Source: Nocardia asteroides (GTDB lineage Bacteria > Actinomycetota > Actinomycetes > Mycobacteriales > Mycobacteriaceae). From it: a stretch of 64,000 nt of DNA. Every line of letters starts with the position of its first letter. The stretch's first letter is position 1. The position numbers and the translations under genes are program-made. The DNA lies in assembly GCF_900637185.1 (NCBI RefSeq), contig NZ_LR134352.1, positions 3,958,001 through 4,022,000 on the forward strand. The letters run 5' to 3'. The notes below the pieces were generated by a model, which worked only from the letters and a program-made list of their open reading frames with translations, was not told the DNA's origin and ran no database searches. Shown piece by piece: positions 1 to 64,000 of this stretch.

Positions 1-166
1 CGGTCAGGCCCGGTCCGTAGTCGACGGGGACTTCTACCGCGAAGACGAGCCGCAGCTCGATCCGGTGATGCGCGGCGAACGCGGCGGCCCACCGCAGCGC
101 GTGGCGTGACTGCTCCGATCCGTCGACGCCGACGACGACCGGCTTCGGATTCCCGGAAATGTTCAT
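1..166 (-). CDS. Universal stress protein, N-terminal part (runs off left edge)
   Basis: The reverse strand reads MNISGNPKPVVVGVDGSEQS and continues to the window edge, so only about the first 55 residues are present. The VVGVDGSEQSRHALRWA start is the classical first strand and nucleotide-binding loop of the UspA fold. The ATG at 166 is preceded by a good Shine-Dalgarno (AAAGGGAG), which fixes the start. It is transcribed away from the CHAD/USP operon, and the roughly 200-bp divergent region between them carries two weak DosR-like boxes. Universal stress proteins of this type are typical members of mycobacterial dormancy regulons; membership here is inference. Confidence 0.85.
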   Translation of the reverse strand, partial: MNISGNPKPVVVGVDGSEQSRHALRWAAAFAAHHRIELRLVFAVEVPVDYGPGLT

Positions 167-242
167 CTGGCTCCCTTTCTGCTCGGTGTCAGCGTGCGCC
201 GGCCGACGCGACGCGCAGCAGGGTCAGGAGACCCCCGAGGGT

Positions 243-256
243 GGGTCTTTCGTCGT
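243..256 (+). promoter_or_regulatory. Candidate DosR-like box (weak)
   Basis: GGGTCTTTCGTCGT matches GGGACYWWNGKCCC at 10 of 13 informative positions. It lies between the divergent USP and CHAD genes. Weak on its own, it gains some weight from the better boxes elsewhere in the island. Confidence 0.35.
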
Positions 257-276
257 GACCAACCGTGATCCCGGAA

Positions 277-290
277 GGGACTTTCGCGGG
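277..290 (+). promoter_or_regulatory. Candidate DosR-like half-site (weak)
   Basis: GGGACTTTCGCGGG has a perfect left half (GGGACTTT) but a poor right half. It lies 85 bp before the CHAD start, 34 bp from the first candidate. Confidence 0.3.
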
Positions 291-374
291 CGAACGGCAC
301 TGTGTCGCAGGCGCGCGAGACGGAATCGTGAAAGTCACACCGCTCCACTCACCCGACAGTTCGAGGAGGACCCG

Positions 375-1322
375 ATGTCCATCGAGACCCGGCCGGCTGC
401 CGGCCCGCCGACGACGACCACGGAACCGAAGGTCAGCGGGATGCTGGCCCGGTACCTGCACGCGCAGCGGGAAACGATCATGGACGGGCAGGTCGCGGCC
501 GGTCACGACGATCCCGATTCGGTCGTGGCACTGGTCAAGGCCGCGCGGCGAGCCCGTTGCGCGCTCAGCGCGCACCCGCAGGCAGTCCGCAGGCAGTCCG
601 AAGTCCGTCGGCTCATCGAGGAACTGCGCTGGCTCGGCATCACTGTCGGCGCGGCACACGAATTGCGCACACAGTCCGCGCGCTTGCATGCCGCGGTCGA
701 TGTCCTGCGCCCACGGTATGTCCGTGGTCCGGTACCGGACCGAATCACCGAATACTTCGACAGCCGGAGCCGACCGGCCTGGATCGCCGCCCGGGACCTG
801 CTGTCCTCGAACAGGTTCCCGGCCATGATCGAGGATCTGATGGCCGAGGAACGGCTGCTGCGGACCGGGGTCGTGCCCGGCATCGACGACCCGGACAACG
901 CCGTGGTGCTCGCCGGGCAGCTGGCGCGCATCCGGCGGCGGATGCGCGCGGTCGGCAAGGCCAGAGACGAAGACGCCACCGACGCGGCGCTGCATGATCT
1001 GCGCAAAGCGGTGCGGCGCACGCGCTATTACCTGGAGTCGGTACAGGAGCTGGATCCGGCCCGCCACGCCCAGGCAGCCGCGGGTCTCACGGCTCTGCAG
1101 AGGCTGCTCGGTGAGTACCAGGACGCGGCGGTGGCCAAACATCACCTGATCCAGCTGACCCGGGAGGCCGAGAACGCGGGCGAGTCCACCTTCACCTACG
1201 GGCTGCTCATGCAGCGCGAAATCGACCGCACGGCCGAATACGGCGCGGCCCTGCCCGCCACCTATTGGCGATCGCTGCGCGACGCGCGGGTGATGGCCGA
1301 CGTCCACAGCATGACGAGCTGA
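375..1322 (+). CDS. CHAD domain protein
   Basis: 315-aa soluble protein. The ATG at 375 follows GAGGAGGA, so the longer upstream reading frame is not needed. It shows the alpha-helical CHAD (conserved histidine alpha-helical) fold. The characteristic basic helix LHDLRKAVRRTRYYL sits near residue 215, and an earlier basic helix (VKAARRARCAL) near residue 55, suggesting two imperfect repeats. CHAD domains bind polyphosphate, so a role in polyphosphate-linked stress physiology is plausible but inferred. It heads an apparent operon with a USP and two membrane proteins (24-bp gap to the USP). Confidence 0.85.
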   Translation: MSIETRPAAGPPTTTTEPKVSGMLARYLHAQRETIMDGQVAAGHDDPDSVVALVKAARRARCALSAHPQAVRRQSEVRRLIEELRWLGITVGAAHELRTQSARLHAAVDVLRPRYVRGPVPDRITEYFDSRSRPAWIAARDLLSSNRFPAMIEDLMAEERLLRTGVVPGIDDPDNAVVLAGQLARIRRRMRAVGKARDEDATDAALHDLRKAVRRTRYYLESVQELDPARHAQAAAGLTALQRLLGEYQDAAVAKHHLIQLTREAENAGESTFTYGLLMQREIDRTAEYGAALPATYWRSLRDARVMADVHSMTS

Positions 1323-1346
1323 ATTCGACACAGGAAAGGTACGACG

Positions 1347-2249
1347 ATGACCACCAAGTCCCACCCCACCGAGCACCACACGCGGCCCGTCCTGGTCGCC
1401 GTGGACGGATCCGCGACCTCCTATCAGGCCGCGGCGTGGGCCGCCAACGAAGCCGTTCTGCACCACCTTCCGCTGCATATCCTGACCTCCGGGGCGCTGC
1501 AAACCGGGTTCGGACCCGGCATGTCCTTGGGCGAAGCCGACCTGGAATGGCTGCGTGCCGACGCCGAGCGCGTCGTCGGCGAAGCCCGGCGGGTAGCCTG
1601 CGCCGCCGTTCCCGACCAGAACCTCACCATCACCACCGAAGTCGCGTTCGAGCAGGCGGCACCCCTGCTGATCACGCGCTCCACCGACGCGGAACTCCTC
1701 GTGGTCGGCAGCCGCGGCCTCGGCGCCTTCCAGCGCGGACTGCTCGGCTCGGTCAGTCGCGCGTGCGCCCAGCACGCCCACTGCCCGGTCGCGGTCGTGC
1801 ACGGCATCGCGGCCATCGACCCGGTCTCGGCGGCGATGCCTGTCCTCGTCGGTGTCGACGGCACCGCGAACAGCGTTCCCGCCCTGGCACTCGCCTTCGA
1901 GGAAGCCTCGCGCCGCAAGGTCGAACTCGTCGCACTGCATGCGTTCAGTGACGCCAGCGCCCTGGACCTGCCGGCGTTCGGGTGGGAGATGGGGCGCCAG
2001 CAGGCGGAAGCCGACCTGGCCGAGTCCTTGGCCGGGTACGCCGAGCGCTACCCCGACGTGCCGGTCCGCCGGATCGTCGTCGCCGACCGGCCGGTGCGGT
2101 CGCTGGTCGACGAGGCGGCATCGGCGCAGCTGGTGGTGGTCGGCAGCCACGGGCGCGGTGGATTCTCCAGCATGCTGCTCGGATCGACCAGCAACGCTCT
2201 GCTGCACGCGGTGGAAACCCCGACCATCGTGGTCCGGAACAGGGACTGA
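1347..2249 (+). CDS. Tandem-domain universal stress protein
   Basis: 300 aa with two UspA domains. Each carries the ATP-binding signature G-2x-G-9x-G(S/T): VVGSRGLGAFQRGLLGS in the first half and VVGSHGRGGFSSMLLGS in the second. Both sites therefore look competent for nucleotide binding, as in mycobacterial Rv2623/Rv1996/Rv2005c-type proteins. The RBS is GGAAAGG. It sits 24 bp after the CHAD gene and 4 bp before the Rv1733c-like gene, indicating one transcript. It probably acts as a cytosolic ATP-sensing stress protein in non-growing cells (family knowledge). Confidence 0.93.
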   Translation: MTTKSHPTEHHTRPVLVAVDGSATSYQAAAWAANEAVLHHLPLHILTSGALQTGFGPGMSLGEADLEWLRADAERVVGEARRVACAAVPDQNLTITTEVAFEQAAPLLITRSTDAELLVVGSRGLGAFQRGLLGSVSRACAQHAHCPVAVVHGIAAIDPVSAAMPVLVGVDGTANSVPALALAFEEASRRKVELVALHAFSDASALDLPAFGWEMGRQQAEADLAESLAGYAERYPDVPVRRIVVADRPVRSLVDEAASAQLVVVGSHGRGGFSSMLLGSTSNALLHAVETPTIVVRNRD

Positions 2250-2253
2250 TCCG

Positions 2254-2832
2254 ATGACGTCGTCGACCTTCCGTACCGACGCGCTGCCGGCCGGCATCGT
2301 GCGGTTGTGGCGATGTCGCCCCTGGAGCGGCAGTCCGTTGATGAGCTGGCCCGAGCGAGCGCGGTTCACGGCGCGGGTGATCGCGGCGGTGATGCTGCTG
2401 GCCGCCGTGCCACTGGCCGGCGCGGTGGGCACCATCTCCTACACGGACGAAGCCGCGCTCATCGGCGCCGAGCGCCGCGACAGCGCCGCCGTGACGGCGG
2501 TGGTGGTCGCGCCGCCGGACTACGGTCCCGCGCACGTGCGGCGCGCCCAGGTGAGCTGGACCACCCAGGCGGGCACCGTCGTCGCGACGGTGCCGGTCTC
2601 CTCGGTGGCGGACGAGGGTGACCGGATCACGGTATGGCTGAACAGGTCCGGCGAGCCCGTGCGACCGCCGAGGGAGCAGGTCGTTGCGGTTTTCACCGGC
2701 ATAGGAAGCGGGATCGTCGTGCTGGTGTGTGCCGGGCTGGCCGGTTGGGGCCTGATCTCGGCCACCGAGAGGCTCATCGGCTGGCAGCGCGGCAGGGTCT
2801 GGGACCGCGAAGCGTCCGCTCTCAGCCGATAG
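2254..2832 (+). CDS. Rv1733c-like two-TM membrane protein
   Basis: 192 aa. The ATG at 2254 is 4 bp after the USP stop. A short basic N-terminus containing a WSGSPLMSWPERARF stretch precedes a first transmembrane helix (about residues 40-60). An extracytoplasmic domain of about 80 residues follows, then a second helix (about 145-167) and a short basic tail. This two-helix layout, length and the LWRxxPWSGxPL-type N-terminus match the mycobacterial Rv1733c family, a DosR-regulon latency antigen of unknown biochemical function. Placement next to a USP also matches that context. Family assignment is from pattern recognition. Confidence 0.8.
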   Translation: MTSSTFRTDALPAGIVRLWRCRPWSGSPLMSWPERARFTARVIAAVMLLAAVPLAGAVGTISYTDEAALIGAERRDSAAVTAVVVAPPDYGPAHVRRAQVSWTTQAGTVVATVPVSSVADEGDRITVWLNRSGEPVRPPREQVVAVFTGIGSGIVVLVCAGLAGWGLISATERLIGWQRGRVWDREASALSR

Positions 2833-2845
2833 TCGGGAGACGCCG

Positions 2846-3436
2846 ATGTGGTTGCGGTGGGTTGTTCTCGTCACCGCCGGTGAGTTGCTCGGATTCTCGA
2901 TACCGGCGCTGGTCGCGACGTCCATGTGGGACCGGCCCGGAGTATGGCCGACGGTGGCACTGCTGGCCGCGGGCGCGGGCGAGGGCGCGGTGCTGGGCAT
3001 ATTCCAAGCGCGGGCGCTACGTCCGGCCATTCGTGATCTGAGCAATCGCGCCTGGGTTGCTGCGACGGCACTCGGTGCCCTGGTCGCCTGGTCGGTGGCG
3101 ATGGCACTGACACGTGCCGATGTCGTGCGCGAATGGCCTACGAGCTGGGCGATCCCGGTGCTGTGTACGGGCGGCGCGGTGGTGATCGCAGCCCTCGGGG
3201 TGACCCAGTGGGTAGTCCTGCGCCGATATCTCACCAGGGCAGGCTGGTGGATCGCCGCCACCGCTCTGTCGTGGGCGGCTGGGCTCACGGTGTTCGCGCT
3301 GTTCACCAGCCCGCTGTGGCACCAGGGCCAACCAGCCGGGGAGATCGCCGCGATCGGCATCGCCGGCGGTGTCTTGATGGCTGCGGTCATGGCGGCGGTG
3401 TCGGGAGGCTTTCTGTCCTGGCTGCTGCGTCCATGA
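2846..3436 (+). CDS. Polytopic membrane protein of unknown function
   Basis: 196 aa, start ATG 13 bp after the preceding stop with GGGAGACGCCG upstream. It is dominated by hydrophobic segments, about six predicted membrane spans separated by short basic loops. No catalytic motif is recognised. It is the fourth gene of the CHAD-USP-Rv1733c-like operon. Its function is unknown. Confidence 0.75.
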   Translation: MWLRWVVLVTAGELLGFSIPALVATSMWDRPGVWPTVALLAAGAGEGAVLGIFQARALRPAIRDLSNRAWVAATALGALVAWSVAMALTRADVVREWPTSWAIPVLCTGGAVVIAALGVTQWVVLRRYLTRAGWWIAATALSWAAGLTVFALFTSPLWHQGQPAGEIAAIGIAGGVLMAAVMAAVSGGFLSWLLRP

Positions 3437-3453
3437 CCCGATGCGAGCTCGAA

Positions 3454-3467
3454 AGGGCTTTGGTACC
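3454..3467 (+). promoter_or_regulatory. Candidate DosR-like box
   Basis: AGGGCTTTGGTACC matches 10 of 13 positions of GGGACYWWNGKCCC. It lies 96 bp upstream of the SHOCT gene in a 126-bp intergenic stretch. Borderline strength. Confidence 0.35.
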
Positions 3468-3527
3468 GACGGACGGTGGCCCTCGGCCCTTCTGCGAACA
3501 GCTCCGCTCGGCGCATCGTGGACGAGA

Positions 3528-3541
3528 CGGTCGAAGGGCCG
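3528..3541 (+). promoter_or_regulatory. Candidate DosR-like box (weak)
   Basis: CGGTCGAAGGGCCG matches 9 of 13 positions and scores the same on either strand. It is only 21 bp before the SHOCT start, so it may instead lie in the 5' UTR. Confidence 0.25.
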
Positions 3542-3562
3542 TGACCTGGCAGGAGGCGGACG

Positions 3563-3820
3563 ATGTATTGGTATGACCACGATGTCAGTGGATGGGGATA
3601 CGCGTGGATGGGCTTGGGCATGATCCTGTTCTGGGGCATGCTGATCGTCGGATTCGTGCTCGCGCTGCGATATCTGTTCCGGATGGAGGGGGAGCGCCGA
3701 GTGCATCCGGCGGCACCCGGCCCGGAACATGTCCTGGCGGAGCGATTCGCGCGCGGCGAGATCGACGCGCAGGAGTACGCGGACCGACTGGCCGTCCTGC
3801 GTTCCACCGCACAACGGTGA
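3563..3820 (+). CDS. SHOCT-domain single-TM protein
   Basis: 85 aa. An aromatic N-terminus (MYWYDHDVSGWGYAWMG) leads into one transmembrane helix (about residues 17-38). A linker and a C-terminal SHOCT motif (LAERFARGEIDAQEYADRL) follow. The RBS is GGAGG. Short membrane proteins with this SHOCT tail are common in actinobacterial stress clusters. SHOCT is thought to mediate oligomerisation, but no enzymatic role is known. It is separated from the upstream operon by 126 bp with possible regulatory boxes. Confidence 0.85.
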   Translation: MYWYDHDVSGWGYAWMGLGMILFWGMLIVGFVLALRYLFRMEGERRVHPAAPGPEHVLAERFARGEIDAQEYADRLAVLRSTAQR

Positions 3821-3853
3821 CCCGCGGGCGACTGAGAAGGGTGTGGCCGTGGC

Positions 3854-4198
3854 TTAAACCTTCTTGACCACGCTGGACTTGAGCTGCATCGGCCCGATGC
3901 CGTCCACCTTGCAGTCGATGTCGTGGTCGCCTACGCCGTTCACCAGGCGGATATTGCGCACCTTGGTGCCCGCTTTGATGCCGGTGGGGCTGCCCTTGAC
4001 CTTGAGCGTCTTGACGACGGTGACCGTATCGCCATCGGCGAGCACATTGCCGACGGCGTCGCGGATGACCGCGTCGACCGCCTCGGCCGAACCGGCGAGC
4101 GCCCATTCGTTGGCGCACTCGGGGCAGACCAGCAGGGCTCCGAGCTCGTAGGTGTACTCGCAGGAACACGCGGGGCAGGGCGGCAGCGTATCGCTCAT
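3854..4198 (-). CDS. PhnA/YjdM-family zinc-ribbon protein
   Basis: 114 aa, chosen ATG at 4198. The N-terminal zinc ribbon has CPAC near residue 8 and CPEC near residue 30. The C-terminal PhnA beta-domain contains the typical [16 protein letters not shown] segment followed by [10 protein letters not shown] and ends in the conserved VKK. The family was once linked to phosphonate metabolism, but its real role is uncertain. It is transcribed towards the SHOCT gene (convergent), and its promoter region holds a perfect 8-bp-arm palindrome. Confidence 0.92.
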
Positions 4199-4253
4199 CG
4201 GTGTAGTCCTTCGGTGGTAGGGATCAGGCGGCTTACCCAGTCCTGATAGCCTG

Positions 4254-4271
4254 TTTGCTAAAGTTAGCAAA
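4254..4271. promoter_or_regulatory. Perfect palindrome, likely operator upstream of yjdM-like gene
   Basis: TTTGCTAAAGTTAGCAAA has perfect 8-bp arms with a 2-bp centre, in an AT-rich island 56 bp upstream of the zinc-ribbon gene start. The size and symmetry suit a small winged-helix (MarR/HxlR/ArsR-type) repressor. No such regulator is adjacent. Confidence 0.6.
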
Positions 4272-4394
4272 AAGCCATACGGCGAGGTCCGGGCGGGTTC
4301 CCGCCGGGATGCCGGCGGCGTCAGAGCCGCGGCTCAGCTGGGCAGGGCGCTGACCACACCTGTTCGCGAGCCGTAGTGTCCATTGATTGCATAG

Positions 4395-4409
4395 TTTCTA
4401 AATTACAAA
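4395..4409. promoter_or_regulatory. Imperfect AT-rich palindrome upstream of small ORF/SulP
   Basis: TTTCTAAATTACAAA has 7-bp arms with one mismatch around a central A, and resembles the palindrome at 4254 (TTT-n-TAA..TTA-n-AAA). It sits 20 bp before the small ORF and may be a related operator or a promoter element. Confidence 0.4.
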
Positions 4410-4428
4410 ACTTGAAAGGATGATAGTT

Positions 4429-4584
4429 GTGATCGCGAGCCGTGGGCCCACGATGGTTCCTATCGAGCATCCGGCCATCTCGCGTCAGGTCGAGAAGGTC
4501 GCCGACCTGACTGTCGCGAACAGGCGGGACAGGGTGCGCGCGCGGCCGGCCGCACCGAAGTCGCGTCTGCTCGGTCACCGCTGA
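4429..4584 (+). CDS. Small ORF (51 aa) just upstream of SulP
   Basis: The GTG start at 4429 is preceded by AAAGGATG at suitable distance. The frame encodes a basic 51-residue peptide beginning MIASRGPTMVPIEHPAIS and ends 2 bp before the SulP start, so it would be translationally coupled to the transporter. There are no membrane segments or motifs I recognise. It could be a real small protein, a leader peptide, or a chance frame in GC-rich DNA. Confidence 0.4.
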   Translation: MIASRGPTMVPIEHPAISRQVEKVADLTVANRRDRVRARPAAPKSRLLGHR

Positions 4585-4586
4585 CC

Positions 4587-6221
4587 ATGCGGGCCCTTCT
4601 GCCGACCTGGTCGGAGTGGAAGCCCGCTTTCCGGGCGCCGGGCGCGGATCTGCTGTCGGGGCTGATCGTGGCGCTGGTGGCGTTGCCGCTGGCGCTGGGA
4701 TTCGGCATCAGTTCCGGTCTCGGCGCCGCCGCCGGTCTGGCGACGGCGATCGTGGCCGGTGCGGTGGCCGCGGTGTTCGGCGGCTCCCGCTTCCAGGTGT
4801 CCGGCCCGACCGGCGCCATGACGGTGGTGCTGGTGCCGATCGTGGCCGAGCACGGTGCGTCCGGAGTGCTGACCGTGGGTCTGCTGGCCGGGCTGATGCT
4901 GGTCGGGCTCGCGTTCGCCAGGGTCGGGCGGGCGGTGCGGTTCATGCCGGCTCCCGTGATCGAGGGGTTCACCGCGGGCATCGCGGTGGTCATCGCGCTG
5001 CAACAGTTTCCGGGTGCGCTCGGGATCGCCGGCGCCGAAGGCGAGAAGGTCTGGCAATCGGCGGTCGATGCCGTGCGCCGGTTCGTCGAGGAGCCACACT
5101 GGACGGCGCCGGTGACGGCGCTCGCGGTGGCAGCGGTCGTCCTGATCGGCGGACGGTGGCGGCCGAAGCTGCCGTTCGCGCTGGTCGCGGTAACCGTGTC
5201 GACTGTCGTCGCGCGGATATTCGATCTGGATCTCGGGCGCATCGGCGCCATCCCCGCCGGGCTACCCGCGCCCTCACTCGAGTTCCTGCAGCTCGACGAC
5301 ATCGCCACCCTGCTGCTGCCCGCGCTCGCGGTCGCGGCCCTGGCCGCCCTCGAATCCCTGCTCTCGGCCACCGCCGCCGATGCGATGGCCGTGGGCACCC
5401 GTCACGATCCCGACCGCGAACTCCTCGGCCAGGGCCTGGCCAACATCGCCGCGCCGCTGTTCGGCGGCGTCCCCGCCACGGGCGCCATCGCCCGCACCGC
5501 GGTGAACGTGCGCTCCGGTGCCCGCACCCGGTTGGCGGCCCTCATCCACGCGGCGATCCTGGCCGGAATCGTCTATCTCGCCGCCGGACTCGTCGCCGAC
5601 ATCCCGATCGCCGCCCTGGCCGGCGTCCTGCTGGCCACCACCGTGCGGATGGTGGAGGCGGCCTCGGTCGCCGCGATCGCCCGAGCCTCTCGGGGGGACG
5701 CGATCGTCATGATGATCACCTTCGGCGTCACCGTCGCCTTCGACCTTGTCACCGCGGTGGTCATCGGCATTGGCTTCGCCTTGGTACTGGCCGTGCGTGC
5801 CATCGCTCGCGAGGCCACCCTGCAGCAGGTTCCCCTCGACGACACCGACCACCTCGGCGAGGAACATGCCCTGCTGCGCGACCACATCGTCGCCTACCGC
5901 ATCGACGGGCCGCTGTTCTTCGCCGCCGCTCACCGCTTTTTGCTGGAGCTGGCCGAAGTCGCCGACGTGAAGGTGGTGATCCTGCGCATGTCCCGCGTCA
6001 CCGCCCTCGACACCACCGGAGCCCTGGTCCTCAAGGACGCCATCAACAAGCTCGAACATCGCCACATCAGCGTCCTGATGTCGGGTCTGCGCGAGGACCA
6101 TCGCGCCCGCCTGACTACCATGGGCGCGCTTCCGTCGGGTGGGGACGACGCCGTCTTTCCCGACACTGGTTCCGCCATTTCCCATGCTCGCCGGGTGGTA
6201 TCGGCCCGTCGACAGCAGTAG
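4587..6221 (+). CDS. SulP-family anion transporter with STAS domain
   Basis: 544 aa. The first about 400 residues form the polytopic SulP core, starting with the conserved [19 protein letters not shown] segment, then [15 protein letters not shown] and [15 protein letters not shown] cytoplasmic STAS domain follows ([13 protein letters not shown]... [17 protein letters not shown], about residues 435-530). The family moves sulfate, bicarbonate or dicarboxylates. The substrate cannot be read from sequence. The mycobacterial Rv1739c SulP sits beside DosR-regulon genes, matching this context. It is downstream of the small ORF and AT-rich operator. Confidence 0.93.
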
Positions 6222-6265
6222 GCGCATCAGCTGGTGCGGGGCGGACCTTCGATGGCCGACGCGGG

Positions 6266-6279
6266 ATGACTTTCCGCCC
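6266..6279 (+). promoter_or_regulatory. Candidate DosR-like box upstream of alcohol dehydrogenase
   Basis: ATGACTTTCCGCCC matches 10 of 13 informative positions of GGGACYWWNGKCCC. It is centred about 100 bp before the adh start, in a 154-bp intergenic gap. Confidence 0.4.
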
Positions 6280-6375
6280 GGTGAAGTGGGGCCGTTGTGC
6301 TCCTGGCTTTCCACCGCAGGAGTGCGAGGGTGGACATCGGTAGATGACTACGCACCGGCGGAACGGAGCGAGACG

Positions 6376-7377
6376 ATGCGAGTGTGGCGAGTGGATCGTC
6401 CAGGACCGGTGGGTTCCTCCACTCCGCTGCGGTTCGGGGATGAACCTGTGCCCGTCGTCACCGGCGACGAATTGCTGGTGCGCGTGCTGTCCTGCGGTGT
6501 GTGCCGCACCGATCTGCACGTGGTGGAAGGCGACTTGCCGGTCCATCGCGAGGCCGTGACACCCGGGCACGAGGTGGTTGCCGAAGTCGTCTCCGTGCCG
6601 GAGGGATGCGACACGATCTCGGTCGGCGACCGAGTCGGCATCCCCTGGTTGCGGTACACCTGCGGAGTGTGCCGGTACTGCCTGCGCGGCGCGGAGAACG
6701 TGTGCCCGCGGTCGCGCTACACCGGGTGGGACGCCGACGGGGGGTACGCCGAATACGCCATGGTCCCTGTCGATTTCGCTCTGCCGCTGCCGGCCGGGTA
6801 CAGCAACGAGGAACTGGCTCCGCTGCTGTGCGCCGGAATCATCGGTTACCACGCGCTGCTGCGGGCGGAGGTGCCGGACAACGGCGTCCTGGGGATCTAC
6901 GGTTTCGGCGGCAGCGCTCATCTCACCGCGCAGATCGCCCTCGCGCGCGGCGCCAGGGTGCACGTGATGACCCGTGACGCGGCCGCCCGCGACCTGGCGC
7001 TGGAACTCGGCGTCGACTCCGCGCAGGGCGCCGCCGACCCCGCACCCGAGCCGCTGGATTCCGCGATCCTGTTCGCCCCGGTCGGCGAGCTGGTTCCGCC
7101 GGCGATGGCGGCGCTGGACGCGGGCGGCACCCTGGCCGTCGCCGGGATCCACCTCACCGATATCCCGGCGCTGAACTATCAGCGCCACCTGTTCCGGGAG
7201 CGCCAGATTCGCAGCGTCACGTCCAACACCCGCGCCCAGGCATCGGAGTTCCTCACGCTGGCCGGGCAATACCGGCTCCGCGTAACGACCCACCGCTATC
7301 CGCTCGAACACGCCGATCGCGCGCTGCGTGATCTGTCGCTCGGCCGATTCGACGGCGCGGCCGTGCTGGTTCCCTAG
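6376..7377 (+). CDS. Zinc-dependent alcohol dehydrogenase (MDR family)
   Basis: 333 aa, start ATG 6376 after GGAGCGAGACG. The catalytic zinc site is visible as [14 protein letters not shown] and the GHE of [10 protein letters not shown]. The structural zinc lobe is [15 protein letters not shown] (four Cys). The nucleotide loop is [11 protein letters not shown], a GxGxxG variant lacking one Gly. The family oxidises alcohols or reduces aldehydes with NAD(P). In the dormancy context it may help dispose of reductant, which is inferred. It converges on the Rv2030c-like gene 39 bp away. Confidence 0.92.
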
Positions 7378-7416
7378 GCGGCGCCGAGCATCGCCCACCA
7401 GGAGTCCGCGAGACCC

Positions 7417-9456
7417 TCACAGCCCGGTCGGATAGGTTTCCGGCGTTCGCGCCGCGCTCCACCGGCTTGTGGGTTCGAGAGGCTCGAGCGCGGTGGTGTG
7501 GTCGATGTGGATGAGGGCATCGAACTGGTCGGCGGCACGAGCATGAAAGTAGTGGCTCCGACGTTCGGTTCCCGGGCGGTAGACGACGCCGATGGCTCGT
7601 TGCAGTCGAGGTAGGCCGAGCTCGTTCGAGGCGGCGTCCCCGGTATCCATCCGCACCATGAATTCACCCGTTCCGGAGTCGTGCAGCAGCGTCTCGATGC
7701 TGGACGGCAGTGCGGGACGGACCGTTTCGTGGATGGCGGTAACGCCCCATTCCTGTGCGGCGGTGACCGACCCGTAGTAGGTGCTCCAGCCGATCGTCCG
7801 GCAGTGTGCGCCGTGACGTTGCCGCATCAGCTGCCCCACCGTCAGCTGGCCCTCGGCACCGAACTCGGTGGCGCGAGCGTCGCCGACGTGCGAGTTGTGC
7901 GCCCAGACGACAATTTTCGGTGTATGTCCGCTGCGTGTGCGGTCGGGACCGCTGCCCAGATGCTCGCGTAGCGCGTCGAGCGTGTCGGCCATGTGCTCGT
8001 CACGCAGGTTCCACGAAGCGGTGTGGTCACCGAACATCGTGCGGTAGTACCGCTCGGCGTCGCGGACGGACCACGCGTTGCGCAGGGCGTCGAAGAGGTC
8101 TGCGGAGGCCTCGGTGCCGGTGGAGAACTCGGCGCGCGCCCGGCGTTGCAGTTCGACCAGTTGGGCGACGACCTGGTCCTCGCACATCCGGCCCGCACCG
8201 AAGGCGGCGCCGTATCCGTAGGCTTGGCCGTCGTCGGGCGCGGACTGGTCGAAACAGCTGTACCGAGCCATGGCGCGCCGCGCGGCGGCGGGGTCGGTAC
8301 GTTCGAGGTAGTGCACGATCTCGTTCATCGAGCGGTGCAGGCTGTACAAGTCGAGACCATAGAACCCGGCGGTGGGTTCGTCGTCGCGACGCTGTGCGTC
8401 GTTGTGCTCACGAAGCCAGCCGACGAAATCGCGGACCACGGTATTGCGCCACATCCAGGCCGGGAACCGCTGAAACCCGCGCAGCGCTTCCTCGGCAGTG
8501 GTGTCGCTTCCGCGCGCGTGCACATACCGGTTGACGCGTGCGGCATCAGGCCAGTCGCCCTCGATCGCGACCGCCTCGAACCCCTTGTTCTCGATCAGCC
8601 ATTTCGTCATTTCGGCTCGGGCGGTATAGAACTCGTGTGTTCCGTGCGTGCTCTCACCGATCAGCACGATGTTCGCTGTGCCGATCAGATCAGCGAATCG
8701 GTCCATGGGCGGAACCCCGCCGGGCGCGCTGATCGCGCACGCGCGGATCAGCTGCGCCGGGTCGGGCGCCGGGCGCGGCACTCCGACGGTCGGGGTGGAC
8801 ATCAGTGTCTGTACCTGGTCGTCGGTGACCTGTGTGAAGTCCCAATAGGATGCGCCGACGGCATGGAACGGCGACGGAATCGTCGCGCACACCACCTCGT
8901 CGACCATCGCCCCGAGCTCACGGCAGGTCGATTCCGGTGCGGCGGGAACAGCGACCACGATGCGACGCGGCTCCTGGGCGCGGATCGCCTCGACCGCCGC
9001 GAACATGCTGGCGCCGGTGGCCAGTCCGTCGTCGACGAGGATCACCGTTCGTCCCGCGACATCGAGCGGGCCGCGCCCACCGCGATAGGCGGCTTCCCGG
9101 CGCTCGAGTTCGGCCGCCTCTGCGGCGACCACCGCGCGAACCTTGTCGGAGGTCAGGCGCAGCGCGCGGACGACGTCGTCGGCGAGGACCACGCGGCCGC
9201 CGGCCGCCAGCGCGCCGAAGGCGAACTCCGGATTGCCGGGTACGCCCAGTTTGCGGACGACCAGGGCGTCCAACGGCGCGTTCAGGGCGGCGGCGACTTG
9301 CCAGGCCACCGGGATCCCGCCGCGCGGTAGCCCGAGCACGATCACGTCCTCGCTACCTCGATAGTGGCCGAGCAGTTCGGCCATGGCCTGGCCGGCCTCG
9401 CTGCGATCGCGGAAGATCCGGCGGGCGGAATCCTCGCGGAGCTTGATCGGGTTCAT
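7417..9456 (-). CDS. Phosphoribosyltransferase / erythromycin-esterase fusion (Rv2030c-like)
   Basis: 679 aa, nearly the length of mycobacterial Rv2030c. The N-terminal phosphoribosyltransferase domain (about residues 1-215) has the PRPP loop [13 protein letters not shown] and the early [12 protein letters not shown] motif. The C-terminal domain (about 240-650) is erythromycin-esterase/succinoglycan-like with [11 protein letters not shown] and AIEGDWPDA. The ancestral reaction here is unknown. It is the last gene of a minus-strand operon below the 29-aa membrane peptide and the HAD-GH65 fusion. In M. tuberculosis this protein is in the DosR regulon beside hspX and pfkB. Confidence 0.9.
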
Positions 9457-9502
9457 CGCTGCCTCGATTCGGTCGGTCAGCCCCGGTGCCGCCGACGCGG
9501 CG

Positions 9503-9592
9503 TCAGGGCTTCCTGGCGGGCAGATAGGTGGTGACGATGACCATGGCTGCGAAGATCGCGGCGATGATCACCGCGGCGACTGTCCAACTCAT
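9503..9592 (-). CDS. 29-aa single-TM peptide
   Basis: Starting at 9592 after an excellent Shine-Dalgarno (GAAGGAG), the frame encodes [20 protein letters not shown] then TTYLPARKP: one hydrophobic helix and a basic tail. It lies 46 bp upstream of the Rv2030c-like gene. An alternative in-frame start at 9751, also with a strong RBS (CGGAGGACGAA), would give an 82-aa protein with a basic N-terminal extension. The shorter product looks more natural. Function unknown. Confidence 0.55.
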
Positions 9593-9845
9593 GACGGCTC
9601 CTTCGGGTCGGGATCGGCGGCCGCCGTGTCGGGCGACCGGGCTACCTGTGGTCGCCGCGGATTCGCCGGTTCGGCCGGTGCGGTCCGGGCGGATATCGCC
9701 AAGTGGCCTGCTTCTGATTGTCGATCTCATCGCGGTCTGCCGATACGGCATTTCGTCCTCCGTGGAGAGGGCGTTGGACCGTCCCAGAATCTCGGTGCCG
9801 CAGGCCGGCGGTTCACCTGCGAAGGAACGCCGGAGCAGGTTCGGT

Positions 9846-12800
9846 TCAGCGTGCGGGCGGTTGCGGCGAAGCCGGGGGCATCGCGTAATCCCATGTCTGA
9901 CCCGGGCCCAGGATCCGTTCGACATCCTCGACGCAGACGCGGATGGGCGAGGCGGCGCTCGGGTGCAGGCGCAGGACGACGCGGCGGTGGGTCACGGTGA
10001 CGGTGATGGGTTGTCCCCGATAGGAGATGGTGAATTCGGCGCTGTCGAGTTCGGCGGGCAGGACCGGATGCAACCGTAGTGTGTCGTCGCGGGTCTCGAT
10101 GCCGCTGTAGCAGCGCAGCACCATGTCGGCGGTGCCCGCCATGGCCCCGATGTGGACGCCTTCCCGGGTGGTGCCTCGCTGCGTATCGGCCACATCGGCA
10201 CGCAACGCCTGGGCGAACAGGCCCCACGAGCGTGCCCGGTCGGAGCGGGCGAGCACCCAGGCGTGCGCGAGGCGGCTGAGCGTCGATCCGTGACTGGTCC
10301 GGGCGATGTAGTAGTCGACGGTCCGGGGGATCAGCTCGGGCGGCAGGGCGTAGCCGAGGTGCTCGAACATCTCCCGCAGCTCTTCGGCCGAGAACAGGTA
10401 GAACAGCATGAGCACATCGGCTTGTTTGGACACCTTGTAGCGGTTGGTCGTGTCGCTTTCGGCCTGCAGGATCAGGTCGAGCCGTTCGATGTGGCCGTAC
10501 TTGGCGGTGTAGGCGTCCCAGTCGAGTTCGTGCAGGTCCTCGTATCCTTGGAACTGGCTGATGATGCCGTCCCGGTGAAACGGCACCCGCAGGCGCCTGC
10601 TGATCCGGTCCCACTGCGCGGGCTCCTCGGCGCTGAGCTGCAAACGATCCCACAGCGGTCCGCAATCCTGTCCGTCCAGCAGTACCAGGATCTCGCGGGC
10701 CCGTCGCAAGACCCAGGAGGCCAGGACGTTGGTGTAGGCGTTGTTGCGAATTCCGCCGCCCTGGGCGCCCGGCTCGCCGTCGTGGAACTCGTCCGGGCCC
10801 ATGACGGCATCGATGTCGAAGCGGTCGTCGCCGACGTCGTGTACCGCGAGGGCGGCGAACAGGCGGGCCACTTCGATCACCATCTCCGCCCCGTGGTCGA
10901 TCAGGAAGCGGCGATCGGCCGTGGTCTGGTAGTACTGCCAGACGCTGTAGGCGATCGCCAGTCCGATATGACGCTGGCGGCTCGAATGGTCCGGAATCCA
11001 TTGGCCGTTGCGGGGATTGAGCAGCATGGTCGGTGTCTCCTCGCGGCCGTCGCTGCCGCTCTGCCACGGATACAGCGCGCCCGTGAGGCCGGCTTCGCGT
11101 GCGGCTGCGCGGGCTCGGTCGAGCCTACGGTGCCGGTACTGCAGGAAGGCGCGCGTCAGCTCGGGCCGCCGCAATGTCAACATCGGATAGACGAACAACT
11201 CGTCCCAGAAGATGTGCCCCCGGTAGGCCTCGCCGTGCAACCCCCGAGCGGGAAGCCCGGCGTCGGTGTCGGGGTGTGCCGCGATCGTGGCCTGCAGGAC
11301 ATGGAACACGTGCAGGTTCAACGCGAGCCGGTGGTCGTGGCCGTCACCCAGCCGAATCCCGAACCGATCCCACAGCTGGGCCCACGCGGTGACGTGCGAC
11401 GCCAGCAAGGTCGCGAAGTCGGGTGCCCCGCTGATGCGCTCCGCGACCTCGATCGCCGCGGTCGAGAGCGCGCGATCCCGGGAGGTGGCCACCGCAGCGA
11501 TCTTCTCGGCGGTGATCGCGACGCCCGGGGTGACCGCACACTCGATCTGCTGTCCGGGGCAGTCGTCGTCGGCCATCGGCGTGCGTGCGATGACCACCGC
11601 ATCGGGGACCAGGGTACGGATCGCGGTGGCGATGGTGACCGCCGACTGCTTGGTCACCGCCTCGTGCAGGACGGTCTGGGCGTCCAGTTCGTGGTGGCCG
11701 CCGGAGGTGAGGTGCTCGGCCTCGAGTGCCCGGTCCGCCGCCACGTTGCGGTTACCGACGCGGCCGTTGATCGCCGAGGTGAGAAGCACAGTGCCGGACC
11801 AGTTCTCGGCTTCCACCGTGACCTCGAGCGCGGCCAGGTGTGGGTGGGTCAGGGAATGGAATCTTCTCGTTGTGAGGCGGGTGGTCCGGCCCGCGTCGTC
11901 GCGGTAGCGGTCGATGCAGGTCAGGACACCGGCCCGGAGATCGAGATTCTGGTGATGGCTGAGCAGGTAGGGGGATCCGGGCGCCAATACCGGTCCATCG
12001 GACGGAGCGACAGTGAGGTAGGTCCAGTCCGGTGCGTTGACCAGATGCTCGGTGTCGACGGTCCTGTCAGCGACGTGTGACACGGCGCGGTTGTAGACGC
12101 CGGCGAAATAGGTGCCCGGGTAGTGGACGCCGTCCGCGGTGGAGCCCGGGATCGCTCCGCGGGAAGCCCAGTAGCCGTTGCCGGTGGTGCACAGCGCTTC
12201 GCGAGTGCCTTCCTGCGTCGGGTCGTAGTCGTCGTAGAGGAGGTTCCAGCCCCCCGGTCCGGCATTCGTGGCGCCACCGCACCAGCGTGGCTGGGAGCGC
12301 GGTGGGAAGTCGGGATGAGGGATCAGGGGCAGATCGGCCAGATCCGTGACGACGACATCGGCCCCGGCCGAGCACAGCGCCGCGCCGGAGCCGGTGTGAT
12401 CGACGCCGATGACCAGGCCGAATCCGCCAGAATCCGCTGCCTGCACCCCGGCGGTGGCGTCCTCGAGGACGATGACCTCGTCGGGAGGGACGCCGAGCCG
12501 CCGGGCGGCTTCGAGGAACATGGCCGGATCGGGCTTGCTCGGCAGGGTGAGGCGCAGGGCGTCGGTGCCGTCGACGACGGTGGTGAACATGTCCGCGATC
12601 CCGGCGGCGGAGAGCACGGCGGCGCTGTTGCGGCTGGCGGTCACCAGCGCCGTCGGCACGCCCGCGGCATGGAGACCGGTGAGCAGCCGTGCGGCATCGG
12701 CGAACACCCGGACTCCGTCGCGAGCCAGCGCCTGGGTGAACAGTGCTTGCTTGCGCGCGGCGAGGCCGGGCACGGTGAGTCGATCGGGTGTGCCGGGCGG

Positions 12801-13058
12801 CAGCTCGATGCCACGCGCCGCCAGGAACGCCTGGATGCCCGCTTCCCTGCTGCGTCCGTCGACCAGGTCACGATAGTCGGTGGTGGGATCGAACGGTGCC
12901 ACGTCAGAGCGGCCCAGCGCCGGGAGCGCCTCGTCGAACAGGGTTTTCCACGCTGTCGCATGGACCGAGGCGGTGTCGGTGACCACGCCGTCCATGTCGA
13001 AGACGACAGCAGCGTAGCCGTTGGCCGTCCGTGGCGACGGCAGATCGGCTGGGGACAT
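9846..13058 (-). CDS. HAD (beta-phosphoglucomutase-like) - GH65 disaccharide phosphorylase fusion
   Basis: 1070 aa from ATG 13058; an in-frame GTG at 13103 has no RBS. The N-terminal HAD phosphatase/mutase domain (about 1-245) has the nucleophile motif FDMDGVVTD (Asp21, Asp23) and VLEDATAGVQAA. The remainder is glycoside hydrolase family 65, with the general acid in MGPDEFHD (Glu757). GH65 enzymes are inverting phosphorylases of trehalose, maltose or kojibiose. A fused beta-PGM would convert the beta-glucose-1-phosphate released to glucose-6-phosphate. It resembles the C-terminal part of M. tuberculosis Rv2006 (annotated OtsB1). The exact sugar is inferred to be trehalose. Confidence 0.88.
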   Translation of the reverse strand: MSPADLPSPRTANGYAAVVFDMDGVVTDTASVHATAWKTLFDEALPALGRSDVAPFDPTTDYRDLVDGRSREAGIQAFLAARGIELPPGTPDRLTVPGLAARKQALFTQALARDGVRVFADAARLLTGLHAAGVPTALVTASRNSAAVLSAAGIADMFTTVVDGTDALRLTLPSKPDPAMFLEAARRLGVPPDEVIVLEDATAGVQAADSGGFGLVIGVDHTGSGAALCSAGADVVVTDLADLPLIPHPDFPPRSQPRWCGGATNAGPGGWNLLYDDYDPTQEGTREALCTTGNGYWASRGAIPGSTADGVHYPGTYFAGVYNRAVSHVADRTVDTEHLVNAPDWTYLTVAPSDGPVLAPGSPYLLSHHQNLDLRAGVLTCIDRYRDDAGRTTRLTTRRFHSLTHPHLAALEVTVEAENWSGTVLLTSAINGRVGNRNVAADRALEAEHLTSGGHHELDAQTVLHEAVTKQSAVTIATAIRTLVPDAVVIARTPMADDDCPGQQIECAVTPGVAITAEKIAAVATSRDRALSTAAIEVAERISGAPDFATLLASHVTAWAQLWDRFGIRLGDGHDHRLALNLHVFHVLQATIAAHPDTDAGLPARGLHGEAYRGHIFWDELFVYPMLTLRRPELTRAFLQYRHRRLDRARAAAREAGLTGALYPWQSGSDGREETPTMLLNPRNGQWIPDHSSRQRHIGLAIAYSVWQYYQTTADRRFLIDHGAEMVIEVARLFAALAVHDVGDDRFDIDAVMGPDEFHDGEPGAQGGGIRNNAYTNVLASWVLRRAREILVLLDGQDCGPLWDRLQLSAEEPAQWDRISRRLRVPFHRDGIISQFQGYEDLHELDWDAYTAKYGHIERLDLILQAESDTTNRYKVSKQADVLMLFYLFSAEELREMFEHLGYALPPELIPRTVDYYIARTSHGSTLSRLAHAWVLARSDRARSWGLFAQALRADVADTQRGTTREGVHIGAMAGTADMVLRCYSGIETRDDTLRLHPVLPAELDSAEFTISYRGQPITVTVTHRRVVLRLHPSAASPIRVCVEDVERILGPGQTWDYAMPPASPQPPAR

Positions 13059-13139
13059 CGCTTCGTCGGATCGCGCCGGCCGGAGCGGTCTTGTCGGGTG
13101 CACGTCTGTGATCGTGCGCTCGCGAACGGCGGCGCGGAA

Positions 13140-13153
13140 GTGCCCAAGGTCCG
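13140..13153 (-). promoter_or_regulatory. DosR-like box, twin A
   Basis: On the minus strand CGGACCTTGGGCAC matches 11 of 13 positions of GGGACYWWNGKCCC. With its partner at 13162 it lies between the divergent HAD-GH65 and nitroreductase genes. The two boxes are spaced 22 bp, about two helical turns. Confidence 0.6.
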
Positions 13154-13161
13154 GTGGTGTA

Positions 13162-13175
13162 CGGCCGAAGGTCAG
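13162..13175 (-). promoter_or_regulatory. DosR-like box, twin B
   Basis: On the minus strand CTGACCTTCGGCCG matches 10 of 13 positions. It is 22 bp from twin A, and 110 bp before the nitroreductase start. Confidence 0.55.
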
Positions 13176-13284
13176 ATGCGGTCCACACCGATAGCCGAAG
13201 TCACCTCAGGAGGGGCCCTCGTGCCCTAATCGGCGGCCTTACACAGTGCGAGGGTGGTGGGACATTCGACGAAGGACGGACATC

Positions 13285-14268
13285 ATGGACCGCGGATTGC
13301 CCGACGACAACACTGTCAAGGCGGTGCTCGCGCTCGCTGGGCGGGCACCGTCGGTGCACAACGTGCAGCCGTGGCGCTGGCGCATCACCGGCCGCGCCGT
13401 TCACCTGTATCTCGACCAGGAGCGGGCTCTTCCGGCGACCGACCCCGATCAGCGCGATCTGCTCCTCAGTTGCGGGGCCGCGCTGCACCACCTCACGGTG
13501 GCGTTCGCCGCGACGGGCTGGGCAGCGGTGGTGCATCGCCTACCCGATCCGCAGCAGCCGGACCATCTCGCATCGGTGACCCTGGTCGGCCATCGGCCGA
13601 CAGACCAGGAGATCGCGATGAGCGCGGCCATCCGGCATCGCCACAGTGACCGCAGGCATTTCACCTCCTGGCCTATCCCGCCGGGCTGTCTCGGCCTGCT
13701 GACCGAGCGGGCGATGGCGCTCGGCGCGATCGTGCGTCCGGTCGACGACGCGGAACGAGCGCGGCTCGTGGTCGCCGCGCGCGCCGCGGCACGCACGCAT
13801 GCCGCAGATCCCGACTATCGGTTCGAGACGGCGGTGTGGTCGGGGAGGCACGCGAGCTTCGACGGGGTCCCCGCCCGCAACATCCCGGCACCCCGGCCGG
13901 GCGACGAGCTGCCGGCCCGCACGTTCGCCGGCGCCGAACTGAACGACCCTGCCCGAGATGACGACCACGCCGAGGTGCTGCTGCTCGGCACCTCCTCCGA
14001 CGACCGGATCTCCCGGCTGCGCGCGGGCGAGGCGATGAGCGCCGTCCTGCTGACCGCCACCAACATCGGATTGGCCACCTGCGCACTGACCGAGCCACTC
14101 GAGATTCCCGTCCAGCGGAACCAGCTCAGGTCCCGCATGCTCGGCGGCACCAGCTACCCGCAGGCCTTCATCCGGGTCGGTTGGGCGCCCACGAGCAGTG
14201 AACCGCTTCCCGCGACACCACGCCGTCCGGTCGGGGAGGTACTGCTCGACACCGAGACAGACCTCTGA
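13285..14268 (+). CDS. Acg-type nitroreductase family protein
   Basis: 327 aa, start ATG 13285 with GAAGGACGG upstream. The N-terminal RAPSVHNVQPWRWRI is the diagnostic flavin-site signature of the Acg/Rv3127/Rv3131 nitroreductases, followed by DPDQRDLLLSCGAALH. A second flavin-fold half ends with RMLGGTSYPQAFIRVGW. In M. tuberculosis these proteins bind FMN but show little enzyme activity and are DosR-controlled. A flavin-sequestration role has been proposed for Acg. It is divergent from the HAD-GH65 gene over twin DosR-like boxes, and converges on the CBS gene at a strong hairpin. Confidence 0.92.
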   Translation: MDRGLPDDNTVKAVLALAGRAPSVHNVQPWRWRITGRAVHLYLDQERALPATDPDQRDLLLSCGAALHHLTVAFAATGWAAVVHRLPDPQQPDHLASVTLVGHRPTDQEIAMSAAIRHRHSDRRHFTSWPIPPGCLGLLTERAMALGAIVRPVDDAERARLVVAARAAARTHAADPDYRFETAVWSGRHASFDGVPARNIPAPRPGDELPARTFAGAELNDPARDDDHAEVLLLGTSSDDRISRLRAGEAMSAVLLTATNIGLATCALTEPLEIPVQRNQLRSRMLGGTSYPQAFIRVGWAPTSSEPLPATPRRPVGEVLLDTETDL

Positions 14269-14281
14269 CGCGGGCCAACCA

Positions 14282-14327
14282 GCGGACCATCGGCGGCAAC
14301 CACACGTGATCACCGCCGATGGTCCGC
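14282..14327. terminator. Bidirectional hairpin between convergent genes
   Basis: Perfect 15-bp arms (GCGGACCATCGGCGG at 14282-14296, complement at 14313-14327) surround a 16-nt loop. It lies midway between the convergent nitroreductase and CBS gene ends. There is no U-tract, as is usual for actinobacterial terminators. Confidence 0.85.
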
Positions 14328-14414
14328 AAGTGTCGAATCGGGCCTGCGCGCAGCCCCGCCGCGGGTCGGGTGACCGGCGCGGTGGGGCCGAATCACCCTG
14401 GTGTGCCGACCTTC

Positions 14415-14864
14415 TCACAGTTCATCGGCGGGCGCCGTCGGCAGGTGCTGCGCGCAGATCGCGTCGACGAATTCGCCGACCGTCTGATCGGGCAGGCGGC
14501 GGGCGAGGTCGGCTTCGGTGATGATGCCGACGAGTCTTCCTTGCTCGGTGACCGGAAGCCGGCGAATCTGATGTTGCTCCATGACGGCGAGGGCGTCCTC
14601 GATGTCGACACCGACATCGAGGGTGACGAGCGCGTCTCCTTGTGCCAGTTCGCCGGCGGTGGTGGTCGCGGGGTTCTCGCCGAGCGCGACGACTTTCACG
14701 ACGATGTCGCGGTCGGTGACGATCCCGACGGGATGCCCTTCGCCGTCACAGATCGGCAGCGCGCCGATGTCGAGCTGATGCATCCGGCGAGCAGCGTCGG
14801 CCATGGTGTCGCGCACGCTGATGAAGGCGACATCGGGGTGCATGACCGCTTCGGTGGTTGTCAT
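14415..14864 (-). CDS. Tandem-CBS protein (Hrp1/Rv2626c-like)
   Basis: 149 aa composed of two CBS motifs (about residues 8-62 and 75-130): FISVRDTMADAARRMHQLDI... PVGIVTDRDIVVKV and DIEDALAVMEQHQIRRLPV... LVGIITEADLA. Length and layout match hypoxic response protein 1 (Rv2626c), whose ligand is uncertain. The ATG overlaps the USP stop (ATGA), so it is the last gene of a four-gene operon that begins under the best twin DosR-like boxes in the window. Confidence 0.92.
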   Translation of the reverse strand: MTTTEAVMHPDVAFISVRDTMADAARRMHQLDIGALPICDGEGHPVGIVTDRDIVVKVVALGENPATTTAGELAQGDALVTLDVGVDIEDALAVMEQHQIRRLPVTEQGRLVGIITEADLARRLPDQTVGEFVDAICAQHLPTAPADEL

Positions 14865-15835
14865 GGCGTTCCTCCTGATTCGATGGTGTGAAAATGTCCG
14901 CGGCCGGTTCGGCTGAGCACCTGGCCGGCGGGGTCTCTCCGGATGTGCCCGAATCCGTGGGCACGTCCGAGCAGGCGGTCGATGCCGGTCGGCGCGGTGG
15001 TCGAGGGCGGAACGACGGTCACCGCGCAGCGGGTGTGCCACAGGGCGGTGCGCGCCATGCCGTGCAGGAATGGCCGTAGTGCCTGCGGATCTCGTGGCAC
15101 GACGATCAGTTGGGCGGTGCCGCCGAATTTCTCGAGTGCGGTGCGCGCGTGCCCGAAGTAACTGAGCACGCTGATCCGGACGGTGGGAAAGCGTCGGCGT
15201 AGTTCGGTGATCGTTGCCTCGACGTCCGCGCCGTTTTCTGGCGAGGCGCGCACGACGGGCCGGGCGAGTTCGATCACGACTACATCGGTGGCACGCTCGT
15301 ACGCGGCGCGCACGGCCGCTGCCAGTGCGTCGCCGGGACCGGAGCTCGCCGGATCGACGACGGCCAGCACCGGGCCGACCGCCGCTGCCGCGCAGGGCAG
15401 TGGCCGAACCACCGTGACGGGGCTGTGGGCCGCCGAGGCCACCGAGGTTGCCACCGAACCGAGCAGCCCCCACGCGGCCGAACCGCTGCCGACGCTGCCT
15501 ACCACGACTTCGGACGCCGCCGCGGACAGCTCGATCAGGGCTGCCGCCGGATTTCCGCACAGGGTCAGCTCGGTGATGTCGGGGGGCGGCGCGGCCGACG
15601 TCCGGGCCCACCGATCGATGACCGACCGGTGGGCCTCGGCCAGGACGTCGGATCCGCGTGGCACGGAGGCGCGACGGCGCACGACATGGACCAGCCGCAA
15701 CGGCGCGTGCCGGGCCTCTGCCGCGACCGCGGCCCACTGGGCGGCGCGGATCGCCGTCGGAGATCCGTCGACGGCGGCCACTACCGGGGCCTTGTCGATG
15801 TGCCGCCGGATCTCGTCATGCGCCGGTGCGTTCAT
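14861..15835 (-). CDS. Universal stress protein, second domain degenerate
   Basis: 324 aa from ATG 15835, which overlaps the flavodoxin stop (ATGA). The first UspA domain retains VVGSVGSGSAAWGLLGS, close to the ATP signature. The second (about residues 160-290) ends in LIVVPRDPQALRPFLHGMA and has lost the glycine pattern, so it probably does not bind ATP. A non-conserved Gly/Arg-rich tail of about 35 residues follows. It lies between a flavodoxin and a CBS protein in one operon. Confidence 0.88.
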   Translation of the reverse strand: MNAPAHDEIRRHIDKAPVVAAVDGSPTAIRAAQWAAVAAEARHAPLRLVHVVRRRASVPRGSDVLAEAHRSVIDRWARTSAAPPPDITELTLCGNPAAALIELSAAASEVVVGSVGSGSAAWGLLGSVATSVASAAHSPVTVVRPLPCAAAAVGPVLAVVDPASSGPGDALAAAVRAAYERATDVVVIELARPVVRASPENGADVEATITELRRRFPTVRISVLSYFGHARTALEKFGGTAQLIVVPRDPQALRPFLHGMARTALWHTRCAVTVVPPSTTAPTGIDRLLGRAHGFGHIRRDPAGQVLSRTGRGHFHTIESGGTP

Positions 15836-16353
15836 CGTCTGCCGTCCGGAACAGCGGATACGCCCAGCTGCGTCGCCCAAGCGGTTGCCCGTTCGATCTC
15901 ACCGGCACGCAACGGGCCGGTCATGTCTTCGACGAGGAAGTCCGCCGGTGCGTCGGCGAGCTGGTATCCGAGGCGACGCAGCCGCTTGCCGATACCTTTC
16001 GCCGCCGAACCGGGCAGCCAGGGTGGATGCGCGATCTTGGTCCCGAAGGCGGCGGCCGCGCGTGGTGCCGGCACCGGCAGCGCCGCGTCGAGCCATTCGC
16101 GGACCCCGATCTCGACGTCGACCGGTGCGTCGGTCTGCCCGGCCGCGTCCTCCCGGGTCGCGGCGCGGCTGAGACCGAAGGCATGCGTCGGGCCGCCCAC
16201 GATCAGCAGGTCGACATCGGGTGCGGGGCGGTTCACGGCCTCGGTCACCGGGCACATCGACACCTCGAACCGCGGCTGCAGGCCGACCGCGACAGCTTCG
16301 GCGATCTCGGCGGTATTGCCGAACATCGATTCATACACGATCTGTGCGCGCAT
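15832..16353 (-). CDS. Flavodoxin-like protein
   Basis: 173 aa. ATG at 16353 was chosen because GGAAGG is 10 nt upstream; an ATG at 16362 is too close to it. The N-terminal RAQIVYESMFGNTAEIAEAV is the FMN phosphate-binding loop of flavodoxins, and LLIVGGPTHAFGLSR is the second FMN loop. It probably carries electrons between cytosolic partners, but no dedicated reductase is adjacent. It overlaps the preceding membrane gene (TGATG) and the following USP gene, indicating translational coupling. Confidence 0.85.
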   Translation of the reverse strand: MRAQIVYESMFGNTAEIAEAVAVGLQPRFEVSMCPVTEAVNRPAPDVDLLIVGGPTHAFGLSRAATREDAAGQTDAPVDVEIGVREWLDAALPVPAPRAAAAFGTKIAHPPWLPGSAAKGIGKRLRRLGYQLADAPADFLVEDMTGPLRAGEIERATAWATQLGVSAVPDGRR

Positions 16354-16781
16354 CAGTTCCATTCCTTCCAGCGCCGAGTGGTGCTGCCGGTCGGCAGCGG
16401 CGGGGCGCCCAGTGCGGCGACGACGACCGCCAGCATCACGCACACCGGTTGCAGCCAGGTCAGTTCTCGTAACAGCAACAGCTGCAACAGGATCCAGCCG
16501 ATCAGCGCACACGCGGCGACCATGGTCGTCTGCGTCGTGCGCGGGTCGTCCTGGGCGGTGAGCGCGACGACGGTCATGGGCAGACCGACCACCAGGGCCA
16601 GCGCGACGCCGGCGACCACGGGGCTCTGCCACGGCAGCCGGCTCTCGGTCACCGGGCTCAGTGCGAGCACACCGGTGATCAGGCCGAGCGCGCCGGCGAA
16701 TGCCCACGTCGCCAGCAAGCCCGCGATCAGGCACAGCACGGCTCGACGTGGGTCGAGCCGGCGCAGGTAGGTCGAGATCAT
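16353..16781 (-). CDS. Four-TM membrane protein, first gene of CBS operon
   Basis: 142 aa from ATG 16781. After a short basic N-terminus (STYLRRLDPRRA) it has about four transmembrane helices and a basic C-terminus. No known motif. Its importance is positional: it is the first gene of the membrane-flavodoxin-USP-CBS operon, and two strong DosR-like boxes lie 38-73 bp upstream of its start. Confidence 0.75.
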   Translation of the reverse strand: MISTYLRRLDPRRAVLCLIAGLLATWAFAGALGLITGVLALSPVTESRLPWQSPVVAGVALALVVGLPMTVVALTAQDDPRTTQTTMVAACALIGWILLQLLLLRELTWLQPVCVMLAVVVAALGAPPLPTGSTTRRWKEWN

Positions 16782-16818
16782 GGTTACCAGCCTGGCGGTA
16801 AGGGCCGGGTCCAGGTCA

Positions 16819-16832
16819 GGGGCGAAGGTCCC
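16819..16832 (-). promoter_or_regulatory. Strong DosR-like box
   Basis: On the minus strand GGGACCTTCGCCCC matches 12 of 13 informative positions. It is 38 bp upstream of the start of the four-gene operon, the usual distance for an activator site overlapping -35. Confidence 0.75.
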
Positions 16833-16840
16833 GTACGCCG

Positions 16841-16854
16841 AGGACCCTCGGCCC
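16841..16854 (+). promoter_or_regulatory. Strong DosR-like box
   Basis: AGGACCCTCGGCCC matches 11 of 13 positions. It is 22 bp from its partner, the same spacing as the pair at 13140/13162. Confidence 0.7.
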
Positions 16855-16986
16855 GATCCGGTGACGTGCGGCAATCGGTTGTTTCCGACGTGGCGACCGC
16901 AGTCGCGGCCTTTGACGCCGAGACGAGTTGGTCGGCCCGGCGCGCCCGCAACGCCCTCCCGAATCACGGGCGAACCCGCGGACTGG

Positions 16987-17895
16987 TCAATCGTGGTGGA
17001 CGACCATGACCGGGCATTCGGCGTGCTGCACGAGCCAGTTGCTGGTCGAGCCGAGCAGCAGACTCCGGAAACCGCCGCGTCCGCGGCTGCCGACGACCAG
17101 CAGTTGCGCGGTCTGGGACCAGCGCGCCAGGTTCTCGCGCGGGCCGAACAGCTCGATCTCGCGGCGCACGACGACATCGGGGAACTGTTCGGACCACCCG
17201 GCCAGCCGTTCGGCGAGCAGGGCCTCCTCGCCGACGGCGAAGTCCTCGATCGGCATCGCCAGGTAGCTGGTGCCGCCGAACTGTCCTTCCGACAGGTCGC
17301 TCCAGGCATGCACCGCGACGAGTTCGCTACGGCGCAGCGACGCTTCGGCGAACGCGGCGCCGACAGCGGGTTCACCGACGCTGCTGCCGTCCACACCGAC
17401 GACGACGGGGCCGGTGCGCCGCTCCGGATCGGTCCCGCGCACGATCACCACCGCCCCACGCGCGTGCGCGGTCACCGCCAGCAGGGTCGAGCCCAGGTGC
17501 GCGAGCGATCCGGCCGAGGCCCGGACGCCGAGGACCGTCAGATGCGCGTGGATGGAGGCGTCGATCAGTGTGCGCGCGGGATTGCCGGTCGTGAGTTCGG
17601 TGGTGACCGTGATCGACGGTGCCACCGCGAGCGCGTCTTCGCGGGCGGCGGCCAGCATCTTCTCGGCGGCCAGCCGGATGTCCTGCATGGTGGCGTAGAT
17701 GAACGCGTCGTAGGCGCTGCGTGGCGTCCGATCGGCGATCGGGTTGGCGCAGTGCACCAGGTGCAGGGCGCGCCCACGATCCGCGGCGGCGCGGGCCGCC
17801 CAGCGCAGGGCGGTGAGCGATCCCTCGGATCCGTCGATGCCGACGACGATCGCGGCCGAGGCCGTCAGATGAGGGTTGTCGGTGTATTCGGTCAT
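16987..17895 (-). CDS. Tandem-domain universal stress protein
   Basis: 302 aa. The N-terminal VVGIDGSEGSLTALRWAARAA starts domain 1, whose phosphate loop (VRASAGSLAHLGSTLLA) is partly degenerate. Domain 2 keeps the full signature VVGSRGRGGFRSLLLGSTS. The RBS reads AGGAGTCGACC. It follows the Rv2004c-like kinase gene by 45 bp, the same pairing as mycobacterial Rv2004c/Rv2005c, and is probably last in the ppsA-SDR-kinase-USP operon. Confidence 0.92.
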   Translation of the reverse strand: MTEYTDNPHLTASAAIVVGIDGSEGSLTALRWAARAAADRGRALHLVHCANPIADRTPRSAYDAFIYATMQDIRLAAEKMLAAAREDALAVAPSITVTTELTTGNPARTLIDASIHAHLTVLGVRASAGSLAHLGSTLLAVTAHARGAVVIVRGTDPERRTGPVVVGVDGSSVGEPAVGAAFAEASLRRSELVAVHAWSDLSEGQFGGTSYLAMPIEDFAVGEEALLAERLAGWSEQFPDVVVRREIELFGPRENLARWSQTAQLLVVGSRGRGGFRSLLLGSTSNWLVQHAECPVMVVHHD

Positions 17896-17940
17896 GGTCG
17901 ACTCCTGGGTCTGGGTGGGTTGTTGGGCTCGGGGTAATCG

Positions 17941-19419
17941 TCACGCGGACGAGACCGCGGATACGTCGACGGGATCGGCCCAGGCGGCGAACGCGACATC
18001 GAGGGAGTCGCCGAGCGTGAGGCTGGTGTCGACGACGACAGCGTCGACCCAGTCGGTGTCGGAGGCCGCCATCGCGTCGGCGATGTCGGCAGTCGCGTCG
18101 GAATCGCCACCCTGGCGCGCGCGAATCCGTCTGTGGGCGAGGTCGCGCGGACAGACGCACCGCAGGGTGACCAGTTCGGCGCAGACCTGCTCGGCCAGTG
18201 CGCGGGCGCCGCGTCGCTCCTCGTCACGAATCCAGCTGGCGTCGAGGATCACCGGGACTCCGCGGGCGAGCAATTCCCTCGCGCGATCGAACAGCGCGTC
18301 ATATACCGCGGCCTTGGCGGTGGCGGAATACCGTCCGGCGCCGAATCTTCCGGTATCGCCGTCGATTTCTCCGCAGCGTGCGAGTTCCTTGCGGAGATGG
18401 TCGGTACCGAGGACCACCGATCCGGTCCGGTCGGCCAGGTGCGCGGCGAGGGTCGATTTCCCGGTGCCGGGCAGCCCTCCGATCAGCGTCAGGCGTACCG
18501 TCCCGGCCGCGAGGTGGTGCGCGGCGATGTCCAGGTGACCGCGTAGTCGCGCGCCGGCGCCGGTGTCGCCCTGGCCGGCGCGGATCAGATCGACTTTCGC
18601 GCGCACCATCGCTCGATAGGCGATGTAGTGGTCCACAAGCGAAGCGGGTACCGGATCATCGGTCACGCGAAAGTAGTCGGCGAGCAATCGCCGTGCCAAG
18701 TCGGGATGGCCGAGAAATTCGAAGTCCATGGCGAGGAAGGCGATGTCGTCGACCCGGTCGACATGGCGCAGATCGTCGTCGAAATCCAGGCAGTCGAGTA
18801 CCCGGAAGCCGTCGGGTAGCTCGAAGATGTCCTCGGCGAGCAGATCGCCGTGCCCGTCGACGACGCGACCCTGGGCGATCCGGTCGGCGAACAGCGCGGC
18901 CCGGCCGTCGAGGTACCGCGTCGCACGGTGCTCGATCCGCGCGAGGACCATCGGATCGACCAGTTCGGTGGCGTCTCGCAACGGACCCAGCAGAGAGCGC
19001 CACCGCGCGCGCACGGCATCGCGGCCGCCCGCTCGATCGATCTCAGCGCTACGCTGCGCCGTGTCGTGGAAGCGGGCCAGCAGTTCGACGAGTGCGGTGA
19101 GGTCCGGCGCCGGGACCGCGTTCGCGGTTATAAGGACCGACAGCCGTCGCTGTTCCGGCATGCGGCGCATGACCAGAATCGGCTCGGCCGGTCCACCCTG
19201 CGGGTCGTCGAGGTGCGCCACCCCGAGATAGACATCCGGAGCCAGCCGGACGTTGAGCGCCAGTTCGCGCGCACAGGCTTCTTCCCGGAGCGCGGCGGAG
19301 CTGAAGTCGAGGAAGTCGGTTCGCACCGGCTTCTTCGATTTGTAGGCGCGCCCGCCACACAGCACCACCACGGCGGTATGGGTCTCGTGGACCTGCGCCG
19401 GGAGAGCGGCTGGGTTCAT
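17941..19419 (-). CDS. APH-like / AAA P-loop kinase fusion (Rv2004c-like)
   Basis: 492 aa. The N-terminal half is aminoglycoside-phosphotransferase-like, with GRVVDGHGDLLAEDIF as the catalytic loop and LDCLDFDDDLRHVD as the metal-binding loop. The C-terminal half (about residues 320-480) is a P-loop kinase with Walker A GLPGTGKST and an adenylate/gluconate-kinase-like GTDHLRKEL. The same two-domain layout and length occur in Rv2004c, a DosR-regulon protein of unknown substrate. The start codon overlaps the SDR stop (ATGA). Confidence 0.88.
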   Translation of the reverse strand: MNPAALPAQVHETHTAVVVLCGGRAYKSKKPVRTDFLDFSSAALREEACARELALNVRLAPDVYLGVAHLDDPQGGPAEPILVMRRMPEQRRLSVLITANAVPAPDLTALVELLARFHDTAQRSAEIDRAGGRDAVRARWRSLLGPLRDATELVDPMVLARIEHRATRYLDGRAALFADRIAQGRVVDGHGDLLAEDIFELPDGFRVLDCLDFDDDLRHVDRVDDIAFLAMDFEFLGHPDLARRLLADYFRVTDDPVPASLVDHYIAYRAMVRAKVDLIRAGQGDTGAGARLRGHLDIAAHHLAAGTVRLTLIGGLPGTGKSTLAAHLADRTGSVVLGTDHLRKELARCGEIDGDTGRFGAGRYSATAKAAVYDALFDRARELLARGVPVILDASWIRDEERRGARALAEQVCAELVTLRCVCPRDLAHRRIRARQGGDSDATADIADAMAASDTDWVDAVVVDTSLTLGDSLDVAFAAWADPVDVSAVSSA

Positions 19420-20159
19420 GAGGGCAGAACCAGCGAGGCGCCCGCGGTCGCGCCACCGTCGAGGACGAACTCCGAGCCGGTCGAGAACGTCGCCTCGGTG
19501 ACGATGAACCCGACCATCGCGGCGACTTCCTCGGGCTCACCGAAGCGCGGAAGGGGTTGGCTCGCGGCGATACCCGGGTCCATCTGCGCGGTCATGGGGG
19601 TGTGGATGGGGCCCGGATGCACCGAGCAGACCCGGATGCCCGCGCCACCGAGTTCCAGCGCGGCGGCTTTGGTCAGGCCACGCAGGGCCCATTTGCTGGC
19701 GACGTAGCCGGCGATGCCGGAGTACCCGATGAGGCCCGCCGTGGACGACACGTTGACGATGACCCCGCCGCCCGCGGTTCGCAGCAACGGTGCGGCCAAG
19801 TGCATGCCGAGCCAGGAACCGACGAGGTTCACGTCGAGGACGTGGCGGAACCGCGACGGCGATTCGGTTTCCACGCCGCCGAAGTCGACGATGCCCGCGT
19901 TGTTGATCAACACCGCGAGCGGACCGAAGTTCGCTTCCGCGTCGTCGAGTACGAGTCGCCATTCGTCCTCGTCGGTGACGTCGAGGTGGCGGAACATGGC
20001 CTGGGGTCCGAGCGCGTCGGCGGTGGCGCGTCCTTCGTGCTCGAGCAGATCGGCGACGACGACACCGGCACCGGCCTTGACGAGGGTGCGCGCGACGGCC
20101 GCGCCGATGCCACGTGCGCCGCCGGTGACGACGACGCTGCGTCCGTGGAGATCAGTCAT
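19416..20159 (-). CDS. Short-chain dehydrogenase/reductase (FabG3/Rv2002-like)
   Basis: 247 aa from ATG 20159 (GAAAGGA upstream). It has the NAD(P) motif TGGARGIG, NNAG, the catalytic Ser in NVSSTAGL and YVASK (Tyr/Lys). The GGxYSGIxGYVASKWALRGLTK neighbourhood is like 3-alpha(20-beta)-hydroxysteroid dehydrogenases, such as M. tuberculosis Rv2002, which sits two genes from Rv2004c. The substrate is not determinable here. It is 37 bp below ppsA and overlaps the kinase start. Confidence 0.9.
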   Translation of the reverse strand: MTDLHGRSVVVTGGARGIGAAVARTLVKAGAGVVVADLLEHEGRATADALGPQAMFRHLDVTDEDEWRLVLDDAEANFGPLAVLINNAGIVDFGGVETESPSRFRHVLDVNLVGSWLGMHLAAPLLRTAGGGVIVNVSSTAGLIGYSGIAGYVASKWALRGLTKAAALELGGAGIRVCSVHPGPIHTPMTAQMDPGIAASQPLPRFGEPEEVAAMVGFIVTEATFSTGSEFVLDGGATAGASLVLPS

Positions 20160-20196
20160 GATGACAGTCCTTTCGGGGTGGAGTCGAGAACGGGGT

Positions 20197-22485
20197 TCAG
20201 GCCGGGGAATGCGCCAGCGCGTGGTCGAGCAGGACCCGGCGTTCGGCGGCCGCGACGGCCTGTCGCGTGGCGGCGACGGCATCCGGGGTCACCGACACCG
20301 AGGTGATACCCATGCGCACCAGGTGTTCGGCGAATGCGGGCCGGTTCGACGGCGCCTGGCCGCACAGCGAGGACGTGATGCCGAGGCGCCGGGCGGTGCC
20401 GACGATGCGCGAGATCGCGTCGAGCACGGCGGGGTCGGATTCGTCGAACAATTCGGCGCACTGTTCGGAGTCGCGGTCGACCCCCAGGATGAGCTGGGTG
20501 AGGTCGTTGCTGCCGATCGAGACCCCGTCGATGCCGAGGCCGACATACTCGGGCAGCCAGTGCAGTACCGAGGGCACCTCGGCCATCACCCACCGGTGCA
20601 GTCCACGCTGGCGTCCCAGCTCACCGGCGTCGATGAGCTCGAGGCAAGCTTCCAGTTCCCATTTGGTGCGCACGAACGGGATCATCACGTGCAGGTTCGG
20701 GCACCGGGTCCGGGCGCGGGCCAGGGCATCGAGTTCGGCGGCGAACAGGTCGGGTTCGCGGATGTAGCGGTAGCAGCCCCGGTAGCCGATCATCGGATTG
20801 TGTTCGACGGGTTCGTACCGTTCGCCGCCGCGCAGCGCACGGAACTCGTTGCTCCGGAAGTCGGTGGTGCGATAGATCACCGGGCGCGTTCCGAATGGTT
20901 CGGCGATGTCGGCCAGCGACTCGCTCAGCCGGTCGACGAACTGTTGCTGCTCGCCGTGCGCGATCAGGTCCCGGGGATGCCGGCCGTCCAGGGCACGCGT
21001 CAGCAGAGTTTCCGCGCGGAGCAGTCCGACGCCGTCGACGTCGCCGGCCGCCACCTGTGCCGCGGTGCCAGGAGTGGAGAGATTGACGTAGATCTTGGTC
21101 GCGGTCGGCTCGGCTCCGGACGGGCGGCTCTCGGCAGGGACCGCCGGGCGACGAACCGGGATGTCGGTGGCGCCCGCGGTGACCTGGCCGGTGGAGCCGT
21201 CGACGGTCACCGGGGTGCCGTCGCGGAGGGTCGTGGTGGCCGTGCGGGCCCCGACGATGCAGGGAATGCCGAGTTCGCGCGCCACGATGGCGGCGTGGCA
21301 GGTCATGCCGCCGCTGTCGGTGATCACGGCCGCGGCCCGGGACAGAGTCGGCAGCCAGTCCGGGTTCGTCATCGGCGCGACCAGGATTTCGCCGTCGCGA
21401 AGGCGGCCGCCCGCCTCGGGTGAGGCCAGTACGCGGACGCGTCCGGCGGCGATGCCCGGCGCGGCACCGATGCCCTGGACCAGGACCTCGTGCCGCGCGG
21501 AATCAGGGTTCGGATCCGGCGCCGCGGCGGTCGGTGTGGTGATCGGACGGGCCTGCACGATCCACAGATCGTCGTGGTCGTCGAAGGCCCATTCCACGTC
21601 CTGTGGCACGCCATGGTGGTGTGCCTGCACCGACAGCGCCAACCGGGCGACCGCGCGTGCCTGCTCCTCGGTCAGGACCGGTTCTGCGGTGTCGGCGGCC
21701 GCCAGTTCGACGCGGCGATCGCCGTCGGGTCCGGAGACGACGGCGTAACGCTGCTGTCCGGTACGGATATTCAGCAGGTTCGGTCCGGTCGTGTCGAGCA
21801 GATAGCGGTCGGGTTCGACGGCGCCGGAGACGACGACCTCGCCCAGACCGCGGGCGGCTTCGACGACGACGCGATCGCGTCGTCGTGTCGTCGGGTCCGC
21901 GGTGAAGGCCACGCCGGCGGATCGAGCGGCGACCATACGCTGTACCACGACCGCCATCACCGGTTGCCCGTGCATTCCGCGGCGGGCCCGGTAAGTCAGT
22001 ACCCGGGGAGTGAACAGGGACGCCCAGCAGTCGATCACGGCGGCGAACAAGGCTTCGATACCGCGGATATCGGTTCGGGTCACGTTCATCCCGGCGAAGG
22101 ACGCGCCCGCGCTGTCCTCACCGATCGCTGAGGAGCGCACCGCCACCGGGACGTCGTCGCCGAGCGCGCGGTAGGCGGCCTGAACGGGGCCACGGACGAC
22201 GTCGTCCAGACCGGCGGCGTGGACCATCGCCTGCATCTGCTCGCAGAGTTCGGCGAGCGTGGCAGGGTCGGTCGTGGCCCCGAGCGCGCGCTCGTGGAGC
22301 CGCGCCAGTCCGGGTCCGGCGGAGCCGTCGGTGACGGTGTGCTCGTAGGCGGCGGCCAGCACGACGAAGCCCGGCGGCACGGGTAGGCCGGCGACGACGA
22401 GTTCGCCCAGATTGGCGCCCTTGCCGCCGGCCCGGTCGGCGTCGCCGATCCGCAAGCTACTGAATTCGGTGACGAATTCACCCAT
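20197..22485 (-). CDS. ppsA: Phosphoenolpyruvate synthase
   Basis: 762 aa; ATG 22485 chosen for its GAGGT RBS and family-typical length. The N-terminal ATP-grasp domain starts with [21 protein letters not shown]. The phosphohistidine domain has [17 protein letters not shown] (His397). The C-terminal TIM barrel carries [16 protein letters not shown] and the catalytic Cys in SSLCGQAPS. It makes PEP from pyruvate and ATP (AMP plus Pi released), feeding gluconeogenesis. In a dormancy operon with an SDR, kinase and USP it may support carbon recycling from lipid, which is inferred. A DosR-like box lies 70 bp upstream. Confidence 0.93.
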
Positions 22486-22833
22486 CTCGGTACCTCGATC
22501 CGGTCGCATTCGCTGTCGATATCCAGCGTCCGACGGGAGCCGGACCTCGCGATACGGTCGAAGGTCCTGGCTGTGGGCTGTCATTGGTCCCGATCGGCCC
22601 CGTCGTGCCGCACGTCGGCAGCGTGGAAAATGTCCGTGCGCGCGGAGGGAAAGTCCCGGGCACAGAGGTCATCGGGACGCGGGCGACGATGCCCTTCGGA
22701 CCTAGGCGCGGTGGTACTCCACAGCCGATGATGGATACATCGACAGCACGGCTCCCGGGTAGACGACAACGAGGTCGTTCACTCAGCTCACATCAGCACA
22801 GCGCGGTGATGGTGTGGCTCGTGCTCCGTCGGT
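22486..22833. other. 348-bp intergenic region upstream of ppsA
   Basis: There is no convincing gene here. It contains the ppsA RBS/promoter, a DosR-like box at 22555-22568, and further partial matches (AAAGTCCCGGG half-site near 22650, GCCCTTCGGACC near 22690). The ctpF gene ends at its far side. Confidence 0.6.
22555..22568 (-). promoter_or_regulatory. DosR-like box upstream of ppsA
   Basis: On the minus strand AGGACCTTCGACCG matches 10 of 13 positions. It is centred about 75 bp before the ppsA start and the operon it heads. Confidence 0.5.
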
Positions 22834-25395
22834 TCAGCGACCGGAAGCGGCTGGGAAGCCGGCGCGACCGGGGCGGCGGTTCCGTCGCGACAACACTTTG
22901 TGCGCCGTGTCGGCGGCCAGGATCGCCGGGATCGCACCGGCTGCCAGCACCCAGCCCAGCGCGCTCGGTGGCGCACCGCCCAGTAGATCCGGCAGCGGCG
23001 GCACCCACAGGAAAATGGCGAGCAGGACGAGTTCGACGGCGACGGTGATCAGCAGGAGCGGATTGCCCCGCCATCCGACTTCCCCGACCCAGCGCACCTC
23101 ACTGCGGCACGCGAAAGCATTGGCCAGCTGACCGAACACGATCGCGGTGAACAGGGCCCCCGAGGCCGAAGCGAGCAGTTCGGCGCTCACCGGCTCACCG
23201 AGACGCCAGCCACCGGCGACCAGCACCGTGATGAAGGCGAGCATGCCGACAGTCGCCTCTGTCGGCCCGAGTACGCCGAAGGCTCTGCGCAGCAGCGCTC
23301 GATCGATCAGATTCCCGACTCGCGGCGGGCCGGACATCGTTCGCCGATGGGGTGGTTCGGCACCCAGTGCCAACGCGGGGAGCATATCGGTGCCGATATC
23401 GAGGGCGAGGACCTGCAAGACGGTGAAGCCCAGGGGAATGGCGCCGCCGCTGGCCGCCCACAGCGCGAACGGCGCGAGTTCGGCGACATTGTCGGTGAGG
23501 TGAAAGGTGAGGAATCGGCGGATATCGGCGAAGGTCGCGCGCCCGAGGCGCACGGCCGCCACGATCGTCGCGAAGTGATCGTCGAGCAGCACCAGGTCGG
23601 CGGCTTCGCGCGCGACGTCGGTCCCCGAGGCGCCCATGGCGATGCCGATATCCGCTGTGCGCAGCGCCGGCCCGTCGTTCACACCGTCGCCGGTCATCGC
23701 GACGACGTGTCCTCGGCGCTGGAGGACGGCGGCGATGCGCAGCTTCTGTTCCGGCGTGACCCGGGCAACCACCACCCCGCCTTGTTCGAGAAGCACGCCG
23801 AGCGCATCGTCGTCGTCGGGCAGATCCGCTCCGGTGACCACGACCCGGCCCGGGCCGAACAATCGCACCTGCTCGGCGATGGCGGCCGCCGTGCCGGGAT
23901 GGTCGCCGGTGACCATGGCGACCTCGATCCCCGCGTCCCGGCACGCTTCGATCGCCCCCGCGACGTCGGGACGCGGCGGATCCTCGAGCCCGATCACGCC
24001 CACGATTCCGGTGGTGCCGTCGGGGCTCGACCTGGCCACCGCGATCACGCGCAGACCCTGCTCGGTCATCGCCATGACCTGGGTGGCCGCGTCGACGACG
24101 GTACGGGCGTCACACAGGTCGAGGACGACCTCCGGGGCGCCGACGGTGTGTACGCCGTCGACGTCGGTCGCCGTCGCGCGCCGGGTGTGGCTGTCGAACG
24201 GTGTGCGACTGCGTGCGCTGGGCGCGGCGGGGGCATCGACACGCTCGGCGAAGACGTGTACCGCCACTTCCATCGGATCGCCTATCGGCACCCAGCGACC
24301 GCGTTCCCGCCGGGCGTGCGCGTCGGGAGAGCAGCGCGCGGCCGAGCTCGCCGCGCTGCGGGCGGCGGCGACCGCGTCGGCGGTGCCATGGACTCGCGCC
24401 TGTGGGTTGTAGCCCGCCGCGTCCACGGTCACGGTGCCGCGCGGCGTCCACACTGCGACAACCTCCATCTGATTGCGGGTCAAGGTACCGGTCTTGTCGG
24501 TACAGACGAAGGTCGTGGCACCGAGCGTCTCGACCGCGTCCAGCCTGCGCACCAGAGCCTTCTCGCTCGCCATGCGCTGCGCGGCGCGGGCCAGCGAGAG
24601 AGTGACCGTCGGCAGCAGGCCCTCGGGGACGAGTGCGACCGTGACGCCCAGGGAGAACAGCACGCTCGCGGTGAGGTCGCGCCCGAGTGCGGCGAAGACG
24701 CCGAAGGCCACGAGCCCGACGAGCACCGCGATGACAGCGACCATCCGCACCACCCGATGCAGCTGCCGGGCAAGGGGGCTCGGCGGGCGCGTCGCCTGCT
24801 CGGTGACCGCGGCCAAGCCTGCCAGGCGGGTGTGTGCGCCGATCGCGGTCACGGTCGCTTCGCCCTGACCGGCGACGACATAGGTCCCGGCCAGAACCGG
24901 AGCCTGCACGTCACGGGCGACCGGCTGAGCCTCGCCGGTGAGCATGGACTCGTCGACGGACAGGCCGTGCGCCATCCGCACGACGGCATCGGCACACACC
25001 CGGTCGCCGGCTTCGAGGACGAGCAGGTCGCCGACCACCAGCGCGCCGGCCTCCACGGCGACGACCCGGCCGTCCCTCCGGACCCGGGCTTGAACCGGAA
25101 GCAGGTCACGCAGACGTTCGGCCGCCCGGTCGGCACGAAATTCCTGAACGTAGGCGAACGTGCCGTTGAGGACGACGACGCAGACGATCGCCAGTGCGAG
25201 CGCGGGCATCCCGGCGACCAGGGCCAAGATGGCGGCGACCCACAGCATGGCCGCGAAGAAGTGGGTCAGCTGGGCCACGAATTGCCGGACGCGGCTCGGA
25301 CGCGGCGGGGCCGGCAGGGTATTCGCGCCGTCACGTCGATGCCTGAGCGCGGCTTCGGCCTCGGTCAATCCCATGCGGTCGACCGTCGTCTCCAT
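22834..25395 (-). CDS. P2-type cation-transporting ATPase (CtpF-like)
   Basis: 853 aa from ATG 25395 (AAAGAGG upstream). It is a complete P-type ATPase: an N-terminal cation-ATPase domain starting with GLTEAEAALRHR, the actuator motif MLTGEAQPV, the phosphorylation site CTDKTGTLT (Asp300), VTGDHPGTAAAIA and the hinge GDGVNDGPAL. About ten membrane helices are present, with the C-terminal cation-ATPase domain. It resembles Ca/Mg/Na-type P2 pumps. M. tuberculosis CtpF (Rv1997) is a DosR-regulon member adjacent to a USP. Ion specificity cannot be assigned. Confidence 0.92.
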   Translation of the reverse strand: METTVDRMGLTEAEAALRHRRDGANTLPAPPRPSRVRQFVAQLTHFFAAMLWVAAILALVAGMPALALAIVCVVVLNGTFAYVQEFRADRAAERLRDLLPVQARVRRDGRVVAVEAGALVVGDLLVLEAGDRVCADAVVRMAHGLSVDESMLTGEAQPVARDVQAPVLAGTYVVAGQGEATVTAIGAHTRLAGLAAVTEQATRPPSPLARQLHRVVRMVAVIAVLVGLVAFGVFAALGRDLTASVLFSLGVTVALVPEGLLPTVTLSLARAAQRMASEKALVRRLDAVETLGATTFVCTDKTGTLTRNQMEVVAVWTPRGTVTVDAAGYNPQARVHGTADAVAAARSAASSAARCSPDAHARRERGRWVPIGDPMEVAVHVFAERVDAPAAPSARSRTPFDSHTRRATATDVDGVHTVGAPEVVLDLCDARTVVDAATQVMAMTEQGLRVIAVARSSPDGTTGIVGVIGLEDPPRPDVAGAIEACRDAGIEVAMVTGDHPGTAAAIAEQVRLFGPGRVVVTGADLPDDDDALGVLLEQGGVVVARVTPEQKLRIAAVLQRRGHVVAMTGDGVNDGPALRTADIGIAMGASGTDVAREAADLVLLDDHFATIVAAVRLGRATFADIRRFLTFHLTDNVAELAPFALWAASGGAIPLGFTVLQVLALDIGTDMLPALALGAEPPHRRTMSGPPRVGNLIDRALLRRAFGVLGPTEATVGMLAFITVLVAGGWRLGEPVSAELLASASGALFTAIVFGQLANAFACRSEVRWVGEVGWRGNPLLLITVAVELVLLAIFLWVPPLPDLLGGAPPSALGWVLAAGAIPAILAADTAHKVLSRRNRRPGRAGFPAASGR

Positions 25396-25462
25396 AGCGG
25401 CCTCTTTCCGCTGGTCGATGGCTGCCGAGACCAGTGTGTCCATCGTGGATCGGTCCGGACTA

Positions 25463-25476
25463 CGGCCGAAGTGCCC
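25463..25476 (-). promoter_or_regulatory. DosR-like box between ctpF-like and DUF2267 genes
   Basis: On the minus strand GGGCACTTCGGCCG matches 10 of 13 positions. It is 68 bp upstream of the ATPase start and 136 bp before the divergent DUF2267 gene. Confidence 0.5.
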
Positions 25477-25611
25477 GACACCGAAGACACAAAGACCACT
25501 GCGAACGGCAGGTGACGACCAAAGCCACCCGGCGGGAGGACGGTGTGCTCTGTTCGCTCGTCGCCCCGGCTGGTCGAATCGAGGAACCACTGCGACCACC
25601 AGGAGAAGCCC

Positions 25612-26277
25612 ATGTCGAACCACCATGATCCACTGGCTCCGACGGTGCACACCGCCCACGTGTGGCTGCGTGCGGTCGCCGAGAGCCTCGACACCGACGA
25701 TCGCCGATTCGCCCTGCGTGCCGTACGCGCATGGTTGCACACCGTGCGTGATCGGATCGCCATCGACAGTTCGGCACACCTGACGGCACAGCTACCCGAA
25801 CTGCTGCGCGGGGTGTACTACGAGAACTGGGTACCGAGCCATCTTCCGGTGCGACACGGGCTGCGGGAGTTCATTTCGCAGTTCGCCCGAGAGGCCGAGA
25901 TCGATCCCGCCGAGGTCCCCGTTGTCGTGGCCGCCGTCACCTACGCGCTGGAGGAGAAGTTCTCACCGGGTCTGCTGTCCCGTGTCTTCGCCGGGCTGCC
26001 GATCACCCTCTACCGCCTGATGTATGGCGCCGAGTCCGACATCGCAGGCGAACTACACCTCCCCGAGGACATCGGTGACGAACAAGAGGCACCGGACCGG
26101 CTGGGTCGGCTCGAGCAGCACACGACGACGCTGACCGAGGCCGTTCTCGCCCTGTCCCACGGACTCGAGCAGTTGCCGACCGATGTCTCGGGCTCGACCC
26201 GTGCCGCCGAGGCGGCCCGCCGCGCCCACGACTTGCTGCTGGCGGGCGGCGCGGGGCCGCGCACGCGACCGGCATGA
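25612..26277 (+). CDS. DUF2267 protein
   Basis: 221 aa, ATG 25612 with AGGAGAAG upstream. The region from about residue 15 to 130 (VWLRAVAESLDT... RFALRAVRAWLHTVRDRI... QLPELLRGVYYENW... REFISQFARE) fits DUF2267, an all-helical family frequent in stress clusters with no known enzymatic function. A C-terminal coiled-coil-like segment (RLGRLEQHTTTLTEAVLAL) follows. Its last codons overlap the nitroreductase start (ATGA), so the two are co-translated. Confidence 0.88.
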   Translation: MSNHHDPLAPTVHTAHVWLRAVAESLDTDDRRFALRAVRAWLHTVRDRIAIDSSAHLTAQLPELLRGVYYENWVPSHLPVRHGLREFISQFAREAEIDPAEVPVVVAAVTYALEEKFSPGLLSRVFAGLPITLYRLMYGAESDIAGELHLPEDIGDEQEAPDRLGRLEQHTTTLTEAVLALSHGLEQLPTDVSGSTRAAEAARRAHDLLLAGGAGPRTRPA

Positions 26278-27281
26278 CCGCGCCGGATGGGAAGGAGCCG
26301 AGGGTGATCGAGCACACTCCCGACCTGGCGACCGTTCGCGCGGTCTTCGAGCGGGCGGCGCGGGCGCCCTCGCTGCACAACAGCCAGCCCTGGCAGTGGC
26401 GTTGGGACGGCTCCGCGGCCGCGTTGACCGTGGATGCCGCACGACTGCTGCCGGCCACCGACGCGTTCAACAGAGAGGGGATCCTGGGCTGTGGGGTGAT
26501 GTTGCAGCACGCTGAAGTCGCGTGGGCCGCCGCCGGTTGGGAAACCCGATCCGCGCGCTTCCCCGATCCCACCGTGCGCGCCCATCTCGCTTCGGTCGAA
26601 CCTGTGTCGCGCACCGCGCCAGGGGAGTCCGAACTGCTGCTCGGCACGGCGATCGATCGGCGATACAGCGACCGGATGCCGATGGACCCACCGGCGGACT
26701 GGGATACGACGGCACAGGTCCTGGAATTTCTCGGGCACAGATCTCACACGAGTGTGACGTTTCTGGACGCCGGCGGCGTCGGGAAGCTGCGCCGGCTCTC
26801 GGCGCTGACGACGCGACTACGGCGGTACGACCCCAAGTACGGTGCGGAGCTGAACTGGTGGACCGCCGGCCCTGACACGGGACGAGCGGGCGTACCCCCG
26901 GAGGTTCGGCCGTCGGCCGAAGACCGCGGTCATGTTCCATTCGGACGGGCGTTTCCGGCAGGCACGGCCGAATCACCGGAGACCGGCGGCGACGATGCCG
27001 CCCGGATCACGGTGCTGTCGACCGACGACGATGCGCCGCCCACCCTGCTCGACTGCGGCCACGCGCTGTCCGCGATGCTGCTCGAGTGCACCGTGCAGGG
27101 ACTGTCGACATGCACCGTCTCCCACATTGTCGAACTTCCGTCCTCGCGGGCGGTGCTCGCCGAACTCGTCGGCCGTCGCTACCCCCAGGTGCTGGTCCGG
27201 ATCGGCACCGCGTGCGCGCCACCACCGCCGCGCACCCCGCGCCGGTCGATCGACAGCATTCTCGAGCTGAGCCCAGGCTGA
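26274..27281 (+). CDS. Acg-type nitroreductase family protein
   Basis: 335 aa. The signature RAPSLHNSQPWQWRW near residue 34 and DAFNREGILGCGVMLQH near residue 65 define the Acg/Rv2032 nitroreductase family. ELVGRRYPQVLVRIGTA forms the C-terminal flavin-fold strand. It is the second such protein in the window, about half-identical by eye to the one at 13285 in the signature region. It is translationally coupled to the DUF2267 gene. In M. tuberculosis Acg is one of the most strongly DosR-induced genes. Confidence 0.92.
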   Translation: MTAPDGKEPRVIEHTPDLATVRAVFERAARAPSLHNSQPWQWRWDGSAAALTVDAARLLPATDAFNREGILGCGVMLQHAEVAWAAAGWETRSARFPDPTVRAHLASVEPVSRTAPGESELLLGTAIDRRYSDRMPMDPPADWDTTAQVLEFLGHRSHTSVTFLDAGGVGKLRRLSALTTRLRRYDPKYGAELNWWTAGPDTGRAGVPPEVRPSAEDRGHVPFGRAFPAGTAESPETGGDDAARITVLSTDDDAPPTLLDCGHALSAMLLECTVQGLSTCTVSHIVELPSSRAVLAELVGRRYPQVLVRIGTACAPPPPRTPRRSIDSILELSPG

Positions 27282-27366
27282 CCATCGGGGACACGGGGGC
27301 GACGCTGCGTTCTCGCGGCGGCCAGGCCCACCCGCGTGGCCGCGAACACTGGGGACCGGAACTGTG

Positions 27367-28392
27367 TCAGGCCAGGGAGCGAGTGCTCGTGCCCGGTTGT
27401 GGATCGTCCGGCGCGACCCGCGGACCGCTCCAGCGGACAGCATGGGTATGGGCGGCCAGGGCCGCGAGAGCCGGGAGGTCGAAGACATCGGTTCCGGGCA
27501 GCATGACGGTGGCCGCCGCGGCCGCCACCCCGAGTTCGGCTGCTCCGACGACGTCCGTTCCGGTCGACAACCGGTACGCGATGGCGGCGACCAGGCTGTC
27601 TCCGGCGCAGGCGTCGCTGCGCGGCGGGGTCGGCAGCGGCGGTGCGGAGATCACATAGTGCGACTCGCTGTCGGAACAGACCGCGCCCAGCGGCCCGACC
27701 GTGGTCACCGCGTGCTCGCAGGCGCCGCGGTCGAGCAGCAGGGTGTTGGCGTCCCGTGCGTCGGCGTAGGTGGTGACGGGACGGCCGATCAGCGCCGCGG
27801 CTTCGGTCCGATCGAGGCGGATGAGGAACGTCCGTTCGGTCAGCATCGTCGCCAGTTGGACACCGGCGATGTCGGCGATCACCTTGGCGCCGGTGGCGGC
27901 GGTGATCCGTGCCACGGCGGCGGCGAATCCGGCGCCGAGTCCGGGGGTGGCGCCGCCGGACAGGACGAGAAGCCCGCAGCGCCGTGCGGTGTCGGCGATG
28001 ACGTCGAGACATCGCAGCTCCTCCTCGGCCGAGAGCCGGGGCCCACCCGGTACGACGTGATAGCTACAGGCGGTCTCGTCGTCGGCGACGACGAACGCCT
28101 CGCGAGTGTCGCCGCCGATGTCGACGGGAAGATGTGGCAGACCTTCCTCGTCGAGGAGCCGGTTCAGGCGTTCACCGACTTCACGGCCCGCGGTGTGCAC
28201 CGCCAGGGTCGCACCGCCCAGACGGCGCACACACCGGGCGACATTGACACCCCCGCCGCCGGCCCGGATCGAGCGCAGCTGGGCCCGCGACTTTCCTTCC
28301 GGTAGCAGCCGGTCGACATCGAGCGACAGATCGACGGTCGGGTTGACGGTGAACGTGGCGACGATGCTCGACGGGTGTTCGCCGGTGGTCAT
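27367..28392 (-). CDS. PfkB-family sugar kinase (1-phosphofructokinase type)
   Basis: 341 aa. VATFTVNPTVDLSLDVDRLL at the start and RAGGGGVNVARCVRRLGG are the PfkB signature 1 region of the 1-phosphofructokinase/tagatose-6-phosphate kinase branch. The catalytic signature reads SDACAGDSLVAAIAYRL, with Cys in place of the usual Gly in GAGD. M. tuberculosis PfkB (Rv2029c) is a DosR-regulon member next to Rv2030c. It follows the flavodoxin gene by 10 bp, so both probably share the strong box at 29022. Confidence 0.92.
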   Translation of the reverse strand: MTTGEHPSSIVATFTVNPTVDLSLDVDRLLPEGKSRAQLRSIRAGGGGVNVARCVRRLGGATLAVHTAGREVGERLNRLLDEEGLPHLPVDIGGDTREAFVVADDETACSYHVVPGGPRLSAEEELRCLDVIADTARRCGLLVLSGGATPGLGAGFAAAVARITAATGAKVIADIAGVQLATMLTERTFLIRLDRTEAAALIGRPVTTYADARDANTLLLDRGACEHAVTTVGPLGAVCSDSESHYVISAPPLPTPPRSDACAGDSLVAAIAYRLSTGTDVVGAAELGVAAAAATVMLPGTDVFDLPALAALAAHTHAVRWSGPRVAPDDPQPGTSTRSLA

Positions 28393-28402
28393 GCCGGCCA
28401 GA

Positions 28403-28963
28403 TCAGGGGTGATAGGTGTTGATGGCCGGCGCGTGCGGCAGCGCGAGGGCGTGGGCGATCAGGCTCGTCCACTGCCGCACGGCCTCCCAGTCCCGGAGGT
28501 CGCCGTAGCGGGTCCCGCCGAGCAGCCGGAACATCGCGCGGGCCCGCCAGGACACGCCCGCCCGCTCGTATTTGCCGGCGAAGGCGGCGTAGTCGCGAGG
28601 ATGCAGCGCGCCGATCACTGCGCCGATCTTGCTCGGGATCTGCCGTCCCGCCCACCGTCCGATCGGTCCACGCAGCGCGGGCCCGAGCCCGACGCTGAAC
28701 AGCCAGACGTCCATGTCGCCGAGCGCGGGCAGGTTGCGCCGAATGTAGGCCGACGCCTCGGGCAACAGATCCATGTCGTGGATGGCGCTGCCGATCACGA
28801 CGGTGTCGAAACCGGTCAGATCGGGTGCGTGCTCGATGTCGTGCAGCTCGGCGCGCGCTCCGCGGGACAGCAGGTCCTCGCAGATGTATTCGGCGATGTC
28901 GCGGGTCGAGCCCTGGGCGGTGGCGAACAGGACCGCGACGCGGGGTGCAGGTGTTGTGGTCAT
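28403..28963 (-). CDS. Flavodoxin-domain protein (HemG-like fold)
   Basis: 186 aa. VAVLFATAQGSTRDIAEYI is the FMN phosphate loop, and TVVIGSAIHDMDLLPEASAYI resembles the menaquinone-dependent protoporphyrinogen oxidase (HemG)/flavodoxin group. The rest, GKYERAGVSWRARAMFRLLGGTRYGDLRDWEAV, is typical of actinobacterial HemG-like flavodoxins. The partner is unknown. It is the second flavodoxin-like gene in the island and is divergent from the ABC exporter over a 168-bp region with two near-consensus DosR-like boxes. Confidence 0.87.
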   Translation of the reverse strand: MTTTPAPRVAVLFATAQGSTRDIAEYICEDLLSRGARAELHDIEHAPDLTGFDTVVIGSAIHDMDLLPEASAYIRRNLPALGDMDVWLFSVGLGPALRGPIGRWAGRQIPSKIGAVIGALHPRDYAAFAGKYERAGVSWRARAMFRLLGGTRYGDLRDWEAVRQWTSLIAHALALPHAPAINTYHP

Positions 28964-29021
28964 GATGTCAGCCTCGCCTGTCGGCGCCGTCGCCGGTCAG
29001 AGCCGTGATGCCCGTAAGGCA

Positions 29022-29035
29022 GGGACCAATGGCAC
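29022..29035 (+). promoter_or_regulatory. Near-consensus DosR-like box (flavodoxin/pfkB side)
   Basis: GGGACCAATGGCAC matches 12 of 13 informative positions of GGGACYWWNGKCCC. It is centred about 65 bp before the flavodoxin start. Confidence 0.75.
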
Positions 29036-29081
29036 CGGCGGCCCGGACCGGCGACGTATGGTGACCAACGCGGGTCCATGC

Positions 29082-29095
29082 GGGACCTTCGGCTC
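29082..29095 (+). promoter_or_regulatory. Near-consensus DosR-like box (ABC exporter side)
   Basis: GGGACCTTCGGCTC matches 12 of 13 positions and ends 36 bp before the ABC ATPase start at 29132. It overlaps an alternative upstream ATG at 29078, which argues for the 29132 start. Confidence 0.75.
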
Positions 29096-29131
29096 TCCTC
29101 GACGGCGCGGGTCCGCAGCGACGATCAGACC

Positions 29132-30052
29132 ATGACGCACGAACCGGCCATCGCTGTCGCCCAAATGAGCAAGTCCTTCGGGTCGACCGTCGCACTGGAC
29201 GCACTCGATCTGACCGTGCAGCCGGGGACGGTGCACGGATTCCTCGGACCGAACGGGGCGGGCAAGACGACCACGATCCGGATCCTGCTCGGGCTGATGC
29301 GCGCCGACGCGGGGACGGCCCGAGTGCTGGGCCGGGATCCCTGGGCCGATGCGGTGGCCGTCCACCGGCGGCTGGCGTACGTGCCCGGCGAGGTCACCCT
29401 CTGGCCGGGTATCACCGGTGGGGAGACCATCGACCTGCTCGCGAAGCTACGTGGCGGGATCGATCCACGCCGACGTGCGGAACTGCTCACGCGGTTCGAG
29501 CTCGATCCGGCGGTCAAGGCCCGCGCCTACTCCAAGGGCAACCGCCAGAAGGTCGCGCTGATCGCGGCATTGGCCTCCGACGCCGAACTGTTCCTGTTCG
29601 ACGAGCCCACCGCGGGCCTGGACCCCTTGAAGGAGATGGAGTTTCAGCACTGCGTCCGCGAACTCGTCGCCGAGGGCCGCACCGTGCTGTTGTCGAGTCA
29701 TCAACTCGCCGAGGTGGAGGCCCTCTGCGACGCGGTCACCATCGTCCGGCGGGGAAGGACCGTGGAGACCGGTACCCTGGCCGAGCTGAAGCACCTCCGT
29801 AGTACCTCGGTCGACGTCGAAACAGTGCGACCCGCAGCGGAATTGGCCGACGTCCGGGGTGTACGCGACCTGGTCACGGCCGGCACCCGCGCCCGCTTCG
29901 AGGTCGACACGGCAGACCTCGAGCATGTGCTGCGCGCCGTGGTCGAGTTCGGCATCGTGGACATGACCACCAGCAAACCGACCTTGGAAGACATCTTCCT
30001 GCGCCACTACGCCGGCGCCGGGGACCGCACCCCCACCGCGGCGACGTCATGA
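29132..30052 (+). CDS. ABC exporter ATP-binding protein
   Basis: 306 aa from ATG 29132; an in-frame ATG at 29078 would place a DosR-like box inside the gene. Walker A is GPNGAGKTTTIR, the signature loop is YSKGNRQKVALI, Walker B is ELFLFDEPTAGLD, and the switch His is in LLSSHQLAEVE. It belongs to the ABC-2/DrrA-like exporter class. The C-terminal about 80 residues form the regulatory extension. It overlaps the permease start (ATGA). The substrate is unknown. The adjacent WS/DGAT gene hints at a lipid-related role. Confidence 0.92.
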   Translation: MTHEPAIAVAQMSKSFGSTVALDALDLTVQPGTVHGFLGPNGAGKTTTIRILLGLMRADAGTARVLGRDPWADAVAVHRRLAYVPGEVTLWPGITGGETIDLLAKLRGGIDPRRRAELLTRFELDPAVKARAYSKGNRQKVALIAALASDAELFLFDEPTAGLDPLKEMEFQHCVRELVAEGRTVLLSSHQLAEVEALCDAVTIVRRGRTVETGTLAELKHLRSTSVDVETVRPAAELADVRGVRDLVTAGTRARFEVDTADLEHVLRAVVEFGIVDMTTSKPTLEDIFLRHYAGAGDRTPTAATS

Positions 30053-31656
30053 CCACGGCGACGCGCGAGCGCGGAACCGCGGGCATGACAACGCTGGTCC
30101 GCTTCACGCTGCGGCGTGAACGACGCATCCTGCCCTGGTGGCTACTGGGCGTCGCCGCGCTGATGGCGCTGCAATCGGTGAGCAGTCAGAACTTCTACGA
30201 CACACCCGCCAAGCTCGCCCAGCTGCGCGCCACCATGGAAGCGAACGCCGCCGTCGTCGCGATGGGCGGCCCGACCCGGTTGCTGGAGACGATCGGTGGC
30301 GAGGTCGTCTTCGAGATCTTCGCCTACCTGGCTGTCGTCGTCGCGCTGCTGAACATGTTCCTGGTGGGCCGCAACACCCGATCGGACGAGGAGACCGGAC
30401 GAGCCGAACTGATCAGGTCGGCGCCGGTGGGCAGGCACGCGAGCATGGTCGCCGCCCTGGTCAGCGCGCTGATCGTCGACTGCGCGGTGGCGGTGATCGT
30501 TTCCTTGACGGCGGCCGTGACCGGACTGCCCGCGGGCGGGTCGGCGCTGGTCGGAGTGGCGATCGCGGGAATCGGATTCACCGTGGCGGCGGCGACGGCC
30601 GTGGCCGCCCAGGTGTTCGAGAATCCGCGCAGCGTCTACGGCGCGGTCACCGGACTGATCGTGGCCATGTATGTGGTGCGCGCGGTCGGTGATGCCGGTC
30701 AGAGCGCGGTCGCTTGGGCATCGCCGATCGGCTGGGGGCAGCGGACGTATCCTTTCGTCGACGACCTCTGGTGGCCGGTGACGTTGTTCGCCGCGACTTC
30801 GGTGGTGTTGATCGGCGTCGCCTTCGGGTTGTCACGACGGCGCGACTTCGGCGCCGGGCTGCTCGGCTATCGGTCCGGGCGTGACACGGCTTCGGTACTG
30901 CTGGGTTCGCCGTTGGGGCTGGTGTGGCGGCTGCAGCGAGGCGCCGTTCTCGCCTGGGCGATGGGCGCGCTGGTCCTCGGCGGCGCCTACGGCTCCTTCG
31001 CCGACAGCATCGAGCAGTTCCTGGCCGACAACCCCGAGCTCGCGGCCTATCTCGGGGGAGACGCGGTGCGCGATGCCGTGGACTCCTACCTCGCGCTGAC
31101 CTTGGCCATCGGTGCGCTGCTGGCCGCCGCGTGTGGCGTTGCCTGCGTGCTGCGAGCACGATCGGAGGAATCAACAGGCCGCGCGGAACTGGTTCTGGCC
31201 GGTCCGGTCGGGACGGTGCGGTGGCTCACCGGCTACCTGGTCGTCGCCGTGACGGGCAGCGCCGTGGTCCTGTTCGCGGGCGGACTCGGGGAGGGTCTGG
31301 CGCACGGCGCGCGCATCGGCGAGCCGGTCCAGGCGCTGCGCCTGGCCGTGTCGGCGCTCGGGTATCTGCCGGCCGTATGGGTCGTCGTCGCCGTGACCGT
31401 GGTGGTCGTGGCCTGGGCACCGGATTTCGCGGCTGTGCTCGGCTGGACCTACTTCGCCTACGTCGTCGTGGCGCTGCTGTTCGTCGATGCCTTCGAACTG
31501 CCCGGCTGGGTCGCTGGGGCCTCACCCCTGCGTCACACCCCGCTCGTACCACTCGAACGAATGGATCCGGCGGCAAGCGCTGTCCTCCTCGCGGTGACAG
31601 TGGGCGCGACAGCCGTCGCGTGGGCAGGGATACGGCATCGCGATGTCTGCCGTTGA
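30049..31656 (+). CDS. ABC-2 type exporter permease (double-length)
   Basis: 535 aa, about 12 transmembrane helices in two similar halves. Each half starts with a basic stretch and a long helix, and carries a repeat of the RSDEETGRAELIRSAPVGR / RSEESTGRAELVLAGPVGT motif (near residues 110 and 378). This is the tetronasin/anti-microbial-type fused permease seen in actinobacteria. It forms the membrane part of the exporter with the ATPase at 29132. The repeated E-x-TGRAEL segments probably form coupling helices to the ATPase. Confidence 0.9.
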   Translation: MTTATRERGTAGMTTLVRFTLRRERRILPWWLLGVAALMALQSVSSQNFYDTPAKLAQLRATMEANAAVVAMGGPTRLLETIGGEVVFEIFAYLAVVVALLNMFLVGRNTRSDEETGRAELIRSAPVGRHASMVAALVSALIVDCAVAVIVSLTAAVTGLPAGGSALVGVAIAGIGFTVAAATAVAAQVFENPRSVYGAVTGLIVAMYVVRAVGDAGQSAVAWASPIGWGQRTYPFVDDLWWPVTLFAATSVVLIGVAFGLSRRRDFGAGLLGYRSGRDTASVLLGSPLGLVWRLQRGAVLAWAMGALVLGGAYGSFADSIEQFLADNPELAAYLGGDAVRDAVDSYLALTLAIGALLAAACGVACVLRARSEESTGRAELVLAGPVGTVRWLTGYLVVAVTGSAVVLFAGGLGEGLAHGARIGEPVQALRLAVSALGYLPAVWVVVAVTVVVVAWAPDFAAVLGWTYFAYVVVALLFVDAFELPGWVAGASPLRHTPLVPLERMDPAASAVLLAVTVGATAVAWAGIRHRDVCR

Positions 31657-31770
31657 TCGTGTTCGCGGTTCGTCGGTGCCGGCGTCACCTCCAGGTACCG
31701 ACCTGGCGGACGCGCCTGATCGACAAGGGGGAGATGCCGGCCACCGTATCGCTGCTCTCGAGGTCGAACC

Positions 31771-33102
31771 ATGAACGAGCTGCGTCCCCTGGATTGGGGA
31801 TTTCTGGAACTGGAGAACACCGATCGCCACATCAGTCTCGGCATCGGTGCCGCCGCGATCATCACCGGGCAGGCGCCGAGCCGCGCGGAATTCTCCGCCT
31901 GGCTGGGCGAGCGAATCAGCCATGTCGGACGGCTGAGCCAGCGAGTCCACCGAGCGCCATTGGAACTGACCGCCCCGGCGTGGGAACAAGACCCCGAATT
32001 CGATCTGGCACAGCACATTCGGTGGACCGCGCTGCCCGCACCCCGAGACGAGTCGATGTTACGGGAGTTGATCGCCGTCGAGCTGGAGCAACGACTCGAT
32101 CGAGATCACCCGCTCTGGGAATGCGTGGTTGTCGAGCAATTGGCGGGAAACCGCTGGGCCATGATCGTCAAGGCACACCACAGCATGGTCGATGGAATGT
32201 CGGGAATCGCGTTGCTCGAGCGTCTGTGTGATCCCGGATCGCCCAGCCGCGCGCCGGACAGCTCTCCACGATCTGTTCGGCCCCGCCCCGGACTCGGCGA
32301 GTGGGTGACCACCGGCATTCGGCTTCCGTTGACAGCGCCCAGGTTCGCGCTGTCGATGGTCCGCGCTGTCGTTCCGGTGGTGTACTCCGCGCTGGCTCCG
32401 AGTACCCCGTCCTCGTTGAACGGTCCGATCGGCCGGAAGCGCCGCTATGCCGTCGCGAAGGTGTCGATGTCCGACATCCGCGCCATCGAGGCGACGTTCG
32501 GCACTTCCGTCAACGACGTGGCACTGGCCGCGATCACCGCCGCCTATCGACGCCTCCTGCGGCACCGTGGCGAAGAACCGACCGCGGACAAGATCCGCGT
32601 CCTCGTCCCCGTGTCCATGCGCGGCGACGACGCCGAATCCGCGCTGGACAACCGCATCTCGGTGATCCTTCCCTATCTCCCGGTGGAACGCTCCGACCCG
32701 GTCGAGCAGCTGATCGCCGTGCATGAACGAGTGGCACGGCACCGGGCGCGAGGCGAAGCGGAAGCAGAGACCTCGATTGTGTCGATGGCCCAGTTCCTGC
32801 CTTTCCGGATCGGAGCCTGGGCCGTTCGGATAGCCGGCCATTTTCCGCAGCGCAGCGTCGCGGCGCTGGCCACCAACGTTCCGGGACCTCGACGACGACT
32901 CGGCGTAAACGGTCGCGACGTGCTGGAGATCTGGCCCTGTATCCCCATCGCCATGCGCCTGCGCACCACGATCGCGATCCTGAGCTATCGCGATCGCCTC
33001 GTCTTCGGTATCACCGGCGACTACGGCGCCACGCCCGATATCGATCTCATCGCCGACGGCATCCGACACGGTATCGCGGAACTGCGGGCACACACCCAGT
33101 GA
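31771..33102 (+). CDS. WS/DGAT acyltransferase (Tgs-like)
   Basis: 443 aa. The acyltransferase motif KAHHSMVDGMSG (His136, His137, Asp141, Gly142) and the C-terminal FFxNVPGPxx-like element (ALATNVPGPRRRLG) define the wax ester synthase/diacylglycerol acyltransferase family. It makes triacylglycerol or wax ester from acyl-CoA. M. tuberculosis Tgs1 (Rv3130c) is the DosR-regulon enzyme for TAG storage in hypoxia. It follows the ABC permease by 114 bp, so co-transcription is possible but not certain. Confidence 0.93.
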   Translation: MNELRPLDWGFLELENTDRHISLGIGAAAIITGQAPSRAEFSAWLGERISHVGRLSQRVHRAPLELTAPAWEQDPEFDLAQHIRWTALPAPRDESMLRELIAVELEQRLDRDHPLWECVVVEQLAGNRWAMIVKAHHSMVDGMSGIALLERLCDPGSPSRAPDSSPRSVRPRPGLGEWVTTGIRLPLTAPRFALSMVRAVVPVVYSALAPSTPSSLNGPIGRKRRYAVAKVSMSDIRAIEATFGTSVNDVALAAITAAYRRLLRHRGEEPTADKIRVLVPVSMRGDDAESALDNRISVILPYLPVERSDPVEQLIAVHERVARHRARGEAEAETSIVSMAQFLPFRIGAWAVRIAGHFPQRSVAALATNVPGPRRRLGVNGRDVLEIWPCIPIAMRLRTTIAILSYRDRLVFGITGDYGATPDIDLIADGIRHGIAELRAHTQ

Positions 33103-33159
33103 CGAAGCCGGTGTGGGTCGGCGCCGGAACGAGCGGCCATCGATGGGCCGGATCGTGGA

Positions 33160-33937
33160 TCACCCGAGGAAGACGACGTCGACGATCACGAATCCCGCCA
33201 CTGCGAAGACAAGGTAGGCGAACCATCTCTGGAGACGGGCGGCCTCGACCCGGCGTCCCCAGCGGCCTGCCGCGACGGATCCGCCGATGGCGGTGGCGGT
33301 GAAGGCCAGGACGATCCTCCAGTCGACGTCGATGCCGTCGAGATAGGCGAGGAGTCCGGAGCCCGAGTTCGCGGCGATGATCACCAGGGACGTACCGACC
33401 GCCACCGGCATCTCGACGCCGAGTAGCAAGACGAGCGCTGGGACCAGGAGGAATCCGCCGCCGACTCCGAAGAGCCCGGTCAGAAAGCCGATGACGAGTC
33501 CGGCCGGGACGGCCCGGGAAGTGCAGCGGCGCCAGTCGACGGTGGCCTCCTCCGCTCGGCAGGCGGTTCCGATTCCCGTTTCCCCCCTGCGCATGCGGGC
33601 CGCGGCCGCCACCATCACCATGGCGAATCCGGCCAGGGCGACCGTGGGGGGGCAGCGATCGGTTCACGGCGCTGCCGGCGAACGCAGCCGGTAATCCGGT
33701 CGCTGCGAACACGCCGGCGACTCGCCACTGGACCTGACCGGACCGAAGCTTGGGCACGGCGCCGACCGCCGCGGACGAACCGACGACGAGCAGTGACATC
33801 GGGACCGCCTGCCCCAGTGGGATTCCGAGGCCATAGACGAGCCCGGGTACGGCGAGGATCGAGCCGCCGCCACCGAGCAGTCCGAGCGAGATCCCGATGG
33901 CGGTGCCCAGTACCAGCGCGAACAACATGGTCGTCAT
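33160..33937 (-). pseudogene. TauE/SafE-family sulfite exporter, frameshifted
   Basis: Starting at ATG 33937, the frame encodes MTTMLFALVLGTAIGISLGL and the first four helices of a TauE/SafE permease. It loses homology at the G7 run 33646-33652 (C7 on the coding strand). One base removed there joins it to the frame ending at 33160, which carries the second GLVIGFLTGLFGVGGGFLLVP repeat and remaining helices. The restored protein is about 258 aa with two-fold symmetry. TauE/SafE proteins export sulfite or related C1/sulfur anions. It may be a true inactivation, phase variation or a homopolymer sequencing error. It is adjacent to persulfide genes. Confidence 0.8.
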
Positions 33938-34010
33938 CCGGCGATCTCCGGTCTCGCTGTCGGACGCTTCGACGAGCCGGGCCGGCCCGAACCGACGCAG
34001 TGCTGCGGGG

Positions 34011-34181
34011 TCAACGTCGAAGGATGCGGCCGAAGAACCCGGTGCCGTCGGCGGTGGTGATCTTCTTCGGGCACGAGCAGCGCTGTGCCACGGGCACGGA
34101 TCGCAGGACGCTGTCGACGTGCGATCCGCAGCCGTCCCAGGTCGTCTTTCCACACGCCGGACAGGTGACGGCGTAACACAT
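34011..34181 (-). CDS. 56-aa Cys-rich zinc-ribbon-like protein
   Basis: The minus strand from ATG 34181 (GGAGG upstream: TGAGGAGGCCGT) encodes a 56-aa peptide. It begins MCYAVTCPACGKTTWDGCG and contains a later CSC, then a basic tail. Small proteins with this MCYAVTC-x2-CGKTTW-x-GCGxHVD pattern recur in actinobacteria as conserved hypotheticals. The Cys spacing suggests metal or persulfide chemistry. It is transcribed from the region holding CsoR/CstR-type operators and precedes the TauE/SafE gene by 73 bp, probably in one operon. Confidence 0.8.
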   Translation of the reverse strand: MCYAVTCPACGKTTWDGCGSHVDSVLRSVPVAQRCSCPKKITTADGTGFFGRILRR

Positions 34182-34215
34182 ACGGCCTCCTCAGGGCTTT
34201 CCAACTGTCGCGAAC

Positions 34216-34233
34216 AATACCCCCCTAGGTATT
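34216..34233. promoter_or_regulatory. CsoR/CstR-type operator 1
   Basis: AATACCCCCCTAGGTATT has perfect 6-bp arms around a GC-rich centre, the pattern of CsoR-family (CstR persulfide-sensor or Cu-sensor) operators. It is 35 bp upstream of the 56-aa protein gene. Confidence 0.75.
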
Positions 34234-34238
34234 GTTGC

Positions 34239-34254
34239 ATACCCTAGGGGGTAT
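34239..34254. promoter_or_regulatory. CsoR/CstR-type operator 2
   Basis: ATACCCTAGGGGGTAT has perfect 6-bp arms (ATACCC/GGGTAT). It is 23 bp from operator 1 and 55 bp upstream of the MBL-rhodanese start. The twin arrangement suggests coordinated control of the divergent genes. Confidence 0.75.
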
Positions 34255-34308
34255 CTGGCAACCTGGCTGTAGCGGCAGTGAATGGCTTGTCCGGACCGGA
34301 GGAACGTG

Positions 34309-35682
34309 ATGATTCTCGAGCAGTACTACATCGAATGCCTGTCCCACGCCTCGTACCTGATCGGTGATGAGAGCAGCGGCCGGGCTGTCGTCGTCGATCC
34401 TCGGCGGGACATCACCGACTACCTCGACGACGCACGCCGGTACGGCCTGGCAATCGAAGGTGTGATCAACACCCACTTCCACGCGGATTTCGTTTCCGGT
34501 CACCTCGAACTTCTCTCGGCCACCGGCGCCTGGATCGGCTTCGGCGCCGCGGCGGACACCGACTACCCGATTCGCCGGTTCGCGCACGGTGAGCATGTCT
34601 CGCTGGGTGAGGTCGATCTGGAGGTGCTGTCCACGCCGGGGCACACCTGGGAGTCGATCAGCCTGGTCGTGCGTGAAACCCCGGCGGCGTCCCCGACCGC
34701 GGTGTTGACGGGGGATTCGCTGTTCATCGGTGACGTGGGCCGACCCGACCTGGTCAACCTCGGTAGCGGCTCCAGCGCCGACCTGGCCCGCGCGATGTAC
34801 CGGACGATCCACCAGACCCTGCTGGCCCTGCCGGACTCGGTGGTCGTCCTGCCCGCGCACGGCGCGGGCTCGTCGTGTGGGAAGAACCTGTCCGCGGAGC
34901 TGAGCTCGACGATCGGCGAACAGCGGCGGTCCAACCCGTCGGTGCAACCGATGACCGTCGACGCCTTCGTCGCCCTGATCACCGACGGTCAACCGGCCGT
35001 GCCGGAGTATTTCCACGTCGACGCGGCCTTGAACAAGAGCAACCGGCCTCTGCTGGAACCGGGACGCGTCATCCCGGCGATGTCGGCCGCGCACCTTCGG
35101 GCCGAACTGGCGGCCGGCACCCGTGTGCTGGATACCCGAACGCCGGACGATTTCGCCGCCGCGCACCTCCGCGGCTCGGTCAATGTCGGTTTCGACGGGC
35201 GGTTCGCCGAAACCAGTGGCATGGTCGCCGGGATCGGCGAGCGTATCGTGCTGGTCAGCTATCCCGGGGAGGAGCAGACCGCCGCGCTGAGGATGTCGCG
35301 CATCGGCTCCGATGAAGCCGTCGGGTATCTCGGTGTCGATCGCGACGGAGTCTTCCCCGCGGAACTGCGGGACCTGGTGCAGATGGCACACCGGACGACG
35401 GTCGAGGAACTGCGCGGATTGCTCGCCGACGGCCAGGTCACCCTGGTCGACGTGCGCAACCCCGGCGAACGGGAGTTCGGCGCCATTCCGGCGGCGATGT
35501 CGATCCCGCTGGCGCAGTTGCGCTCCCGGGCCGGCGAGCTACCTGCGGATTCGCCGATCGTCGTGCACTGCGCCGGTGGATGGCGTTCCAGCGTCGCCGC
35601 TTCGCTACTGCGGTCGCTGGGTGTGGCACAGGTCAGCGATCTTCTCGGCGGTTACGACGCATGGGCCGAAGCGACGGTCTAA
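34309..35682 (+). CDS. MBL persulfide dioxygenase / double rhodanese fusion (CstB-like)
   Basis: 457 aa, ATG 34309 after GGAGGAACGTG. The N-terminal metallo-beta-lactamase domain has THFHADFVSGH (His56, His58, Asp60), as in ETHE1-type persulfide dioxygenases. A first rhodanese domain (about 255-350) lacks a catalytic Cys (VSYPGEEQTAALR). A second (about 365-457) has HCAGGWRSS with Cys421. This three-domain layout is that of CstB, which oxidises persulfides to thiosulfate. Divergent TauE/SafE and CsoR-type operators support a sulfide-detoxification role. The CstR repressor itself is not in view. Confidence 0.9.
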   Translation: MILEQYYIECLSHASYLIGDESSGRAVVVDPRRDITDYLDDARRYGLAIEGVINTHFHADFVSGHLELLSATGAWIGFGAAADTDYPIRRFAHGEHVSLGEVDLEVLSTPGHTWESISLVVRETPAASPTAVLTGDSLFIGDVGRPDLVNLGSGSSADLARAMYRTIHQTLLALPDSVVVLPAHGAGSSCGKNLSAELSSTIGEQRRSNPSVQPMTVDAFVALITDGQPAVPEYFHVDAALNKSNRPLLEPGRVIPAMSAAHLRAELAAGTRVLDTRTPDDFAAAHLRGSVNVGFDGRFAETSGMVAGIGERIVLVSYPGEEQTAALRMSRIGSDEAVGYLGVDRDGVFPAELRDLVQMAHRTTVEELRGLLADGQVTLVDVRNPGEREFGAIPAAMSIPLAQLRSRAGELPADSPIVVHCAGGWRSSVAASLLRSLGVAQVSDLLGGYDAWAEATV

Positions 35683-35683
35683 C

Positions 35684-35707
35684 CTGCGGTGTGCCGTGTC
35701 ACCGCAG
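35684..35707 (+). terminator. Hairpin terminator after MBL-rhodanese gene
   Basis: CTGCGGTG and CACCGCAG form an 8-bp perfect stem around an 8-nt loop, directly after the stop codon. Confidence 0.65.
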
Positions 35708-35866
35708 ACGAGGTTTCTGCCCGGCACGATGATCGGGCCGATTCACGCGTGAAGGCACCCGGAGAGCGAATCCGTTGTGGGTGGTGCTGTAACAGCATGG
35801 CACCGCTCCTGACGCGCGTCGGGTTGTCGGCCTGGTCGGTGAAGGTGCGGTCGTCGAGTCGGGTCT

Positions 35867-37246
35867 TCACCAGAAGTGGGGAGTCAGGCCCCAGAAGCCG
35901 AACTCGGCGGTGAGAACCGAGCGCAGGGCTGCGCGGGTGGGAAAGCGGTCCGGGTCGGCGGCGGTGACGGCCAGGGTGACGGTGTGGCCGTCGGTGCAGA
36001 AGGACAGGTTGACGCCTACCTCCACGCGGCGGAACATCTCGGTGTCGTTGGTGCAGACGACCGGGCGCATGAGGACCGCAGTGGCGCGGTGGCCGCCGAT
36101 CTCGGCGACGTTCTGGGCGGTCTCGCCGAGGTTGGTGCACAGGCATTCCGGGGCCTTGGCGGTGCGGGCGAAGAAGCGCAGGACGGGGCGGGGGAGCACC
36201 ATCTGGAGTGGCTGGAGGTGTTGTAGTGCCGGGGTGGTGGCCGGGTCGCGGTAGGCGAGGGCGGCGCGTTTGACGGCGGTGCGGACGGCGGCGAGATCGA
36301 CGCGGGCGGTGCTGTCGAAGTGGACCGAGATCGGCAGGCCGGTGGTGGCGTTGGCGCGAGGATCGCCTGTGGTGCGCAGCGATTGGGGGATGTCGACGCG
36401 GATGTCGGCGATCTCGCCGACTCGTCCGCTGCGGCCGAGCAGGCCCGCGCCGAGCGCGACCAGCAGGCCGTTGGTGGTGCCGGAATGGCGTGCGGCCACG
36501 GCATTCCATTCGTGCAGGTCCAGCCGCACCACGGCGTCCGGTGGCGACCAGCGGTCGGGGAGCGGCAGCGGGGGAGTCACCGGGCGGGGTGTGCGCCCCG
36601 GTTCGCTGACCGCGCGGGCCGCGATGGCGGCCCGGATGCCGTGCGCCACCGCGCGCATCTGGGCCACGGCGTCGGAGAGGTTCGCGCGCAGCGTGTTTCG
36701 CGGTGGGCGGCCGACCAGGCTGCCGCTGCTCGCGGTCCGGTCGGGTTCCTCGCCGCGCGTCAGTCGATCCAGGGCGTCACCGACGGCGAACAGCACGGCG
36801 CCGCCGTCGGAGGCCACATGCGAGGTCACCAGCGACACCAGCGTGCCGCCCGCGGCGGTCGGTGCCGCGGACAGCCGCCACACCAGCCCGGTCGCGGGGT
36901 CGAAATCCACCCGGCTCTGAGCGAAGAACCAGTCCAGAATTTCGTCCTCGGCGACGGGCGCCGAGTCCCAGCCCAAGGGGTGCGCCGCTGTCGCGGGCAG
37001 CCAGTACGGGCGGGCGAACGGGATGCGGGTGCCGTGCACGCGCCGGGCGAGGAAGCCGTGGGCGAGGTGGGCGTGGAAGCGGTCGAGCAGTGCGCGGTCG
37101 AGGGGTTCGTCGAATCGCCAGGCGAGCTGGTTGACGAGGGCATTGCCGTAGAGGCTGTGCAGTTTCAGGAACAGGTCGTCGTCGGCGGTGAGCCGGTTGA
37201 CCGCGGCGGCCCGGACGGTGGTCGGAGTGGGGACGGTGAGCGTCAT
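35867..37246 (-). CDS. HxxxDG acyltransferase-fold protein, cassette copy 1
   Basis: 459 aa. The conserved opening is NRLTADDDLFLKLHSLYGNALVNQ. The active-site-like motif reads VTSHVASDGGA (His143, Asp147, Gly148), a HHxxxDG in which the first His is Ser. This places it in the broad CoA-dependent acyltransferase/condensation superfamily (WS/DGAT, PapA), but outside any subfamily I can name. The C-terminus SVLTAEFGFWGLTPHFW matches copy 2 (EFADWGLSPRFW). It is the last gene of the cassette, 10 bp after the permease. It may transfer an acyl group onto the exported product. Confidence 0.8.
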   Translation of the reverse strand: MTLTVPTPTTVRAAAVNRLTADDDLFLKLHSLYGNALVNQLAWRFDEPLDRALLDRFHAHLAHGFLARRVHGTRIPFARPYWLPATAAHPLGWDSAPVAEDEILDWFFAQSRVDFDPATGLVWRLSAAPTAAGGTLVSLVTSHVASDGGAVLFAVGDALDRLTRGEEPDRTASSGSLVGRPPRNTLRANLSDAVAQMRAVAHGIRAAIAARAVSEPGRTPRPVTPPLPLPDRWSPPDAVVRLDLHEWNAVAARHSGTTNGLLVALGAGLLGRSGRVGEIADIRVDIPQSLRTTGDPRANATTGLPISVHFDSTARVDLAAVRTAVKRAALAYRDPATTPALQHLQPLQMVLPRPVLRFFARTAKAPECLCTNLGETAQNVAEIGGHRATAVLMRPVVCTNDTEMFRRVEVGVNLSFCTDGHTVTLAVTAADPDRFPTRAALRSVLTAEFGFWGLTPHFW

Positions 37247-37256
37247 GGGTGCCTCC

Positions 37257-38081
37257 TCAGCGGGCGCGCAGGGTGCGGACGGTCAGGGGAGCGAACACGG
37301 CGACGACGACCAGCGAAGCCACCACCGACCAGACCGCGTCGGCGCCGAGCACCCCGTTCTCGGCGAGGGCGCGGACCGCCGACACCAGGTACGAGACCGG
37401 GTTGTAGTCGGACACGTACCCGAGCCAGGTCGGCATGGACTCCTCGGGCACCAGCGCGTTGGAGGCGAAGCTGAGGAAGGTCAGCACCAGCATCGACATC
37501 CCCTGCACCGCCGCCGGGCGGGACACGGTGACGCCGATGAACGCGAACAGCCAGCTGATCGCGGTGGTGGCCAGCACCACCAGCACCGCACCGGCCAGGA
37601 AGCCCACCGGATGCGCGGGCCGGTAGCCCATCGCGAAGCCCACGATCACCACGGTCGTCGCGGCGATCACATAGCGGGTCGCCCCGGCCAGCAGCGCGCC
37701 CGCCACCGGCGCCGAGCGGGCGATCGGCATGGCGACGAAACGGTCGAACACTCCCGACCGGATGTCCTCGGACAGCTGCACGCCGGTCGCCACCGACGAG
37801 GTCAGCACGATCTGCACCAGCACGCCCGGAATCAGGATCGGCAGGTACGCCTCGGTGCTGCCGGCGATGGCGGTGCCGAAGATGCTGCCGAACAGCAGCG
37901 GTCCCACGATGGGCAGCAGCAGGGCGTCGTAGAGCAGCTGGGGGCTGTGCCGGAAGGTGAGCAGTCCACGCCACGCCATCAGAAGCGACTGGGTCAGGGA
38001 CGCCCGCAGACGCACCTGGGTGACGCGGGGACGGCGGTCGATCATGGGCGGCGCGGGGCGCGCGACGGTGGTGACGGTCAT
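37257..38081 (-). CDS. ABC-2 permease (DrrB-like), cassette copy 1
   Basis: 274 aa from ATG 38081, the same length as the copy-2 permease, which supports the start. Six helices follow a cytoplasmic N-terminus. SLLMAWRGLLTFRHSPQLLYD is the typical DrrB entry helix, and EDIRSGVFDRFVAMPIARSA is the ABC-2 coupling region. With the upstream ATPase it should form a daunorubicin-type exporter. Mycobacterial DrrABC exporters of this kind carry complex lipids (PDIM/PGL) across the membrane. Confidence 0.92.
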   Translation of the reverse strand: MTVTTVARPAPPMIDRRPRVTQVRLRASLTQSLLMAWRGLLTFRHSPQLLYDALLLPIVGPLLFGSIFGTAIAGSTEAYLPILIPGVLVQIVLTSSVATGVQLSEDIRSGVFDRFVAMPIARSAPVAGALLAGATRYVIAATTVVIVGFAMGYRPAHPVGFLAGAVLVVLATTAISWLFAFIGVTVSRPAAVQGMSMLVLTFLSFASNALVPEESMPTWLGYVSDYNPVSYLVSAVRALAENGVLGADAVWSVVASLVVVAVFAPLTVRTLRAR

Positions 38082-38101
38082 GGTGGTCTCGGTTTCCGTG
38101 A

Positions 38102-39046
38102 TCAGGCGGCGCGGGCGGTGCCGGTGAGGGCGAGGAAGACCTCGTTCAGGTCGGGGCGGTCGACGGCGAAGCCGCGCAGCGGGATTCCGGCGGCCCGGCA
38201 GGCCGCGACGATGTCGGCGGCGACGCTGGCGTCGGCCAGCGCGACGGTCAGCGTGCCCGCCGATGACCCCTTGGGGACTTCGCCGGTGAGGTCGGCGACG
38301 AGGGACTCCGCGTGCGCCGACTGGGCGATATCGGCGAGTTCCAGCCGCAGCACCTGCTCGCCGACCGACGACTTGAGTTCGCCCGCGGTGCCTTCGGCGA
38401 CGATCCGGCCCCGGTCGATCACCGCGATCCGGTCGGCGAGCGCGTCGGCTTCCTCGAGGTACTGGGTGGTCAGCAGGACGGTGGCGCCGCGCGCGACGAG
38501 CTTGCGGATGATGCCCCACATCCGATCCCGGGTGTGCGGGTCCAGCCCGGTGGTCGGTTCGTCGAGGAAGATCAGTGGTGGGTCGGTGATGAGCGTCGCC
38601 GCCAGGTCCAGCCGCCGGCGCATGCCACCGGAGAACTGGCCGACCGGACGATCGGTGACCGCGGTCAGCTCGAACTCCTCGAGCAACTCGGCGCTGCGCG
38701 CGGCCGCCTCCCGCCGGGACAGCCCCAGCAGCCGCCCGAACAGGCGCAGATTCTCTCCCGCGGTGAGGGTTTCGTCGACGGAGGCGTACTGGCCGGTGAG
38801 GCCGATCATCGACCGGACGGCGGTCGCGTCGCGGGCGATGTCGTAGCCGAAGATCCGCGCACTGCCCCGATCCGGGCGGACCAGGGTGGCCAGCATGCGG
38901 ACCGTGGTGGTCTTGCCCGCCCCGTTGGGGCCGAGCAGGGCGAAGACGGTGCCCGCGGCCACGGTCAGGTCGACGGCGCCGACGGCGGTGAAGTCACCAT
39001 AGGACTTGCCCAGTCCCTGGGTGCGGATGGCGATATCGGTGCTCAT
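38102..39046 (-). CDS. DrrA-like ABC ATPase, cassette copy 1
   Basis: 314 aa. Walker A is GPNGAGKTTTVRMLATL, the DrrA-type motif is IGLTGQYASVDETLT, the signature is FSGGMRRRLDLA, Walker B is LIFLDEPTTGLDPHTR, and the switch region is LLTTQYLEEAD. The C-terminal domain ends in RGFAVDRPDLNEVFLALTG, typical of the daunorubicin-resistance ATPase family. The ATG overlaps the glycosyltransferase stop (ATGA). Very similar to the copy-2 ATPase over its whole length. Confidence 0.95.
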   Translation of the reverse strand: MSTDIAIRTQGLGKSYGDFTAVGAVDLTVAAGTVFALLGPNGAGKTTTVRMLATLVRPDRGSARIFGYDIARDATAVRSMIGLTGQYASVDETLTAGENLRLFGRLLGLSRREAAARSAELLEEFELTAVTDRPVGQFSGGMRRRLDLAATLITDPPLIFLDEPTTGLDPHTRDRMWGIIRKLVARGATVLLTTQYLEEADALADRIAVIDRGRIVAEGTAGELKSSVGEQVLRLELADIAQSAHAESLVADLTGEVPKGSSAGTLTVALADASVAADIVAACRAAGIPLRGFAVDRPDLNEVFLALTGTARAA

Positions 39047-40413
39047 GCCGATCTCCCTGCGATATGGACGAGTTCGGAACGGTGTGCAATCAGTGCTGCC
39101 ACGGCGTCGGCCGCGCGGGCGACACCGTCGGTGCGGAACATGGCGGCGTACTCCGCGCTGCGGCGGCGGACCGCGGGCGTCGAGATCCGGTCGAGTGCGG
39201 CGTCCAGGCGTGGACCGGTGAGTCCGCGTGCCGGAAGCGTCGCCGCCAGGCCGAGACGCCGCAGCGCCTGACCCCAGTACGGCTGATCGGCCTGCACCGA
39301 GCAGATCACCTGTGGCACTCCGGCTCTCAGTGCGGCGGCCGTGGTGCCTGCGCCGCCGTGGTGCACTGCCGCCACACAGCGCGGCAATACGGTGGTGTGG
39401 TCGACCTGGTCGACGATGGCCACCTCGGCGTCGATTTCCGGAGCGATCGCGGCCCAGCCCGACGCCAGCAGCAGTCGCCGGTTCCGGCGGGCGCAGACGG
39501 CGCGGAGCATGGCGGTGAACTCCGCCGGATCGCCGACATCCATCGACCCGAAGCCGACGTAGATCGGCGCCGAACCGTCGGCCAGCCAGCGGTGCAGTGC
39601 CGACGAACTGGGGCCGTGCGCCTCCGTGCCGACCGCCGACGCGTCGGCCTGGCGACGTCCGGCCGGCAGCGAATCCCCGCCGGCCGGTGTTTCAGGGCCG
39701 GGGTGACCGCGGTGTCGTTCCGGGCGCACGGGCGGGAGTGCGGAATCCGCTGTGGCGGTGAACAATCCGTCGACATCGATCGGGAATCCGGTGAACGGCC
39801 CGTCGATCTCGGCGTCGAGACCGGGAAACAGCTCGGGCTCGTAGGCTTGGATGCGGGTGTACGGCGTGGGGCGACCGGCGGGTAGCACCGGAGCCAGCGC
39901 GCCTGCCCTGGCCCGGGCCAAAGCCGACCATGCCACGCGGTTCACCACGCCGGGAATCGCGTCCGCCCACGGTGCGGGCACGACCGGCACGACCGTCGTC
40001 GGCTGGATCGGGAAGAAGTGCAGCGCCGCGAACGGCAACCCCGCCTCCCCGGCCACCGCCGCGGCGGCCTCCTCACCGGCCATCCCGGCCACCACGACAT
40101 CGTGACCCGGCACGAGCGACCGCAGGTCGGCCAGCATCTCGGACACACCACGGCGTTGCAGGTCGACGACGGCGCGCAGCCGGGCGCGCGGATCACGGGA
40201 GCCGAAGCGCGGATCGGTGCGTTGCGCGGCCAGCAGTTCGGCGCTGTCGCGGCCGAACGGGACAGCGGCGATCCCGTGCCCGGTGGCGAATCCGACCAGA
40301 TTCGGGGCCAGCGCCAGGGTCACCTCGTGGCCCCGTGCGCGCAGGGCGCGCGCGAGCAGGATGCCGGGCTGGGCGTCGCCCCGGCTGCCGGTGAAAGCCA
40401 ACAGTGCCCGCAT
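39043..40413 (-). CDS. GT1-family glycosyltransferase, cassette copy 1
   Basis: 456 aa of GT-B fold. The N-terminal acceptor domain starts with LLAFTGSRGDAQPGILLAR. The C-terminal nucleotide-sugar signature is AAVHHGGAGTTAAALRAGVPQV followed by DQPYWGQALRRLG. This is the UGT/MGT class that glycosylates macrolides, glycopeptides and mycobacterial glycopeptidolipids. Compared with copy 2 it has about 40 extra residues in the linker before the APIYVGFGSM strand (PPVRPERHRGHPGPETPAGG and on). The sugar and acceptor are unknown. It lies 4 bp after the PapA-like gene. Confidence 0.92.
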   Translation of the reverse strand: MRALLAFTGSRGDAQPGILLARALRARGHEVTLALAPNLVGFATGHGIAAVPFGRDSAELLAAQRTDPRFGSRDPRARLRAVVDLQRRGVSEMLADLRSLVPGHDVVVAGMAGEEAAAAVAGEAGLPFAALHFFPIQPTTVVPVVPAPWADAIPGVVNRVAWSALARARAGALAPVLPAGRPTPYTRIQAYEPELFPGLDAEIDGPFTGFPIDVDGLFTATADSALPPVRPERHRGHPGPETPAGGDSLPAGRRQADASAVGTEAHGPSSSALHRWLADGSAPIYVGFGSMDVGDPAEFTAMLRAVCARRNRRLLLASGWAAIAPEIDAEVAIVDQVDHTTVLPRCVAAVHHGGAGTTAAALRAGVPQVICSVQADQPYWGQALRRLGLAATLPARGLTGPRLDAALDRISTPAVRRRSAEYAAMFRTDGVARAADAVAALIAHRSELVHIAGRSA

Positions 40414-40417
40414 CGGC

Positions 40418-41842
40418 TCACACCGCCTGCGCGACCGGTGCGGACGCGGAGGCGGGCGCGGCCACCTCGTCCCGGATGGTCGCGGTGATCGAGGACAGCG
40501 CCGTTCCGAACGCGGTGAGGAACTCGTCCATCACCTCGGCGGGCAGGCCCGCAGGATACCGGGTGGACACGTACAGGCCGTCGGCGGCCCGCACCACCCA
40601 CAGGAACACCTCGTCGGGGGAGTACGACTCGGCGCGCAGCGTCCGGCCCCGCAGGTCGGCGACCAGTTCGTAGCCGGGCAGCACCCGGATGTCGAGGAAG
40701 GAGATGCCGAAGCGCGGCGTCTCCGCGATGCCCAGGATGTCCAGCACGCGCGACCAGGACGCGTCGTTGGCCGTGCGCGCGCGGCGCAACGCGGTCCGCG
40801 CGCTCTCCAGGGCCTCCGGCATTCCGGCCGCTGGGCCCACGGCGATGTCGACCGGAACGACATTGACGAACCAGCCCATCGACTCCAGCCAGCGCAGATC
40901 CGGCCTGGTCGCGATCGGCATCACGGTCCGCATCCGCTCCGTCCCGAACCGCTGCCGCTGCGCCAGCGCCAGCGCGGCGAACACGGCCACCGACATCCGG
41001 TGGCGCACCTGGTCCAGCACCGCCTCCACGCGCTCGAGCTCGGCGAGGGTGAGTACCCGCCGCGACACACTCGGCTGCGGCCGATCGTCGGAGACCGCGC
41101 GCAGCGCGTGCGGTGCGAAGCACGGCATGGTGCCGTCGCCACCGGCGAGGAAGTCCCGCCAGGTCGCCACCGCGGGCGCGTCGGGGCAGAGTTCGGCCGC
41201 CGCGGCGCGCTCCAGCACCGCGAAATCGGCGGGACTGCCGAAGGTCGCCGACTCCCGGGCCGGCTCACCGGCCAGCACCTCGCGGTAGAGGGCACGCAGT
41301 TCGAGAATGAGAATGGCCTGGGAATAGGCGTCCATCACCGAATGGTCGGCGCCGATCAGCACGGTGAAATCGCCGGTCGCCGGATGCTCGACGGTCGCGG
41401 CCAGCAGATGCGGCCAGACCAGTGGCGACAGGCGCAATTCCAGTACGCCCCGCAGGAATTCGTTGATGTCGGCACCGTCGGTGAGACCCTCGACCCGCTG
41501 TTCGGTGATCCCGACCGCGTCGGCCGCCGCGACCAGTCTGCCCGGCTCGCCGGCCGGTCCGGTGCGCACCGTGGTGCGCAGCCCCTCGTGCCTGGCGTGC
41601 CAGCGTCGCAGCGTTTCCCGCCAGGCGTGGTGATCCAGCGCGGCGTCCATCTCGAAGACGGTGCCGATCCAGCGGCCCCGGCCCGGCTGCGGATCGGCCG
41701 GGTCGACACCGGCGCAGTAGCCGGCGTGGACACTGGTCAGCGGCCGGTCGTCGGAATGCCAGGCATCCGCCGACAGGGTGGGAGTCCAGATCGACAACAA
41801 TCCGGGACGGATCTCGAATTCGGACAGGTGGGTGTATTCCAT
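40418..41842 (-). CDS. PapA-like acyltransferase, cassette copy 1
   Basis: 474 aa from ATG 41842 (AGGTG upstream); an in-frame GTG at 41854 is possible. The active-site motif is GADHSVMDAYS (His167, Asp171), and the later RPDLRWLESMGWFVNVVPVDI and RFGISFLDIRVLPGYE segments resemble polyketide-associated proteins (PapA) that acylate trehalose-based lipids. It is the first gene of the cassette, suggesting that acylation and glycosylation act on one scaffold. No PKS or NRPS gene is in the window. Confidence 0.82.
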   Translation of the reverse strand: MEYTHLSEFEIRPGLLSIWTPTLSADAWHSDDRPLTSVHAGYCAGVDPADPQPGRGRWIGTVFEMDAALDHHAWRETLRRWHARHEGLRTTVRTGPAGEPGRLVAAADAVGITEQRVEGLTDGADINEFLRGVLELRLSPLVWPHLLAATVEHPATGDFTVLIGADHSVMDAYSQAILILELRALYREVLAGEPARESATFGSPADFAVLERAAAAELCPDAPAVATWRDFLAGGDGTMPCFAPHALRAVSDDRPQPSVSRRVLTLAELERVEAVLDQVRHRMSVAVFAALALAQRQRFGTERMRTVMPIATRPDLRWLESMGWFVNVVPVDIAVGPAAGMPEALESARTALRRARTANDASWSRVLDILGIAETPRFGISFLDIRVLPGYELVADLRGRTLRAESYSPDEVFLWVVRAADGLYVSTRYPAGLPAEVMDEFLTAFGTALSSITATIRDEVAAPASASAPVAQAV

Positions 41843-42220
41843 GGCCCGGTTCACCTCGTGACGAATACATGCCGAAGCGGCGGAAGACGGATTCGAAAGA
41901 AAGGGGCACGTCGATGTGTCACCACTGATGCTCTGGAACTTCGACGGCGGATATTCCGGGAAGCCTCGGCGGATTAGATGCTATATCCCGCGCGCCGGAA
42001 ATCATTCCTGTGATCGCCGTCACGAAAATTGCTGAACAAAATTGGGCGCCCGGTCGGCGCGGTGCCGTGCGGTGGATTGGCGCTGGCGCACAGAACGTTT
42101 CGGATGGAACCATCGGCGCGCCGTGATGTCCGCCGGTGTTTTGTTCACCCGGTGGGCGGGCGCACTGTCGGCGTCGTCACAAACCGGGAGAAGGCTGGTC
42201 CGGTGGTGTTTCCCGGCTGT
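41843..42220. other. 378-bp intergenic region upstream of cassette copy 1
   Basis: AT-richer than its surroundings, especially 41940-42050. It should contain the promoter of the cassette. A 64-codon minus-strand frame here (41919-42113) has no RBS and is not called. No clear palindromic operator was recognised. Confidence 0.6.
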
Positions 42221-43495
42221 TCACCCGGCGCCGCGCACCGCGAGGTCGCGCAGGCGCAGCCAATCGATCGCGGGAGCGGCGGGCGGGGTGCCCGGTCTGG
42301 CCCGGGGCACGCGTACGCGCAGCGCGCCGGGTTCGATCACGCAGCGCACCGGGGTGTCCAATTGCAGCGATTCGCCGTCGACGCCGACCGGGATCCGGTC
42401 CGCGTCCGCGTCGACCGTGACCTCGGGGGCGTTCTGCTGCGTCAGGCCCCGGCTGCGGGTCCGGTAGATCAGCCCGACGGCTTCGCGAGTGTTCGAGACG
42501 GAGACGGTGACCGCGCCGAGCGTGCCGCGATCGAGGCGTTCCCGGCGGCTGAGCCCGGCGAGATCACTGGTGCCGTAGGGGTTGTTGCTCACCAGGATCG
42601 CCTGTGGCGAGGTGACCGTGGTGCCGTCGATGCGCGCGACGAGCCGGTTGCCGGTGTGCCCGGCCAGCAGATCGGGCAGCAGGCGCAGCACCGTCGCGGT
42701 CTTGTCGTCGCGATAGGCGGGACTGCGCACGATCTCGGCGTAGACGCCGAAGGAGGCGTTGTTGACGAACGGTCGCCCGTTGATCCGGCCGAGATCGACG
42801 CGTAGCTCCACGCCGTCACGCAGCGCGTCCAGGCAGGTGGCGGGGTCGTCGCGATCCAGGCCGAGGTCCATCGCGAAGTGATTGCGCGTGCCCGCGCTGA
42901 TCACCAGGAACGGCAGCCGGTGTTCGGCCGCGACGGCAGCCACCAGCGCCTGGGTGCCGTCACCGCCCGCCACGCCGAGCAGGTCGGCACCCCGCACGAC
43001 GGCCTGCCTGGCCAGCTCCTCGACATCGACCGAGCCTTCCAGCAGCACCACCTCGGCACCGAGTTCCACGGCCTTGCGGTGCAGATCGAACTTGCCGACC
43101 TTCCCGCCGCCCGAGCGCGGATTCATGATCAGGAACGGTCGGCGCACCGGAGTGGCGGGCAGTTCGATCGCGGTGCGCCGGTGCCGGGTGCGCAGGGCGA
43201 CGCGTGCGGCGCCGACCGCCAGCACGGCCAGCGCCGCGGTCAGCAGCACCACCCACAGCAGGCGGGCGCGCACGAAGACGACCACCACGAAGATCGGCGC
43301 GAGCACCGCGATACCGAGCGACACCCAGCGCAGGACGCCGTATCTGGTCAGAAACCAGTACAGCGCCGCCACGGTCACCACCACGCCGCCGGTGCCGATG
43401 ATCAGTACGCCGAGGGTCCCCACCACCCCGCGAACAGCACCGGGATCAGCGCGGTCATGGCCGCGAACAGGAAGGCCGCCCTGGCGGCCCAGCAC
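42221..43495 (-). CDS. Diacylglycerol kinase-like lipid kinase with N-terminal membrane domain (possible frameshift)
   Basis: The catalytic domain (RPFLIMNPRSGGGKVGKFDLH, GVAGGDGTQALVAAVA, SAGTRNHFAMDLGLD, VPVGVDGESLQL) is intact and belongs to the DgkB/sphingosine kinase family, phosphorylating diacylglycerol or a related lipid. N-terminal helices (LGVLIIGTGGVVVTVAALYW) precede it. A better N-terminus (MTSGESGPRLRCWAARAAFLF from ATG 43527) is in another frame. One extra base at the C4 run 43426-43429 would join them as ALIPVLFAG-VVGTLGV. The true start is therefore uncertain. Confidence 0.8.
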   Translation of the reverse strand: MLGRQGGLPVRGHDRADPGAVRGVVGTLGVLIIGTGGVVVTVAALYWFLTRYGVLRWVSLGIAVLAPIFVVVVFVRARLLWVVLLTAALAVLAVGAARVALRTRHRRTAIELPATPVRRPFLIMNPRSGGGKVGKFDLHRKAVELGAEVVLLEGSVDVEELARQAVVRGADLLGVAGGDGTQALVAAVAAEHRLPFLVISAGTRNHFAMDLGLDRDDPATCLDALRDGVELRVDLGRINGRPFVNNASFGVYAEIVRSPAYRDDKTATVLRLLPDLLAGHTGNRLVARIDGTTVTSPQAILVSNNPYGTSDLAGLSRRERLDRGTLGAVTVSVSNTREAVGLIYRTRSRGLTQQNAPEVTVDADADRIPVGVDGESLQLDTPVRCVIEPGALRVRVPRARPGTPPAAPAIDWLRLRDLAVRGAG

Positions 43496-43576
43496 CGCAG
43501 CCGCGGGCCGGATTCGCCGCTGGTCATCCGGCTCGCCGCTCAGCTCGCGCGGCGCGCGCCGGCCACCATCGTGGCC

Positions 43577-44002
43577 TCAGCGTTGCGGATGCCAGGCGGT
43601 GACGGCCCAGATGATCACCACGCTGAGCCCGATGATGATGATCGACCAGGCCGGATAGTAGGGCAGGGACAGGAAATTCGCGACGATCACCAGCGCGGCG
43701 ATGCCCACCGCGGCATACCGGCCCCACGTCGATCCCAGCACCAGACCCACACCGCAGATCAAGGCGATGCCGCCGAGCACGACATGGATCCAGCCCCAGG
43801 TCGTCGTGTCGAACTGATAGATGTATTCGACCCCGGCGACATATATTTCGTCGTCGCGCAGGGCGGCGATGCCCTGCAGCACGGAGACCGTGGCCAGGAT
43901 GAGAAGCATGCACGCGGCCGTGACGGATATTCCCTCCGCGACGGCTTGCCGCTGAAATGGTTCTTCTTCGGGGGAGACATGGCGCCCCGTGGATGTGGTC
44001 AT
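43577..44002 (-). CDS. Four-TM membrane protein (DUF7144-like)
   Basis: 141 aa, ATG 44002 with GAGGAG upstream. Four transmembrane helices with the conserved pattern AACMLLILATVSVLQGIAAL, then DEIYVAGVEYIYQFDTTTWGWIHVVLG, WGRYAAVGIAAL and NFLSLPYYPAWSIIIIGLSV. This is a widespread actinobacterial family of unknown function. It stands alone between the lipid kinase and GH15 genes. Confidence 0.87.
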   Translation of the reverse strand: MTTSTGRHVSPEEEPFQRQAVAEGISVTAACMLLILATVSVLQGIAALRDDEIYVAGVEYIYQFDTTTWGWIHVVLGGIALICGVGLVLGSTWGRYAAVGIAALVIVANFLSLPYYPAWSIIIIGLSVVIIWAVTAWHPQR

Positions 44003-44140
44003 GCTCGACTCCTCGCAGTGCTGAGGGCCGCCGGTCGCGAATCGTTGCGCGGAGAATTCGGCCGGTGGTCGAAATTGTCGAAAGCCGATCAGAGTTTACC
44101 GAAATTGTATCCTCCAAACAAGAAATCGAGGGCCGCTGGA

Positions 44141-45982
44141 TCAGCCTCTGGCAGTCGGTGGCCGGGATTCGGCGCGATCGAGTTCTTCGTCCAGCGCCAG
44201 GGCGGCGGCGATGACGGCCAGATGCGTGAACGCCTGCGGGAAATTGCCCAATTGCTCACCGGAGGGGCCGATCTCCTCGGCGAACAGCCCCACGTGGTTG
44301 GCGTAGGTGAGCATCTTGTCGAAGGCGTAGCGGGCCTGCTGCACGCGCCCGGTGCGGGCCAGCGCCTCGACGTAGAGGAAGCTGCACAGGTTGAACGTGC
44401 CCTCGGTGCCGCGCAGCCCGTCGGGCGAGGCCGCCGGGTCGTAGCGGTAGACCAGGCTGTCGCTGACGAGTTCGTGATCCATCGCGTCGAGCGTGCTCAG
44501 CCACATCGGGTCGGTCGGTGACAGGAAACCCATGCGGGGCATGAGCAGCAGCGAGGCGTCGAGCACATCGGTGGCGTAGTGCTGGACGAAGGCCTGGCGC
44601 TTCTCGCTCCAGCCGCGGGTGACGATCTGGCGGAAGACCGCGTCGCGTTCGGCGGTCCAGCGGGCCAGGTCGGCCGGGCGGGCGTACTCGGTGGCCAGCC
44701 GGATGGCGCGGTCGAAGGCCACCCAGGTCATCAGCCTGCTGTAGGTGAATTCCTGACGGCCGCCGCGGGTTTCCCAGATCCCTTCGTCCGGGCGGTCCCA
44801 ATGGTCGGCGAGCCAGTCGACGATCCCGGCGAGAGTTTGCCAGCCGCCGATGGCGGCCATGTCGGTGGACTGGGCCAGGGCATCGGCCGCCTCGCCGTAG
44901 ATGTCGAGCTGGATCTGATCGGCGGCGCCGTTGCCGAGGCGCACCGGCGCCGAATTCCGGTATCCCGACAGATGGTCCAGCACCACTTCCTCGAGGTTCG
45001 GGTCGCCGTCGATTCGGTACATGATCTGCAGCGGCTCACCGGACGCCGTCCCGCCCGCCTCGACGCGGGCGCGCAGCCACTGGCGGAACGCGTAGGCCTC
45101 CTCGGTGAAGCCGAGGTCCATCAGCGCGCGCACCGACAGCGAGGCGTCCCGGATCCAGGTGTAGCGGTAGTCCCAGTTGCGTTCGCCCCCGATCTGTTCG
45201 GGCAGTCCCATGGTGGCCGCGGCGATGGGCGCGCCGGTCGGGGCATAGGTGAGCAGCTTGAGGGTGATCGCGGAACGGTTGACCATGTCGCGCCAGCGGC
45301 CGCGGTAGGTCGAGGCCCGCAACCACGTCTGCCAGAACGTGCGGCACCGCTCGAATTCGTCCGCGATGGCATGCCAGGTCGGCGCGCTCGCGACCGAGGC
45401 GCCCGGGGCGGCGGTGGTGAGCACCACCGCGGCGCGTTCACCCGCGGCGAGGGTGAAGTGCGCGACGCTGTCCACGCCGTCGGTGTGCAGTGCGATCGGG
45501 TCGGTGGTCTGGAGGTGGAGATCGGCGTCGGGAGAACGGAAGACGGCGGTGCGTTCGTCGACCCGGTCCAGGGTGTGGGTGGCGCGCGCGTAGTCGAACC
45601 GGGGGCGGCACTCCAGGGCGAATCGCAGACTGCCGCGCACCACCCGCGCCACGCGGACGAGGCGATGCCGGTCGACCGGGTCGCCGCCGGTGATCGGCAC
45701 CATGAAGTCGGCGACCTCGCCCACCCCGTCGGGTCCGCAGAACCGGGTGACCAGGATGGCGGTGTCGGGCATGTACAGCTGGCGCACGGTCACCTGGTGG
45801 GAGGTGTCGACCGCGATCGAGCAGTGCCCGCCCTTCTCGCTGTCGAGCAGCGACGCGAAGACACTCGGGGAGTCGAAACGTGGCGCGCACCACCAGTCGA
45901 TCGTGCCCGCGGCGGAAACCAGCGCCGCGGTCTGCAGATCACCGACGATGCCGTGCTCGTCGATCGGTGGGTAGGCGTTCAC
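44141..45982 (-). CDS. GH15 trehalase/glucoamylase-like enzyme
   Basis: 613 aa, GTG start at 45982 with GGGAGG upstream. The N-terminal trehalase-like domain starts YPPIDEHGIVGDLQTAALVS and has IDWWCAPRFDSPSVFASLLD. The (alpha/alpha)6 barrel has NWDYRYTWIRDASLSVRALMDLG, a signature of GH15. The C-terminal FNLCSFLYVEALARTGR and EEIGPSGEQLGNFPQAFTHLA are also family-typical. Mycobacterial GH15 members of this type (Rv2402 group) are trehalases that need phosphate and Mg. Trehalose hydrolysis is therefore the leading guess, with alpha-glucan hydrolysis the alternative. Confidence 0.9.
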   Translation of the reverse strand: MNAYPPIDEHGIVGDLQTAALVSAAGTIDWWCAPRFDSPSVFASLLDSEKGGHCSIAVDTSHQVTVRQLYMPDTAILVTRFCGPDGVGEVADFMVPITGGDPVDRHRLVRVARVVRGSLRFALECRPRFDYARATHTLDRVDERTAVFRSPDADLHLQTTDPIALHTDGVDSVAHFTLAAGERAAVVLTTAAPGASVASAPTWHAIADEFERCRTFWQTWLRASTYRGRWRDMVNRSAITLKLLTYAPTGAPIAAATMGLPEQIGGERNWDYRYTWIRDASLSVRALMDLGFTEEAYAFRQWLRARVEAGGTASGEPLQIMYRIDGDPNLEEVVLDHLSGYRNSAPVRLGNGAADQIQLDIYGEAADALAQSTDMAAIGGWQTLAGIVDWLADHWDRPDEGIWETRGGRQEFTYSRLMTWVAFDRAIRLATEYARPADLARWTAERDAVFRQIVTRGWSEKRQAFVQHYATDVLDASLLLMPRMGFLSPTDPMWLSTLDAMDHELVSDSLVYRYDPAASPDGLRGTEGTFNLCSFLYVEALARTGRVQQARYAFDKMLTYANHVGLFAEEIGPSGEQLGNFPQAFTHLAVIAAALALDEELDRAESRPPTARG

Positions 45983-46055
45983 GCGGGTTCCTCCCGTCGC
46001 AGGCCGCCCCTGCGGTCGGCTGCCTTCAGCAAAGCAGCGACCGGGCGGCCCGGCC

Positions 46056-47660
46056 TCACCCGGAAGGGGTGATTCCCGCGACGGGTTTGCGCGGGATCAG
46101 GCCCGTGCCGAACAGCGCGAGGATCGCGAGCACCGCGGTGACGGCGAAGGCGACCTGCAGCGCCTCCAGCCGCGAATCGGAGTTGACGGCGACGATGGCG
46201 TCCGCGGTACTGCCGTCGATGCCTGCCTGATCGAGCGCGTCGTCGAGCTGGGCGTCCGACAGGAACGGCACCCCGCCTGCCAGATCGGTGGTGGCCTGCT
46301 GCTGCACCGAGGCGGGCACCGACGGATTGTTCTCGATGCCGGCCAGCACCGAGGTGGTGAGCGTGGAGATCAGGATCGACCCGATCAGCGCGGTCCCCAG
46401 CGACGCGCCCAGCGTGGTCGCGGTGTTCTGCAGTCCGCCGACCTCGGAGCTGCGGGAGTCCGGGACCGCGGACACGGTGACGGCACCGAGCTGGGAAGCC
46501 AAGGCGCCCAGGCCCAGTCCCATCAGCAGCATCGGAATCGAGACGACACCGGCGTTGGCGCCCGGATCCATGCCCGCTGCCAGGATCAGCACGCCCACGA
46601 TCATGGCGAGCAACCCCACCCGCACGACACGGCGCGGGTTGGCCCGCGGCAGGAACTTCGGGATGCCCGCCGCGGCCAGCACCAGCGCCACCGACAGCGG
46701 CAGGATCCGCACGCCGGTCTCGACCGCGCTGAGATCGAGCACCACCGACAGGAACAGCGGTACCGAGAAGAACACCCCGGCCTGCACGGCGAACTGCGCG
46801 AAGAACATGCTCGCGCCGCCGACCAGTTGCCGGTTGCGCAACAACGCCGGATCCACCAGCGGATCCTGTCCCCGTTCCACCAGATAGGCCTGCCTGCGCA
46901 GGAACAGGTACAGCGTGAGCAGGCCGCCGATCAGCAGCCAGAACACCGCGGACAGGCCGAACAGGGCGGGCTCGCCCGCCGCGGGCCGCACCCAGCCCCA
47001 CTCGCTCGACCGCAACACCGCGAACACGATCGCGCCGAGCCCGACGACCGACAGCAGCGACCCGACCAGATCCAGCCGCACCCGCTCGGCGGGCGCGTCC
47101 TCGACCCGGCGCAGCACCAGCAGGATGGCCACCACGATCACGACCTCGCCGAAGAAGACGTAGCGCCACGACGCGAAGGTGGTCACAGCGCCGCCGAGCA
47201 GGGGGCCGACGGCCACGGCGATGGCGCCCGCGGCCGCGACGATGCCATAGGCGGCCGCGCGGCGTTCGGGCGGGAAGTTGCCCGCCACCAGCGACACGAT
47301 CGCGGGCATGATCAGGGCCGCGCCGATGCCCTCGAGCAGCGACCAGCCCAGCAGCAGCACCGGCAGATTCGGCGCGAGCCCGGTCACGAACGACCCGACG
47401 CCGTACACGACCAGCCCGATCCCGAACACCCGGCGCCTGCCGACGATGGCGCCGATCTTGCCGCCGGTGATCATCAGCGAGGCCATGACCAGCGTGTAGA
47501 GCGTGATCGCGGTCTGGATACCGGTGATCGTGGTGCCCAGATCCTGGGCGACGGTGGCCATGGACACGTTCATCACGGAACTGTCGAGCGTCATGAGGAA
47601 CTGTCCTGAGGCCAGCACCGTCAGGACGAGCGCTTTCGACTTCACCGGCGGTGCCGACAT
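46056..47660 (-). CDS. DHA2-family MFS multidrug exporter
   Basis: 534 aa, RBS GAGGAG. Fourteen transmembrane helices. Motifs C/A of the drug:H+ antiporters are visible as LDSSVMNVSMATVAQDL (TM1, DSSVVNVALP-like), GGKIGAIVGRRRVFGIG (motif A) and GPLLGGAVTTFASWRYVFF (motif C). It belongs to the EmrB/QacA group and likely exports a drug or metabolite with proton antiport. It is 15 bp below the small membrane protein gene (47676), probably co-transcribed. Confidence 0.93.
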   Translation of the reverse strand: MSAPPVKSKALVLTVLASGQFLMTLDSSVMNVSMATVAQDLGTTITGIQTAITLYTLVMASLMITGGKIGAIVGRRRVFGIGLVVYGVGSFVTGLAPNLPVLLLGWSLLEGIGAALIMPAIVSLVAGNFPPERRAAAYGIVAAAGAIAVAVGPLLGGAVTTFASWRYVFFGEVVIVVAILLVLRRVEDAPAERVRLDLVGSLLSVVGLGAIVFAVLRSSEWGWVRPAAGEPALFGLSAVFWLLIGGLLTLYLFLRRQAYLVERGQDPLVDPALLRNRQLVGGASMFFAQFAVQAGVFFSVPLFLSVVLDLSAVETGVRILPLSVALVLAAAGIPKFLPRANPRRVVRVGLLAMIVGVLILAAGMDPGANAGVVSIPMLLMGLGLGALASQLGAVTVSAVPDSRSSEVGGLQNTATTLGASLGTALIGSILISTLTTSVLAGIENNPSVPASVQQQATTDLAGGVPFLSDAQLDDALDQAGIDGSTADAIVAVNSDSRLEALQVAFAVTAVLAILALFGTGLIPRKPVAGITPSG

Positions 47661-47675
47661 CCGGTCTCCTCGAGG

Positions 47676-48212
47676 TCAGTGGGTCAAGGCGACTTTGACC
47701 GCCACCACGGTGGTGGCGGCACAGCCCAGCGCGATCGCGCCGAGCAGGGTCGAACGATCGGGTCGCCTGCCCTCGAGCCGGCGGATGACGAACACGATCC
47801 CGGCGATCCGCAGCAGCATCGCCACCTCGGCCAGGATCTGGGCGGTGCGGGGTTCGAGCCAGCCGAACCCGGCGGCCGCGAGGATCGCGCACGGCATGAC
47901 CGCCGAACTGAGGATGGGCAGCGAATCGCGCAGGTCCGCGAACCGCTGCGCACGGGTCACGGCCGAAGCCTCACGCACCGACCGGCCGACACCTTCGGCG
48001 AACACGTGGGCGATGAACGTCGACAGCGCGGTGCCGAGGACCACGAGGATGCCGACATCGTCGTTCGACGGTGAGACCGGGATCAACGCGGCCAGGATCA
48101 GGATGTTGCCGTAGATGTAGGCGCTGATCCGGCCCGCGGCGTTGCGGCGGTCGAGCGGGGCACCCCGGGAGAACAGGGGCCGGTGCAGCATTTCGTGCGT
48201 CGAGCCTTCCAT
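47676..48212 (-). CDS. Four-TM membrane protein of unknown function
   Basis: 178 aa from ATG 48212 (GCGAGG upstream); ATG 48191 is an alternative. The conserved-looking start GRISAYIYGNILILAALIPV precedes a segment with HVFAEGVGRSVREASAVTRAQRFADLRDSLPIL between helices 2 and 3. Actinobacterial proteins of this kind are uncharacterised. It sits upstream of the DHA2 exporter, with which it probably forms an operon. Confidence 0.75.
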   Translation of the reverse strand: MEGSTHEMLHRPLFSRGAPLDRRNAAGRISAYIYGNILILAALIPVSPSNDDVGILVVLGTALSTFIAHVFAEGVGRSVREASAVTRAQRFADLRDSLPILSSAVMPCAILAAAGFGWLEPRTAQILAEVAMLLRIAGIVFVIRRLEGRRPDRSTLLGAIALGCAATTVVAVKVALTH

Positions 48213-48336
48213 CGGGCCTCGCAGTGTTCGTCAGCTGACACTGTGCGCACCCCGGTCAGGGGTGCTACCTCACTATATGCGCGCCGTGCGCCGGGCTGCG
48301 GTGCCGCGCGAGGGGCCGGGTCGTGTAGTTTGCACG

Positions 48337-48364
48337 CCAGGAGCGGCTGTTTCGCCGCTCCTGG
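48337..48364 (+). promoter_or_regulatory. Perfect 11-bp hairpin in 5' region of small peptide gene
   Basis: CCAGGAGCGGC and GCCGCTCCTGG pair perfectly across a 6-nt loop (TGTTTC), ending 28 nt before the 33-aa peptide start. It may be an attenuator, an mRNA-stabilising stem, or a terminator of an upstream RNA. Confidence 0.7.
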
Positions 48365-48392
48365 GTTTGCTGTCGAATGTTAGGAAAGCTTG

Positions 48393-48494
48393 ATGGGAAG
48401 CACTGCCCTCGATGTCATTGCCCTGCTGGTCAACCGTGCCGCCGGTTTCTGGAACTGGATGGCGACCGGCTCGGCGGGTTTCCCGCCGCTGTGA
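48393..48494 (+). CDS. Stand-alone 33-aa amphipathic peptide
   Basis: ATG 48393 with AGGAAAGC at ideal spacing encodes MGSTALDVIALLVNRAAGFW then NWMATGSAGFPPL and stops at 48494. The first 23 residues can form an amphipathic or membrane-inserting helix, and the tail is Gly/Pro-rich. It is preceded by a strong 5' hairpin and followed 16 nt later by a strong terminator, so it looks like its own transcription unit. The size recalls short corynebacterial porin or modulin peptides, but I do not recognise the sequence. Function unknown. Confidence 0.6.
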   Translation: MGSTALDVIALLVNRAAGFWNWMATGSAGFPPL

Positions 48495-48510
48495 TCGTCT
48501 GAGCTGAACC

Positions 48511-48551
48511 CGCGAAACCCCTGGAACCCCGTCGGGTCCGGGGGTTTCGCG
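48511..48551 (+). terminator. Strong terminator after small peptide gene
   Basis: CGCGAAACCCC (48511-48521) pairs perfectly with GGGGTTTCGCG (48541-48551). A second inner stem (GGAACCC with GGGTCC) extends it. It is 16 nt after the peptide stop codon. Confidence 0.85.
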
Positions 48552-48632
48552 CTGTCGGGGGTCCGCACGCGGTCGAGCGTGTCGTACCCCGGCGTTACCG
48601 TTGGCGCACAGCCCATGTCGAGGAGGGTGACG

Positions 48633-49004
48633 ATGACCGACAGTGTCGAACGTGTGCGGGAACGAGCGCGGCGTCCGGAGGATCTGAGCCGGTTGGTGGT
48701 CGAGCGGCTCAACGCCGGTGACGTGGACGGCCTGGTCGAGTTGTACGAATCCGAGGCGGTGCTGGCGCTGCCCGACGGCGTGGTGGCCACCGGGATCGAG
48801 GAGATCCGGGCGGCCTACACCCGGCTGATCGCCGATCGCCCGGTGTTCCAGCCCGGCGCGCAGGCCCCGGCCTTGCGGGCCGGTGACCTGGCGCTGACCT
48901 CGTCGCGGCTACCCGGCGGGACCGGCGCGACCGTCGAGGTGGCGCGTCGGCAGCCCGACGGCAGCTGGCGGTGGATCCTGGATCAGCCGAACGTCCTCGG
49001 CTGA
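48633..49004 (+). CDS. NTF2-like (SnoaL/YybH-type) protein
   Basis: 123 aa from ATG 48633 (GGAGGGTGACG upstream). LSRLVVERLNAGDVDGLVELYESEAVLALPDGVVATG is the first helix and strand of NTF2-like proteins. GTGATVEVARRQPDGSWRWILDQPNV is the typical C-terminal sheet. The fold binds small ligands and includes isomerases, cyclases and non-catalytic subunits. No catalytic residues are assignable. Isolated gene. Confidence 0.88.
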   Translation: MTDSVERVRERARRPEDLSRLVVERLNAGDVDGLVELYESEAVLALPDGVVATGIEEIRAAYTRLIADRPVFQPGAQAPALRAGDLALTSSRLPGGTGATVEVARRQPDGSWRWILDQPNVLG

Positions 49005-49043
49005 GGAGAGTCGTTGCGGTGCCGCGGTTTTCGCGGCACCCGC

Positions 49044-49385
49044 TCAGTTCTGGGTGAGGCCCGTCGAGAACACGACGACGACCTTGTCCGGGGTGACCTC
49101 GCTGACCCGCACGTCCGTCCCGTTGGACGCCTGCGACTGCCCGACCGGCACGGTGATCTGCTGGCCACCGACGCTCAGGGTCACCACGTCGCCGTTGACG
49201 GCCACGAGCTGCGCCTCGATCCCGAGGACCGAGGCCTTCGCGTCCACCCCGCGATCGAAGGTGACGGTGCAGCCGCCGACCGTGCACTCGGAGGTGGTGC
49301 CGGGCCCGGTCATGGTGCAAGCGGTGGCGGCGAGGGGCAACAGGAGGGCGAAAGCGGACAGCGCGATCAGCCGACGAACAGGCAT
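49044..49385 (-). CDS. Putative small lipoprotein
   Basis: 113 aa. A signal sequence (MPVRRLIALSAFALLLPLAA) ends in a lipobox-like ATAC with Cys23. The mature part, about 90 residues, is rich in Val/Thr beta-strands, with two closely spaced Cys (SECTVGGCTVTF) that could form a disulfide. No known domain. It probably anchors to the outer face of the cytoplasmic membrane. Convergent with the NTF2-like gene. Confidence 0.75.
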   Translation of the reverse strand: MPVRRLIALSAFALLLPLAATACTMTGPGTTSECTVGGCTVTFDRGVDAKASVLGIEAQLVAVNGDVVTLSVGGQQITVPVGQSQASNGTDVRVSEVTPDKVVVVFSTGLTQN

Positions 49386-49644
49386 GTCGTCAGTCTAGTG
49401 CGCGCGAGCCGGTCGGGACCCAGGAGTGGACTCGGGATCGAAGGTGCAACGGAACGGTCTCGCCGTGTTGCGGGTCGGCCACATCGGGTAATACCGTCGC
49501 TGAGAGGTAACCGGCATCGCAGCATCGGGTGCCGATCGTGTCCGGTACGTCGGGGTGACCTCGCCGGATCTGTCGCTGACGGACAGGTCTGCCGGTCAAC
49601 CGGACGGTCGCTGGGGGCGGCGGCGGAGATCGGGAGGTGGGACC

Positions 49645-50367
49645 ATGATCGCGGGCGAGATGACTGTTACCAGCCGCTGGTGGTGGCGGCCGGGGTGGAC
49701 ACCGGGACGATCGTTCTACGAATGGCAGCTGGCGCCGACCCAGCCGATCGCCGACAAACTGGTCGAGATCTTCGCGCCGACCCTGGGCCGGCTGGCCGGG
49801 TTCGAGGCGGTCGACGCCGGGCGCTTGCGGATCGGCGTGCAGGGGATCGGGTTCGCCGACGGGGTGAAAGGCGTGCACCTGGCGGCGCTCGTGGTCGGCG
49901 CGCGAGACCGGTTGGCCGGGCACGCGCCGTTCCAGCTGAGCTTCGGTGCGCCACGGATCGTGGCCGACGCCGTGCGCCTGCCGGTCACGATCCCCGACGA
50001 ATTGCTCTCCGTCCGTGCCGATCTCACCGATTCGCTCACCGACATCTGGATCCGGGAGCGGATTCCCGACTTCGGTGAACCGCTGCGGCCCTTCCTGACG
50101 CTGGCACACGCCACCCGGCCGACCCCGGTGGCGGAGGCCGAAACCGCTTTCGCCGCCGATGGTTTCACCGACTTCACCCTCGACGACACCGTCTCGGCTG
50201 TATCGCTGGTCGAATTGCAGTGCGAGGCGGGGCGATACGACTGGGACGAGGTCAGCACTCACGAGCTGCTGCGGGTGCCCGACCCCGTCGTCGAACCCAC
50301 GGTCTACGACGATCCGCTGTTCGGCGCACTGCCCCGGCCGCGGGAGACGAGCCGGCTCAGGGGGTGA
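49645..50367 (+). CDS. Conserved hypothetical, possibly 2'-5' RNA ligase fold
   Basis: 240 aa from ATG 49645 (GGGAGGTGG upstream). FYEWQLAPTQPIADKLVEIFAPTLGRLAGFEAVDAGRLRIGVQGIGF and AVSLVELQCEAGRYDW have the alternating pattern of LigT/2'-5' RNA ligase-like proteins. The two HxT/S catalytic motifs are not convincingly present, so activity is doubtful. The last codons overlap the convergent ferredoxin gene by 11 bp. Confidence 0.65.
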   Translation: MIAGEMTVTSRWWWRPGWTPGRSFYEWQLAPTQPIADKLVEIFAPTLGRLAGFEAVDAGRLRIGVQGIGFADGVKGVHLAALVVGARDRLAGHAPFQLSFGAPRIVADAVRLPVTIPDELLSVRADLTDSLTDIWIRERIPDFGEPLRPFLTLAHATRPTPVAEAETAFAADGFTDFTLDDTVSAVSLVELQCEAGRYDWDEVSTHELLRVPDPVVEPTVYDDPLFGALPRPRETSRLRG

Positions 50368-50695
50368 GCCGCGGCGGCGGGGTGCCGTGCGGGAGGCGCG
50401 GTCCCACCGCGACCCGCGCGCCCGCCGTACGGCCGTGGCCCCAGCCGAGTTTCTCCCGGTACCGGCCGATGTGCTCGACCGGCACCGCCGCGGTGGCGGG
50501 CAGCGGCGTGGAATCCGGCGCCACGTAGAGGGCGTCGGTGGGGCAGTAGGCCTCGCACATGAAGCACGTCTGGCAGTCGGATTGCCTGGCGATGACCGGG
50601 ATTCCGCTGTCGGTGCGGTCGAACACATTGGTCGGGCAGGCCAGCACGCACTTGTCGCAGCCGATGCAGTCCTGGGCGCGCAGCAGTTCGATCAC
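50357..50695 (-). CDS. Two-[4Fe-4S] ferredoxin-type protein (AprB-like partner)
   Basis: 112 aa, GTG start at 50695 overlapping the flavoprotein stop (GTGA), so the two are translationally coupled. Two complete cluster motifs are present: CIGCDKCVLACP near residue 9 and CQTCFMCEAYCP near residue 42. The C-terminal about 50 residues are basic and unstructured. It probably passes electrons to or from the FAD subunit encoded just upstream, as in adenylylsulfate-reductase-type AprAB pairs. It is the last gene of the organosulfur operon. Confidence 0.88.
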   Translation of the reverse strand: MIELLRAQDCIGCDKCVLACPTNVFDRTDSGIPVIARQSDCQTCFMCEAYCPTDALYVAPDSTPLPATAAVPVEHIGRYREKLGWGHGRTAGARVAVGPRLPHGTPPPRLTP

Positions 50696-52281
50696 GACGC
50701 CACCGCCAGCCCGGAGTTCCTGGCCACGGCCGTGCCCGTCCACACCTGGTCGAGGCCGCCCGAGAGCACATGATGATGCTGGGCCGGATCGGCGTCGGGG
50801 TGGTCGGCGCGTTTGCTCATGCCCCGGGTTTCGGTGCGCGACAAAGTCGACCGGTACATGAGCCTGCCGACGGCGGTGATCGCCGCGGCCTGCCTGGCCT
50901 TGACCCGCTCGGGCCCGGTGCACCCGCCCAGCCCGTCGGCTGCCGCGGCCCACAGCTCGTCGAGGCGGGCCAGCGCGGGACGCAGCCGGTCGCCGTGGCG
51001 CAGGTAGTTCTTGTCGAACGGGATCAGCTCGGCCTGCGCGGCGGCCACCACCTCGTCGGCGGTGAGCGCACCGGAACCGGTGGGCCGCAACCCCACCCGG
51101 CCCGCGCCGGCCGCCGCGGTGGCCCGCCCGGCGGCGCGTGCGTAGCGCGCGGCGCCTGCGCCCGCCCAGCTGCCCGACGACATCGCCCAGGCGGCATTGT
51201 GACTGCCGCCGCCGGTGAAGCCGCCGCAGATGCGTTCCCGCGTCGCCGCGTCGCCCGCGGCGAACAGGCCGGGCACCGTGGTGGCGCACTCGTCGTCGAC
51301 GATGTCGAGCCCGCCGGTGCCGCGCACGGTCCCCTCCGCGAGCAGGTCGATCTCGAAGCGCTGGGTGAACGGGTCGATGCCGCGGCGGTCGAACTGGAGG
51401 AAGAAGTTGGGCTGGCCCAGCCGCATCTGCGCCTGCACCGTCGCGTCGGCCCGGTCGAGCTGCGCGAACACCTTCTCCTGTCGCAGTGTTCGCGCGATCA
51501 CCGAGCGGCCCTTGGTCGAGCCGGCGTCCTCGAGCACGCGACCGTCCTCGCCGAAGAAGGTGGCGTAGCCGTAGTAGGCGGTCTTGGTGATGGTCGAGCC
51601 CTTGGGCACGATGGCGTAGGCGTTGGAGAACTCCATGCCGGAGAACCGCGCGCCCGCCTCGGCGGCCATCAGGGCGCCGTCGCCGGTGTCGACATTCGTG
51701 CCGAGTGCCTTGGACAGGAACGCGCAGCCGCCGGTCGCCAGCACGACGGCACCGGCGGTGATCCGGTAGTCGCGGTCCAGCTGACGCTGATAGCCCGCGG
51801 CGCCGCGCACGGCACCCGCGTCGTCGACGAGCAGTTCGAGCGCCGGGGAGTGGTCGTGGATCCGCACGCCGATCCGGGTGAGCCAGGCGCGCATCCGGCG
51901 CATGTACTCCGGCCCCTGCACTCCGGTCCGCATCGGTTCGCCGGTCGCGGCGTCGACCGGGAAGGGGTAGCGGCCTTCCACGGCGAGCCGGTTCATGTTG
52001 GTGTAGGTCTGGTCGAGGACGCGGTCCATCCAGTAGTGGTCGGCCAGGAAGCCGCCGAGTGCTTCCCTGGTGGCCTTGGCGTTGGCGCGGGCGGTCGCCT
52101 CGGGCGCGACGTACCAGACGCCGGTGCCCGAGGGCGCGGTGGCGCCGCTGGTTCCGCAGTAGCCCTTGTCGACGAGGATCACCTCCGCGCCCGCTTCCCG
52201 CGCGTGGATCGCGGCCCAGGACGCGGCGGGCCCGCCGCCGATGACGAGGACGTCGGTCTCGGTGTGCCAGGGGGTACTCAT
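50692..52281 (-). CDS. FAD-binding oxidoreductase (fumarate reductase/AprA-like)
   Basis: 529 aa from ATG 52281. The dinucleotide loop is DVLVIGGGPAASWAAIHARE, followed by VDKGYCGTSGATAPSGTG. TAGAVVLATGGCAFLSKALG and GLFAAGDAATRERICGGFTGGGSHNAAWA complete the FAD site of the succinate dehydrogenase/fumarate reductase flavoprotein family. Pairing with the two-cluster ferredoxin is like AprA/AprB. Such pairs in sulfur-assimilation loci are poorly characterised. Here it probably processes a sulfur intermediate released from an organosulfonate. Confidence 0.88.
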   Translation of the reverse strand: MSTPWHTETDVLVIGGGPAASWAAIHAREAGAEVILVDKGYCGTSGATAPSGTGVWYVAPEATARANAKATREALGGFLADHYWMDRVLDQTYTNMNRLAVEGRYPFPVDAATGEPMRTGVQGPEYMRRMRAWLTRIGVRIHDHSPALELLVDDAGAVRGAAGYQRQLDRDYRITAGAVVLATGGCAFLSKALGTNVDTGDGALMAAEAGARFSGMEFSNAYAIVPKGSTITKTAYYGYATFFGEDGRVLEDAGSTKGRSVIARTLRQEKVFAQLDRADATVQAQMRLGQPNFFLQFDRRGIDPFTQRFEIDLLAEGTVRGTGGLDIVDDECATTVPGLFAAGDAATRERICGGFTGGGSHNAAWAMSSGSWAGAGAARYARAAGRATAAAGAGRVGLRPTGSGALTADEVVAAAQAELIPFDKNYLRHGDRLRPALARLDELWAAAADGLGGCTGPERVKARQAAAITAVGRLMYRSTLSRTETRGMSKRADHPDADPAQHHHVLSGGLDQVWTGTAVARNSGLAVAS

Positions 52282-52376
52282 GGCGGTTGCTCCTGTGTTC
52301 GTGCGGCCCGACACGCGGGCGGGAATGGACGCGCGGCTCCGGTGCCCGGCCCGCGAGCCGGGCACCGGAGGCTCGC

Positions 52377-53312
52377 TCACGCGCCGGTGAACTTCTCGCC
52401 CGCCACCGGTGTCGACGGCGCCCCGTCGACACCGACGGGGATGTCACCCTCGAGCGTGGTGCGGTACAGCACCCGGGTGACGTCGAGGTGGTCCAGATCG
52501 CTGGGGGCCAGGTGCGCGGTGGCGCGGTTGTCCCAGAACGCGATGCTGCCCTTCGCCCACCGGAACCGGACGGTGTAGGAGGGGTGCGAGATCTCGTCGT
52601 AGAGCAGCTTCAGCAGTGCCTCGCTCTGCGGCGGGGTCAAGCCCAGGATGCGGGTGGTGAAGCCCGGGTTGACGAACAGCACCCGCTCACCGGTCACCGG
52701 GTGCACCCGCACCACCGGGTGCTCGGTGACCAGCGGCGCCGCCGCGACCTTGCGGGCGTAGTCGCTGTCGGCCTCCCACGGCGGGATCCGGCCGCCGAAG
52801 CGGTGCTCGGCGCGCAGGCCGTCGAGGAAGGTGCGCAGCGACTCCGGCAGCCCGGCATAGGCGGCGGCCAGATTGGTCCACTGGGTGTCGCCGCCGCGCT
52901 CGGGCGCGATCTCGGCTCGCAGGATGGAGGCGGCGGGCGGGTTGATCAGTGGCGACACGTCGGTGTGCCACTGATTGGTGTAGCTGAACTTCTTGCGGCC
53001 GAAGCGCTTCTCGTAGAGCCTGCTGTCCACGGCCAGGATCTCCGGGTGCTCGGTGGGCGCGTCGTCGTCGTAGGGATGCGACGGGGTGACCGCGCCGAAG
53101 CGGCGGGAGAAGGCGATCTGCTCGGCGTGGCCGATCTCCTGATCGCGGAAGAACAGCACCTTGTGCCGGTGCAGGGCGTCGGTGATCTCGGCGACCTGGG
53201 CGTCGGTGAGTTCGGTGCGCAGGTCGACGCCGGTGACCTCGGCGCCGATGTGCCCCGCGACCGGGACGATGTCCAGTGCGGTCGCGGTACGGGGGTTTTC
53301 GATGGTGGTCAT
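52377..53312 (-). CDS. TauD/TfdA-family alpha-ketoglutarate dioxygenase
   Basis: 311 aa from ATG 53312 (AAGGA upstream). The Fe(II) facial triad is visible as WHTD (His116, Asp118) and NRATAH (His267). The co-substrate Arg is in DVTRVLYRTTL (Arg280). It probably hydroxylates an alkyl sulfonate or sulfate ester beta to the sulfur group, releasing sulfite or sulfate, as TauD or AtsK do. Its place in an ABC-transporter/monooxygenase operon with a sulfur-type leader peptide supports that role. Exact substrate not assignable. Confidence 0.92.
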   Translation of the reverse strand: MTTIENPRTATALDIVPVAGHIGAEVTGVDLRTELTDAQVAEITDALHRHKVLFFRDQEIGHAEQIAFSRRFGAVTPSHPYDDDAPTEHPEILAVDSRLYEKRFGRKKFSYTNQWHTDVSPLINPPAASILRAEIAPERGGDTQWTNLAAAYAGLPESLRTFLDGLRAEHRFGGRIPPWEADSDYARKVAAAPLVTEHPVVRVHPVTGERVLFVNPGFTTRILGLTPPQSEALLKLLYDEISHPSYTVRFRWAKGSIAFWDNRATAHLAPSDLDHLDVTRVLYRTTLEGDIPVGVDGAPSTPVAGEKFTGA

Positions 53313-53418
53313 GATGGTGGTCCTTCGTGACGGCCGGGCGTGGGGGAGGTGTCGTGCCGGTCCGGACAGGAACTGCTCACCACCCGCATCAGGGCGATGT
53401 CGAGCCTGCGGGCGAACA

Positions 53419-54759
53419 TCAGGCGCTGGCTCGCGAATCCTGCGGTGCGAACTGGCTTTCCACCGGGTCGAGGCCGTAATGGCCACGCAGTGTGGTGGAT
53501 TCGTAGTCGGTGCGGAACAGGCCACGCTCCTGCAGGATCGGCACCACCCGGTCGACGAAGACCTCGAGCCCGCCCGGCAGGTACGGCGGCATGATGTTGA
53601 ACCCGTCGGCCGCGCCCGCCTCGAACCAGGTCTGCAGCTCGTCGGCCACCTGCTCGGGAGTACCGGCGAAGGTGCGGTGACCACGGCCGCCGCCGAGCTT
53701 GCCGATGAGCTGGCGCACCGTGAGGTCCTCGGTCTCGGCCAGTTCCTTGACCAGCGTGAACCGGCTCTTGCCGCCCTCGATCTCGCTCTCGGCGGGCAGC
53801 GGCGGCAGCGGGGCGTCGAGCGCGTGCGCGGTGAGGTCGACACCGAGCATGGACGAGAGCTGACGCAGCGCGTAATCCGGGGAGATCAGGTCGGTGAACT
53901 CCTGCTCCAGCGCCCTGGCCTGCTCGGCGGTGTCGGCGATGAACGGCACCAGCCCGGGCAGCACCTTCAGTTCGTGTTCGCCACGACCGTATTTCGCCAG
54001 CCGGGACTTGAGGTCACGGGCGAAGCGCACCCCTTCCTCGACGGTGCGCTGCGCGGTGAACACGGCCTCGGCGCGCTGCGCGGCGAATTCCTTGCCCGAC
54101 TCCGACGAACCGGCCTGCACCAGCAGCGGCCTGCCCTGCGGCCCGCGCGGGGAGTTCAGCGGACCCCGTACCCGGAACCGCTCACCGGCGTAGTCGAGGG
54201 TGTGCACCCGGGACGGATCGGCGAAGACCCCGGCCTCGGTGTCGAGCACGATCGCCTCGGACTCCCAGCTGTCCCACAGGGCGAGCGCCACGTCCACGAA
54301 TTCCGCGGCGCGCTCGTAGCGCCGGGCATGCTCGGGGATCGCGTCGAGGCCGAAGTTGCAGGCCTCGTCGACGGTGCCGGAGGTGACGATGTTCCAGCCC
54401 GCCCTGCCCCCGCTGATGTGGTCGAGCGAGGCGAACTTGCGGGCGAGGTTGAACGGCTCGTTGTAGCTGGTCGAGGCGGTGGCGATCAGGCCGATCCGCT
54501 CGGTGACGGCCGCGATCGCCGACAGCAGGGTCACCGGTTCGAACACCGCCAGGGTGTTGCGTTCGATGCGCGGGCCCACGGCGAGGGTGTCGGCGAAGAA
54601 CACCGAGTCCAGCTTGCCCCGTTCGGCGATGCGGGCCACCTCCTGGAAGTGGCGCACATCGAGCACCCGGTGCGCGTCGGTGCGCGGGTGACGCCAGGCC
54701 GCCTCGTGGTGACCGACGCCCATCAGGAAGGCGTTGAGATGAAAAGTCCTGCGGGACAT
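53419..54759 (-). CDS. FMN-dependent monooxygenase (NtaA/SnaA/DszA family)
   Basis: 446 aa. The start FHLNAFLMGVGHHEAAWRHP is diagnostic for the NtaA/SnaA/SoxA/DszA branch of luciferase-like monooxygenases. DSVFFADTLAV, TSTSYNEPFNLARKFASLDHISGGRAGWNIVTS and QAGSSESGKEFAAQRAEAVF are further family motifs. It needs FMNH2 from a separate reductase, which is not in the window. Members desulfurise organosulfur compounds (for example dibenzothiophene sulfone, DMS). It follows the ABC permease by 15 bp. Confidence 0.93.
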   Translation of the reverse strand: MSRRTFHLNAFLMGVGHHEAAWRHPRTDAHRVLDVRHFQEVARIAERGKLDSVFFADTLAVGPRIERNTLAVFEPVTLLSAIAAVTERIGLIATASTSYNEPFNLARKFASLDHISGGRAGWNIVTSGTVDEACNFGLDAIPEHARRYERAAEFVDVALALWDSWESEAIVLDTEAGVFADPSRVHTLDYAGERFRVRGPLNSPRGPQGRPLLVQAGSSESGKEFAAQRAEAVFTAQRTVEEGVRFARDLKSRLAKYGRGEHELKVLPGLVPFIADTAEQARALEQEFTDLISPDYALRQLSSMLGVDLTAHALDAPLPPLPAESEIEGGKSRFTLVKELAETEDLTVRQLIGKLGGGRGHRTFAGTPEQVADELQTWFEAGAADGFNIMPPYLPGGLEVFVDRVVPILQERGLFRTDYESTTLRGHYGLDPVESQFAPQDSRASA

Positions 54760-54774
54760 GGATGGATCTCCTGG

Positions 54775-55671
54775 TCAGGCGTCGGTGGCCGAGGTACGCC
54801 ACCGGGACAGGCGGCGCTCCAGCGCGACGAGGGCGAAGTTGAAACCGAGGCCGATCAGCGAGATCGCCACGATGCCCGCGTACATCTGCGGGATCTGGAA
54901 GTTCTGCTGGGCCGCGGTGATCAGGTAGCCGAGACCGGCCCTGGCACCGACCATCTCCGCGGCGATCAGCACCAGGATCGAGCCGGCCGCGGCCATCCGG
55001 ATCCCGGTGAAGATCGAGGGCACCGCCGCGGGCAAGATGACCTTCTGGAACAGCCGGATCGGGGAGAACCCCAGCGAGATCGCGGATTTCACCAGCAGCG
55101 GGTCGACGGTGCGGACGCCGGTGATGGTGTTGAGCAGGATCGGGAAGAAGGTCGCGTAGCCGATCAGCGCGATCTTCGAGGTCTCGCCGATGCCGAGGAT
55201 CAGCACGAACACCGGAAGCAACGCCAGGGCGGCGGTGTTGCGGAACAGCTCGAGCACCGGATTGAGGAAGTCCGATACCGGCTTGTACCAGGCGATGGCG
55301 ATGCCCAGCGGCACCGCCAGCACCAGCGCGAAGGAGAAACCGGTGACCGAGCGGGTGAGACTGGCCGAGATGTGTTCGCCCAGTTGACCGTTGGCGGTGA
55401 GCTCGGCGAAGGCCTGCACCACCACCGAGAACGGTGGCAGGAACACCTCGTCGACGAGACCGAGCCGTGGTGCCACCTCCCAGGCGCCCAGCAGCAGCGC
55501 GAAGGCGAGCAGCGGTTTGATGATCCGGATCGTGGCGGCCCCCGTCGCCCGCGCGGCCCGGGTGAGGCCGGCGGGGATCGCGGGCCGTGGCGGCGCGGCG
55601 GTGTCGGGCGGTGCCGCCGGTGTCGCGGCGAGCTCGGTGGGGCGGACCAGCAGGGGGACTGCGCTAGACAT
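54775..55671 (-). CDS. ABC permease, sulfonate/nitrate/taurine type
   Basis: 298 aa. After a Pro/Ala-rich cytoplasmic N-terminus it has six helices in the BPD_transp_1 fold. The EAA-like coupling loop is SLGFSPIRLFQKVILPAAVPSIFTGIRM, and ILVLIAAEMVGARAGLGYLI is typical of SsuC/TauC. It forms the channel for the importer with the ATPase (overlapping start) and lipoprotein. The gene overlaps the ATPase gene by 8 bp. Confidence 0.93.
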   Translation of the reverse strand: MSSAVPLLVRPTELAATPAAPPDTAAPPRPAIPAGLTRAARATGAATIRIIKPLLAFALLLGAWEVAPRLGLVDEVFLPPFSVVVQAFAELTANGQLGEHISASLTRSVTGFSFALVLAVPLGIAIAWYKPVSDFLNPVLELFRNTAALALLPVFVLILGIGETSKIALIGYATFFPILLNTITGVRTVDPLLVKSAISLGFSPIRLFQKVILPAAVPSIFTGIRMAAAGSILVLIAAEMVGARAGLGYLITAAQQNFQIPQMYAGIVAISLIGLGFNFALVALERRLSRWRTSATDA

Positions 55672-56512
55672 GGGCGGGACTCCTGTCGGTGGCGGCGGTG
55701 CTGTCGTCGGTGGCGAGCTCGAGCTGCTGAGCCCGGCTCACCTCGCTCTGCAGTTCGGTCCAGATACGGTGGCGGTAGTCGCGGAACTGCTCGCTGGAAC
55801 GCACATCGGTGTCGCCGTCGCGGTCGATCTCGATATCGATGACGGCCTTGACCCGGCCCGGGCGCGAGGTGAGCACCGCGACCCGCTGGCCCAGGTACAC
55901 CGCCTCGTCGATGCCGTGGGTGATGAACAGGATGGTCTTGCCCGTGGTGCGCCAGATGCGCAGCAGTTCGTCCTGTAGCGACTCCCTGGTCTGGGCGTCG
56001 AGCGCGGCGAACGGCTCGTCCATCAGCAGCACCTCCGGATCGAAGGCCAGGCTGCGGGCGATGGCGACGCGCTGCTTCATGCCGCCGGACAGTTCGTGCG
56101 GGTACCGGTCGCCGAAGCCGGCCAGCCCCACCAGTTCGAGATAGTGATCGGCGATGGCCTTGCGTTCCCTGCGCGGCACACCCTTGGCTTCGAGCCCGAA
56201 CTGGATGTTGGCGCGGGCGGTGCGCCACGGCAGCAGCGCGTACTGCTGGAACACCACGCCGCGGTCCAGGCCCGGCCCGGTGACGGGCGCGCCGTCGAGC
56301 AGGATCTGCCCCGAGCTGGGCGTACTCAGGCCGCCGAGCAGGTCGAGCAGCGTGGACTTGCCCGAACCGCTGGGGCCGACCAGGACCAGGAATTCCCCGG
56401 CGCCGACCTCGATGCTGATGTCGTCGATGGCGGTGAACTTCTCGGCGGCGCCCCGCACCGTGAACTGTTTACCGACCCCACGCAGGGCGAGTTTGGTTGC
56501 GGTGTCGCTCAT
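55664..56512 (-). CDS. ABC ATPase, sulfonate/nitrate/taurine type
   Basis: 282 aa. Walker A is GPSGSGKSTLLDLLGGL, the Q loop is GVVFQQYALLPWRTARANI, the signature is LSGGMKQRVAIARSL, Walker B is VLLMDEPFAALDAQTR, and the switch is LFITHGIDEAV. These are SsuB/TauB-type features. The C-terminal extension ends in a short acidic/Ser tail. The ATG overlaps the substrate-binding protein stop (ATGA). Confidence 0.95.
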   Translation of the reverse strand: MSDTATKLALRGVGKQFTVRGAAEKFTAIDDISIEVGAGEFLVLVGPSGSGKSTLLDLLGGLSTPSSGQILLDGAPVTGPGLDRGVVFQQYALLPWRTARANIQFGLEAKGVPRRERKAIADHYLELVGLAGFGDRYPHELSGGMKQRVAIARSLAFDPEVLLMDEPFAALDAQTRESLQDELLRIWRTTGKTILFITHGIDEAVYLGQRVAVLTSRPGRVKAVIDIEIDRDGDTDVRSSEQFRDYRHRIWTELQSEVSRAQQLELATDDSTAATDRSPAHV

Positions 56513-57591
56513 TTCGCCGCCACGACCTCTCCGGTCGGGCCGCTCGCGGGCGGGTAGGTGCCGTTGGCGTAGGGGTTGTCCTTGTTGGTGAACAGGTCAC
56601 CGGCCGCGATCTTGCCCTTGGGCAGCTCGCCGTTGCGTTCGAGCCAGTCGATCCAGATCTGGATCTCCCGGTCGGCGATCACCGCGCCCGGCACCGGAAT
56701 GCCGGAGCTGCGCCAGTAGTCGAGCAGCTTCAGGTTCTCGTTCCGGCCGCGCTGGTTGATGATCTGGGCGAATTTCGCGACCACCTCCTCGCGCGGGGTG
56801 ATCTGCAGCCACCGGGTGGCACGCGCGGTGCCCTGCACGAAATCCTTGACCGCCGCGGGATTCGAGGCGATGAAGTCCTTCCGGAAGACATAGGTGCCGT
56901 AATCGAATTCACCGAAGATGTCCTTGTCGGTGAACAGCGGACGCAGCCCACCGCGCGGCACCGCCGTCTCGCGATACACACCGCCCAGTGCGCCCACATC
57001 GATCTGGCCGCTGCGCAACGCCTCCTCGGTATTCACCGGCGGCACCACGATCAGCTGGACCTGCTTGATCTCCGCCTCGGTCAGGCCCTGCTGGTGCAGC
57101 CATTCCCTGGTGACGAATTCGTGGTGCGCGCCCAGGGTGTTGACGCCCACTTTCTTGCCGATCAGGTCGCGGGCGGTGGTGATCCCGGCATCCTCACGGA
57201 TGAAATAGCCGGTGTAGGACTTGGCGTCGGAGCCGTAGGAGCTCAGCACCGCCTGCACCGGCGCGCCGCCCGCCGCCAGTTTGACGACCGCGCCGTTGAA
57301 CGCGCTGCCGAATTCGATCTGCTTGGTGGCCGCGGCCTGGATATTGGCGGGCCCGCTGGTGGTATCGCCTTCCCAGCGCAGGCTGACCTTCTCGAAATAG
57401 CCCAGGTTCTCGGCGAGTTCGACGGTGGTGACCAGGCCGGTCTGGCCCTGATAGCGCAGCACGGTCTTGCCGTCGGCGGTGGTGGGCGCCTCGCCGGCGC
57501 CGCAGGCGGTGACCACCGCGAGGGCGGCGGGAACGACGAGCGCGGCGGCGAACGCCCGCAGCGGACGTCGTCGGAAGAGGGTGGACAACAT
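56509..57591 (-). CDS. ABC substrate-binding lipoprotein (SsuA/TauA-like)
   Basis: 360 aa from ATG 57591. The signal peptide LFRRRPLRAFAAALVVPAAL ends in the lipobox VTAC. LRYQGQTGLVTTVELAENLGYFEKVSLRWEG is the first lobe of the NMT1/SsuA family, and KKVGVNTLGAHHEFVTREWL and VPPVNTEEALRSGQIDVGALG line the binding cleft. It delivers an organosulfur substrate to the permease. It is the first structural gene of the operon, 133 bp after the leader peptide. Confidence 0.92.
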   Translation of the reverse strand: MLSTLFRRRPLRAFAAALVVPAALAVVTACGAGEAPTTADGKTVLRYQGQTGLVTTVELAENLGYFEKVSLRWEGDTTSGPANIQAAATKQIEFGSAFNGAVVKLAAGGAPVQAVLSSYGSDAKSYTGYFIREDAGITTARDLIGKKVGVNTLGAHHEFVTREWLHQQGLTEAEIKQVQLIVVPPVNTEEALRSGQIDVGALGGVYRETAVPRGGLRPLFTDKDIFGEFDYGTYVFRKDFIASNPAAVKDFVQGTARATRWLQITPREEVVAKFAQIINQRGRNENLKLLDYWRSSGIPVPGAVIADREIQIWIDWLERNGELPKGKIAAGDLFTNKDNPYANGTYPPASGPTGEVVAAK

Positions 57592-57698
57592 GATTCGGAA
57601 TTCTTTCGACGGCACGCGGCAGCACGCGGCGGGCCGGGAATGGCGCACGCCGCGACGATCCGCGCGAACGGATGACCGGGAAATACGAGAAGGGGAAT

Positions 57699-57719
57699 CG
57701 GCAGCGCGCGAGGCTGCCG
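57699..57719 (-). terminator. Attenuator-like hairpin after leader peptide
   Basis: On the minus strand CGGCAGC and GCTGCCG form a 7-bp stem with a 7-nt loop, starting 5 nt after the leader-peptide stop and before the first structural gene. Its position suggests translation-coupled attenuation or RBS control rather than final termination. Confidence 0.5.
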
Positions 57720-57724
57720 CGCGG

Positions 57725-57802
57725 TCAGCGGCGACAGAATCCGGGCGACAGGCGCATCAGGTCCACCGTACGGCGGCGGACGAGCGCGGGGGATTCTTTC
57801 AT
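57725..57802 (-). CDS. 25-codon sulfur-type leader peptide
   Basis: From ATG 57802 the minus strand encodes MKESPALVRRRTVDLMRLSP then GFCRR and stop. The L-x-x-R-R-x-VDLxRxxS..C pattern matches short actinobacterial leader peptides found upstream of cysteine and organosulfur genes, which sense sulfur-amino-acid supply through a conserved Cys near the end. No Shine-Dalgarno precedes the ATG, so leaderless translation is possible. A hairpin follows immediately. Confidence 0.75.
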   Translation of the reverse strand: MKESPALVRRRTVDLMRLSPGFCRR

Positions 57803-57904
57803 GAGCAGACTTTCGTTACCTGTGCGGCGGAGTGGGGGCCGCATCGAATTCCATAGTGCGCCGGGGGATATCGGCTCGGCAACGGTGATTCCGCATCGTG
57901 GAAA

Positions 57905-58645
57905 TCATGGTGCGCCGAATTCGGTACCAGCGGCGGCGGTGTGGAAATAGGGGCCGATCCGCACCGCGATCTGATGCATCGCGGACACCACGGCCCGGAC
58001 CAGTTCGCGATCCAGCCGGATCGCGCGGGCCTGGACGCCGAGCGCGCCCCAGACCTGCCGGTCCGGGCCGAGCACCGGGACGGCGACCGCCCGGATCGGT
58101 TCCTCGCTGTCGATCTCCTCGACCGCGAATCCGCGCCTGCGGATCGTGTCGAACAGTTCCCCGTTGCCGAGTTCGGCCCTGGCCGGAGCGTGCGCGAGCA
58201 GCGCGTGGCCGACGGCGCTGGACCGCAAGGGCCTGCGCTCGGAGGGAATCTGGTTGTGGCAGAACGATACCGGTGGCCGCGCCTGGAAGACGGTGAGCGC
58301 GTCGTCCGCATCGGCCACGCTGAGACTGACCGTGATCTTGATACCGGCGGCCAGCGCGTACAGGTGCGGGGCGGCGGCGTCGAGGCCGAGGCGCGAGAGC
58401 GCGGGGCGCGCCAGGCAGGCCAGTCCGTGCCCGATCCGGTAGCGATCGGTGCTCGCGTCCTGCTCCAGCAGCCTGCCCCGGACCAGGGCCTGCGCGAGCC
58501 GGAACGTGGTGCTCACCGGCAGACCGGAACGCTGAGCCAGCTCGCTCAGCGACAACTCGGGATCACCGCCGTGGAAGCAGTTGAGCACGTGCACCGCGCG
58601 ATCGACAGCTTGGGCACCGGATCGCGGGGCTTCGGTGGCGGTCAT
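57905..58645 (-). CDS. IclR-family transcriptional regulator
   Basis: 246 aa. The N-terminal winged helix is AVDRAVHVLNCFHGGDPELSLSELAQRSGLPVSTTFRLAQAL, and RIGHGLACLARPAL leads into the ligand-binding GAF-like domain. VGHALLAHAP and the C-terminal GVQARAIRLDRELVRAVVSAMH complete it. It lies directly upstream of the leader peptide in the same direction, so it is the likely local regulator of the organosulfur operon, sensing a pathway metabolite. The operator was not identified. Confidence 0.92.
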   Translation of the reverse strand: MTATEAPRSGAQAVDRAVHVLNCFHGGDPELSLSELAQRSGLPVSTTFRLAQALVRGRLLEQDASTDRYRIGHGLACLARPALSRLGLDAAAPHLYALAAGIKITVSLSVADADDALTVFQARPPVSFCHNQIPSERRPLRSSAVGHALLAHAPARAELGNGELFDTIRRRGFAVEEIDSEEPIRAVAVPVLGPDRQVWGALGVQARAIRLDRELVRAVVSAMHQIAVRIGPYFHTAAAGTEFGAP

Positions 58646-58738
58646 GGCGGCCTCCCTCTCGACGACGTGCCGAGAACTATCGCCAACGCCGTGACCAGGC
58701 GCAATGCTTCCGCGCAGCGGTAGCGGAATTCGGGCCGC

Positions 58739-58894
58739 TCAGGCGCGCTCGGCCGCGGACGCGGGATCGGACGGCCCGGAGAGGCGGATCACGCCCGCGT
58801 CGAGGTCCACGTCCAGGCGCGGGCGGTGGTCCTGGCCGTCGCCGGTCTCGCTGCCGTCGTGCCGCAGCTTCTGGCTCGGAAACAGCTCGCCCAT
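58739..58894 (-). CDS. 51-aa conserved small protein (DUF6191-like)
   Basis: From ATG 58894, the minus strand encodes a soluble peptide beginning MGELFPSQKLRHDGSETGDG, with LDVDLDAGVIRLSG in the middle. The ELFxPSxK start and the I/V-D-L-D-x-G-V-I/V-x-L core fit the DUF6191 family of short actinobacterial proteins. No function is known. It lies between the IclR gene and cassette copy 2. Confidence 0.65.
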   Translation of the reverse strand: MGELFPSQKLRHDGSETGDGQDHRPRLDVDLDAGVIRLSGPSDPASAAERA

Positions 58895-58943
58895 GATGCC
58901 CACGGCTCCACGATAGTCATCGGGACGGGCCGTGGGCGGCCGG

Positions 58944-60332
58944 TCACCAGAACCGCGGGCTCAGGCCCCAGTCGGCGAACTCGGCGGCGAGCAGTTCCTG
59001 CAGGGCGGTCCGGGTGGGGAACCGGTCGGGATCACCGCCGGTGACCACCAGGGTGACGGTGTCGTCGTCGCAGGAGAACGCCAGGTTCACACCCACCTCC
59101 ACCTGCCGGAACAACTCCACCGGCCCGGGATTGACCACCGGGCGCATCACCACGTCGCGGGCTCGGTGGGTGCCGAGCACCGCGATGTTCTGGGCGGTGC
59201 GACCCATATTGGTGCACAGGCACTCCGGTGCCTTGGCGGTGCGGGCGAATTTGTGCAGGACCACCTTGGGCAGCAGCATCTGTACCGGCTGCAGATGCTG
59301 GATCGGCGGAATGGTCTCAGGGTTGGCGTAGGCGATACCCGCGGCCTTGAGGGCGGCGCGGACCGCGGGCAGATCCGCCCTGGACCCGGCCCGGTAGGTG
59401 ACGCTGATCGGCAGGCCGGTGGTGGCGTTGGCGCGCGGATCGTCGGCCACCCGCATCGAATGCGGGATGTCCACGCGCACGTCGGCGCCGTCGGCCACCC
59501 GGCCGCTGCGGCCCAGCAGTCCCACCGCGACACCGATGAGCAGGCCGTTGGTGGTGCCGCCGTGGGCGCCGGCGACGGCGTCCCATTCGGCCAGGTCGAG
59601 CTGGACGATCGTCTCGGCGGCCTGCCAGGTCTGCGCGTGCGGCAGCCGTGGTTGCGCCGGACGGGGATTGCGAGTCGGTTCGCTGAGGCCACGGGCGCGG
59701 CGGGCGGCGCGGACGCCGCGCGCCACCGCCCGCAGCTGGCCACGGGCGTCGGCGAAGTCGGCGGCGAGGCGGCCGGTGGTGGCCACCGGACCGACGAGTT
59801 TGCCCGCGCTGGCGGCCCGGTCGGGCGCCTCACCCCGGTTGAGCCGGTCCAGCGAGTCGACGATGGCGTGCATCATGCCGCCGCCGTCACAGGCCACGTG
59901 CGAGGCGACCAGGGTGACCACCGTGCCGCCGGAACGGGTGTGCGCGCCGGCGAGCTGCCACACCAGCCCGCGTTCGGGATCGAACTCCACCGCGGCCTGC
60001 TCCAGGAACCAGTCCAGCACCTCGTCGTCGGCCAGCGGCGTGGGCGACCAGATCAGCGGCAGCGACTCGGTGGCAGGCTCCCAGTGCGCCCGCGCGATCG
60101 GGAACCGGGTGGTGCGGACCCGGCGGGCGATGAATCCCGTCGCCAGATGCGCGTGCCAGCGGCGCAGCAGATCGGGATCGAGCTGCTCGTCGAAGCGGTA
60201 GGCGAGCTGGTTGACGAGTGCGTTCGGGTACAGGCTGTGCAGTTTGAAGAACAGGTCGTCGTCGGCGGTGATCCGGTTGAGGCCGGCCGGTCCGGCGGCG
60301 ACGGCCGCGAGGTCGGGAGAGGTGACGGTCAT
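58944..60332 (-). CDS. HxxxDG acyltransferase-fold protein, cassette copy 2
   Basis: 462 aa. NRITADDDLFFKLHSLYPNALVNQLAYRF aligns with copy 1. The motif is VASHVACDGGG (His145, Asp149, Gly150), again with Ser instead of the first His. The C-terminus EFADWGLSPRFW is conserved. The parallel loss of the first His in both copies suggests it is a property of this subfamily rather than damage. It is 10 bp after the permease gene. Confidence 0.8.
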   Translation of the reverse strand: MTVTSPDLAAVAAGPAGLNRITADDDLFFKLHSLYPNALVNQLAYRFDEQLDPDLLRRWHAHLATGFIARRVRTTRFPIARAHWEPATESLPLIWSPTPLADDEVLDWFLEQAAVEFDPERGLVWQLAGAHTRSGGTVVTLVASHVACDGGGMMHAIVDSLDRLNRGEAPDRAASAGKLVGPVATTGRLAADFADARGQLRAVARGVRAARRARGLSEPTRNPRPAQPRLPHAQTWQAAETIVQLDLAEWDAVAGAHGGTTNGLLIGVAVGLLGRSGRVADGADVRVDIPHSMRVADDPRANATTGLPISVTYRAGSRADLPAVRAALKAAGIAYANPETIPPIQHLQPVQMLLPKVVLHKFARTAKAPECLCTNMGRTAQNIAVLGTHRARDVVMRPVVNPGPVELFRQVEVGVNLAFSCDDDTVTLVVTGGDPDRFPTRTALQELLAAEFADWGLSPRFW

Positions 60333-60342
60333 CGGGAACTCC

Positions 60343-61167
60343 TCATCGGGAACGGAGAGTGCGCACGGTCAGCGGCGCGAAGACGGCGACGACGGCCACC
60401 GAGGCCACCAGCGACCAGCACGCGTCGGACCCGACGGTGCCCGCGGCGGCCAGCTCGCGCACGGCCGAGACCAGGTACGACACCGGGTTGAGGTCGGAGA
60501 CGTGCTGCATCCAGGTGGGCATGGACTCCTCGGGCACCAGCGCGTTGGAGGCGAAGCCGAGGAAGGTGAGCACCAGCATGCACATGCCCTGCACGGCGGC
60601 GGGCCGGGCGACGGTCGCGCCGATGAAGGCGAACAGCCAGCTGATCGCGGTCGTGGCGAAGACGACGAGGACGGCGCCGACCAGGAAGCCCGCGGTGTGC
60701 TCGGGGCGGTACCCCATGCAGAATCCGACGATCACCACCGTGGTCGCGGCGATGAGATAGCGCACGGTGCCCGCCAGCAATGCTCCGGCAACCGGCGCGG
60801 AGCGGGCGATCGGCATGGCGACGAAGCGATCGAAGACGCCCGAATGGATGTCCTCGGACAGCTGCACGCCGGTGGCGACCGAGGAGGTGAGCACGATCTG
60901 CACCAGCACGCCGGGAATCATGATCGGCAGATACGCCTCCATGCTGCCCGCGATGGCGGTGCCGAAGATGCTGCCGAACAGCACCGGTCCCACGATGGGC
61001 AGCAGCAGGGCGTCGTAGAGCAGCTGGGGGCTGTGCCGGAAGGTGAGCAGCCCGCGCCAGGCCATCATCAGCGCGTGCCGCACGGCGGCGAGCGCGCCGA
61101 CCCGGGTGACCCGCGGCGCGCGCACGACCTGCGCCGGCGCCGCGGTGGTCTCGGTGGTGAGCGTCAT
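60343..61167 (-). CDS. ABC-2 permease (DrrB-like), cassette copy 2
   Basis: 274 aa from ATG 61167 (GAAAGG upstream); an ATG at 61200 that overlaps the ATPase stop is the alternative, but the 61167 start gives exactly the copy-1 length. HALMMAWRGLLTFRHSPQLLYD and EDIHSGVFDRFVAMPIARSA match copy 1 almost residue for residue. Six helices. Exporter partner of the ATPase at 61197. Confidence 0.92.
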   Translation of the reverse strand: MTLTTETTAAPAQVVRAPRVTRVGALAAVRHALMMAWRGLLTFRHSPQLLYDALLLPIVGPVLFGSIFGTAIAGSMEAYLPIMIPGVLVQIVLTSSVATGVQLSEDIHSGVFDRFVAMPIARSAPVAGALLAGTVRYLIAATTVVIVGFCMGYRPEHTAGFLVGAVLVVFATTAISWLFAFIGATVARPAAVQGMCMLVLTFLGFASNALVPEESMPTWMQHVSDLNPVSYLVSAVRELAAAGTVGSDACWSLVASVAVVAVFAPLTVRTLRSR

Positions 61168-61196
61168 GGCGGTTGTCGACCTTTCGCGAAGTGCGG

Positions 61197-62159
61197 TCAT
61201 GCGGCGTCGGCGGTGTCGGTGCTGCGCGCGTGGCCGGTCAGCGACAGGAACACCTCGTTGAGGTCGGGCCGGTCGACGGCGAAGCCGCGCAGGCCGATCC
61301 CGGCGGCCCGGCAGGCGGCGACGATGTCGGCGCCGCGCGCGACGTCGGGCAGCGCGACGGTGAGCGTGCCGGACGACGAGCCCTCGGGGACGTCACCGGT
61401 GAGCTCCTGGATCAGCGTCTCGGCGCGGCGCAGGTCGGCGGTGTCGGGGATGTCCAGGCGCAGCACCTGTTCGCCGATGGAGGCCTTCAGCTCGGCGGCG
61501 GTGCCCTCGGCGACCAGGGTGCCGCGGTCGATCACCGCGATCCGGTCGGCGAGCGCGTCGGCCTCCTCGAGGTACTGGGTGGTGAGCAGCACGGTCGCGC
61601 CGCGCTCGACCAGGCCGCGCACGATGCCCCACATGCGGTCGCGGGTGTGCGGGTCCAGCCCGGTGGTCGGCTCGTCGAGGAAGATCAGCGGCGGCACCGT
61701 GATCAGCGTGGCCGCCAGATCCAGGCGCCTGCGCATGCCGCCGGAGAACGCGGACACGCTGCGCCGCGCGACGGCGGTGAGCTCGAATTCGGCGAGCAGC
61801 TCGTCGCTGCGGGCGGCCGCCGCACGCCGCGACAGGCCGAGCAGGCGGCCGAACAGGCGCAGATTCTCCGCGGCGGTGAGGGTTTCGTCGACGGAGGCGT
61901 ACTGCCCGGTGAGCCCGATCATCGAGCGCACCGCCGTGGCGTCGCGCACCACGTCGTAGCCGAACACCTCGGCGCTGCCGCGATCGGGCCGCAGCAGGGT
62001 GGCCAGCATGCGCACCGTGGTGGTCTTGCCCGCGCCGTTGGGGCCCAGCATCGCGAAGACCGAGCCGGCCGGGATGCTCAGATCGATACTGCCGACGGCG
62101 GTGAAATCGCCGTAGGACTTGCCGAGCCCGCTGGTGCGGACGGCGATGTCGGTACTCAC
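61197..62159 (-). CDS. DrrA-like ABC ATPase, cassette copy 2
   Basis: 320 aa. GTG start at 62159 overlaps the glycosyltransferase stop (GTGA). Walker A is GPNGAGKTTTVRMLATLL, signature FSGGMRRRLDLA, Walker B LIFLDEPTTGLDPHTR, C-terminal RGFAVDRPDLNEVFLSLTG. Nearly the same sequence as copy 1 over the nucleotide-binding core, and more divergent in the 220-270 region. Confidence 0.95.
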   Translation of the reverse strand: MSTDIAVRTSGLGKSYGDFTAVGSIDLSIPAGSVFAMLGPNGAGKTTTVRMLATLLRPDRGSAEVFGYDVVRDATAVRSMIGLTGQYASVDETLTAAENLRLFGRLLGLSRRAAAARSDELLAEFELTAVARRSVSAFSGGMRRRLDLAATLITVPPLIFLDEPTTGLDPHTRDRMWGIVRGLVERGATVLLTTQYLEEADALADRIAVIDRGTLVAEGTAAELKASIGEQVLRLDIPDTADLRRAETLIQELTGDVPEGSSSGTLTVALPDVARGADIVAACRAAGIGLRGFAVDRPDLNEVFLSLTGHARSTDTADAA

Positions 62160-63412
62160 TGCGGCCTCCCGGCATGGTCGAGTTCGGCGGTCGGGAACGA
62201 CAGGGGGACAAGGGCTTCCACCTCGTCGGCGGCCAGTGCGACACCGGCGCCGGGGAAGCGGGCCGCGTAGGCGGCCGCGCGCGCCACCACATTCGGGTCG
62301 GCGACCCGGTCCAGCAGGACGCTGAGCCGGTCGGCGTCGAGGTCGGCCGCGCGCAGGGTGCCCGCCAGGCCGAGCCGGTCCAGGGCGCGGCCCCAGTAGG
62401 GCTGGTCGGCCTGGACCGCGCAGATCACCTGCGGCACACCGGCGCGCAGCGCGGCCGCGGTGGTCCCGGCGCCGCCGTGGTGGACCGCGGCGACGCAGCG
62501 TGGGAACACCGTGGCGTGGTCGACCTGGTCGACGATCGCGACCTGGTCCGACAGCTCCGGTTCGATGCCTGCCCAGCCCGCGGCCAGCAGCAGCCGCCTG
62601 CCGCGCCGACCGCAGGCGGTGCGCAGCATGCGCACCAGCTCGGCCGGATCGTCGACGGCCATCGACCCGAACCCCACATAGATCGGCGCTGCGCCCGCGT
62701 CCAGCCACGCCGTCAGCGCGGGATCGGCTGGGCCGCCCAGGAATCCGGCGGTGTCGACGGCGAAGCCGGTGACCGGGTGCCGGGCGGGCAGTTCCGCCGC
62801 GAGGCCGGGGAACAGCTCGATGTCGTAGGCCTGGATCGACACCCGGTTCGGCAGCGGGTGTTCCACGATCCCGAACTCGGCCAGCGGTTCGGCCAGGGCG
62901 GCGTCGCGCGCCCAGCGCAGACCCGACCAGATCCGCCGGTTGAGCGCACCGGGGATCCGCGCGCCCCACGCGGTGGGCAGCACGGGGACGGACCGGTTCG
63001 GATGGATGGGGAAGAAATGCACCGCGGCCAGCGGCAGACCGACCCGCCGGGCGGCCTTCTCGGCCGCCTCCTCGCCCGCCATCCCGGTCACCAGCACGTC
63101 GTGACCGGGTGCCAGCGCGAGCAGATCGCGCACCGCCTCGGCCACCCCGCGTCGCTGCAGATCCAGCACGGCGTGCCAGCGCTGCCGGGGGCTCAGGCTG
63201 CGGAAGCGCCGGTCGGCGTGCTGGGTGCGCAGCAACTCGGCGCTGTCGCGGCCGAAGGCGACGGCGGGGACGCCGTGCGCGGTGGCGAATCCGACCAGAT
63301 TGGGGGACAGGGCGAGCGTCACCGAGTGCCCGCGAGCCAGCAGCTCGCGGGCCAGCAGGATGCCCGGTTGGGCATCCCCGCGGCTCCCGGTGAAGGCCAG
63401 CAGTGCGCGCAT
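62156..63412 (-). CDS. GT1-family glycosyltransferase, cassette copy 2
   Basis: 418 aa from ATG 63412, 2 bp after the PapA-like stop. LLAFTGSRGDAQPGILLAREL at the N-terminus and AAVHHGGAGTTAAALRAGVPQV with DQPYWGRALDRLG at the C-terminus match copy 1. It lacks the about 40-residue linker insert (VDTAGFLGGPADPALTAWLD goes straight to APIYVGFGSM), so it is the more ordinary form. Sugar donor and acceptor unknown. Confidence 0.92.
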   Translation of the reverse strand: MRALLAFTGSRGDAQPGILLARELLARGHSVTLALSPNLVGFATAHGVPAVAFGRDSAELLRTQHADRRFRSLSPRQRWHAVLDLQRRGVAEAVRDLLALAPGHDVLVTGMAGEEAAEKAARRVGLPLAAVHFFPIHPNRSVPVLPTAWGARIPGALNRRIWSGLRWARDAALAEPLAEFGIVEHPLPNRVSIQAYDIELFPGLAAELPARHPVTGFAVDTAGFLGGPADPALTAWLDAGAAPIYVGFGSMAVDDPAELVRMLRTACGRRGRRLLLAAGWAGIEPELSDQVAIVDQVDHATVFPRCVAAVHHGGAGTTAAALRAGVPQVICAVQADQPYWGRALDRLGLAGTLRAADLDADRLSVLLDRVADPNVVARAAAYAARFPGAGVALAADEVEALVPLSFPTAELDHAGRPQ

Positions 63413-63414
63413 GC

Positions 63415-64000
63415 TCAGCCCGCGCTCAGCGCTGCCGAGGCGGTGTCGGCGACCGGGGCGTCCGCGACCGGAGCCGCGATGGTGGTGACCGCGTAGATGG
63501 CCCTGGCGAATTCGGTGAGGAAGCGATCCATCACCTCGGCGGGCAGCCCGGCCGGGTACCGGGTGGACACATACAGTCCCTCGGGCCCGCGCACGCACCA
63601 GAAGTACACCTCGTCGGTGGAGTACGACACCGCGCGCAGGGTGCGTCCGCGCAGGTCGGCGACCAGTTCGTAGTCCGGCAGCATCCGGATGTCGAGGAAC
63701 GAGGCGCCGAAGGTGGGACCTTCGAGCGCGCCCGCCATGGCCAGCGACCGGCCCCAGGAGGCGTCGTTGCAGACGTGGGCGCGCTTGAGCGCGAGCCGGG
63801 TGATGTCGAGCGCGGCGGCCATGTCGGCGCCCGCGGGCAGGGTGATGTCGACCGGGACGACGTTGACGAACCAGCCCATCGACTCGAGCCAGGTCAGGTC
63901 GGGCCGGGTCGCGATCGGCATGATCGTGCGGAACCGGTCCTCGCCGAACACCTCTCGCGAGGCCGCGGCCAGGGCGGCGAAGACGGTGACCGAGAGGCGG
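63415..64000 (-). CDS. PapA-like acyltransferase, cassette copy 2 (5' end off window)
   Basis: Only the C-terminal about 195 residues are in view. The frame stays open to position 64000. TIMPIATRPDLTWLESMGWF, FGASFLDIRMLPDYELVADL and LYVSTRYPAGLPAEVMDRFL align with the C-terminal half of the copy-1 protein at 40418. The HxxxD active-site region lies beyond the edge. It is presumably the first gene of cassette copy 2. Confidence 0.85.
   Translation of the reverse strand, partial: RLSVTVFAALAAASREVFGEDRFRTIMPIATRPDLTWLESMGWFVNVVPVDITLPAGADMAAALDITRLALKRAHVCNDASWGRSLAMAGALEGPTFGASFLDIRMLPDYELVADLRGRTLRAVSYSTDEVYFWCVRGPEGLYVSTRYPAGLPAEVMDRFLTEFARAIYAVTTIAAPVADAPVADTASAALSAG

Follow-up and report, generated by a model that had tools for sequence, protein, structure and literature searches.

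We identify in this Nocardia genome a block of ~40 kb that, with a probability we put at roughly 0.78, is a DosR-family hypoxia/NO response regulon organized as one unit with its own regulator. Positions are those of the window, i.e., the whole stretch of 64,000 nucleotides analyzed, and negative values lie left of its base 1. The block covers positions 1-33102, where 28 ORFs were called (one, of just 29 aa, is omitted from the description below), together with dosR and dosS; since these two genes lie beyond the window edge, the island measures ~40 kb in all, with a sensor and a regulator of its own. The initial annotation proposed a DosR-type island in a non-mycobacterial host and stated that the window holds neither dosR nor dosS. 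The host is indeed a Nocardia, and 14 of the 14 named regulon-type genes in 1-33102 were positive at family level; the statement on dosR and dosS is literally correct, but both sit just to the left, 4.4-6.8 kb from base 1. The figure of “about 20” M. tuberculosis counterparts was an overcount, 14 being both the sum of that list's own items and the number supported. These 14 window genes were assigned to member families of the M. tuberculosis regulon using family models, PDB matches, and reciprocal matches with the Mycobacterium genome G086, and the corresponding Rv genes are ones we take to be members of the M. tuberculosis DosR regulon.

Counting one gene cut by the window edge, the four proposed USPs are present: a tandem-domain gene whose start occupies 1..166 (whole gene -706..166, minus strand; two domains at genome 3957312-3958145), a tandem USP at 1347..2249 (plus; Pfam PF00582; PDB 3cis/2jax, ‘TB31.7’, E 2e-59), and, by family match, a USP at 14861..15835 (minus) and another tandem USP at 16987..17895 (minus). 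USP domains cluster in the 40-kb island beyond chance, with 12 of the genome's 22 domain matches inside it (binomial 8e-22, for counts that are not independent, as they include tandem domains and fragments of broken genes). Reciprocal best hits (RBH), sought in fetched regions of one Mycobacterium genome (G086), were obtained for dosS, dosR, ppsA, and the Rv2004c-, Rv2030c-, HAD-GH65-, PfkB-, CtpF-, WS/DGAT- and Acg-type genes; the further comparison set comprised PDB chains and selected regions of three Mycobacterium genomes. Both predicted Acg-family nitroreductases score well over the NF047509 cut-off of 199 bits, the Rv3131-type gene at 13285..14268 (plus) with 336 bits (PDB 2ymv E 1e-40; RBH 48%) and the second copy at 26304..27281 (plus) with 273 bits. 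The Rv1733c-family assignment (2254..2832, plus) holds at 80.5 bits against a cut-off of 80 (NCBIfam NF050032), and the Hrp1-like protein with two CBS domains (14415..14864, minus) has Rv2626c as its best PDB match (E 3.8e-32). Domain content likewise supports the Rv2030c-like phosphoribosyltransferase and erythromycin-esterase fusion (7417..9456, minus; RBH 63%) and the Rv2006-like fusion of a beta-phosphoglucomutase-type HAD domain with GH65 (9846..13058, minus; RBH 49% over 790 aa). At family level, we also recovered the Rv2004c-like protein with its C-terminal AAA_33 domain (17941..19419, minus; RBH 49%), the CtpF-like P-type cation ATPase (22834..25443, minus; RBH 53%), the PfkB-type hexose kinase (27367..28392, minus; RBH 34%), and the Tgs-like WS/DGAT acyltransferase that forms the island's right end (31771..33102, plus; RBH 42%).

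Interspersed with these genes are others assigned by family match, i.e., a phosphoenolpyruvate synthase, ppsA (20197..22485, minus; RBH 63%), a short-chain dehydrogenase (19416..20159, minus), a flavodoxin (Flavodoxin_5; 28403..28963, minus), a YjdM/PhnA protein (3854..4198, minus), a DUF2267 protein (25612..26277, plus), and a DrrA-like ABC exporter ATPase (29078..30052, plus), which is followed by a putative exporter membrane subunit assigned from its position, with no family match (30049..31656, plus). A zinc-binding alcohol dehydrogenase family protein (6448..7377, plus) reaches 565 bits with TIGR02822, and a CHAD-domain protein (375..1322, plus; Pfam PF05235) is divergent from the edge USP. 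Matches below cut-off were obtained for a SulP-type anion transporter with a STAS domain (4587..6221, plus; NCBIfam), a small SHOCT-like protein (3563..3820, plus; 25.3 bits, cut-off 27), and a weakly flavodoxin-like protein with no Pfam match (15832..16362, minus; NCBIfam flavodoxin, 22.5 bits). The remaining two proteins are one with no family match but with relatives at other Nocardia loci (2846..3436, plus), and a small conserved protein, first gene of its operon, which has relatives and no Pfam or NCBIfam match (16353..16781, minus).

A genome search for DosR and DosS identified three dosRS pairs, and thus three DosR copies, one of which is encoded in the island, next to the gene for a kinase of the haem-GAF type. 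The island pair, dosR1 (-5039..-4407; genome 3952961-3953593) and dosS1 (-6832..-5087; genome 3951168-3952913), lies left of the window, and dosR2 and dosR3 are at genome 2214754-2215398 and 3171478-3172101. DosR1 matches the M. tuberculosis DevR structure 3c3w at E 1.2e-94 and is identical to DevR at 154 of 208 residues, compared with 158/208 for DosR2 and 152/208 for DosR3. Against 298 genomes of the order, the best matches to M. tuberculosis DevR were 95-96% identical, and at E 1e-124 DevR matched none of 396 Mycobacterium genomes. Of ten positions whose roles (phospho-acceptor Asp, DNA-contact residues) we take as established, nine are kept in DosR1 and one, T205, is Ser; D54, K179, K182 and N183 are kept in all three copies, and T205 only in DosR3. 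DosS1 has the domain order GAF-GAF-HisKA_3-HATPase, with a GAF-A domain 76% identical to that of DosT and 64% to that of DosS. Equivalents of His149 and Tyr171 are present, with a DosT-like Gly at position 87, the numbering and roles of these positions in the DosS/DosT haem GAF being presumed. As judged from these residues, DosS1 is predicted to be the cognate kinase, with a DosT-like haem GAF. It is conceivable, but we think rather unlikely, that DosR2 or DosR3 is the working regulator and that the linked DosR1 pair is a decaying copy: the USP gene adjoining dosR1 looks broken, DosR2 is marginally nearer DevR, and the dosRS2 locus has cleaner boxes (16.7 bits before a USP, 11.2 at dosR2/SulP, and 8.3 at an Acg gene), but the dosR1 and dosS1 ORFs are intact with nearly all checked residues kept, and the 93% identity between DosR1 and the copy in N. 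ignorata points to function having been maintained.

The kinase beside the second dosR of G086 suggested a separate idea, that M. tuberculosis DosT is the orphan of a lost second dosRS pair. The comparison of GAF-A domains does not support it, since the identity of DosT to that kinase reaches just 55%, against 74% for G086 DosS1 and 71-77% for 13 of the 14 Nocardia kinases (67% for DosS3 of the genome studied here).

The association of these genes with dosR is conserved in the genus. Among 35 other Nocardia genomes (the counts exclude this genome and those of the wider order, and where a match was split, its second piece was mostly left uncounted), the Rv2004c-like gene is present in 19, HAD-GH65 in 23, and ppsA in 20, and these markers lie within 60 kb of a dosR in 14, 18 and 15 genomes, respectively, or about three quarters of carriers. 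All three are present together in 19 of the 35 genomes and absent together in 12, where independence would predict 7.1 and 2.4, an expectation that ignores relatedness among the genomes. This all-or-none pattern might indicate that the block was horizontally acquired as a genomic island and is not an inherited cluster, a reading we regard as doubtful: loss en bloc would yield the same pattern, GC in the window part is 0.68-0.71, inside the range of the remaining window, no tRNA is present in loci L001 and L002 or the window, and no integrase or transposase occurs among the Pfam-scanned ORFs, a scan that some flanking ORFs fell outside. In G086, an island at 2.480-2.502 Mb has comparable content with dosS and dosR inside, comprising ppsA, Rv2004c, USP, HAD-GH65, dosS, dosR, USP, PfkB, Rv2030c and Acg genes in 22 kb. 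The idea of a strictly conserved ancestral ppsA/Rv2004c/USP operon was rejected, as these genes neighbour one another in both genera but are transcribed in reverse order (USP, Rv2004c, ppsA in G086; ppsA, SDR, Rv2004c, USP in Nocardia). More speculatively, and we consider this improbable, the Nocardia DosR regulon may be a single unit of inheritance gained or lost whole, with the dispersed M. tuberculosis genes a scattered remnant of an ancestral block and an intermediate surviving in mycobacteria with a dosRS-containing island; the Nocardia pattern opens block inheritance versus later scattering to a gene-tree test.

Predicted DosR boxes were scored with a matrix built from 25 published sites of another genus, in S. 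coelicolor (PMC5069765). Scores in 198 upstream regions of regulon-family genes exceeded those of 63 controls (p=2e-6), and 22 upstream regions drawn from the island and the dosRS2 locus of this genome likewise outscored these controls (p=1.7e-6); genes not first in their transcription unit and controls with a regulon-family match were left out. None of 200 column-permuted matrices matched the real matrix in either test, and 1 of 200 did as well when non-family genes of other Nocardia loci served as comparison. The control loci, L004-L007, were chosen for holding USPs and are not random, and one (L004) has a strong box before a USP, so the controls are conservative. Within the window, the top upstream box (22586..22601, 11.5 bits) lies ~110 bp upstream of ppsA. 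Others are located between the divergent HAD-GH65 and Acg genes (13212..13227, ~7.4 bits), between the divergent ATPase and DUF2267 genes (25462..25477, 7.0 bits), and in the flavodoxin/ABC exporter gap (29021..29096), with 7.5 bits at 29021 and 8.2 bits at 29081, the latter overlapping the exporter's called start. Two further boxes, 22 bp apart (16818..16855), are 44-66 bp upstream of the start at 16781, and only the first exceeds 6 bits.

The signal is enriched as a group but uneven between island promoters. Regions with at least 7 bits make up 6 of 16 in the island versus 5 of 60 elsewhere (p=0.009), and with at least 8 bits 2 of 16 versus 3 of 60 (p=0.28). We found no box within 180 bp upstream of dosR1 (best -0.6), nor upstream of the Rv2030c-like (2.5), SulP (3.8) and WS/DGAT (1.0) genes. 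Across L002 and the window (84 kb together), 17 positions have at least 8 bits, and 13 of these are not at island promoters. At 6 bits the island has nine intergenic matches, whereas 20 shuffles gave 2.1 on average and 10 at most. The exact palindrome GGGMC-N4-GKCCC does not occur in the stretch of the island that lies inside the window, where sites with at most one mismatch are not enriched (13 versus 17.7 expected); enrichment appears only in the matrix test limited to upstream regions. Genome-wide, the strict pattern is rarer than its reversed control (11 versus 27), and 4 of its 11 sites in 6.98 Mb lie within 6 kb of one of the three dosR genes (binomial 2e-7, for a distance picked after the sites were seen); the island holds only one of these sites, and the site beside dosRS3 falls inside an ORF as called. 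That the block is a general stress or stationary-phase island mainly under another regulator (a sigma factor, Crp/Fnr, or PrrA-like), with dosRS governing few promoters, is in our view unlikely: several island promoters, including that of dosR1, have no good box, PrrAB is described as also inducing both dosR genes in M. smegmatis (available text of PMC6898941), and M. abscessus DosR is said to have only 6 orthologues in common with the M. tuberculosis regulon (available text of PMC10034137), but the boxes are enriched using another genus's matrix, the dosRS linkage recurs across Nocardia, and the passages available from PMC5069765 and PMC11876180 have S. coelicolor OsdR and M. avium DosRS controlling clusters of similar genes.

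For the preferred reading, a DosR-family regulon under its linked regulator, we infer the following course from sequence. The haem-GAF kinase DosS1 would bind O2, and a drop in O2, or NO or CO displacing it, would lead DosS1 to phosphorylate DosR1. Phosphorylated DosR1 would then bind GGG(A/C)C-N4-G(G/T)CCC-like palindromes in island promoters and turn on the USPs, Acg-type flavoproteins, Hrp1-like CBS protein, PEP synthase and PfkB, as well as the GH65-phosphoglucomutase fusion, CtpF-like pump and TAG synthase, and the cell may thereby shift to a slow, storage-lipid, redox-buffered state.

The M. tuberculosis DosR (DevR) regulon, studied as a latency programme, has in common with the Nocardia block DosR, relatives of DosS/DosT, a related predicted palindromic box, and the USP, Acg, Hrp1, Rv1733c, Rv2004c, Rv2006, Rv2030c, PfkB, CtpF and WS/DGAT families; a comparative study is reportedly that of Gerasimova 2011. 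The M. tuberculosis genes are dispersed over several loci, whereas those of Nocardia are in one block with dosRS. The Nocardia block additionally contains ppsA, adh, SulP, SDR, flavodoxin and ABC exporter genes, and holds no hspX, the genome's sole HSP20 match being at 3606834. In S. coelicolor, the OsdR/OsdK regulon comprises SCO0167-SCO0219, and OsdR can bind targets of M. tuberculosis DevR in vitro, according to the available parts of PMC5069765. These describe a cluster that, like the Nocardia block, has a dosRS-type pair amid dense USPs, a zinc alcohol dehydrogenase and a nitroreductase, with a pyruvate phosphate dikinase (PPDK) and a box similar to the one predicted here; judged against Table 1 of that paper, the Nocardia dosRS-type pair lies inside a USP/nitroreductase/PPDK/adh cluster of this type. 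The same source places narGHJI, a nitrate transporter and a PPOX gene in the OsdR cluster, whereas we found no nar genes among the ORFs scanned from L002:13000 to window position 33102; conversely, the Rv1733c-, Rv2030c-, Rv2004c-, HAD-GH65-, PfkB-, CtpF- and WS/DGAT-type genes are not named for the OsdR cluster in those parts of PMC5069765. M. avium also has a contiguous cluster, with MAV_2494-2508 the largest among its DosRS-dependent hypoxia-induced genes, which include four USPs, three nitroreductases and the sensor kinase MAV_2508 (available text of PMC11876180). It differs in that dosRS is apart, at MAV_4108-4109, and in that MAV_2508 is reported there to have no functional haem GAF-A. 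In Rhodococcus equi 103S, another non-mycobacterial relative, DosR-regulon homologues and boxes were reported, the latter as a supplementary table, and the available passages describe no island (PMC2947987). Among the matches listed from open-licence PMC, no title or abstract start describes a Nocardia DosR island. Finding much of the regulon and its sensor in one Nocardia block supports the view of an old actinobacterial low-oxygen programme, offers a compact system for testing regulon logic away from M. tuberculosis, and points to likely members outside the mycobacterial view, i.e., ppsA, the SulP transporter, the alcohol dehydrogenase and a small unnamed protein family. Since similar blocks are known in relatives, the Nocardia block is a clear new example and not a new kind of system.

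Gene calling and Pfam/NCBIfam scans bear out the island genes named in the initial annotation, and we find that 14 of these genes are tested counterparts of M. tuberculosis DosR-regulon types. They are four USPs, one of which crosses the window edge, two Acg-family nitroreductases, and one each of the Rv1733c family, Rv2030c-like, HAD-GH65, Rv2004c-like, Rv2626c-like CBS, PfkB, CtpF-like ATPase and WS/DGAT types. The M. tuberculosis DosR regulon includes Rv genes of these types. The remaining members of the block, none of which has a tested M. tuberculosis regulon counterpart, are CHAD, SHOCT-like, YjdM, SulP, alcohol dehydrogenase, two flavodoxin-like proteins, SDR, ppsA, DUF2267, an ABC exporter and small proteins. 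The observation that the window itself holds no dosR or dosS gene is correct, yet a search of the genome (a single contig of 6,983,363 bases) for DosR and DosS located both just left of the window, which spans bases 3958001-4022000, in locus L002, with dosS1 at genome positions 3951168-3952913 and dosR1 at 3952961-3953593, each on the minus strand. The island therefore extends from about 3951.0 to 3991.1 kb of the genome, roughly 40 kb. The DosR-type island first observed is confirmed, and its interpretation is supported: a putative DosR-type low-oxygen regulon that stayed, or became, a single block carrying a sensor of its own.

The dosS1 kinase has the domain order GAF-GAF-HisKA_3-HATPase, and its best PDB match is 2vzw (E 2.4e-68), the DosT GAF-A, with DevS next. 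It retains a His and a Tyr aligned with DosS His149 and Tyr171. Position 87 is Gly, as in DosT and in DevS chain 2y8h, where it is presumably an engineered change, while DosS of G086, a Mycobacterium comparison genome, has Glu. DosR1 matches DevR at E 1.2e-94 and retains D8, D9, D54, T82, K104, K179, K182, N183 and T198, with Ser at position 205. Two further pairs are encoded in the same genome: dosRS2 (2.213-2.215 Mb), which adjoins a USP, a SulP transporter and an Acg nitroreductase gene in L003:12018-18235 (genome 2212018-2218235), and dosRS3, whose DosR (3171478) is 71% identical to DosR1 and has a kinase adjoining. Upstream of dosR1, on the minus strand, L002:15692-16247 (genome 3953692-3954247) holds an apparently broken tandem USP gene, its first domain matched at the end only and its second spread over two reading frames; the plus strand carries another USP remnant, at genome 3955620-3956053.

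Predicted DosR boxes were scored with a 16 bp matrix from 25 distinct S. coelicolor sites (Table 1, PMC5069765), i.e., sites from another genus, because circularity was to be avoided; for first-in-operon genes, the best site between 180 bp upstream and 20 bp inside the gene was taken. Scores were higher for the 22 island-family genes of the own island and the dosRS2 locus than for 63 own-genome controls (p=1.7e-6), and also for 198 island-family genes of Nocardia loci, own genome included, against the same controls (p=2e-6), although this larger set, drawn from related genomes, lacks independence. Of 200 palindromic matrices with permuted columns, none equalled the true matrix in either test against the 63 controls, and one did so in a third, which used 165 non-family genes of other Nocardia loci for comparison. 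Promoter regions reaching at least 7 bits made up 6/16 in the island vs 5/60 elsewhere (p=0.009); the counts were 6/16 vs 8/60 at 6 bits or more (p=0.04) and 2/16 vs 3/60 at 8 bits or more (p=0.28). Of the six island boxes predicted at 7 bits or more, one precedes the Acg gene that lies left of the window, and the others are at 13212 (between HAD-GH65 and Acg), at 16818, at 22586 (before ppsA), at 25462 (between ATPase and DUF2267) and at 29081 (between flavodoxin and ABC exporter). Three results speak against DosR control through such boxes: the dosR1, Rv2030c-like, SulP and WS/DGAT genes have no box within 180 bp; 13 of the 17 positions of at least 8 bits in L002 plus the window lie away from island promoters; and the window part of the island shows no excess of exact palindromes.

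A strong predicted pair (15.1 and 12.3 bits) stands left of window base 1, at -6987 and -6966, where a 125-aa ORF begins; this ORF lies downstream of dosS1 and was left out of the count of 16 regions. The ORF (L002:12643-13020) has a called start that the -6987 box overlaps and an N-terminal three-helix-bundle/phosphatase-like motif, and N. ignorata has a relative at 36%. Genome-wide, the strict pattern RGGGMCNNNNGKCCCY is found at 11 sites, 4 of them within 6 kb of a dosR (binomial 2e-7, with the 6-kb limit chosen after the site positions were seen); of the other seven, 5 are inside called ORFs. The site by dosRS3 is also within a called ORF, the start of which may be called too far upstream. 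Boxes of 8.3-16.7 bits precede the USP, dosR2/SulP and Acg genes of the dosRS2 locus. Two small look-alike proteins without a Pfam or NCBIfam match are encoded at window 16353-16781 and L002:16932-17381; relatives of the former in other Nocardia islands have, at 10.7 bits (n=5), a higher median box score than any other family tested, and the median of the latter's family is unremarkable (2.9, n=3).

A likely satellite DosR target locus is L004:7597-10582 (genome 4133597-4136582), encoding an S30AE (ribosome-hibernation-factor) C-terminal-domain protein, a pyridoxamine oxidase-like protein, a fatty-acid desaturase and a USP, the last with a predicted box of 14.4 bits about 70 bp upstream.

Right of the island, a TauE/SafE sulfite exporter runs over two reading frames (window 33160-34240; profile positions 2-90 in one ORF, 99-235 in another), reflecting either a pseudogene or a sequencing error, and adjoins a metallo-beta-lactamase/rhodanese gene (34306-35682). 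Two alike gene sets, at 35867-40413 and 58944-63412, each comprise an unknown protein, an ABC-2 permease, a DrrA-type ATPase and an EryCIII-like glycosyltransferase, as judged by Pfam (four genes in one set at 35867-40413, two in the other) and, for the rest, by similar protein starts. They look like a duplicated secondary-metabolite or glycolipid cassette; a condensation-domain protein (40418-41842) adjoins the first.

Sixty genomes were searched with four proteins: the own genome, 35 other Nocardia and 24 from other families of the order. DosR was found at E 1e-50 in 32 of the 35 other Nocardia genomes, the Rv2004c-like gene in 19, HAD-GH65 in 23 and ppsA in 20, the last three being within 60 kb of dosR on the same contig in 14, 18 and 15 genomes, respectively. 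Among the 15 marker occurrences beyond this linkage, three lie at 73-734 kb and 12 are on contigs that lack a dosR, an outcome of little weight where assemblies are fragmented. All three markers are present in 19 and all absent in 12 of the 35 genomes, where independence expects 7.1 and 2.4 (pairwise Fisher p about 2e-6 or less, with species kinship ignored). For example, Nocardia sp. MH4 has HAD-GH65, CtpF-like, ppsA, SDR, Rv2004c-like, USP, Acg, dosR, dosS, CHAD and adh genes within 21 kb. Content is alike across named Nocardia loci and gene order varies, but several Rv2004c-like loci depart from this, having few island families within 10 kb. In G023, a Nocardia genome of two contigs, the stretch at 5.716-5.941 Mb accounts for 31 of the 39 USP domain matches.

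The clustered form is present within mycobacteria too, as seen from the gene clusters of G086, which was taken as Mycobacterium since its DosR is nearest M. tuberculosis DevR (first DosR 95% identical in one comparison, 195/208 in another). At 2.480-2.502 Mb it carries ppsA, Rv2004c-like, USP, HAD-GH65, more USPs, a kinase, a second DosR, PfkB, Rv2030c-like and Acg, and at 3.279-3.285 Mb WS/DGAT, Acg, dosS, dosR and USP together. Within the fetched G086 regions, as opposed to the whole genome, reciprocal best hits were obtained for ten proteins of the island. The dosS product pairs with that of the first G086 pair and the dosR product with that of the second; the others are the ppsA, Rv2004c-, HAD-GH65-, PfkB-, Rv2030c-, CtpF- and WS/DGAT-type proteins and the Acg nitroreductase encoded at 13285. 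Reciprocity there extends to the USP encoded at 1347 and to the Acg protein from left of the window, but both belong to multi-copy families. The second G086 pair (G086:2493856-2496403) is inside the ppsA/Rv2004c/Rv2030c island, and in GAF-A its kinase shares just 55% identity with DosT.

No paper on a Nocardia DosR island was among the matches listed from the open-licence PMC literature. The all-or-none marker pattern among Nocardia genomes could serve to test how the mycobacterial regulon got scattered. The kind of system is already known from S. coelicolor, M. avium and R. equi: S. coelicolor OsdR/OsdK is described in a dense cluster with USPs, PPDK, adh and nitroreductase, and OsdR was shown to bind M. 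tuberculosis DevR targets (PMC5069765); hypoxia-induced genes of M. avium are described as DosRS-dependent, the largest cluster being MAV_2494-2508, and other actinomycetes as having DosR and DosS homologues, in a paper that puts the DosR regulon at 48 genes (PMC11876180); and DosR boxes and homologues are reported for R. equi (PMC2947987). The Nocardia island is a clean, extended example of this known kind.
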